Source: Acidovorax sp. NCPPB 4044
GTDB taxonomy: Bacteria; Pseudomonadota; Gammaproteobacteria; Burkholderiales; Burkholderiaceae_C
Reading direction: 5' to 3'
DNA: 24,394 bases
Assembly: GCF_028069655.1 (NCBI RefSeq)
Contig: NZ_JAMCOS010000003.1
Span: 1 to 24,394, forward strand
The position numbers and the translations under genes are program-made. Positions 1-24,394 of this stretch are shown here, in pieces. Every line of letters starts with the position of its first letter. The first letter of the stretch is position 1. The notes under the pieces are model-generated. The model was not told the origin of the DNA. It saw only the letters and a program-made list of their open reading frames with translations, and made no database searches.

Positions 1-1427
1 GCGGCTTCCCAGTCCTCGGGCACGCGCTGGCCGTTGGTCACGCCGCGCAGCACCATCTGGTGGCGGATCAGCGCATCGACGGCGGGGCCGAGCTTCACGG
101 CTTCGTCCACCTTGGAGAGGATGGCCTGTTGCGAGCCGTCGGTCTTGAAGCCCGTGAGCACGTCGTCCAGCGTGTCGCCGTGGCAGCCGGCGTTCAGCAC
201 CAGCAGGCGGTTCACGCCGGGCAGGTCGAGCACGTTGAGCATGTCGCGCTTGCGCGGATCGCGCGGCGCCACGCCCGTGGTGTCGATGAGCACCATCTTC
301 TTGCCGGCCAGCAGGCCCAGCAGGTCCTGCAGGGCGGCGCGGTCGTGCGCGAGGTGGGCCACCACGCCGAGCATGCGGCCATAGGTGCGCAGTTGCTCGT
401 GGGCGCCGACGCGGTAGGTGTCGAGCGTGATGAGCCCCACGCTCGCAGGGCCGTGGATGCGGGCGCAGAGCGCGGCCAGCTTGGCGGTGGTCGTGGTCTT
501 GCCCACGCCCGTGGCGCCGACCATCGCGTACACGCCGCCTTCTTCGTACAGGGGGCGGGCGTACGCATCGGTCTTCAAGTTGCGCTCCAGCACGTCCATC
601 AGCCAGCGCACGGCCTCGGCCGCGCCCAGGTCTTCGGGCAGGCGCTCCAGCACGGCCCGGGCGAGCGAGGGCGAATAGCCCGCGCGGATGAGCTTGAGCA
701 TCAGGTTGGACTGGATCGGGTTCTGCCGGGCCTGGCCGAGCCAGGCGAGCGTGTTGAAGCGGTCCTCGATGAGGTCCTTCATCGACTGCAGCTCGTTCAT
801 GAGGTTCTGCTGTCCCGACTCCTGCGCCAGCGACGGCACGATCGGCGACTGCACGCGGCGTTCGCGCACGGGCTCGGGCGGCAGGCCCATGGGAATGGAG
901 GCGCGCAGCGGGTTGTGGCGCTGCACGGGTGCGCTGGCGGCCGCGGGCGGCGGGCTGGCGCGTTCGGGCGTGCGCGGCTGGGGAGCGCGGGGCGCGGCCA
1001 TGCGCTCGGGCGTGGCCTGCTGCTCTTCCAGCATCGGCTCGGGCGAGCCGTGCAGGGCCTCGTGGCGGCGGCGCAGCATGCGCTCGCGCACGTAGTCCTG
1101 GAACGAGAGCGTGCTCATCGCGAGCTGCTCGGTGTCCTGGGCCACGGGGTTGCGCGGGGCCTCGGCGCGGGGCGCGGTGCGTGCCGGGCGGTTCGACTGC
1201 GAGGGGTTGGCGGCCATGTCGGCGGCGCGCTCCTGCAGGCGGGAGCCGGCCTGGGGCGGCTCGGGCGTGTTCTCCAGCGACGAGAGCGTGTCTTCCGCGG
1301 TGGCCATCACTTCGACGCCGCCGGCGATCTGGCGGTTCGAGAGGATGAGGGTGCCGTCTCCGAAGGCCATGCGCGCCTTGGCCAGGGCCTCACGCGAGGT
1401 GGGGGCGGTAAAGCGTTTGATGTTCAT
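1..1427 (-). CDS. flhF: FlhF, SRP-type GTPase controlling flagellar placement (3' end cut off by window)
   Basis: FlhF is a signal-recognition-particle family GTPase that recruits early flagellar parts to the cell pole and sets flagellar number. The reading frame is open from an ATG at 1427 to the window edge, giving about 475 codons. The N-terminus reads MNIKRFTAPTSREALAKAR, typical of FlhF. A low-complexity basic/proline-rich linker follows, then the NG domain with a P-loop GATGVGKTTTT (lysine near residue 310), a G3-like IDTTG, an SKVDEA motif and the C-terminal GVTNGQRVPEDW. Probably only a few dozen C-terminal residues are missing. Its ATG overlaps the flhA stop (ATGA), so it is translationally coupled to flhA in the flhBAF operon. 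Identification is secure; only the end is unseen. Confidence 0.95.
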   Translation of the reverse strand, partial: MNIKRFTAPTSREALAKARMAFGDGTLILSNRQIAGGVEVMATAEDTLSSLENTPEPPQAGSRLQERAADMAANPSQSNRPARTAPRAEAPRNPVAQDTEQLAMSTLSFQDYVRERMLRRRHEALHGSPEPMLEEQQATPERMAAPRAPQPRTPERASPPPAAASAPVQRHNPLRASIPMGLPPEPVRERRVQSPIVPSLAQESGQQNLMNELQSMKDLIEDRFNTLAWLGQARQNPIQSNLMLKLIRAGYSPSLARAVLERLPEDLGAAEAVRWLMDVLERNLKTDAYARPLYEEGGVYAMVGATGVGKTTTTAKLAALCARIHGPASVGLITLDTYRVGAHEQLRTYGRMLGVVAHLAHDRAALQDLLGLLAGKKMVLIDTTGVAPRDPRKRDMLNVLDLPGVNRLLVLNAGCHGDTLDDVLTGFKTDGSQQAILSKVDEAVKLGPAVDALIRHQMVLRGVTNGQRVPEDWEA

Positions 1428-3505
1428 GCTGCACCTTTGAGGATCGGGCCAATGCGGATGGTGTGGGTTTCAGGGATCTCGCTGTGGGCGAGCACCTGCA
1501 GGCGGGGGGCCACCCGGCGCACGAGGCGCGAGACGGCGTTGCGGATGGCGTCGGGCACCAGCAGGCAGGCGGGCATGCCCATCTCTTCCTGCTTCATGGC
1601 CACTTCGGCCGCCTTCTGCGTGAGGATGTCGGCCACGCCCGGGTCGAGCGAGGGGCCGCCGGCGTTGCCCAGGGCCTGCACCAGCAGGCGCTCCAGGCCG
1701 GGCTCGATGGCGATCACGTTCAGCTCGCGGGTGGGGCCGTAGATCTGCTGCACGATGGCCGGCGAGAGGGCGATGCGCACGCGGCGCGCCAGCTCCACCG
1801 GGTCGGCGACGCTGCCCGCATGCTCGGCGAGGGTTTCGATGATGGTGCGGATGTCCCGGATGTGGACGGACTCTTCCAGCAGCAGCTGGAGAACCTTCTG
1901 GAACGTTGCGATCGACACCATTTTGGGAACCACTTCCTCGATGAGCTTGGGGGCCAGCTTGCTGACATGTTCCACGAGCTGCTGCGTTTCCGTGCGGCTC
2001 AGGAGCTTGGCTGCCTGGACTTGCATCAAGTGTGACAAATGGGTGGCCATGACGGTTTCGGAATCAACGACCGTAAAACCCGCCATTTGTGCCGCTTCCT
2101 TCTGGTGATCGTCGATCCAGTGCGCCGGCAGGCCGAAGGCCGGATCGGTCGTGGGCGTACCGATGAGCGGCGTGCTGATGCCGCCGGGGTTGATGGCCAG
2201 GAACATGCCGGGGAAGGCCTCGCCGTCGCCCACGACCACGCCGCGCAGGGTGATGCGATAGGCGCTCGGCTTGAGTTCGAGGTTGTCGCGCACGTGCACG
2301 GCCGGGGGCAGGAAACCCACCTCCTGGGCGAACTTGCGGCGCACGCCCTTGATGCGCGTGAGCAGGTCGCCCTGGCGGCTCTTGTCCACCAGGGAGATCA
2401 GGCGGTAGCCCAGCTCCAGGCCGAGCAGGTCCACGGGCTGCAGGTCGTCCCAGGTGGCCTCGCCGTCCGTGACGGGCGCGGGCGGCGCCTCGACCGGCTT
2501 GGGGGCGTTGGCGCGCTGGTGCAGCAGCCAGGCGGCATAGCCGATGCCTCCGCCCAGGATCAGGAACACCGCGTGCGGCATGCCGGGAATCAGGCCCAGC
2601 AGGATCAGGATGCTGGCGGCCACGCCGAGCACGCGCGGCGACATGAAGAGCTGCTGCACGATCTGGCGGCCCATGTCCTCTTCCTTGCCGACGCGCGAGA
2701 CCACCATGGCGGCGGCCACCGAGATCAGCAGGCCGGGGATCTGCGCCACCAGCGCATCGCCCACCGCCAGCAGGATGTAGCTGTTGGCGGCCTGCCCGGC
2801 CGAGAGGTCGTGCTGCAGCATGCCGATGGCGAAGCCGCCCACGATATTGATGAGCAGGATCAGGATGCCGGCGATGGCGTCGCCGCGCACGAACTTCGAG
2901 GCGCCGTCCATCGACCCGAAGAAATTGGCTTCTTCCTGCACTTCGAGGCGGCGGCGCTTGGCTTCCTTCTCGTCGATCAGGCCGGCGTTCAGGTCGGCGT
3001 CCACCGCCATCTGCTTGCCGGGCATGGCGTCCAGGGTGAACCGTGCCGACACCTCGGCGATGCGCTCCGCGCCCTTGGTCACCACCACGAAGTTGATCAC
3101 CACCAGGATGGCGAACACGATCAGCCCGACGGCGAAATTGCCGCCGATCAGGAAGTGCCCGAAGGCCTCGATCACCGCGCCGGCCGCGCCCGGGCCGGTG
3201 TGGCCTTCCAGCAGCACGACGCGCGTGGAGGCCACGTTCAGCGACAGCCGCATCAGCGTGGTGAGCAGCAGCACGGACGGGAAGGCCGCGAAGTCCAGCG
3301 GCCGGATCATGTAAGCCGCCACCATCATCACCATCAGCGCGACGGCGATGTTGAGCGTGAAGAAGGTGTCTAGCAGCCAGGCCGGGATCGGCAGCACCAT
3401 GAGCGCCAGGATGGCGACCACCAGGATCGGGGCCGACATGCCCTGCAGCATGGAGGCGTTGGTGCCCGCCCATTGGCGGACGTTGCTCATCGTGGGGGTC
3501 TTCAT
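1424..3505 (-). CDS. flhA: FlhA, flagellar type III export gate protein
   Basis: FlhA is the inner-membrane export-gate subunit that takes up proton motive force and docks chaperone-substrate complexes. The 693-residue product has the usual family length. Residues about 25-330 hold the hydrophobic segments. The FHIPEP-family region is visible at about 86-172 (RLSLNVASTRVVLLEGHTG, then GAERIAEVSARFTLDAMPGK). The conserved cytoplasmic aspartates lie in SMDGASKFVRGDAIAG (D200, D209). A proline/alanine-rich linker (about 333-350) joins the cytoplasmic domain. The start overlaps the flhB stop as ATGA and the stop overlaps the flhF ATG in the same way. A second in-frame ATG five codons in (MSNVRQW) is an alternative start. 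No anomaly was seen. Confidence 0.97.
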   Translation of the reverse strand: MKTPTMSNVRQWAGTNASMLQGMSAPILVVAILALMVLPIPAWLLDTFFTLNIAVALMVMMVAAYMIRPLDFAAFPSVLLLTTLMRLSLNVASTRVVLLEGHTGPGAAGAVIEAFGHFLIGGNFAVGLIVFAILVVINFVVVTKGAERIAEVSARFTLDAMPGKQMAVDADLNAGLIDEKEAKRRRLEVQEEANFFGSMDGASKFVRGDAIAGILILLINIVGGFAIGMLQHDLSAGQAANSYILLAVGDALVAQIPGLLISVAAAMVVSRVGKEEDMGRQIVQQLFMSPRVLGVAASILILLGLIPGMPHAVFLILGGGIGYAAWLLHQRANAPKPVEAPPAPVTDGEATWDDLQPVDLLGLELGYRLISLVDKSRQGDLLTRIKGVRRKFAQEVGFLPPAVHVRDNLELKPSAYRITLRGVVVGDGEAFPGMFLAINPGGISTPLIGTPTTDPAFGLPAHWIDDHQKEAAQMAGFTVVDSETVMATHLSHLMQVQAAKLLSRTETQQLVEHVSKLAPKLIEEVVPKMVSIATFQKVLQLLLEESVHIRDIRTIIETLAEHAGSVADPVELARRVRIALSPAIVQQIYGPTRELNVIAIEPGLERLLVQALGNAGGPSLDPGVADILTQKAAEVAMKQEEMGMPACLLVPDAIRNAVSRLVRRVAPRLQVLAHSEIPETHTIRIGPILKGAA

Positions 3506-4674
3506 GGCGCGTCACCTGCGATGGAAGCGGCGGACGGGGCGATCTTCGTGAGCGGATCGAGCTCCGGCGGCACGAACGGGTCGGGCTGGGCGTCGGGCAT
3601 GCGGCCCTCGCCGCGCAGCGCCGCCTTGAGGCGGTACACATAGGCCAGGATCTGCGCCACGGCCGCGTAGAGCTGGGCGGGGATCGGCTGCTCCAGCTCG
3701 GCATTGGCGTAGAGCGCGCGCGCCAGCATCGGCGACTGCAGCACCGGCACGGAGTTCTGGTTGGCCAGCTCGCGGATCTTGAAGGCCAGCAGGTCGGTGC
3801 CCTTGGACACCACCTGCGGCGCGCCCATCGTCGCTTCGTCGTAGCGCAGCGCCACGGCATAGTGGGTGGGGTTCATCACCACGAAGTCGGCCTTGGCCAC
3901 GTTGGCGAGGCTGGCGCGGTTGGCGATCTCGCGGGCGCGCTGGCGCTGGCGGCCCTTGACCTCGGGGCTGCCCTCGGACTGCTTGTGCTCCTGCTTGACT
4001 TCCTCGTGCGACATCTTCTGGCGCGACTTGAAGAAGAAGGCCTGGAGCGGCACGTCGATGACGGCCGCGATGAACACCACCAGCAGCATCAGCCCGACGC
4101 CGCCGGCGATCCATTCGCCCACCTGGCGCAGCGAGACCGGGGAGGGCTGCAGCACGAGCATCGCCATCTTCTCGATGCTGCTGCTCATGAAGTTCCACGC
4201 CACGGCCGCGAGGATGCAGGTCATCAGCACCATCTTGAGCACCGTGACCATCTGCTGCTTGGAAAACAGGTTCGCGAAGCCGGAGATGGGGTTGAGCCGG
4301 CTGAAATTGGGCATCACCGGCTTGAAGGTGAACAGCCAGCCGCCCGAGCCGATGGCACTCGCGACCGTGGCCACGGCGGTGAGCAGGGCGAAGGCGGCGC
4401 TGGCCGCCACGCCGACGATGGTCATGTCCTGCAGGCGCTGGAGCATGGAACCCGTGGCATGCACCGTCTCGGCATTGAACGCCATGTGGTGGGCGATGGC
4501 GCGCTGCAGGTGCTCGATGAGCGTGGGCGCCAGCGCATAGGTGCTGACCGCACCCATGCCGAGGATGGCGATGTGGGAGAGATCGCGGGACCGCGCGGCC
4601 TGGCCCTCCTCGCGCGCTTGCTGGAGCTTGCGCTCGGTCGCGGGTAGCTGTTTGTCTTGGCTGGAGGAGTCCAT
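3502..4674 (-). CDS. flhB: FlhB, flagellar export switch protein
   Basis: FlhB is the inner-membrane export protein whose self-cleavage switches secretion from rod/hook to filament substrates. The 390-residue product begins with the family pattern (ERKLQQAREEGQAARSRDL), has four hydrophobic segments up to about residue 212, then a basic linker and the autocleavage motif NPTH at 268-271 (cleavage between N and P). The C-terminal tail after about residue 350 is proline/acid rich and variable, as is common. It is the first gene of flhB-flhA-flhF. The ATG at 4674 has no clear Shine-Dalgarno and sits three bases from a 9-bp perfect inverted repeat. No in-frame alternative start is visible just upstream. 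Confidence 0.97.
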   Translation of the reverse strand: MDSSSQDKQLPATERKLQQAREEGQAARSRDLSHIAILGMGAVSTYALAPTLIEHLQRAIAHHMAFNAETVHATGSMLQRLQDMTIVGVAASAAFALLTAVATVASAIGSGGWLFTFKPVMPNFSRLNPISGFANLFSKQQMVTVLKMVLMTCILAAVAWNFMSSSIEKMAMLVLQPSPVSLRQVGEWIAGGVGLMLLVVFIAAVIDVPLQAFFFKSRQKMSHEEVKQEHKQSEGSPEVKGRQRQRAREIANRASLANVAKADFVVMNPTHYAVALRYDEATMGAPQVVSKGTDLLAFKIRELANQNSVPVLQSPMLARALYANAELEQPIPAQLYAAVAQILAYVYRLKAALRGEGRMPDAQPDPFVPPELDPLTKIAPSAASIAGDAP

Positions 4675-4676
4675 GG

Positions 4677-4700
4677 TGGCATGACGGCTGGGTCATGCCA
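4677..4700 (-). promoter_or_regulatory. Inverted repeat over the flhB translation-start region
   Basis: A 9-bp perfect inverted repeat (TGGCATGAC, six-base spacer, GTCATGCCA) ends two bases before the flhB ATG. In mRNA it would form a hairpin exactly where a ribosome-binding site should be, and no purine-rich Shine-Dalgarno is visible there. It could be an RNA structure limiting flhB translation or a protein-binding operator. The repeat is seen directly; the function is inferred. Confidence 0.4.
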
Positions 4701-4732
4701 ATTGTCGTGAGGGGCTCCGGAATCTAAAGCGC

Positions 4733-4760
4733 GAATAGACGGCCCGGGAGGCGTCTATTC
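4733..4760 (-). promoter_or_regulatory. FlhDC-box-like inverted repeat upstream of flhB
   Basis: GAATAGACG and its perfect reverse complement CGTCTATTC are separated by 10 bases, centred about 72 bp upstream of the flhB ATG. Enterobacterial FlhDC sites are inverted repeats whose inner halves read roughly AAATAGCG, spacer of 10-12, CGCTATTT, and flhB is a classic FlhDC target. The inner half, the spacing and the gene context all fit. The outer half-sites match only partly (TAAAGCGC on the left). The repeat is observed; FlhDC binding is inferred. Confidence 0.5.
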
Positions 4761-4801
4761 CGGCCTGCCCGCTGGGGATCGTCCCGCAGGCATTGCGCGG
4801 T

Positions 4802-4826
4802 GTTTGCTACTAAATATATAGCAAAC
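4802..4826. repeat. AT-rich palindrome in the cheZ-flhB intergenic gap
   Basis: GTTTGCTA and TAGCAAAC form a perfect 8-bp inverted repeat around the nine-base AT-only-but-one core CTAAATATA, a sharp AT island in otherwise GC-rich DNA. It sits in the 310-bp gap (4675-4984) between cheZ and flhB. That gap also holds the cheZ terminator candidate, the FlhDC-like box and the flhB leader hairpin, and no gene was recognised in it. Short AT-rich palindromes of this type recur in intergenic regions of Comamonadaceae (recollection, not checked). Confidence 0.45.
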
Positions 4827-4853
4827 TATTCAATGAATCCGGCGGCACGGAGC

Positions 4854-4874
4854 AAAAAACACCCTGAATGGGTG
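4854..4874 (-). terminator. Putative rho-independent terminator after cheZ
   Basis: On the minus strand CACCC, a five-base loop and GGGTG are followed directly by six T residues. It lies about 110 bases downstream of the cheZ stop and upstream of the flhB leader, the right place to end the motAB-cheYZ transcript. The stem is only 5 bp, so it is probably a weak or partial terminator. Confidence 0.5.
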
Positions 4875-4984
4875 AGGGCGTGTCCCGTGCGGCCGGTGGG
4901 GCGTGCCTGGCCCCGCCGGATGCCGCGTGGCGCCGCGCCGCGCGGTCATGCCGCGGGCGGATGGAAAACGGTGGAAAGGGGCGA

Positions 4985-5611
4985 TCAGAATCCGAGGCTG
5001 GCGAGCAGGTCGTCGACTTCGGACTGGTTGGAGACGATGTTGGGCGTGTTTTCCGGATCCACCACCGGGCCGGCGAGGTGCTCGCGGCGGGGTTCGGGGG
5101 CCGGCGCCACCGGCTGGGCCTGGGGCGGAGCGGTCTGGATGAGCAGCTGGACCAGTTGCTGCTCGATCGTGCCGGCCAGGTTCACCACCCGCGCGATCAC
5201 CTGCCCGGTCAGGTCGTGGAAATCCTGGGCCATCATGATCTCGGTGAGATGCACGTCGGCTTCCTTGGTGACGCGTTCCACGTCGTGCAGGAAGTTCATG
5301 ATCTCGCCCTTGGCCACCGCGGCCACGGGATCTTTGATGAGCGACGCCACCACACGGCGCGTCTCCTCGGCGATGAAATCGTGCTGGGCCTTGGCCTGCT
5401 CGACACGGCTGAGCACCTTTTCGGCCGCCTCGCCCGTGAGCCGGGCGATGTAGGACAGGCGGCTCTGGGCGTCGGGCAGTTCGCCCACGGTGCCGCGCAA
5501 CTGGTCGGCGTACCCCAGCTCGCTCAGCGCATCGTGCAGCTGGCGGGTGAGGACGCCGATCTTGTTGTGAACGTCCGTGGACTCCGGGGGGGTGTGGTCC
5601 GGCGTGTCCAT
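4985..5611 (-). CDS. cheZ: CheZ, CheY-P phosphatase
   Basis: CheZ dephosphorylates CheY-P and so sets the duration of the flagellar reversal signal. The 208-residue helical protein contains AQDFHDLTGQVIARV at about 128-142. D133 and Q137 match the E. coli catalytic pair D143/Q147. The C-terminal tail SEVDDLLASLGF is the CheY-binding peptide, joined by a proline-rich linker at about 170-190. It starts two bases after the cheY stop, so the two are co-transcribed. Presence of CheZ supports a beta- or gammaproteobacterial source. Confidence 0.96.
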   Translation of the reverse strand: MDTPDHTPPESTDVHNKIGVLTRQLHDALSELGYADQLRGTVGELPDAQSRLSYIARLTGEAAEKVLSRVEQAKAQHDFIAEETRRVVASLIKDPVAAVAKGEIMNFLHDVERVTKEADVHLTEIMMAQDFHDLTGQVIARVVNLAGTIEQQLVQLLIQTAPPQAQPVAPAPEPRREHLAGPVVDPENTPNIVSNQSEVDDLLASLGF

Positions 5612-5613
5612 GG

Positions 5614-6000
5614 TCAGAGTCCCATTTTCTTGAGGATCAGCGTGACTTTTTCTTCCAGCGTCGCCTTGGTGAAGGGCTTGACGATGTAGCCGGCCGCTCC
5701 GCCCTGGGCCGCCGCGACGATGTCCTCCTTGCGGGCCTCGGCCGTCACCATGAGGACGGGCAGGTGCTTGAGCTTGTCGTCCTTCTTGATTTCGGCCAGC
5801 AGCTGGAACCCGTTCATGTTGGGCATGTTGATGTCGGTGACCACGAAATCGAACTTGCTGTTGCGCAGCTTGTTCAGGGCCGCGACGCCGTCTTCGGCCT
5901 CGTCGGCGTCGGTGAACCCGCTTTCCTTGAGCAGATTGCGCACGATGCGCCGCATGGTGGAGAAGTCGTCAACGATCAAAAAGCGAAGGGCAGTGGTCAC
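5614..6000 (-). CDS. cheY: CheY, chemotaxis response regulator
   Basis: CheY is the single-domain receiver that, when phosphorylated by CheA, binds the flagellar motor switch. The 128-residue product carries the full active site: D11/D12, phospho-acceptor D56 in VVTDINMP, T86 in MVTAEA and K108 in IVKPF, with Y105 at the switch position. The start is GTG (MTTALRFL), supported by GAAAGGG a few bases upstream. It lies 65 bp after motB and directly before cheZ. Confidence 0.97.
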
Positions 6001-6065
6001 GGGGACCCTTTCGGTCGGAAATTGCAGGAGATATTGTCAGGGGCAGCCGGTTTGGTGACAAGACG

Positions 6066-7004
6066 TTACGGCTGCTGCGTGGATGCGGGATTTTCCCGCT
6101 TTTCCGCGGCCAGGTCCGCTACCGGGATGGAAGGCGTCTGTTTTCCGAGAAGCCGTTCCTCGGCTTCCTTGGTCAGGACCGTGATGCTGATGCGCCGGTT
6201 CACGGGCGCGCGGGGGGTGGCGGGCTCCAGCAGATCGCTGGCCGCCAGGCCGACCACGCGGCCCAGCTTGGCGTCCGGCATGCCCGCCGCCACGAGTTCG
6301 CGCCGGGAGGCATTGGCCCGGTCGGCCGAAAGCTCCCAGTTGCTGTAGCCGCGGTCGCCGTTGCCGTAGGGTGCGGCGTCGGTGTGGCCGGCGAGGCTGA
6401 TGCGGTTTTCCACCCCGCCCAGGGCTGCGCCGATTTCACGCAGGATGTCGCGCATGTAGGGTTTTACCAACGCACTGCCGCTGTCGAACATGGGGCGGTT
6501 CTGGTCGTCCACGATCTGGATCTGCAGCCCGTCGGTAGTCACGTCGATCCGGATCTGGGAGCGGAACTCCTTCAGGCGCGGGTTTTCGGAGATCAGCGCG
6601 TCGATCTTGGCCTGCAGCGACTTGATGCGCATCTGGTCGACGCGGGCCTGCTCGGCGCGCGCCGCCTCGATGTTGGCGCGGCGGCTGGTGGCCGTGTCGG
6701 ATTCGGAGCGCCGCACCTGCCCGTGCACCTTGGAGAGGTCGTTGCCGCCGCCGGGAATGATGCTGGAGCTGTTGCCGGCCCCGTCACCGCCCTGCATCGC
6801 CACTTTCAGCGGCGAGGCGAAATACGCGGCGATGCCCTGCAGCTCCCCCTTGGCCGTCGAGCCGAGCAGCCACATGAGCAGGAAGAACGCCATCATGGCC
6901 GTCACGAAGTCGGCGTACGCGATCTTCCAGGCGCCGCCGTGCACGGCATGGCCGCCCTTCTTGACGCGCTTGATGATGATCGGCTGGAGCTTCTTGTCTG
7001 CCAT
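6066..7004 (-). CDS. motB: MotB, flagellar stator anchor
   Basis: MotB forms the proton-conducting stator with MotA and anchors it to peptidoglycan. The 312-residue product has a short basic N-terminus, one membrane segment starting at about residue 28 with the essential proton-carrying aspartate D32 (YADFVTAMMAFFLLMWLL), then a plug/linker region and a C-terminal OmpA-like domain (ISLAGHTDAAPYG ... NWELSADRANASRREL). The ATG at 7004 has a good GGAGG seven bases upstream. It follows motA after 30 bp. Confidence 0.97.
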   Translation of the reverse strand: MADKKLQPIIIKRVKKGGHAVHGGAWKIAYADFVTAMMAFFLLMWLLGSTAKGELQGIAAYFASPLKVAMQGGDGAGNSSSIIPGGGNDLSKVHGQVRRSESDTATSRRANIEAARAEQARVDQMRIKSLQAKIDALISENPRLKEFRSQIRIDVTTDGLQIQIVDDQNRPMFDSGSALVKPYMRDILREIGAALGGVENRISLAGHTDAAPYGNGDRGYSNWELSADRANASRRELVAAGMPDAKLGRVVGLAASDLLEPATPRAPVNRRISITVLTKEAEERLLGKQTPSIPVADLAAEKRENPASTQQP

Positions 7005-7034
7005 GGCGTGGGCCTCCGGCGTCTTTCCTGGGGG

Positions 7035-7895
7035 TTACTTCTTGCCCTTCACGTGCCCTTCCAGCTCGGCGAAGCTGGGCCGGTCGGTGGAGAACAGCAC
7101 CTTGCGGCCGAACTCGATGGCCGTGGCGGGGTTGTAGCCCTGCATGCTGGCCAGCAGGGTGGTCTTGATGCACTGCAGTTCCTTGGCGGCGTCCTCGAGC
7201 TTCTGCTCGACCAGGCCGCCCAGCGGCTCCACCACGCCATAGGCCAGCAGGATCCCGAGGAAGGTTCCCACCAGCGCTGAGCCGATCATGCCGCCCAGCA
7301 CCGAGGGCGGCTGGCCCACGGAGCCCATGGTGTTCACCACCCCGAGCACGGCCGCCACGATGCCGAAGGCGGGCAGGGCGCCCGCCAGCCGCGCCAGCGC
7401 CGCCACGGGGGCATGCGCTTCCTGGTGGTGCGTCTCGATCTCGCTGTCCATCAGCGCCTCGATCTCGTGGGCGTTCAGGTTGCCTGAGACCATCATGCGC
7501 AGGTAATCGGTGGTGAACTCGATCACGTGGTGGTCGCTGCCCACCGTGGGATATTTCTTGAAGATTTCCGACTCGTGGGGCGCTTCCACGTCCTTTTCGA
7601 TGGCCATCAGGCCTTCCTTGCGCGCCTTCTGCAGGATCTCATAGAGCATGGCCATCAGCTCCATGTAGCGCGCCTTGGTGTACTTGGAGCCCTTGAGCGC
7701 CATCGGCAGCGCCGCGATGGTGGCCTTGAGCACCTTGGGCTGGTTGTTCACCACGAAGGCGCCCAGGGCCCCCCCCAGGATGGTGATGAGTTCGAAGGGC
7801 AGGGCGCTCAGCACCACGCCGATGTTCCCGCCGTGCACGATGAACACCCCGAAGATGCATCCCAGGCAGACGATATAACCAATGATGACGAACAT
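7035..7895 (-). CDS. motA: MotA, flagellar stator proton channel subunit
   Basis: MotA is the four-pass membrane subunit that couples proton flow to motor torque. Starting at the ATG at 7895 (MFVIIGYIVCLGCIFG) gives 286 residues, the standard length. The frame stays open about 70 codons further upstream, but that extension is not MotA-like and covers the sigma-28 promoter, so it is rejected. The conserved proline-containing third membrane segment (LAGALPAFGIVAAVLGVVNTMG) and the charged cytoplasmic loop (ARKEGLMAIEKDVE) are present. It is the first gene of motAB-cheYZ. No strong Shine-Dalgarno is visible. Confidence 0.96.
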   Translation of the reverse strand: MFVIIGYIVCLGCIFGVFIVHGGNIGVVLSALPFELITILGGALGAFVVNNQPKVLKATIAALPMALKGSKYTKARYMELMAMLYEILQKARKEGLMAIEKDVEAPHESEIFKKYPTVGSDHHVIEFTTDYLRMMVSGNLNAHEIEALMDSEIETHHQEAHAPVAALARLAGALPAFGIVAAVLGVVNTMGSVGQPPSVLGGMIGSALVGTFLGILLAYGVVEPLGGLVEQKLEDAAKELQCIKTTLLASMQGYNPATAIEFGRKVLFSTDRPSFAELEGHVKGKK

Positions 7896-7974
7896 GCTTG
7901 AGTGAAGTGCGGCGTGTGCGTGCCCGGCTGGCGGGAGCGGGGGAAACGAACCTAATGTAAATGTATCGAGGTAT

Positions 7975-8001
7975 TTATCGGCCGGAAAACCGCGTTCTGT
8001 A
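7975..8001 (-). promoter_or_regulatory. Sigma-28 (FliA) promoter for motA-motB-cheY-cheZ
   Basis: On the minus strand TACAGAAC, an 11-base spacer and GCCGATAA match the FliA consensus TAAAGTTT-N11-GCCGATAA. The -10 is perfect and the start of the -35 matches at four of five bases. The predicted start point is near 7968, about 70 bases before the motA ATG. MotA operons are late flagellar genes controlled by FliA in enteric bacteria, so site and gene agree. Confidence 0.82.
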
Positions 8002-8130
8002 GCGCGGGCGCAGCGTCCGGGTTGCAGGCGATGCGACATCCGGACCTTAATGCAACACCCGCCGCGGGAGGCCGGCAAGAAAGCACCCAAAAGCTGCGCT
8101 TTCATCGCCTTTCCGGTGGCGCCATGTCTC

Positions 8131-8136
8131 TAGAAT
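8131..8136 (+). promoter_or_regulatory. Weak candidate -10 box (TAGAAT) for the plus-strand island operon
   Basis: The 338-bp divergent gap between motA (7895) and the GT41 gene (8234) must hold the promoter of the plus-strand operon. The only sigma-70-like element seen is TAGAAT (five of six bases to TATAAT), with a poor TTTCCG 15 bases upstream. If it is used, transcription starts after the ATG at 8135, which favours the later start at 8234. No sigma-28 site was found on this strand. Confidence 0.2.
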
Positions 8137-8233
8137 GAAACAAACGGTGAGGCTGCTCGTGCCCGCCGCCTTCCTCAGCATGCACCGCCGCGCCATGCGC
8201 CGGCACGAAAGTGGCACATGTCGGCAGCAATCC

Positions 8234-9922
8234 ATGGCAGAAACTGACAACCAGGGCGTCGCACTCGGCAGCGGGACACAGCTGCTGCTGGAGCTGGTGA
8301 ACGGCGAGCAGTGCCTGGCCGCCAACAACCTGCCGGGCGCGCTCAAGCACTTCACGACCGCGCTGGCGCTGGACCCGCGCCGGCCCGACGCGTGGCTCCT
8401 TACAGGGCGCACCTTCCTCAAGATGGAGAACTGGGCCAACGCCATTCCGGCGCTGGAGACGGCCCTCACGCTGCAGCCGCAGATGGCCGACGCCCAGCAC
8501 GGGCTGTCGCTCGCGCTCTTCAACGTGGGGCGGCGCGAGGAGGCGCTGGCCCTGATCGATTCGGTGTGCCAGCGCGGCGGCAATTCCGCCATGTGGGTGA
8601 TGCGGGCCTTCCTGCACAGCCAGGCCGACCGCGACCCGGTACGCACGCTGCACGCCTACCAGGACTGGGGGCGCCGCTTCGCCGATCCGCTCACGCGCAA
8701 GGCCGCGCCATTCCCGAGGCTGGACCGCGATCCGCGCCGCAAACTGCGCATCGGCTACGTGACCGCCGATTTCCGGGAGCATTCGATCGCGTTCTTCATG
8801 CTGCCCGTGCTGCGCCACCACGATCCCGAGGCGGTCGAGGTGCACGTGTACTCGGGCGGCCACCGCGACGCCATCACCGACACCCTGCAGGCCTGCGTGC
8901 CCCACTGGCACGACATCCATGCGCTGAACGACGACGCGCTCCACCAGCTCATCCGGTCCCACGGCATCGACGTGCTGGTGGACCTGGCAGGCCACACCGC
9001 CGGCAACCGGCTGCTGGTGTTCGCCCGCCGGGCAGCGCCCGTGCAGGTCACCTGGCTCGGGTTCATGCTGCCGCTGGGAATGAAGGCCATGGACTACCGG
9101 CTCACCGACATCGGCATGACCCCGCCGGGGCAGGAGCCCCACTACAGCGAACGCCTGTTCCGCCTCGCCTGCATGGCGAGCTACGCGCCGCCGACCTACG
9201 CGCCCCTGTGCGAAGAGCCGCCGATGCTGCGCAACGGCCACCCCACGCTGATTTCGCTGAACAACTCGGCCAAGGTAACGGACGCGATGCTGGGCGTCTG
9301 GGCGCGCATCCTGCAGGCGCGGGCCGATGCGCGCCTCATCATCATGGTCAAGGAGCGCACGGCGGATGCCGCGCAGGCGGCGATGCAGTCCCGCGTGGAG
9401 GCGGCCGGCATGCCGCTGGACCGCGTGTTCGTGCTCCACCAGCAGCCGCTCAACCAGTTCATGGAACTGGGGCACATCGCGGATCTGGCACTCGACACCG
9501 CGCCGATCTCGGGCGGGACCACCACGCTGCACGCGCTGTGGATGGGGTTGCCGATCGTCGCGATGGACGCGGAGCGGGGCGTGGACGCCAGCACCGCGCG
9601 CACGCTCCAGGGCGTGGGCTATGCCGACTGGGTGGCCACCGACGAGGACGGATACGTCGCACGGGCGCTGGCGTTCCTGGACGACCCCGGCACCCTGGTC
9701 CGCCTGCGGCGCGAGACGCGCCAGCGCCTGTCGGCCTGCCCGCTCATGGACTACGCCAGCCGGACGGCCGAGCTCGAGAAAGCCTTCCGGCTCATGTGGC
9801 TGAACCATCTGGAGGGGCGTGACCGCTTCCTCGACGTGTTCGCCGACCCCGGCCCGGCGTTCGAACGCCTCGGGGCCGGCACCGGCGGCCAGGAACGCGC
9901 GCACGCCGCGCCCTCTGCATGA
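8234..9922 (+). CDS. TPR/SPINDLY-like O-glycosyltransferase (GT41), probable flagellin glycosyltransferase
   Basis: This looks like a bacterial relative of O-GlcNAc transferase, expected to attach a sugar from a nucleotide donor to Ser/Thr of protein in the cytoplasm. From the ATG at 8234 (MAETDNQ) it has 562 residues. About 20-150 are tetratricopeptide-like helices (ALKHFTTALALDPRRPDAW). The catalytic part follows with IGYVTADFREHSIAFF (H183, matching the family's conserved His), DLAGHTAGNRLLVFARRAAPVQVTWLG, SLNNSAKVT (K347) and the donor-site LDTAPISGGTTTLHALWMG. The frame is open back to 8135, but those 33 residues are not family-like and no Shine-Dalgarno settles the start. First gene of the plus operon. 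That flagellin is the target is inferred from position between motA and fliC. Confidence 0.88.
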   Translation: MAETDNQGVALGSGTQLLLELVNGEQCLAANNLPGALKHFTTALALDPRRPDAWLLTGRTFLKMENWANAIPALETALTLQPQMADAQHGLSLALFNVGRREEALALIDSVCQRGGNSAMWVMRAFLHSQADRDPVRTLHAYQDWGRRFADPLTRKAAPFPRLDRDPRRKLRIGYVTADFREHSIAFFMLPVLRHHDPEAVEVHVYSGGHRDAITDTLQACVPHWHDIHALNDDALHQLIRSHGIDVLVDLAGHTAGNRLLVFARRAAPVQVTWLGFMLPLGMKAMDYRLTDIGMTPPGQEPHYSERLFRLACMASYAPPTYAPLCEEPPMLRNGHPTLISLNNSAKVTDAMLGVWARILQARADARLIIMVKERTADAAQAAMQSRVEAAGMPLDRVFVLHQQPLNQFMELGHIADLALDTAPISGGTTTLHALWMGLPIVAMDAERGVDASTARTLQGVGYADWVATDEDGYVARALAFLDDPGTLVRLRRETRQRLSACPLMDYASRTAELEKAFRLMWLNHLEGRDRFLDVFADPGPAFERLGAGTGGQERAHAAPSA

Positions 9923-11076
9923 CGACGGCCGGCCCGCTGCCTCCTGACCCCATTCCCTTGCTGGTGCCGGACGTGCCGGCGCCCGAGGCGCTGCTACCGT
10001 ACCTGCAGCGCATGCATGCCGCGCGCTACTACTCCAACGGTGGCCCCCTGGTGCGCGAACTGGAAGAGCGCTTCGCCGCGCACTTCTGCGTGCCGGCGGA
10101 GCAGGTCGCGACCGTGGGCAGCGCCACGCTCGGCCTGGAACTGGTATTGCAGGCCCTGGGCCTGCGCGCGGGTGCCCGCGTGCTGGTGCCCACCTTCACC
10201 TTCGCCGCCACCGCGACGGCCGTGTTGCGCGCGGGGCATGTTCCCGTGCTGTGCGACGTGGACGCTGACAGCTGGCTGCTCACCCCGGACATCGCGCGGG
10301 CCGCGCTCGCGGCCGGGCCCCTCGATGCCGTCCTGCCCGTGGCCGCGCTCGGCATGCCCCACGACATGGCGCAGTGGCAGCGGTTCGAGCAGGAGACCGG
10401 GCTGCCCGTCGTGGTCGATGCGGCGGCAGGCTTCGGCAGCCAGCGGCTGGGAGACGCCGCCGGGACGCTCGTGTTCAGCCTCCATGCCACCAAATCGCTG
10501 CCGGCCGGTGAGGGCGGCTTCGTGGTCTCCACGCGCCCGGGCCTCGCTGCGCAGGTGCGGCGCCTGTCCAACTTCGGCATCAATCTGGATCCTGCCAGCC
10601 GCATGCCCATCGGCGCTCTGGCTGCGGTGGGCACGAACGCCAAGATGAGCGAACTGCATGCGGCCGTGGCGCTGGCATCGCTTGAGCGCTGGGACCAGGG
10701 GGCGCTGGAGCGGCGCGCGCTGCACCGGGAAATGCAGGGCGCGCTGGCACATGCTGCCGGGGGGCGGATCGCATGGCAGGCGGCCGGGCCGGCCGGCGGC
10801 ATCATGGCCCCGACGCTGCTGTGCGCGCGCATGCCCGATGCCCGCTCGCGCGAACGTCTCGAAGTGCTCTGTGCTCGCCAACACATCGCCACGCGGCGCT
10901 GGTACCAGCCCCTCATGCACCGCATGGAAGTGCTGATGTCTCGGTCCGCGGCCTTGCCGGCACCTCGGGCGGAGGCACTGGCCGATACCCTCGTGGGCCT
11001 GCCGTTCTTTCCGCACATGGACAGCGCGCAGAAGCTGCGCCTGGCCAATGTGATGGCGCAGGCAATGGGCAGGTGA
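9919..11076 (+). CDS. DegT/DnrJ/EryC1-family sugar-nucleotide aminotransferase
   Basis: Members of this PLP-dependent family transaminate keto-sugars on nucleotide carriers. The 385-residue product shows the fold-type I layout: a GSATLGLEL loop (about 67-75), PTFTFAATA, the aspartate pairing with the pyridine nitrogen in VVVDAAAGFG (D167) and the Schiff-base lysine in HATKSLPAGEGG (K192). The lysine is retained, so this is an aminotransferase rather than a dehydratase of the RfbH/ColD type. It overlaps the GT41 stop as ATGA. The substrate cannot be read from sequence. A 4-keto-6-deoxy or 4-keto-3,6-dideoxy sugar is likely from the neighbours. Confidence 0.88.
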   Translation: MTTAGPLPPDPIPLLVPDVPAPEALLPYLQRMHAARYYSNGGPLVRELEERFAAHFCVPAEQVATVGSATLGLELVLQALGLRAGARVLVPTFTFAATATAVLRAGHVPVLCDVDADSWLLTPDIARAALAAGPLDAVLPVAALGMPHDMAQWQRFEQETGLPVVVDAAAGFGSQRLGDAAGTLVFSLHATKSLPAGEGGFVVSTRPGLAAQVRRLSNFGINLDPASRMPIGALAAVGTNAKMSELHAAVALASLERWDQGALERRALHREMQGALAHAAGGRIAWQAAGPAGGIMAPTLLCARMPDARSRERLEVLCARQHIATRRWYQPLMHRMEVLMSRSAALPAPRAEALADTLVGLPFFPHMDSAQKLRLANVMAQAMGR

Positions 11077-11210
11077 TGGCGCAGGTTTTCATGGGTTCCG
11101 TTCGTGACAATGGCGCGCAATGCGGCCGCACGGTGCGGTGCCGGTGCGACCGGATTCCCGCGTGCCCGGTCCTCATCGCCGGCAGCAACACACCACCCGA
11201 ACACTGATCT
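11077..11210 (+). other. 134-bp gap inside the island operon
   Basis: This is the only sizeable gap in the plus-strand operon, between the aminotransferase stop and the Rieske start. It is GC-rich; no convincing promoter, hairpin with T-run or small gene was seen, and the Rieske ATG lacks a clear Shine-Dalgarno. It may mark a junction where the gene order was altered, or hold an unrecognised promoter. Confidence 0.3.
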
Positions 11211-12356
11211 ATGCCGACGAGCGTCCTTTCTCCCCACTTCTACCGTGACCCGGCGCACCACGCGCAAGAACTGCAGGGGTTGTTCCGCGATTGCTGGGTT
11301 TTCGTCTGCATGCGCTTCGAACTGGAGGGCCTGGTGCACCGGGGCCTGCGCGTGGGCGACGTGTCGCTGCTGGTGCAGTGCGACAGCCAGGGCCGGCCCC
11401 GCGCCTTCCTGAACGTCTGTTCGCACCGCCATGCCCAACTGTGCGAATCGGGCCTGCACCGGGGACCTGCGCGGTGCCCTTACCACGGCTGGGTGTACGA
11501 CCGGGAGGGGGTGCCCGTCGGCATCCCGTCGAAACAGTGCTTTCCCGAGGTGGTGGCCGAACCGACCCGTTTCCGGCTGCAGGAGTTCGCCTGCGAGGCG
11601 GTCGGGCAGTTCGTGTTCGTCCGTGTGTCGGAGACCGGGCCGTCGCTGCGCGACTATCTGGGGGGGCAGTACGCGTTTCTGGAGCGCGCGAGCCAGGGGA
11701 TGCGGGGCCTGCTGGATGAATTCCGGGAGCCTGTCGAGGCCAACTGGAAGATCGTGATCGAGAACGCGCTGGAGGGCTACCACGTGCCTGCCGTCCATGC
11801 GCGCACCTTCATGCAGATCGATGGCATGGATCGGGCCGAGGCGGCGCCGCGTTTCTTTCTGGAAGACCGCCTGCACAGCCACCTCGAGCACGCGGCCGAT
11901 GCGGACTGGGTGGCGCGGTTCGCTCGCATGGAAAGCAAGATCGGCCAGTGGCCGTGGCGCTTCGAGCACTACACCCACCACCACATCTTTCCGAACCTGA
12001 CCGTCACCTCGTTCATGGGATACAGCTTCCACGTGCAATCCTTCGAGCCCACCGCGGCCCGGCAAACCACCGTGCACTCACGGACCGTCGGGGTCGAGTT
12101 CACCGGCGCCAGGCCGGCCGGCGCGAAGATGATGGAACACATCCATGCCGACGGGCATGCCTTCACGCACAAGGTGTTCGCGGAGGACGGGGGTATCTGC
12201 GCGAAGGTCCAGGCGGGGGTGGACCAGGCGCGCCGCCCGGCCATCGTGGGCGCCGGGATCGAGGACCGCGTGGCGCATTTCCAGCAGGCCTATGCCCGGG
12301 CCCTGGAGGCCAGCGGGCCGCAGGCGGCGGAGCCCGCAAAGGTGCACGGGGCATGA
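11211..12356 (+). CDS. Rieske [2Fe-2S] non-heme iron oxygenase, alpha-subunit type
   Basis: Rieske oxygenases use O2 and electrons from a partner reductase to hydroxylate, demethylate or oxidise small molecules. The 381-residue product has the Rieske cluster ligands C70-S-H72 and C89-P-Y-H92, then the catalytic-domain motif [19 protein letters not shown] (about 178-196) with iron ligands H191 and H196. The C-terminal segment [15 protein letters not shown] (about 323-337) fits the ED...VQ.G pattern that usually supplies or neighbours the third ligand. The N-terminus ([20 protein letters not shown]) is typical, supporting the start. No beta subunit or reductase gene is nearby. Sitting between sugar genes and overlapping rfbF by ATGA, it probably acts on the glycan precursor or its acyl group; the substrate is unknown. 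Confidence 0.9.
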
Positions 12357-13123
12357 AGGCCATCATCCTGGCGGGAGGATTGGGCTCGCGGCTCAGCGAG
12401 GAAACGCAGCAAAAGCCCAAGCCCATGGTAGAGATCGGGGGGCGTCCGATCCTCTGGCACATCATGAAGATGTATTCGCACCATGGCATCAACGACTTCG
12501 TGGTGTGCTGCGGCTACAAGGGCTACGTGATCAAGGAATACTTCGCCAATTACTTCCTGCACATGTCGGACGTCACCTTCGACCTGGCGAACAACCGCAT
12601 GGACGTACATGAACGCTACGCCGAGCCGTGGCGCGTGACCCTGGTCGATACCGGCGACGTCACCCAGACGGGTGGCCGCCTGCGCAGGGTCCGTCGTTAT
12701 GTGAGCGAGGACGACGCCTTCTGCTTCACCTATGGCGATGGCGTGGGAGATATCGACATCGCGGAGCTTGTCCGGTTCCACAAGAGCCACGGCCGGCAGG
12801 CCACGCTCACCTCCACCCGCCAGCCCGGCCGCTTCGGAGCGCTGCAGATGGAAGACGACCGCGTGCTTTCGTTTCGCGAGAAGCCCGATGGCGGCGGTGG
12901 CATGGTGAACGGCGGCTTTTTCGTGCTGTCTCCGGCGGTGTTCGATCTGATCGAATCGGATGAAACGGTCTGGGAGGCGGCGCCGCTCGAAGCGCTGGCC
13001 CGGCAGGGCGAGTTGCGGGCCTTTCGGCACGAGGGATTCTGGCAACCCATGGATACGCTGCGCGACAAGAACTATCTGGAGCAACTCTGGCAGGGCGGCG
13101 CCGCTCCCTGGAAGTCATGGTGA
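12353..13123 (+). CDS. rfbF: Glucose-1-phosphate cytidylyltransferase
   Basis: RfbF makes CDP-glucose from CTP and glucose-1-phosphate, the first step to CDP-3,6-dideoxyhexoses. The 256-residue length matches the family. The N-terminal nucleotide-binding motif is [20 protein letters not shown] (residues 6-25). Typical family segments follow: [11 protein letters not shown], the metal-site [10 protein letters not shown] (D129) and [12 protein letters not shown] near the end. The frame is open much further upstream inside the Rieske gene, but the start at 12353 is set by the motif and by an ATGA overlap with the Rieske stop. It overlaps rfbG by 7 bp. Confidence 0.96.
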
Positions 13124-14217
13124 TCGCTGAAGGCGCGGTGCCGTCGGAACGGTTCTGGGCGGGGCGCAAGGTGTTCCTCACGGGCCATACCGGCTTCAAG
13201 GGAACCTGGTTGTCGCTCTGGCTGCAGCGCCTGGGGGCCAAGGTGACCGGATATGCACTGGAGCCGGATTCCACGCCCGCCATGTTCTCCTTGACTCGGG
13301 CGGCGGACGGAATGGATTCGCGCATCGGCGATGTGCGCGATGCCGCGCAACTCTCCGCCGTGCTGGCGGCAGCGGCGCCGGACGTGGTGATCCACATGGC
13401 CGCCCAGCCCCTGGTGCGAAAGTCTTATGCCGATCCGGTCGGCACCTATGCGACCAACGTCATGGGCACCGTGCACCTGCTGGAGGCGGTTCGGCATGTG
13501 CCATCGGTGCGTGCCGTGGTGGTGGTGACCAGCGACAAGTGCTACGAGAACCGCGAGTGGCTCTGGGGCTATCGGGAGGACGACGCGCTGGGAGGGTTCG
13601 ATCCCTACAGCAACAGCAAGGCCTGCACCGAGTTGGTGGCCGCCTGCTATCGCGATTCCTTCTTTCCGATAGGGCGTCACACGGAGCATGGCGTGGCCAT
13701 GGCCAGCGCGCGCGCGGGCAATGTGATCGGCGGAGGCGACTGGTCGAACGACCGCTTGATTCCGGATTTCCTGCGGGCCGCGCATCACCGCCAGCCGCTG
13801 GAGCTGCGCAATCCTTCCGCCGTGCGGCCCTGGCAGCATGTGCTGGAACCTTTGGCCGGCTATCTCCGGTTGGCGCAGGGACTGGTGGAGCAGGGCGTGG
13901 CACTGTCCGGGGCCTGGAATTTCGGCCCGTCCGATCAGGATGTGCAGAGCGTGGGAGACGTCGTCCGGCAACTGGCCGCATCGTGGCCAGAGCCGGTGGA
14001 CTGCCGCTTCGCCACCGAAGCGGGCGGCCCCCACGAGACGGGCATGCTCCGGCTGGACAGCAGCAAGGCGAGAAGCCTGCTGGGGTGGCACCCGCGCTGG
14101 CCGCTGGCGCAGACGATTTCCAGCATCGCGGGCTGGCATGCCGCCCACCACCGGGGCGAGAACATGCGCTCGATGACCGAGGGCCAGATCGCGTCCTATT
14201 GCGCCAGCGGGCGCTGA
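13117..14217 (+). CDS. rfbG: CDP-glucose 4,6-dehydratase
   Basis: RfbG converts CDP-glucose to CDP-4-keto-6-deoxyglucose. The 366-residue extended SDR has the NAD-binding loop TGHTGFKG (22-29), the active-site [11 protein letters not shown] (from T138) and the catalytic YSNSK (Y164, K168). KCYEN and the downstream [19 protein letters not shown] are characteristic of CDP-glucose dehydratases rather than dTDP-glucose ones. It sits between rfbF and rfbH, the same order as in Salmonella and Yersinia O-antigen clusters. Confidence 0.96.
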
Positions 14218-14229
14218 ACACATCTTTTT

Positions 14230-15546
14230 ATGGACAAGTTGAACCACATTCGCGAGCAGATCGCCGCACTCGTCGGTGAGTACGCGGCGCATGCCTATCG
14301 CCCCCAACCCTTTCTCCCGGGTGCCACGGCGATTCCGCCGTCCGGCAAGGTCATCGGAGAAGCCGAGTTGCAGAACATGGTGGCCGCGTCTCTCGACGGC
14401 TGGCTGACCACGGGACGGTTCAACGATGCATTCGAAGCGCGCCTGCGGGATTTTCTCGGGGTCCGCCATGCGCTCACCACGAACAGCGGTTCCTCTGCCA
14501 ACCTGCTCGCTTTTTCGGCGCTGACCTCGCCGGCGCTGGGCGATCGTGCCATCCGGCCGGGTGACGAAGTGATCGGTGTGGCGGCCGGGTTCCCCACCAC
14601 CGTCAATCCCATCATTCAGAACGGGGCGGTTCCGGTGTTCGTGGATGTCGAACTCGGCACCTACAACATCGACGTCGATCTCATCGAAGCGGCGATCTCT
14701 CCGCGCACCAAGGCCATCATGCTGGCCCACACCCTGGGCAATCCGTACAACCTGAAGGTTGTGCAGGCCCTGTGCCGCAAGCACGGGCTGTGGCTGGTCG
14801 AGGATTGCTGCGACGCCCTGGGGTCCACCTACGGCGGACGGCTGGTCGGCACGTTCGGTGACATCGGCACCCTGAGCTTCTACCCAGCCCATCACATCAC
14901 GATGGGGGAGGGCGGCGCCGTCTTCACCAATGACGATGAACTCGCGCGCATCGTCACGTCGTTCCGCGATTGGGGGCGGGACTGCTATTGCGGTCCTGGC
15001 AAGGACAATACCTGCGGAAAACGGTATGGGTGGCAGCTCGGCGATCTGCCGCCGGGCTATGACCACAAGTACACGTATTCGCATGTGGGCTACAACCTCA
15101 AGATCACCGACATGCAGGCGGCATGCGCCCTTGCACAGATGGACCGGCTGCCCGGCTTCATCGCGGCGCGGCAGCGCAACTTCGATCATCTCTCCGAACG
15201 GCTGAAAGGCTGTGAAGAATTCCTGGTGCTTCCCCGGGCCACGGAAGATTCTCAGCCTTCGTGGTTCGGCTTCCCGCTCACGTTGCGCGAAGCCGCGGGT
15301 ACCCGCCGCGTGGATCTGCTGGAGTACCTGGAGCAAAGCCGCATTGGAACGCGGCTGCTGTTCGCGGGCAACCTGACCCGGCAACCCTCGATGCACGGGC
15401 AAACCTACCGGGTGGCCAGCAGCCTGGCCAACACGGACACGGTCATGGAGAACACGTTCTGGCTGGGTATCTATCCGGGGTTGAGTGAAGCCATGATCGA
15501 CTTCGTGGCCGACCGCATCGAAAACTACTTCGGCATCAACTTCTAG
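14230..15546 (+). CDS. rfbH: CDP-4-keto-6-deoxy-D-glucose 3-dehydrase (E1)
   Basis: RfbH is the PMP and [2Fe-2S] enzyme that removes the C3 hydroxyl of CDP-4-keto-6-deoxyglucose. In characterised systems it needs a reductase (RfbI/AscD, E3) to finish. The 438-residue product has the hallmark replacement of the PLP lysine by histidine ([15 protein letters not shown]221 matching the known H220). The cluster ligands fit C194-x57-C252-x1-C254-x7-C262 exactly, which is the spacing described for E1. It starts 12 bp after rfbG with no obvious Shine-Dalgarno. No E3 gene is present in the window. Confidence 0.96.
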
Positions 15547-15555
15547 CATTCGACC

Positions 15556-16116
15556 ATGCGTTTCGAAGAAAGTCCCGTGCCGGGCTGCTACCTGATCCAG
15601 CCCGAAGCGCATCCCGACGAGCGTGGGCGGTTTGTGAAGACCTTCAGCCGGGATGCATTCCTGGCCCGGGGGCTGGAATGCGACTGGGCTGAGAGCTTCT
15701 ACAGCGTCTCGCGGCGCGGGGTGCTGCGCGGGCTGCATTTCCAGTTGCCGCCGCACCACCATGCCAAGCTGGTGCACTGCAGCCATGGCCGTCTCTTCGA
15801 CGTGGTGGTCGATCTGCGCACCGGGTCGCCGACCCAGGGCCGTTTTGCCACCTTTGAGCTCGATGCCGAGCGCGGCAACCAGGTCTATATACCGGCCGGG
15901 TGTGCCCACGGTTGCTATGCGCTGACCGAAGGGGCGACCATCGTCTACCACGTCACCTCCGCCCACGCACCACAATATGACGCCGGCATCCGTTGGGACT
16001 CTGCCGGCATTCCCTGGCCCGACACCCAGCCCCTGCTGTCGGCGCGCGACCGCGAGCACCCCCGGCTGGGCGATTTCGACAGTCCCTTCGCGATGCCAGG
16101 GGGGGGCTCCGCATGA
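15556..16116 (+). CDS. RmlC-like sugar-nucleotide 3,5- or 5-epimerase
   Basis: RmlC-family cupins epimerise C3 and/or C5 of nucleotide 4-keto-sugars; AscE, the C5-epimerase for CDP-ascarylose, belongs to this family. The 186-residue product has the family layout: DERGRFVKTF, the base H61 in VLRGLHFQ, AHGCYAL, Y131 in IVYHVT and an aspartate in LSARD (D165) as dyad partner candidate. The second active-site tyrosine (Y138/Y139 in RmlC numbering) is replaced by H137. Following rfbF-G-H, its likely substrate is a CDP-4-keto-(3,6-di)deoxyhexose, which would lead to an L-sugar such as ascarylose. A dTDP substrate cannot be excluded. Confidence 0.87.
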   Translation: MRFEESPVPGCYLIQPEAHPDERGRFVKTFSRDAFLARGLECDWAESFYSVSRRGVLRGLHFQLPPHHHAKLVHCSHGRLFDVVVDLRTGSPTQGRFATFELDAERGNQVYIPAGCAHGCYALTEGATIVYHVTSAHAPQYDAGIRWDSAGIPWPDTQPLLSARDREHPRLGDFDSPFAMPGGGSA

Positions 16117-16973
16117 CCACTGAGCGGCACGTGTTCCTGACGGGCGGCACGGGTTTCATTGGCCGGCATGTGCTGGCATCCTTGCTGGATGCGGGCCACC
16201 GTGTCACCGTCCTGAGGCATCCCGCCAACGCGCCCGTGTCCGCGCATCCTCGCCTTGCCTGGCTGAGCCGCGCCATGGACCGGCTGACTCCCGCTGACCT
16301 GGCCGGCGTGGATGTGCTGATGCACCTGGCCTCGCCCGGCGTGCCGCCGCAGCATGCCGACCGGCAGACACTTTTCTATTGGAATGTCACCGTGTTGCTG
16401 CAGCTGCTCGATGCGGCGCGCGCCGCTGGCGTGCAGAGGGCCGTCTTGGCCGGGACTTTCGCGGAGTACGGGCGCAGTGCCGATGGCTTCGACTTCATTC
16501 CCGCCAGTGCCCCCCTTGCGCCCACCTACGGCTACGCGGCGTCCAAGGCCGCGGGTTTCCAGGCCGCACATGCGCACGCGATCGAATACGCGATGGAGCT
16601 GTGCTATCTGCGGATCTTCTCGGTCTTCGGGGAGGGCCAGTACGCCGGAAACTTCTGGCCGGCGTTGCGCCTGGCTGCGTCGCAGGGCGAAGATTTCTCG
16701 ATGACTCCCGGGGAGCAGGTGCGCGACTACGTGCCCGTGGAGACGGTCGCCCGTGCGTTCGTGCATGCTGCCGAGCGCCGTGACATCGAGGCCGGCAGGC
16801 CCTGGGTGCGCAACGTGGGTTCCGGGGGGCCGGTGTCGATGCACGATTTCGCGCGGCACTGGTGGACTCTCTGGGCCGCTCCTGGCCGGCTGCTCGTCGG
16901 GGCTCTGCCCTATCGGCCCAATGAGGTCATGCGCTGCGTACCCGAGATGGCGGCCGATCTGTTCTTGTCTTGA
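16113..16973 (+). CDS. Extended SDR: NAD(P)-dependent sugar-nucleotide reductase or epimerase
   Basis: A 286-residue extended short-chain dehydrogenase with the dinucleotide loop TGGTGFIG (10-17), a catalytic threonine in AGTFAEYG (T115) and YAASK (Y141, K145). It starts by ATGA overlap with the preceding epimerase; the longer open frame upstream is only overlap. The length and the GTF...Y...K pattern resemble CDP-abequose and paratose synthases, which reduce the C4 ketone of CDP-4-keto-3,6-dideoxyglucose. That step is expected after RfbH. Whether this enzyme or the next one is the 4-ketoreductase cannot be told from sequence. Confidence 0.82.
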   Translation: MTTERHVFLTGGTGFIGRHVLASLLDAGHRVTVLRHPANAPVSAHPRLAWLSRAMDRLTPADLAGVDVLMHLASPGVPPQHADRQTLFYWNVTVLLQLLDAARAAGVQRAVLAGTFAEYGRSADGFDFIPASAPLAPTYGYAASKAAGFQAAHAHAIEYAMELCYLRIFSVFGEGQYAGNFWPALRLAASQGEDFSMTPGEQVRDYVPVETVARAFVHAAERRDIEAGRPWVRNVGSGGPVSMHDFARHWWTLWAAPGRLLVGALPYRPNEVMRCVPEMAADLFLS

Positions 16974-16995
16974 CCTGCAAACGAGGGACAACCAT

Positions 16996-17922
16996 TTGCG
17001 TGAATCCAACGAACTCTCCGCCCTGGAGGGCTCCCGCATCCTGATCACGGGCGGGGGCGGAATGCTCGGCAGGGCCCTTGCCCGCCATCTGGCCGAGCAT
17101 GTGCCCACAGCCTTGGTTGCGGCCCTGGACCGCCAAGCGTTCGATGTGCGCCAGCGAGAGCAGGCCAGGGCACTGCGCGCCTGGCGCCCCGATATCGTGA
17201 TCCACTGCGCCGTGTGTTCCGACGTCAACTGGTGCGAGGACCATGCGGACGAGGCGGCGCAAGTGCAGCTCGAAGGCACGCGCCACGTGGTCGAGCTGGC
17301 CCGCGATTGCGGGGCCCGATTCTTCTATCCGCAGACTTTCCTGGTCTACGACGGAAGCGGGCCGGTGGACGAGGCCACCCCTCCCAATCCCCTGAGCGTG
17401 TACGCACGCCTCAAGCTGGAGGCGGAGCACATCGTGCTGGAGTCTTTTCCATGCGCACTCTCCGTGCGCATGGGCGGATTTTTCGGGGAGCGTGGTCACG
17501 ACAAGAATTTCGTCGGCAAGCTGGTGCCTCACCTGGCGGGCCTGCTGCGTGCCGGCGTGGACCGCATGGAGGTCGGCGACCGCATCTGGCAGCCCACCCT
17601 CACGGATGACCTGGCCTACAACAGCCTGTTGTTGCTGGCGCGCGGAGAAACCGGCCGCTTCTGCATGGCGTCCCATGGCCAGGCCTCGTTCTTCGATTTG
17701 GCACGGGAGATCGTGCTCCGATTGGGGTTGGATCGCTGCATCGAGATCGCATGCGTCCCTGCGGAAACCATGGCCCGCAAGGAGAAAGCCGTGCGGCCCG
17801 ACGCGGTGGTGATGCGCAATGCCGCGTTGCAGTCCCGCGGCCTGGATCGTCAGCGCCCTTGGCAGGACAGCCTGGCCGCCTATCTGGACCACCCCTATTT
17901 CATTGGAATGTTTGCCCCATGA
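16996..17922 (+). CDS. RmlD-like NAD(P)-dependent 4-keto-sugar reductase
   Basis: The product resembles dTDP-4-dehydrorhamnose reductase: dinucleotide loop TGGGGMLGRAL (18-28), the RPDIVIHCAVCSDVNWCEDH segment typical of RmlD, QTFLVYDG, and YARLK (Y136, K140). With the TTG start at 16996 it has 308 residues. This start is chosen because GAGGGA lies eight bases upstream and the fold begins soon after; the open frame further upstream is antisense-like filler within the previous gene. It probably reduces the C4 ketone of the epimerised CDP-sugar (AscF-like role). It ends in an ATGA overlap with the next gene. Confidence 0.84.
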   Translation: MRESNELSALEGSRILITGGGGMLGRALARHLAEHVPTALVAALDRQAFDVRQREQARALRAWRPDIVIHCAVCSDVNWCEDHADEAAQVQLEGTRHVVELARDCGARFFYPQTFLVYDGSGPVDEATPPNPLSVYARLKLEAEHIVLESFPCALSVRMGGFFGERGHDKNFVGKLVPHLAGLLRAGVDRMEVGDRIWQPTLTDDLAYNSLLLLARGETGRFCMASHGQASFFDLAREIVLRLGLDRCIEIACVPAETMARKEKAVRPDAVVMRNAALQSRGLDRQRPWQDSLAAYLDHPYFIGMFAP

Positions 17923-18965
17923 GCCTGCAACTGCTGAGCCCCTTCGTGGCCGAAGGGGCCTTCGGTCCCATGCCCAACCGTGTCGCGATGGCCGCCATGA
18001 CGCGTGGTTTTGCCGATGGGCGGCACCGCTGCACAGCCGACATCGCTGCCTATTACGCCCGGCGTGCCGCTGCCGGCGTATCGCTGATCCTGACCGAAGG
18101 CATCGTGGTCCATCCGTCGGCGGATGGCTACCGCAATGTGCCCCACCTGCAGAACGACGAGCAGGCCGACAGCTGGATACCGGCCATCCGGCAGGTACAT
18201 CAGGCCGGGGGGCGCATCGTGGCGCAACTGTGGCACTGCGGGCGCATCTCGCACCCGGACTTCACCGGTGGAGTGGCCCCGGTCAGTTCCACGGACCGGC
18301 CGGCGGCCGGCATCAATCGCCAGAACGGCCAGCCCTACGGGCAACCCCGGGCGCTGCATGCATCGGAGATGCCTGGCATCTACCGTCTTTTCGAGGAGGC
18401 CGCGCAGCGTGCCCTGGGTGCTGGCTTCGACGGCGTGCAGGTCCACATGGGGCATGGATACCTGTTCGACCAGTTTCTGGATGCGCGCATCAATGACCGG
18501 ACCGATGCCTATGGCGGGTCGGTCGAGAACCGCTGCCGCATCGTCCTGGAACTGGTGGAGCGCCTGTTGCCCGTCTGCGGCCCGCAGCGGCTCATGGTCC
18601 GCATCTCGCCCGCGCGGATGATGGGTGGGCTGTACGAGTGGCCTGACTTGGACGACCTGCTTGGCCATCTCATTCCCCGGCTCGACCGCCTGGGACTGCG
18701 GCAGCTGGACATCAGCTGTGCGGATGCGCCCTATGCCGAAACCTCCGGCAGGATCGTGCGCAAGGTGCGCCCCTTCTGGCCCCATTTCCTGATCGGGGGA
18801 GCGTCGCTGTCGGCCGAGGAGGCCGAGCACGAAATCCAGGAAGGACTGCTGGACATGGTCACGTGGGGCCGTGCGCTCCTTGCCAATCCGGACTTCGTGC
18901 GCAGGCTGGAGCGCGGAGAGGCCCTCGAACCCATGACGCCCGAGCGGCGTGCCGTGCTCTACTGA
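17919..18965 (+). CDS. Old Yellow Enzyme-family FMN oxidoreductase
   Basis: OYE-type flavoproteins reduce activated C=C bonds with NAD(P)H. The 348-residue TIM barrel shows NRVAMAAMTR near the N-terminus (T28 near the flavin), QLWHCGRISHP, the substrate-binding pair and proton donor H176-x-x-H179-G-Y181 followed by LFDQFLDARINDRTDAYGGS, and the C-terminal flavin-phosphate segment (LIGGASL ... GRALLANPDFVRRL). There is no extra FeS/FAD domain, so it is not of the dienoyl-CoA reductase type. It overlaps the preceding gene by ATGA and is the last gene of the plus operon. A role in sugar or acyl-group reduction is inferred from context only. Confidence 0.9.
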   Translation: MSLQLLSPFVAEGAFGPMPNRVAMAAMTRGFADGRHRCTADIAAYYARRAAAGVSLILTEGIVVHPSADGYRNVPHLQNDEQADSWIPAIRQVHQAGGRIVAQLWHCGRISHPDFTGGVAPVSSTDRPAAGINRQNGQPYGQPRALHASEMPGIYRLFEEAAQRALGAGFDGVQVHMGHGYLFDQFLDARINDRTDAYGGSVENRCRIVLELVERLLPVCGPQRLMVRISPARMMGGLYEWPDLDDLLGHLIPRLDRLGLRQLDISCADAPYAETSGRIVRKVRPFWPHFLIGGASLSAEEAEHEIQEGLLDMVTWGRALLANPDFVRRLERGEALEPMTPERRAVLY

Positions 18966-18981
18966 TCCGATCGGAGATCAG
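18962..18981. repeat. Imperfect palindrome spanning the two convergent stop codons
   Basis: CTGATC and GATCAG flank an eight-base centre containing CGATCG, so the two convergent operons end inside one near-palindrome. The left TGA is the OYE stop; the right TCA is the complement of the WavE-like gene's stop. There is no T-run on either side, so it does not qualify as a normal intrinsic terminator. Confidence 0.4.
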
Positions 18982-20225
18982 CCGACGCGGCCGCTGAAGA
19001 ATTCGGCGATCGTGAAGTCCTGGGCGCTTTCCTCGTGCGCCTGCCGCATGGCCGAGGGCAGATCGGCGTAGACCTCCCGCCACCATGCCGGAGTACCGAC
19101 GAACCCCTTGTTGAGGGTCAGATTGAACAGGGGAATGCTCTTGAGCGACAGGACATCGACGAACTCGTCCATCGGAAGCAGGTGGTTTGCCGCGAAACGG
19201 TAGCCATCGGCGAGGTCCCGGGCCGGCTCGGCCCATTGGCGCGCCAAGCTTTGCCACAGCAGGCATTCGACGGCGGCCTTCTGTATCTGCTGGTAGGGCT
19301 CTTCGGTCCTGTGCTGGATCTCGGATGCTCCGCGCATGTCTTCCGGAAGCGACCACAACTCGCACATGTCCTGGGTGCGGCTCACCAGAAAACGCTCTGA
19401 GAAGTGAAAGGGGATCTGCTTCCAGGATGAATGTGCCAGGAAGCCGAACTTCCCCGCGTTCCTGCTGCCATCGTCGAAGAGCTCTTCCACGGCGCGGTAG
19501 AGCGATCCGGTGACGACCGTATCGCTTCGCATGCGAACCGAGTACGGCACCCCGACCTCGGCCAGGTGCAGGGCTCCTGCCTTGGCGGAACGGATGATGG
19601 CATTGCGGCTGTCCACCATGTTCTGGGGTTGGGGGAGTGTGACCACGGCGTCCACCCACGGCCGGCAGGCATCGAGGCTGGCGGCGGACTGATGGTCCCA
19701 GGTGACAAAGCAGATATGGGCCTCGGGGCATGCCATGCGTTGCCAGGCCAGCGCCATCGGCGTGTAGGGAAAGACCGGACCTTGCACGAAGATGCCGAGC
19801 GAAGGTGTATGGGAGGGCGGTTTGCGCTGCAGGGACAGTCCTTCGAACACCCGCGAGAAAGCCTGGAGCTGGTCGATGTCTCCATGCCGGTTGCTGTGGG
19901 TGAGTGCCGGCACGCAGCGGTAATCGCCCCACAGGTTGCGGATCTGGTTCATGATTTCCGCCGAGTGCGCCGCGAAGATCACCAGGAGCACTTCGTCGTG
20001 CGGCTCTTCCATGAGCGCATCGGGGCTCCGCACGGGAATCCCGTGGATCTGCTTGCCTTGGTTCGCGGGGAATGGGCACACGGTGTATTCCACCGGAAGG
20101 CCGAGCAGCGGGTAGTAGTCCGTGAAGGCCTGCCCGGCGCCCCAGCCGATCAGGCGGACCTTGGCCGGATCGATTTCCGGATACTTCAAAAGAACGCGGT
20201 CGAGGCCGCCCCGAATCTTGGCCAT
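18978..20225 (-). CDS. WavE-type glycosyltransferase with N-terminal Rossmann-like domain
   Basis: A 415-residue protein with two parts. Residues about 22-100 form a small Rossmann-like domain (VRLIGWGAGQAF, then GKQIHGIPVRSPDAL). From about 143 onward it matches the WavE lipopolysaccharide-synthesis family: GIFVQGPVFPYTPMAL, ICFVTWDHQ, a run of conserved NxI residues and RMRSD (231-235), the probable donor/metal-binding motif. WavE proteins are thought to transfer sugars onto surface glycans. AGAGGG nine bases before the ATG supports the start. Last gene of the minus operon. It probably extends the flagellin glycan; an O-antigen role is possible. Confidence 0.75.
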   Translation of the reverse strand: MAKIRGGLDRVLLKYPEIDPAKVRLIGWGAGQAFTDYYPLLGLPVEYTVCPFPANQGKQIHGIPVRSPDALMEEPHDEVLLVIFAAHSAEIMNQIRNLWGDYRCVPALTHSNRHGDIDQLQAFSRVFEGLSLQRKPPSHTPSLGIFVQGPVFPYTPMALAWQRMACPEAHICFVTWDHQSAASLDACRPWVDAVVTLPQPQNMVDSRNAIIRSAKAGALHLAEVGVPYSVRMRSDTVVTGSLYRAVEELFDDGSRNAGKFGFLAHSSWKQIPFHFSERFLVSRTQDMCELWSLPEDMRGASEIQHRTEEPYQQIQKAAVECLLWQSLARQWAEPARDLADGYRFAANHLLPMDEFVDVLSLKSIPLFNLTLNKGFVGTPAWWREVYADLPSAMRQAHEESAQDFTIAEFFSGRVG

Positions 20226-20272
20226 CCTGCGGTGCCCTCTGGATAGTGGAGTGGAATGCCTCTGGAGAGGCC

Positions 20273-21511
20273 TCAGCGATAGAAATACAGGCAGGTATCC
20301 CAGCGGTCTTCGGTGTGGTGCTGCAGGCCGACCGAGTAGCCAGGGGCCACGGCATCCACCAGCGCCGGGATGTCCAGCAGATCGGTCGCGCGGTGATAGG
20401 CGGATATCGCCATCTTGGGCAGACCGGCGCGGATGGCCGCCTCGGCGCCCCGCAGCGCCGGTATTTCGAAGCCTTCGATGTCCATCTTGATGAACGTCGG
20501 GGGCGCGTCGATGAGGTCGTCGATGCGCCGGATGCTCACCGTCTCCAGTGGTGCATTCGGATCGACGGCGATGCTGCCGCCATGTCCCCCCAGGTGGTGG
20601 AACGGGGCTTGTGCATCGTGCTCGCCGACCGCGAAGGGATGCAGCGAAATCCTGGATGCGAGCGCGGTGCCCGCGTAGCCCTGCTGCAGCTTGCGCAGCA
20701 CTTCGAGGTTCAAGCGATCGGGCTCGATCATCCAGGAGTGCCCGATGCGGTCACCTGTCATGCCCAGCAGTCCGGTCGTGGATTCGCCGATGGAGGCTCC
20801 GCAATCGACGAACCTCTCGTCGTCCGACAAATTCAGCAGGCCCGAACGGAAATACAGCGTGGAGTAGGGCCTGGCCACGGTGAGGTACCACTCCGGATTG
20901 CAGCTCAGGTGAAACATGAGCACGCTGCGCAATGTGTTCACCGAATGCGGATCCGAAAACCGCCGCTCCAGCGCCTGGAATTCATCGAATCTGCTGCTGA
21001 TGGCCGGCGCCCAGTCCGCCGTGCGGTAGTCCACGCGATCGTTCATGCCGAAGAGCCGAGTGACCTGCTCGTGGTTCAGGTGGGCGATACCGTGGAGGGT
21101 GCAGAGCCGGTCGAAAAAGCGCCGGGAATAATCCGTCCGGCAGCAGTTGATGGCAATGATGTCCGGGTCGTGGCGCTGCATGGACAGGAAGCGTTCGGTG
21201 GAGATGATCTCCACGCCGTAGTAGTCCTCGCCGCTGGTGTATTTGAAGTCATCGACCACGGCCAGAGCCCAACCCTGGTCGCGGGTCGCGCGGATGAAGA
21301 CTTCCGCGAAGGTCTTCGTCCCCAGGAGGACGAAGCGCGTGCGGTCTCCTCGCCGCGCGAAGATTTCGCGTGCCTGGGAGGGGATGCAGAAATGCGGGTC
21401 GCGGCGGTAGAGCTCCAGCATGGCGAGCAGCGCTTCATCCCGTTGGAAGGGCGCCAGATTGATCCGGCTGACCAGGGCGTCGGGCGAGAAGGAAGGGGGC
21501 ATGGAGGCCAT
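20273..21511 (-). CDS. FkbM-family SAM-dependent methyltransferase with N-terminal extra domain
   Basis: FkbM enzymes O-methylate sugars and polyketides. The C-terminal half has the SAM-binding motif FVDCGASIGESTTGLL (234-249), an acidic residue after the second strand (MIEPDRLNLE) and the family signature FIKMDIEGFEIPALRGAE (340-357). Residues about 58-140 look like a separate Rossmann-like domain (RFVLLGTKTFAE ... VVDDFKYTSGEDYYGVEI). The frame opens upstream to a TTG at 21559, but the ATG at 21511, with GAAAG eight bases before it, fits better and gives 412 residues. It follows the acyltransferase after 44 bp. The likely role is O-methylation of a glycan sugar; the position methylated is unknown. 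Confidence 0.85.
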   Translation of the reverse strand: MASMPPSFSPDALVSRINLAPFQRDEALLAMLELYRRDPHFCIPSQAREIFARRGDRTRFVLLGTKTFAEVFIRATRDQGWALAVVDDFKYTSGEDYYGVEIISTERFLSMQRHDPDIIAINCCRTDYSRRFFDRLCTLHGIAHLNHEQVTRLFGMNDRVDYRTADWAPAISSRFDEFQALERRFSDPHSVNTLRSVLMFHLSCNPEWYLTVARPYSTLYFRSGLLNLSDDERFVDCGASIGESTTGLLGMTGDRIGHSWMIEPDRLNLEVLRKLQQGYAGTALASRISLHPFAVGEHDAQAPFHHLGGHGGSIAVDPNAPLETVSIRRIDDLIDAPPTFIKMDIEGFEIPALRGAEAAIRAGLPKMAISAYHRATDLLDIPALVDAVAPGYSVGLQHHTEDRWDTCLYFYR

Positions 21512-21555
21512 GTATGTCGCTTTCAGGCGGGCTTGCGTGCAGCGTGCCGGAGGCG

Positions 21556-22221
21556 TCAATTCCAGGCGAAGCGCCGGGCCGGATTGCCCATGATCGTGAT
21601 GTTCGGCGGTATCCGCCCGTACACCACGCTGCCCGCGCCGACCTTGACGTTGTCACCGATGACCGTGCCGCTGGTGATGACGCAATTGGGGTGGATCGAC
21701 ACGAAATTGCCGATCTTGGCGCCTCCCCCGATGGAGCAATGGCTGTTGATCTGGCACCAGTCGCCGATCTGGACGTCGTGCCCGATGACCGTGTATTCCT
21801 GGATGCAGACGAAATCTCCGATCTGTACATCGACCGAGATGCCGACCCGGGGCGCGACGATGCAGCCCCTGCCCAGCCGCGCATGCCGTGTCACGTTGGC
21901 CTGGGGGTGGACCACGGTGGCGAAATCCACGTCGTGGAGCGTGCGCAGCGTTTCGGTGTACTTGAGGCGGGCCGCGGGATCCCCCAGTGCCGCCATGAAC
22001 ACATCTCCGCTGACCGGGACATATGTGAGCGGGTCGCCCACGATGCCGACGGAGCGGTGCATGCCGTCCAGCGCGGAGGTCCGGGAGTCGAGAAAGCCCT
22101 TGGGACGGAACAGTGGGTTGTCGTCCTCGATGTAGGTCAACACCTCCCGGCCGAAGCCTCCCGCACCGACGATGAGCAGATTGCGGCGCGCGTCTGCAGG
22201 AGCATGAGAAGGCGAAGACAT
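21556..22221 (-). CDS. NeuD/PglD-family sugar acyltransferase
   Basis: These left-handed beta-helix enzymes acylate amino or hydroxyl groups of nucleotide sugars. The 221-residue product has an N-terminal Rossmann-like domain (NLLIVGAGGFGREVL, 14-28) and about six hexapeptide-repeat turns from residue 113 on (GCIVAP, SVDVQIGDFV, VIGHDVQIGD, SIGGGAKIG, TVIGDNVKVGAG), ending MGNPARRF. H148 in VIGHDVQIG matches the catalytic histidine of PglD. The ATG at 22221 is chosen because upstream sequence is unlike the family and lies in the SDR gene. Given the ACP/KAS genes just upstream, the donor may be an ACP- or CoA-bound short acyl rather than acetyl-CoA. Confidence 0.88.
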   Translation of the reverse strand: MSSPSHAPADARRNLLIVGAGGFGREVLTYIEDDNPLFRPKGFLDSRTSALDGMHRSVGIVGDPLTYVPVSGDVFMAALGDPAARLKYTETLRTLHDVDFATVVHPQANVTRHARLGRGCIVAPRVGISVDVQIGDFVCIQEYTVIGHDVQIGDWCQINSHCSIGGGAKIGNFVSIHPNCVITSGTVIGDNVKVGAGSVVYGRIPPNITIMGNPARRFAWN

Positions 22222-22231
22222 GGTGGCGCGC

Positions 22232-22999
22232 TCAGCTGATGGTGAGGCCGCCATCCATGACCAGCGTCGTGCCCGTGATCCACCGGCTGGCCTGGGACAG
22301 CAGAAAGACGGCGGCATTCGCCACGTCGTCGGGTTTGCCGAAACCCAGCGGATAGTTGCCGCGCTCCTGCTCCATCGAACCCACCAGCGTGGCGGTGGCG
22401 TCCAGCAGGGGGGTTTCGACCAGTGCGGGCGACAGGCAGTTGGCGCGGATGCCCCGCTTCACCACTTCCATCGCAAGGCAGCGGACCATCGCAATCAACG
22501 CCGCCTTGGTGCCGGAGTAGGCGGCCACGCCGGGTACGCCGATGTGCGCGGCGATCGAGGCGATGAACACCATCGAGCCGCCCGGCGCGACCAGGCTGCG
22601 CTTGAGCAGCGCCTGCGTCAGCAGCATGGGGGCGTCCACATTGATGCTCTGCACTTCCCGCAGATGCTGCTCGGTGATCATCCGCACGGGAGCCAGGCGG
22701 GAGATGCCCGCGCTGTGCACCACGCCGTTCAAGGGCGCCGTGCCGATCTGTTCGATCACCGCGGCGCGGTCCTGGGCCTGGGTCAGGTCTGCACGCAGCG
22801 TCTGGTGTTTTCCCTCGGGCGCTGCGGCCTGCAGTGACTCCAGCGTGCGGGCCAGGCGCTCTTCGTCCCGCCCCACGCCGATCACGTCCGCGCCCATGCG
22901 GGCACAGGCCATGGCAATGGAATGGCCGAGGCCCGATGTGGCACCCGTCACCAGGATGCGTTGGCCCGTGAGATGGAAGGGGGTGAGGGTGGTGTCCAT
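22232..22999 (-). CDS. FabG-like short-chain dehydrogenase/reductase
   Basis: A classical 255-residue SDR with the cofactor loop TGATSGLG (18-25), R44 suited to NADPH, HSAG (95-98), N120 and the catalytic set S148, Y161, K165 (YSGTK), ending in the usual GTTLVMDGG. Such enzymes include 3-oxoacyl-ACP reductases. Lying four bases after a KAS III gene and close to an ACP gene, reduction of a 3-oxoacyl-ACP to 3-hydroxyacyl-ACP is the most economical role. Reduction of a sugar ketone is the alternative. Confidence 0.86.
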   Translation of the reverse strand: MDTTLTPFHLTGQRILVTGATSGLGHSIAMACARMGADVIGVGRDEERLARTLESLQAAAPEGKHQTLRADLTQAQDRAAVIEQIGTAPLNGVVHSAGISRLAPVRMITEQHLREVQSINVDAPMLLTQALLKRSLVAPGGSMVFIASIAAHIGVPGVAAYSGTKAALIAMVRCLAMEVVKRGIRANCLSPALVETPLLDATATLVGSMEQERGNYPLGFGKPDDVANAAVFLLSQASRWITGTTLVMDGGLTIS

Positions 23000-23003
23000 G
23001 GCG

Positions 23004-24041
23004 TCAGGATTCCAGCATCGCGGGAAACCGTGCGCCTGCGATGTCCAGGATGCAGGTACCCCAGGACAGTCCGATGCCGAAGCCGCTCAGCAGCAGCTTG
23101 TGCGAACCGCTCTCCAGGGTTTCGTTCAATCGAGCGGTCATCGTCACCGGCAGCGTGGCGCCACTGGTGTTGCCGTAGTCGGCCAGCGTCGACGGAACCT
23201 TTTCCTGGGGAAGCGCCAGTTTCTTGCGGATGGTCTCGTTGATCATCCGGTTGGCCTGGTGGAAGATGAAGTAATCCACATCCTCCTTGGACACTCCCGC
23301 ATATTGCAGTGCGCGTTCCACGGAAGGCGGCACCCTCTGCGTCGAGAAACTGAGCACGGCAGGCCCGTCGAGGACGAGCCGGTCCGGCCACTGGAGTTCC
23401 CCGTTCTCGTCGCGCGTCGGAATGCTGTGGTGGAAGGCGTAGGGCTCCCGGTGCCCTCCTACCGGTTTGATGATCGCCTTGTATCCGCTGCCGTCGCTGT
23501 TGAGGTCGAAATACATCGGCGGCGCTGCAGGATCGAATTCCAGGGCGGTGGCCGTACCGGCATCGGAGAACAGAGGATCCTTTTCGCTCGCGGACCGGTC
23601 CCCCACCAGCAGCAGTCCCTTTTTCACGGTACCCGAGGCGATCATGCTGCCCAGGAGGTGCAGACCGAACGGGTAGCCCGAGCAACCCAGATTCACATCG
23701 AATGCGATGGTGCCGGAGGTCAGCTGCAGCCGGTCTTGCAGGATGATGGCGGTGGAGGGGATCGGGTAGTCGGGGGACTGCGTGACCACGATGAGCGCGT
23801 CCACCTCTTCACGGGCCCACTGCAGTTCTTCCAGCAGCTTCTCGGTGGCGTCCATTGCCAGGTCGGAGAAGCACTGCCAAGAGGCGCAGAGGCGGCGCTG
23901 CTGGATGCCGATGTTGCGCACCAGCCGCTCCCGTTCGGAGCGAATCTTCGGCGGGCAGTCTTCCAGATTGGAGATGACGCGCTTGGGAACGCAACTGGTC
24001 ATGCCCGCAAAGCGCACGTTGTGCAGGGTGGACAGGCCCAT
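23004..24041 (-). CDS. 3-oxoacyl-ACP synthase III-like (FabH family) condensing enzyme
   Basis: KAS III enzymes join an acyl-CoA starter with malonyl-ACP. The 345-residue thiolase-fold product retains the Cys-His-Asn triad: C120 in VNLGCSGYPFGL, H261 in FHQANRMINETI and N291 in YGNTSGATLPV. The C-terminal GFGIGLSWGTCIL also fits. It lies six bases after the ACP gene. KAS III genes next to flagellin and its glycosyltransferases are known from Pseudomonas glycosylation islands, where they are linked to acylated amino sugars such as modified viosamine. It is therefore probably dedicated to glycan acylation, not general fatty-acid synthesis. Confidence 0.92.
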   Translation of the reverse strand: MGLSTLHNVRFAGMTSCVPKRVISNLEDCPPKIRSERERLVRNIGIQQRRLCASWQCFSDLAMDATEKLLEELQWAREEVDALIVVTQSPDYPIPSTAIILQDRLQLTSGTIAFDVNLGCSGYPFGLHLLGSMIASGTVKKGLLLVGDRSASEKDPLFSDAGTATALEFDPAAPPMYFDLNSDGSGYKAIIKPVGGHREPYAFHHSIPTRDENGELQWPDRLVLDGPAVLSFSTQRVPPSVERALQYAGVSKEDVDYFIFHQANRMINETIRKKLALPQEKVPSTLADYGNTSGATLPVTMTARLNETLESGSHKLLLSGFGIGLSWGTCILDIAGARFPAMLES

Positions 24042-24047
24042 GGTGCG

Positions 24048-24278
24048 TTACCCCAGCAGCTTGTAGAGATCCGTGACCGTGGTGCAGTTCTTCAGGTCGT
24101 CGCCCACGATGGTCTTTCCGTATTCCACGTCGAACATCACGATGACGCCCAGTGCGGCAAGGGAATCCCATTCCGGCAGGGCGCGCAATTCGGTGTCGGG
24201 CGTCACTTCCACGGGTTCCTGGAAGTCGACGGCGGTCAGAAAGCTCTCGATGAACTGCTCGATGGAAGGCGAAGGCAT
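24048..24278 (-). CDS. Dedicated acyl carrier protein
   Basis: A 76-residue acidic protein with the phosphopantetheine site LPEWDSLAALGVI (D38-S39-L40), three predicted helices and the terminal TVTDLYKLLG. It differs from the housekeeping AcpP (which has a DSLD/E motif), as expected for a pathway-specific carrier. The ATG at 24278 has GGAG seven bases upstream. It is the first gene of the minus operon and begins only 15 bases after the T-run of the flagellin terminator, leaving no room for a conventional promoter in between. Confidence 0.92.
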   Translation of the reverse strand: MPSPSIEQFIESFLTAVDFQEPVEVTPDTELRALPEWDSLAALGVIVMFDVEYGKTIVGDDLKNCTTVTDLYKLLG

Positions 24279-24293
24279 GCGTACTCCAGAATG

Positions 24294-24332
24294 AAAAAAG
24301 CCGCTCGGGCCAAGATGGAAGGCCCGAACGGC
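24294..24332 (-). terminator. Rho-independent terminator of fliC
   Basis: On the minus strand GCCGTTCGGGCC, a nine-base loop and GGCCCGAGCGGC form a 12-bp stem with one G-U pair, followed by six T residues. It begins 25 bases after the flagellin stop. This is a textbook strong terminator for an abundantly transcribed gene. Confidence 0.9.
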
Positions 24333-24357
24333 AGTGTATTAGCCCCGGAAACCTTTT

Positions 24358-24394
24358 TCAGCCTTGGAGCAGCTTCAGAACCTGCTGAGGCAAT
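24358..24394 (-). CDS. fliC: Flagellin, last 11 codons (5' part outside window)
   Basis: The last 36 bases read on the minus strand as LPQQVLKLLQG followed by TGA. This is the conserved C-terminal helix end of bacterial flagellins (compare the VPQNVLSLL type ending in enterics), which packs in the D0 domain of the filament. The strong terminator directly after it also suits a highly expressed gene. Only 11 residues are visible, so the call rests on this short signature and the flagellar setting. Confidence 0.8.
   Translation of the reverse strand, partial: LPQQVLKLLQG

What the first reader, a model, noticed from the sequence alone, without database searches (positions are those of the whole stretch)
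8131..24394. A 16-kb flagellin glycosylation island of unusual composition between motA and fliC
Two convergent operons of 16 genes separate the motAB-cheYZ block from flagellin. They combine a protein O-glycosyltransferase, sugar-nucleotide synthesis, an acyl-making ACP/KAS III/SDR set, acyltransferase, methyltransferase, Rieske oxygenase and OYE. Flagellin islands with ACP and KAS III are known in Pseudomonas; I know of none that pairs them with CDP-3,6-dideoxyhexose genes plus a Rieske oxygenase and an OYE. The predicted product is an acylated, methylated deoxy-sugar glycan on flagellin that may be new.
Basis: partly seen in the sequence, partly recalled or inferred. Interest (0 to 1): 0.85.

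Follow-up and report, generated by a model that had tools for sequence, protein, structure and literature searches.

The report
Flagellin sugar island with Rieske oxygenase
Sixteen genes between the flagellar motor genes and a flagellin gene are predicted to build an acylated sugar chain and to attach it to flagellin, and a Rieske-type oxygenase, found beside the acyl-making genes in nine of nine such clusters sampled from the same bacterial order, likely oxidises the sugar's acyl group, a step that a search of open papers did not turn up.

Summary
Sixteen open genes in two convergent runs (10 on +, 6 on -) fill 8135-24278 between motA and the 3' end of a flagellin gene; the rest of that flagellin opens contig C1. 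The set splits into two modules. One is viosamine-type (aminotransferase, ACP, KAS III, SDR, VioB/NeuD acyltransferase), as in the Pseudomonas syringae viosamine island. The other is a CDP-3,6-dideoxyhexose module with an Old Yellow Enzyme. New here: the Rieske oxygenase goes with the acyl module. Outside the genus its relatives sit beside KAS III in 22 of 24 loci (the misses are short contigs). Conversely, 9 of 9 near KAS III islands among 399 genomes of the order hold a Rieske oxygenase, and the SDR count tracks the Rieske subtype. The OYE is in 0 of those 24 loci. In the genus the motA-fliC site is a cassette hotspot (9 KAS III islands, 7 other stretches, 1 empty site), and the flagellin's central domain changes with the cassette. 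Predicted product: a hydroxylated N-acyl amino-deoxyhexose plus a 3,6-dideoxyhexose on flagellin. No chemistry was tested; only 3 of the 9 order-level islands lie near flagellin. A new variant of a known kind.

The parts
7035..7895 (-). motA, left border of the cassette (motB, cheY, cheZ, flhB, flhA and flhF follow to 3)
   Evidence: MotA_N and MotA_ExbB; 91-99.7% identical in the 16 relatives
8135..9922 (+). TPR + GT41 O-glycosyltransferase, predicted to attach the first sugar to flagellin (FlmG-like architecture)
   Evidence: PF13844 9e-39 plus TPR; SPINDLY/OGT structures by sequence; near copies (74-100% identity) in 9 of 17 genomes of the genus
9919..11076 (+). DegT-family sugar aminotransferase (DesI/VioA-like), Lys192 kept
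   Evidence: PF01041 2.6e-65; best NCBIfam TIGR04427 1.9e-48, below its cut-off; residue
11211..12356 (+). Rieske oxygenase alpha subunit; cluster C70/H72/C89/H92, facial triad H191/H196/D326, bridging Glu188
   Evidence: PF00355, PF00848; residues; fold
12353..13123 (+). ddhA/rfbF, glucose-1-phosphate cytidylyltransferase
   Evidence: TIGR02623 above cut-off
13117..14217 (+). ddhB/rfbG, CDP-glucose 4,6-dehydratase
   Evidence: TIGR02622 above cut-off
14230..15546 (+). ddhC/rfbH, CDP-6-deoxyhexulose 3-dehydrase (E1); C194-x57-C252-x-C254-x7-C262 and HH in place of the Lys
   Evidence: NF011936 above cut-off; PDB 3bcx 1e-203; residues
15556..16116 (+). RmlC-like sugar epimerase (possible C5 epimerase of the CDP-sugar)
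   Evidence: PF00908 3e-55; TIGR01221 156.6 bits, cut-off 155.75
16113..16973 (+). SDR-family sugar epimerase/reductase
   Evidence: PF01370 1e-38; no close solved relative
16996..17922 (+). RmlD-like sugar reductase (start uncertain)
   Evidence: PF04321 7e-47; TIGR01214 below cut-off
17919..18965 (+). Old Yellow Enzyme-type ene-reductase; type I islands only
   Evidence: PF00724 3.6e-59 (read from 17925); 6 of 9 islands in the genus, 0 of 24 Rieske loci outside it
18978..20225 (-). WavE-like protein, predicted GT-A second glycosyltransferase
   Evidence: PF07507 8.6e-7; AlphaFold pLDDT 89 with weak matches to glycogenin and ABO transferases
20273..21511 (-). FkbM-type methyltransferase with an unassigned N-terminal part (start uncertain)
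   Evidence: TIGR01444 60 bits, cut-off 37.7
21556..22254 (-). NeuD/PglD/VioB-type hexapeptide acyltransferase, predicted to N-acylate the amino sugar
   Evidence: TIGR03570 above cut-off
22232..22999 (-). SDR, FabG/VioR-like ketoacyl reductase
   Evidence: PF13561 1.5e-52; YSGTK motif
23004..24041 (-). KAS III (VioS-like), Cys120
   Evidence: PF08541, PF08545; relatives
24048..24278 (-). dedicated acyl carrier protein (DSL serine)
   Evidence: PF00550, 20.9 bits, cut-off 20.8; 22 of 24 Rieske loci
24358..24394 (-). last codons of flagellin fliC1 (LPQQVLKLLQG, stop); the rest is at C1:1-

Best explanation
The 16 genes lie between motA and a flagellin gene and are predicted to make a short acylated deoxy-sugar chain that the TPR-GT41 transferase likely attaches to flagellin before export. 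Inferred steps: (1) chromosomal RmlA/RmlB supply dTDP-4-keto-6-deoxyglucose, which the DegT aminotransferase would convert to a 4-amino-4,6-dideoxyhexose (viosamine type). (2) KAS III and the SDR would build a short 3-hydroxyacyl group on the island's own ACP, and the NeuD/VioB-type enzyme would transfer it to the amino group. (3) The Rieske oxygenase would hydroxylate that acyl group, on the ACP or on the nucleotide sugar; it works like CMP-Neu5Ac hydroxylase, which hydroxylates an N-acyl group on a nucleotide sugar, but is not claimed to be a member of that family. Electrons would come from a ferredoxin-reductase encoded elsewhere. (4) DdhA/B/C plus the RmlC-like, SDR and RmlD-like enzymes would make a CDP-3,6-dideoxyhexose (ascarylose type is one option); the Old Yellow Enzyme would act here or on a late tailoring step. 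(5) The GT41 enzyme would attach the first sugar, the WavE-like GT-A enzyme a second, and FkbM would methylate. Shown directly: the genes, their families, the active-site residues looked for, the conserved order, the co-occurrence and the flagellin covariation. No reaction was observed.
For: Site: of 17 genomes of the genus, 9 have the near GT41 gene and the same 9 the near KAS III; motA is beside GT41 in all 9 and flagellin beside ACP in the 8 relatives. The window's own flagellin is cut by the contig end, and in G160 the two halves of the island lie on two contigs. Same module as the P. syringae viosamine island: vioA, acp, vioS, vioR, vioB (PMC3927599 sections 2.1 and 2.3). The chromosome holds rmlB, rmlD and rmlA, each above an NCBIfam cut-off. 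Rieske with the acyl module: of 27 Rieske loci in the named-genome scan, 24 lie outside the genus; KAS III in 22 of 24, ACP 22, SDR 23, NeuD 21, aminotransferase 21, GT41 21; ddhA/ddhB in 2, OYE in 0. Converse test: KAS III at E<=1e-80 in 9 of 399 genomes of the order, own included; all 9 have a Rieske oxygenase in the island. Those genomes carry 2-10 PF00848 genes each; 10 of the 34 hits lie in the islands. Subtype tracking: 12 of 12 loci with two SDRs carry a Rieske2-type enzyme at 33% identity or more, against 1 of 27 with one SDR (40 loci, L081 having none; one of the 12, L029, supplied the type-2 references). Flagellin covariation: central identity to the own FliC2 is 67-95% in the 8 island relatives and 69% for the own FliC1; 5-16% in the 7 of 8 other genomes whose complete flagellins were recovered (the eighth, G162, is cut by its contig end). 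On the rpoB tree the island label needs 4 changes, at least 3 forced.
Against: No chemistry, no mass data and no expression data. Flagellin lies within about 10 kb of KAS III in only 3 of the 9 order-level islands: G000 (over the contig break), G295 and G455. In the other 6 it is on another contig or about 500 kb away, so the module is not tied to flagellin everywhere. fliC is inside the fetched stretch in 9 of 24 Rieske loci. Of five distant KAS III hits at class level (36-42% identity), only one (L125) has a Rieske gene. No reductase is in the island; the genome has three FAD_binding_6 proteins, none assigned to it. DdhD, the usual E1 partner, is absent from the island. Flagellin covariation may be plain linkage of neighbours. 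The 33% limit in the subtype count was set after seeing the identities, and related loci are not independent cases. The Rieske model is moderate (best 79 pLDDT, five models 79 to 43). The Rieske gene lies in the + run of this window, next to the aminotransferase and ddhA rather than in the acyl run.
Confidence: 0.6

Rival explanations
1. The Rieske oxygenase acts on the sugar ring or on a finished glycan residue (for example making a diol or removing an O- or N-methyl group), not on the acyl chain; the FkbM and SDR enzymes handle its product.
For: Nearest folds are quaternary-ammonium demethylases and aromatic dioxygenases; bridging Glu188 is invariant in the 18 aligned relatives, a trait recalled for carnitine and betaine oxygenases. 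An FkbM homolog is in 15 of the 24 loci.
Against: The Rieske subtype tracks the acyl-module SDR count (12 of 12 against 1 of 27), and NeuD is often the gene next to it. FkbM is missing from 9 of 24 loci.
Confidence: 0.3
2. The island makes O-antigen or another surface polysaccharide, and its place beside flagellin is accidental.
For: ddhABC, WavE and RmlC/D-like enzymes are classical LPS genes; 6 of 9 order-level islands are not near flagellin.
Against: In the genus the island sits at motA-fliC (motA beside GT41 in 9 of 9, flagellin beside ACP in 8 of 8 relatives); the flagellin centre follows the cassette; a TPR-GT41 protein glycosyltransferase is in 21 of 24 Rieske loci; no Pfam match in the island's 16 proteins is to a flippase, polymerase or ligase.
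Confidence: 0.1
3. Two separate glycans are made by one locus: the acyl-viosamine module and the CDP-3,6-dideoxyhexose module each decorate flagellin on their own.
For: The modules separate in evolution: ddhA/ddhB are in only 2 of 24 Rieske loci outside the genus. There are two candidate transferases (GT41 and WavE-like). In G160 the ddh genes seem broken off while the acyl run stays beside flagellin.
Against: In the genus both modules are together in 8 of 8 islands read across their whole length.
Confidence: 0.25
4. Already known: this is the locus behind the published Acidovorax avenae flagellin glycans of 2,150 and 1,600 Da.
For: Same genus group; flagellin of A. avenae K1 and N1141 is glycosylated (review PMC8364246). 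G156, with a type I island, has a contig of the same length (5,625,582) as the one behind P0149, which a source names Paracidovorax avenae.
Against: The K1 glycosylation sites as recalled (Ser178, Ser183, Ser212, Thr351) fit the 492-aa flagellins G151_1 and G155_0, which go with the other cassette, and none of the 13 flagellins of island genomes.
Confidence: 0.1

Closest known systems
Viosamine island of Pseudomonas syringae pv. tabaci 6605 (vioA, vioM, vioT, vioS, vioB, vioR, acp)
   Same: Aminotransferase, ACP, KAS III, ketoacyl reductase, NeuD-type acyltransferase and methyltransferase; flagellin target (PMC3927599 sections 2.1 and 2.3 read)
   Different: None of its seven listed genes is an oxygenase or CDP-sugar gene; its VioT (1,173 aa) is replaced here by GT41 and WavE-like transferases; the methyltransferase here is FkbM type
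FlmG of Caulobacter crescentus
   Same: A 596-residue N-terminal TPR plus C-terminal GT-B protein that binds and glycosylates flagellin (PMC7591256 passages); the protein here is 595 aa with TPR and GT41
   Different: FlmG uses pseudaminic acid; no pseudaminic acid pathway model passed its cut-off among the best NCBIfam rows for the island proteins
Flagellin glycosylation islands of Enterobacteriaceae, type 23 (CDP-4-keto-6-deoxyglucose)
   Same: CDP-hexose genes in a flagellin island; other types there carry GT41, DegT, NeuD, FkbM, ACP or FabG (PMC4875605 passages)
   Different: The strings oxygenase, Rieske, hydroxylase and synthase III do not occur in that paper's main text
Yersinia/Salmonella ddhABCD 3,6-dideoxyhexose pathway
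   Same: DdhA, DdhB and DdhC with the [2Fe-2S] cysteines and the His in place of the Lys
   Different: No DdhD in the island; flagellar rather than O-antigen locus; epimerase and reductase set not assigned
CMP-Neu5Ac hydroxylase (CMAH)
   Same: Works like: hydroxylates an N-acyl group of a nucleotide sugar (PMC8227644 passages); its Rieske nature is recalled
   Different: No homology test was made; the protein here has the ring-hydroxylating alpha-subunit architecture (PF00355 + PF00848)

Membership tests
Flagellin glycosylation island | Lies in the flagellar locus next to a flagellin gene | tested here: met
   Window end plus C1 start; relatives
Flagellin glycosylation island | Encodes a protein O-glycosyltransferase and nucleotide-sugar genes | tested here: met
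   GT41/TPR; TIGR02623, TIGR02622 and NF011936 above cut-offs
Flagellin glycosylation island | Flagellin carries the glycan made by the locus | not testable with these tools
   Needs mass spectrometry
Viosamine island (P. syringae) | vioA, acp, vioS, vioR and vioB equivalents | tested here: met
   Family hits against the gene list of PMC3927599; no direct alignment to the P. syringae proteins was made
Viosamine island (P. syringae) | VioT-type transferase of about 1,170 aa | tested here: not met
   No frame of that size among the island's genes; GT41 595 aa and WavE-like 415 aa instead
Viosamine island (P. syringae) | Product is N-(3-hydroxybutyryl)-2-O-methyl-viosamine | not testable with these tools
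   No chemistry
CDP-3,6-dideoxyhexose pathway | DdhA, DdhB and DdhC with E1 residues | tested here: met
CDP-3,6-dideoxyhexose pathway | DdhD (E3) reductase in the cluster | tested here: not met
   None in the island; a 357-aa ferredoxin/FAD/NAD reductase is at C1:3016990
CDP-3,6-dideoxyhexose pathway | Final epimerase/reductase fixing which dideoxyhexose is made | tested here: inconclusive
   RmlC-, SDR- and RmlD-like enzymes; RmlC-like just over its cut-off, RmlD-like below; no close solved relative of the SDR
Rieske ring-hydroxylating oxygenase alpha subunit | CxH...CxxH cluster and 2-His-1-carboxylate iron site | tested here: met
   C70, H72, C89, H92, H191, H196, D326; fold matches; the role of D326 is assigned from recalled family pattern
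Rieske ring-hydroxylating oxygenase alpha subunit | Cognate reductase | tested here: inconclusive
   None in the island; three candidates in the genome
FlmG-type flagellin glycosyltransferase | N-terminal TPR and C-terminal GT-B/GT41 domain | tested here: met
   PMC7591256
FlmG-type flagellin glycosyltransferase | Binds and modifies flagellin | not testable with these tools
   Needs interaction and glycosylation assays
CMP-Neu5Ac hydroxylase | Sequence or fold homology to CMAH | not tested
   Used only as a works-like comparison

The most novel reading that the evidence does not exclude
A clade of Rieske oxygenases, coupled to an ACP-KAS III-SDR-NeuD module across Burkholderiales, oxidises the N-acyl group of a nucleotide-activated amino sugar that is then put on flagellin or another protein: a bacterial counterpart in chemistry to sialic-acid N-acyl hydroxylation, and the first oxygenase-tailored flagellin glycan.
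Probability: 0.4. Interest if true: 0.78.

Novelty: new variant of a known kind. Interest (0 to 1): 0.6.

Why it matters
Flagellin glycans affect motility, filament assembly and how hosts sense bacteria, yet the enzymology behind them is still poorly defined (PMC12645811 passage). Here an oxygenase family that source databases name aromatic-ring dioxygenase or choline monooxygenase turns up as a regular part of a sugar-acylation module. If the reading is right, such names need correcting, and it predicts a specific mass change of 16 Da on one residue. The motA-fliC cassette hotspot, where flagellin and glycan genes change together over 17 species, offers a natural system for asking how glycosyltransferases match their flagellin.

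Tried and rejected
Linking the island to the published A. avenae K1/N1141 glycans (2,150 and 1,600 Da; review PMC8364246). Eight of 216 residue combinations came within 6 Da of 2150/4, but the recalled K1 sites fit 492-aa flagellins of the other cassette, so the mass match was dropped.

OYE as electron donor or constant partner of the Rieske enzyme, or as a stand-in for DdhD: rejected, because the OYE is in 0 of 24 Rieske loci and is missing from the 2 type II islands read across their whole length, which still have ddhABC. Those carry two other Rieske oxygenases, and the one annotated (L029) has an amine-oxidase-type flavoprotein at the corresponding place.

A flagellar sigma-28 site upstream of the GT41 gene: the best site (8001, minus) faces motA; nothing comparable was found for the GT41 or ACP genes.

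The first rpoB tree was wrong because loci lay on both strands; it was redone in one orientation.

Xanthomonas has a KAS III at 76% identity (P0229) and a WavE relative (P0139). A flagellin island of ten genes in X. oryzae is recalled, but its paper is not held, and no genome search was left to see whether it holds a Rieske gene. This is the main gap in the novelty claim. The Burkholderia cenocepacia system paper is not held either. 'Not found in print' rests on the ten paper searches only. In one search ten papers hold Rieske, flagellin and glycosylation; I saw their listing, plus passages of one of them (PMC8227644), and no link.

Full report
What is there. The window is contig C3 of a 5.32-Mb genome in four contigs. 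Nearest by rpoB is G154, whose island contig has the same length as a Paracidovorax konjaci contig (69,927 bases), so the genome is a Paracidovorax close to that species (inference). The first 7.9 kb are flhF-flhA-flhB-cheZ-cheY-motB-motA. Then come ten genes on + (8135-18965) and six on - (24278-18978), meeting 12 bases apart. The last 37 bases encode the end of a flagellin read on -, and contig C1 opens with the rest of a flagellin read on - that lacks that end. fliC2 at C1:1597 ends differently (LPQGVLSLLR), so it is not the source of the window's tail; in the relatives the flagellin beside ACP ends in LPQQVLKLLQG, as here.

Families and residues. Three CDP-sugar enzymes pass their curated cut-offs. 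RfbH keeps the cysteine pattern C-x57-C-x-C-x7-C and a His pair where aminotransferases have Lys; the DegT aminotransferase keeps its Lys192; KAS III keeps Cys120; the Rieske protein keeps its cluster and iron ligands (the roles of these residues are recalled family knowledge). Thus the two DegT-fold proteins likely do different jobs: one is an aminotransferase and the other a 3-dehydrase.

The genus. Over 17 genomes held for the genus, a near GT41 gene (74-100%) is in 9, and the same 9 have the near KAS III (78-100%). Three of the others have GT41 proteins at 29-31% only, and five have none at E<=1e-20. Six (type I, this one included) keep the whole set in order, Rieske and OYE included. Three (type II: G158, G163, G160) have the acyl run with two SDRs and, beside NeuD, other Rieske oxygenases: two of them in G158 and G163, at least one in G160, where the stretch read ends. 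G158 and G163, read across their whole length, keep ddhABC, the RmlC-like enzyme and the SDR epimerase and lack OYE, the RmlD-like enzyme and the window-type Rieske. In G160 motA-GT41-aminotransferase-ddhA lie on one contig, where ddhB breaks off after 161 of 366 residues and unrelated genes follow with no run of N, while flagellin and the acyl run lie on another; rearrangement or mis-assembly cannot be told apart.

The other eight genomes have motA 91-96% identical, yet different contents next to it. Seven carry another stretch of about 5-9 kb between motA and flagellin, each with a DegT-type hit; only that of G151 was annotated (aminotransferase, ATP-grasp enzyme, methyltransferase, a 1,464-aa GT2 protein), and that of G162 reaches its contig end. 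One (G157) has flagellin about 0.4 kb from motA, an empty site. Flagellins of island genomes are 407-409 aa (own FliC1 is cut at 397) with centres 67-95% identical to the own FliC2; complete flagellins of seven of the eight others are 281-284 or 492-494 aa with centres 5-16% identical. On an rpoB tree the island label needs four changes, at least three forced; 49 of 500 label shuffles are as low, so the label follows the tree only loosely. G152 and G156, with the island, lie in one supported clade with G151, G153 and G155, without it. Cassette and flagellin therefore seem to be exchanged together. This fits a functional match but also plain linkage.

The Rieske oxygenase goes with the acyl module. 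It is rare: in 150 genomes drawn from the family only the own genome has one at E<=1e-60. A family alignment (A1) was used to scan one genome per species in GTDB 220: 27 loci, three of them Paracidovorax and 24 others. Counted in all 24, with a length threshold: KAS III 22, ACP 22, SDR 23, NeuD 21, aminotransferase 21, GT41 21, FkbM 15, flagellin 9, motA 6, ddhA and ddhB 2, OYE 0, RmlC-like 0, RmlD-like 0, WavE-like 0. The ddhC query also hits other DegT proteins, so its 15 of 24 is not evidence for the pathway. The two loci without KAS III are contigs of 8.0 and 4.9 kb. KAS III and Rieske midpoints lie 1.9-9.5 kb apart, on the same strand in 21 of 22.

The converse test does not start from the Rieske gene. 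KAS III at E<=1e-80 was found in 9 of 399 genomes of the order, own included. The eight others were fetched and all eight have a Rieske oxygenase in the island: two of the window's type, five of type 2a, and one (G259, KAS III only 45% identical) with two distant ones at 26-27%. Two of the eight (G295, G278) have contigs of the same length as the Delftia tsuruhatensis and Methylovorus mays loci of the first scan, so they are probably the same genomes and not new cases. The nine genomes have 2-10 PF00848 proteins each, 34 in all, of which 10 lie in the islands. Relatedness reduces the number of independent cases further (G189/G235 and G427/G455 share genera). Beyond the order, five distant KAS III hits (36-42%) were checked and one has a Rieske gene, between SDR and NeuD.

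Subtype. Among 40 loci, twelve have two SDRs, and all twelve carry a Rieske2-type enzyme at 33% identity or more (L029, one of them, supplied the type-2 references). Of 27 with one SDR, one does (L074). L081 has no SDR hit and is left out. Two single-SDR loci (L071, L073) have a second Rieske at 29%, below the limit, which I set after seeing the values. SDR and NeuD determine the acyl group in the viosamine pathway (PMC3927599 section 2.3), so this tracking is the main reason to place the oxygenase on the acyl group rather than on the 3,6-dideoxyhexose.

How it likely works. See the best explanation. dTDP-4-keto-6-deoxyglucose can come from rmlA/rmlB at C1:3.90 Mb. Both the Rieske enzyme and RfbH need an outside reductase (recalled); none is in the island, and the genome has three FAD_binding_6 proteins. 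One of them (C1:4.625 Mb) is next to another Rieske oxygenase; a 357-aa ferredoxin-type reductase at C1:3.017 Mb is the best general donor. The WavE-like protein is modelled well (pLDDT 89), and its top fold matches are GT-A transferases (glycogenin, ABO), though weak (TM up to 0.45 by target).

Flagellin as target. For: place, covariation, GT41 with TPR as in FlmG (PMC7591256 passages), known flagellin glycosylation in A. avenae (review PMC8364246 passages). Against: away from the genus the module is often not near flagellin (3 of 9 order-level islands with the own; 9 of 24 Rieske loci). The target could be another protein there. The published A. avenae K1 glycan probably belongs to the other cassette: the recalled sites 178/183/212/351 read Ser/Ser/Ser/Thr in G151_1 and G155_0 only, among 26 flagellins tested.

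Novelty. Acyl-viosamine islands, GT41-type flagellin transferases and CDP-hexose genes in flagellin islands are known. My searches of the held library turned up no paper that links a Rieske oxygenase with flagellin glycosylation (listings seen). The X. oryzae and B. cenocepacia island papers are not held, so prior mention there cannot be excluded. Hence: new variant of a known kind.

Noticed in passing
L134:1519-1927 (G157): One congener has flagellin about 0.4 kb from motA with no cassette and short flagellins (281-284 aa): an empty site.
   Followed up: partly
L130:10785-18471 (G151): Alternative cassette between flagellin and motA: aminotransferase, ATP-grasp enzyme, methyltransferase and a 1,464-aa GT2/methyltransferase protein; goes with 492-aa flagellins.
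   Followed up: partly
L031:5144-5644 and L111 (G160): The island of this relative is in two places: ddhB breaks off inside one contig and unrelated chromosomal genes follow, while the acyl run and flagellin lie on another contig.
   Followed up: partly
L029:8975-16529 (G158): Type II island: amine-oxidase-type flavoprotein, two FkbM proteins, two further hexapeptide acyltransferase-like proteins and two Rieske oxygenases.
   Followed up: partly
L108 and L125: Distant KAS III loci with a second KAS III hit and Rieske genes among KAS III, SDR and NeuD, perhaps for other acyl chains.
   Followed up: no
L078:11143-13044: 633-aa protein with a C-terminal methyltransferase domain next to the Rieske gene in a Comamonas MAG.
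   Followed up: no
G000:C2:16032-16421 (L003): A third Flagellin_N protein (437-aa frame) on contig C2; a similar weaker hit recurs in the island-bearing relatives; possibly the hook-associated protein FlgL (inference).
   Followed up: no
window 8001 (-): Sigma-28-like site (12 of 16 positions) facing motA, kept at 12 of 16 in three type I relatives and 11 of 16 in a fourth, not found at that level in the fifth.
   Followed up: partly
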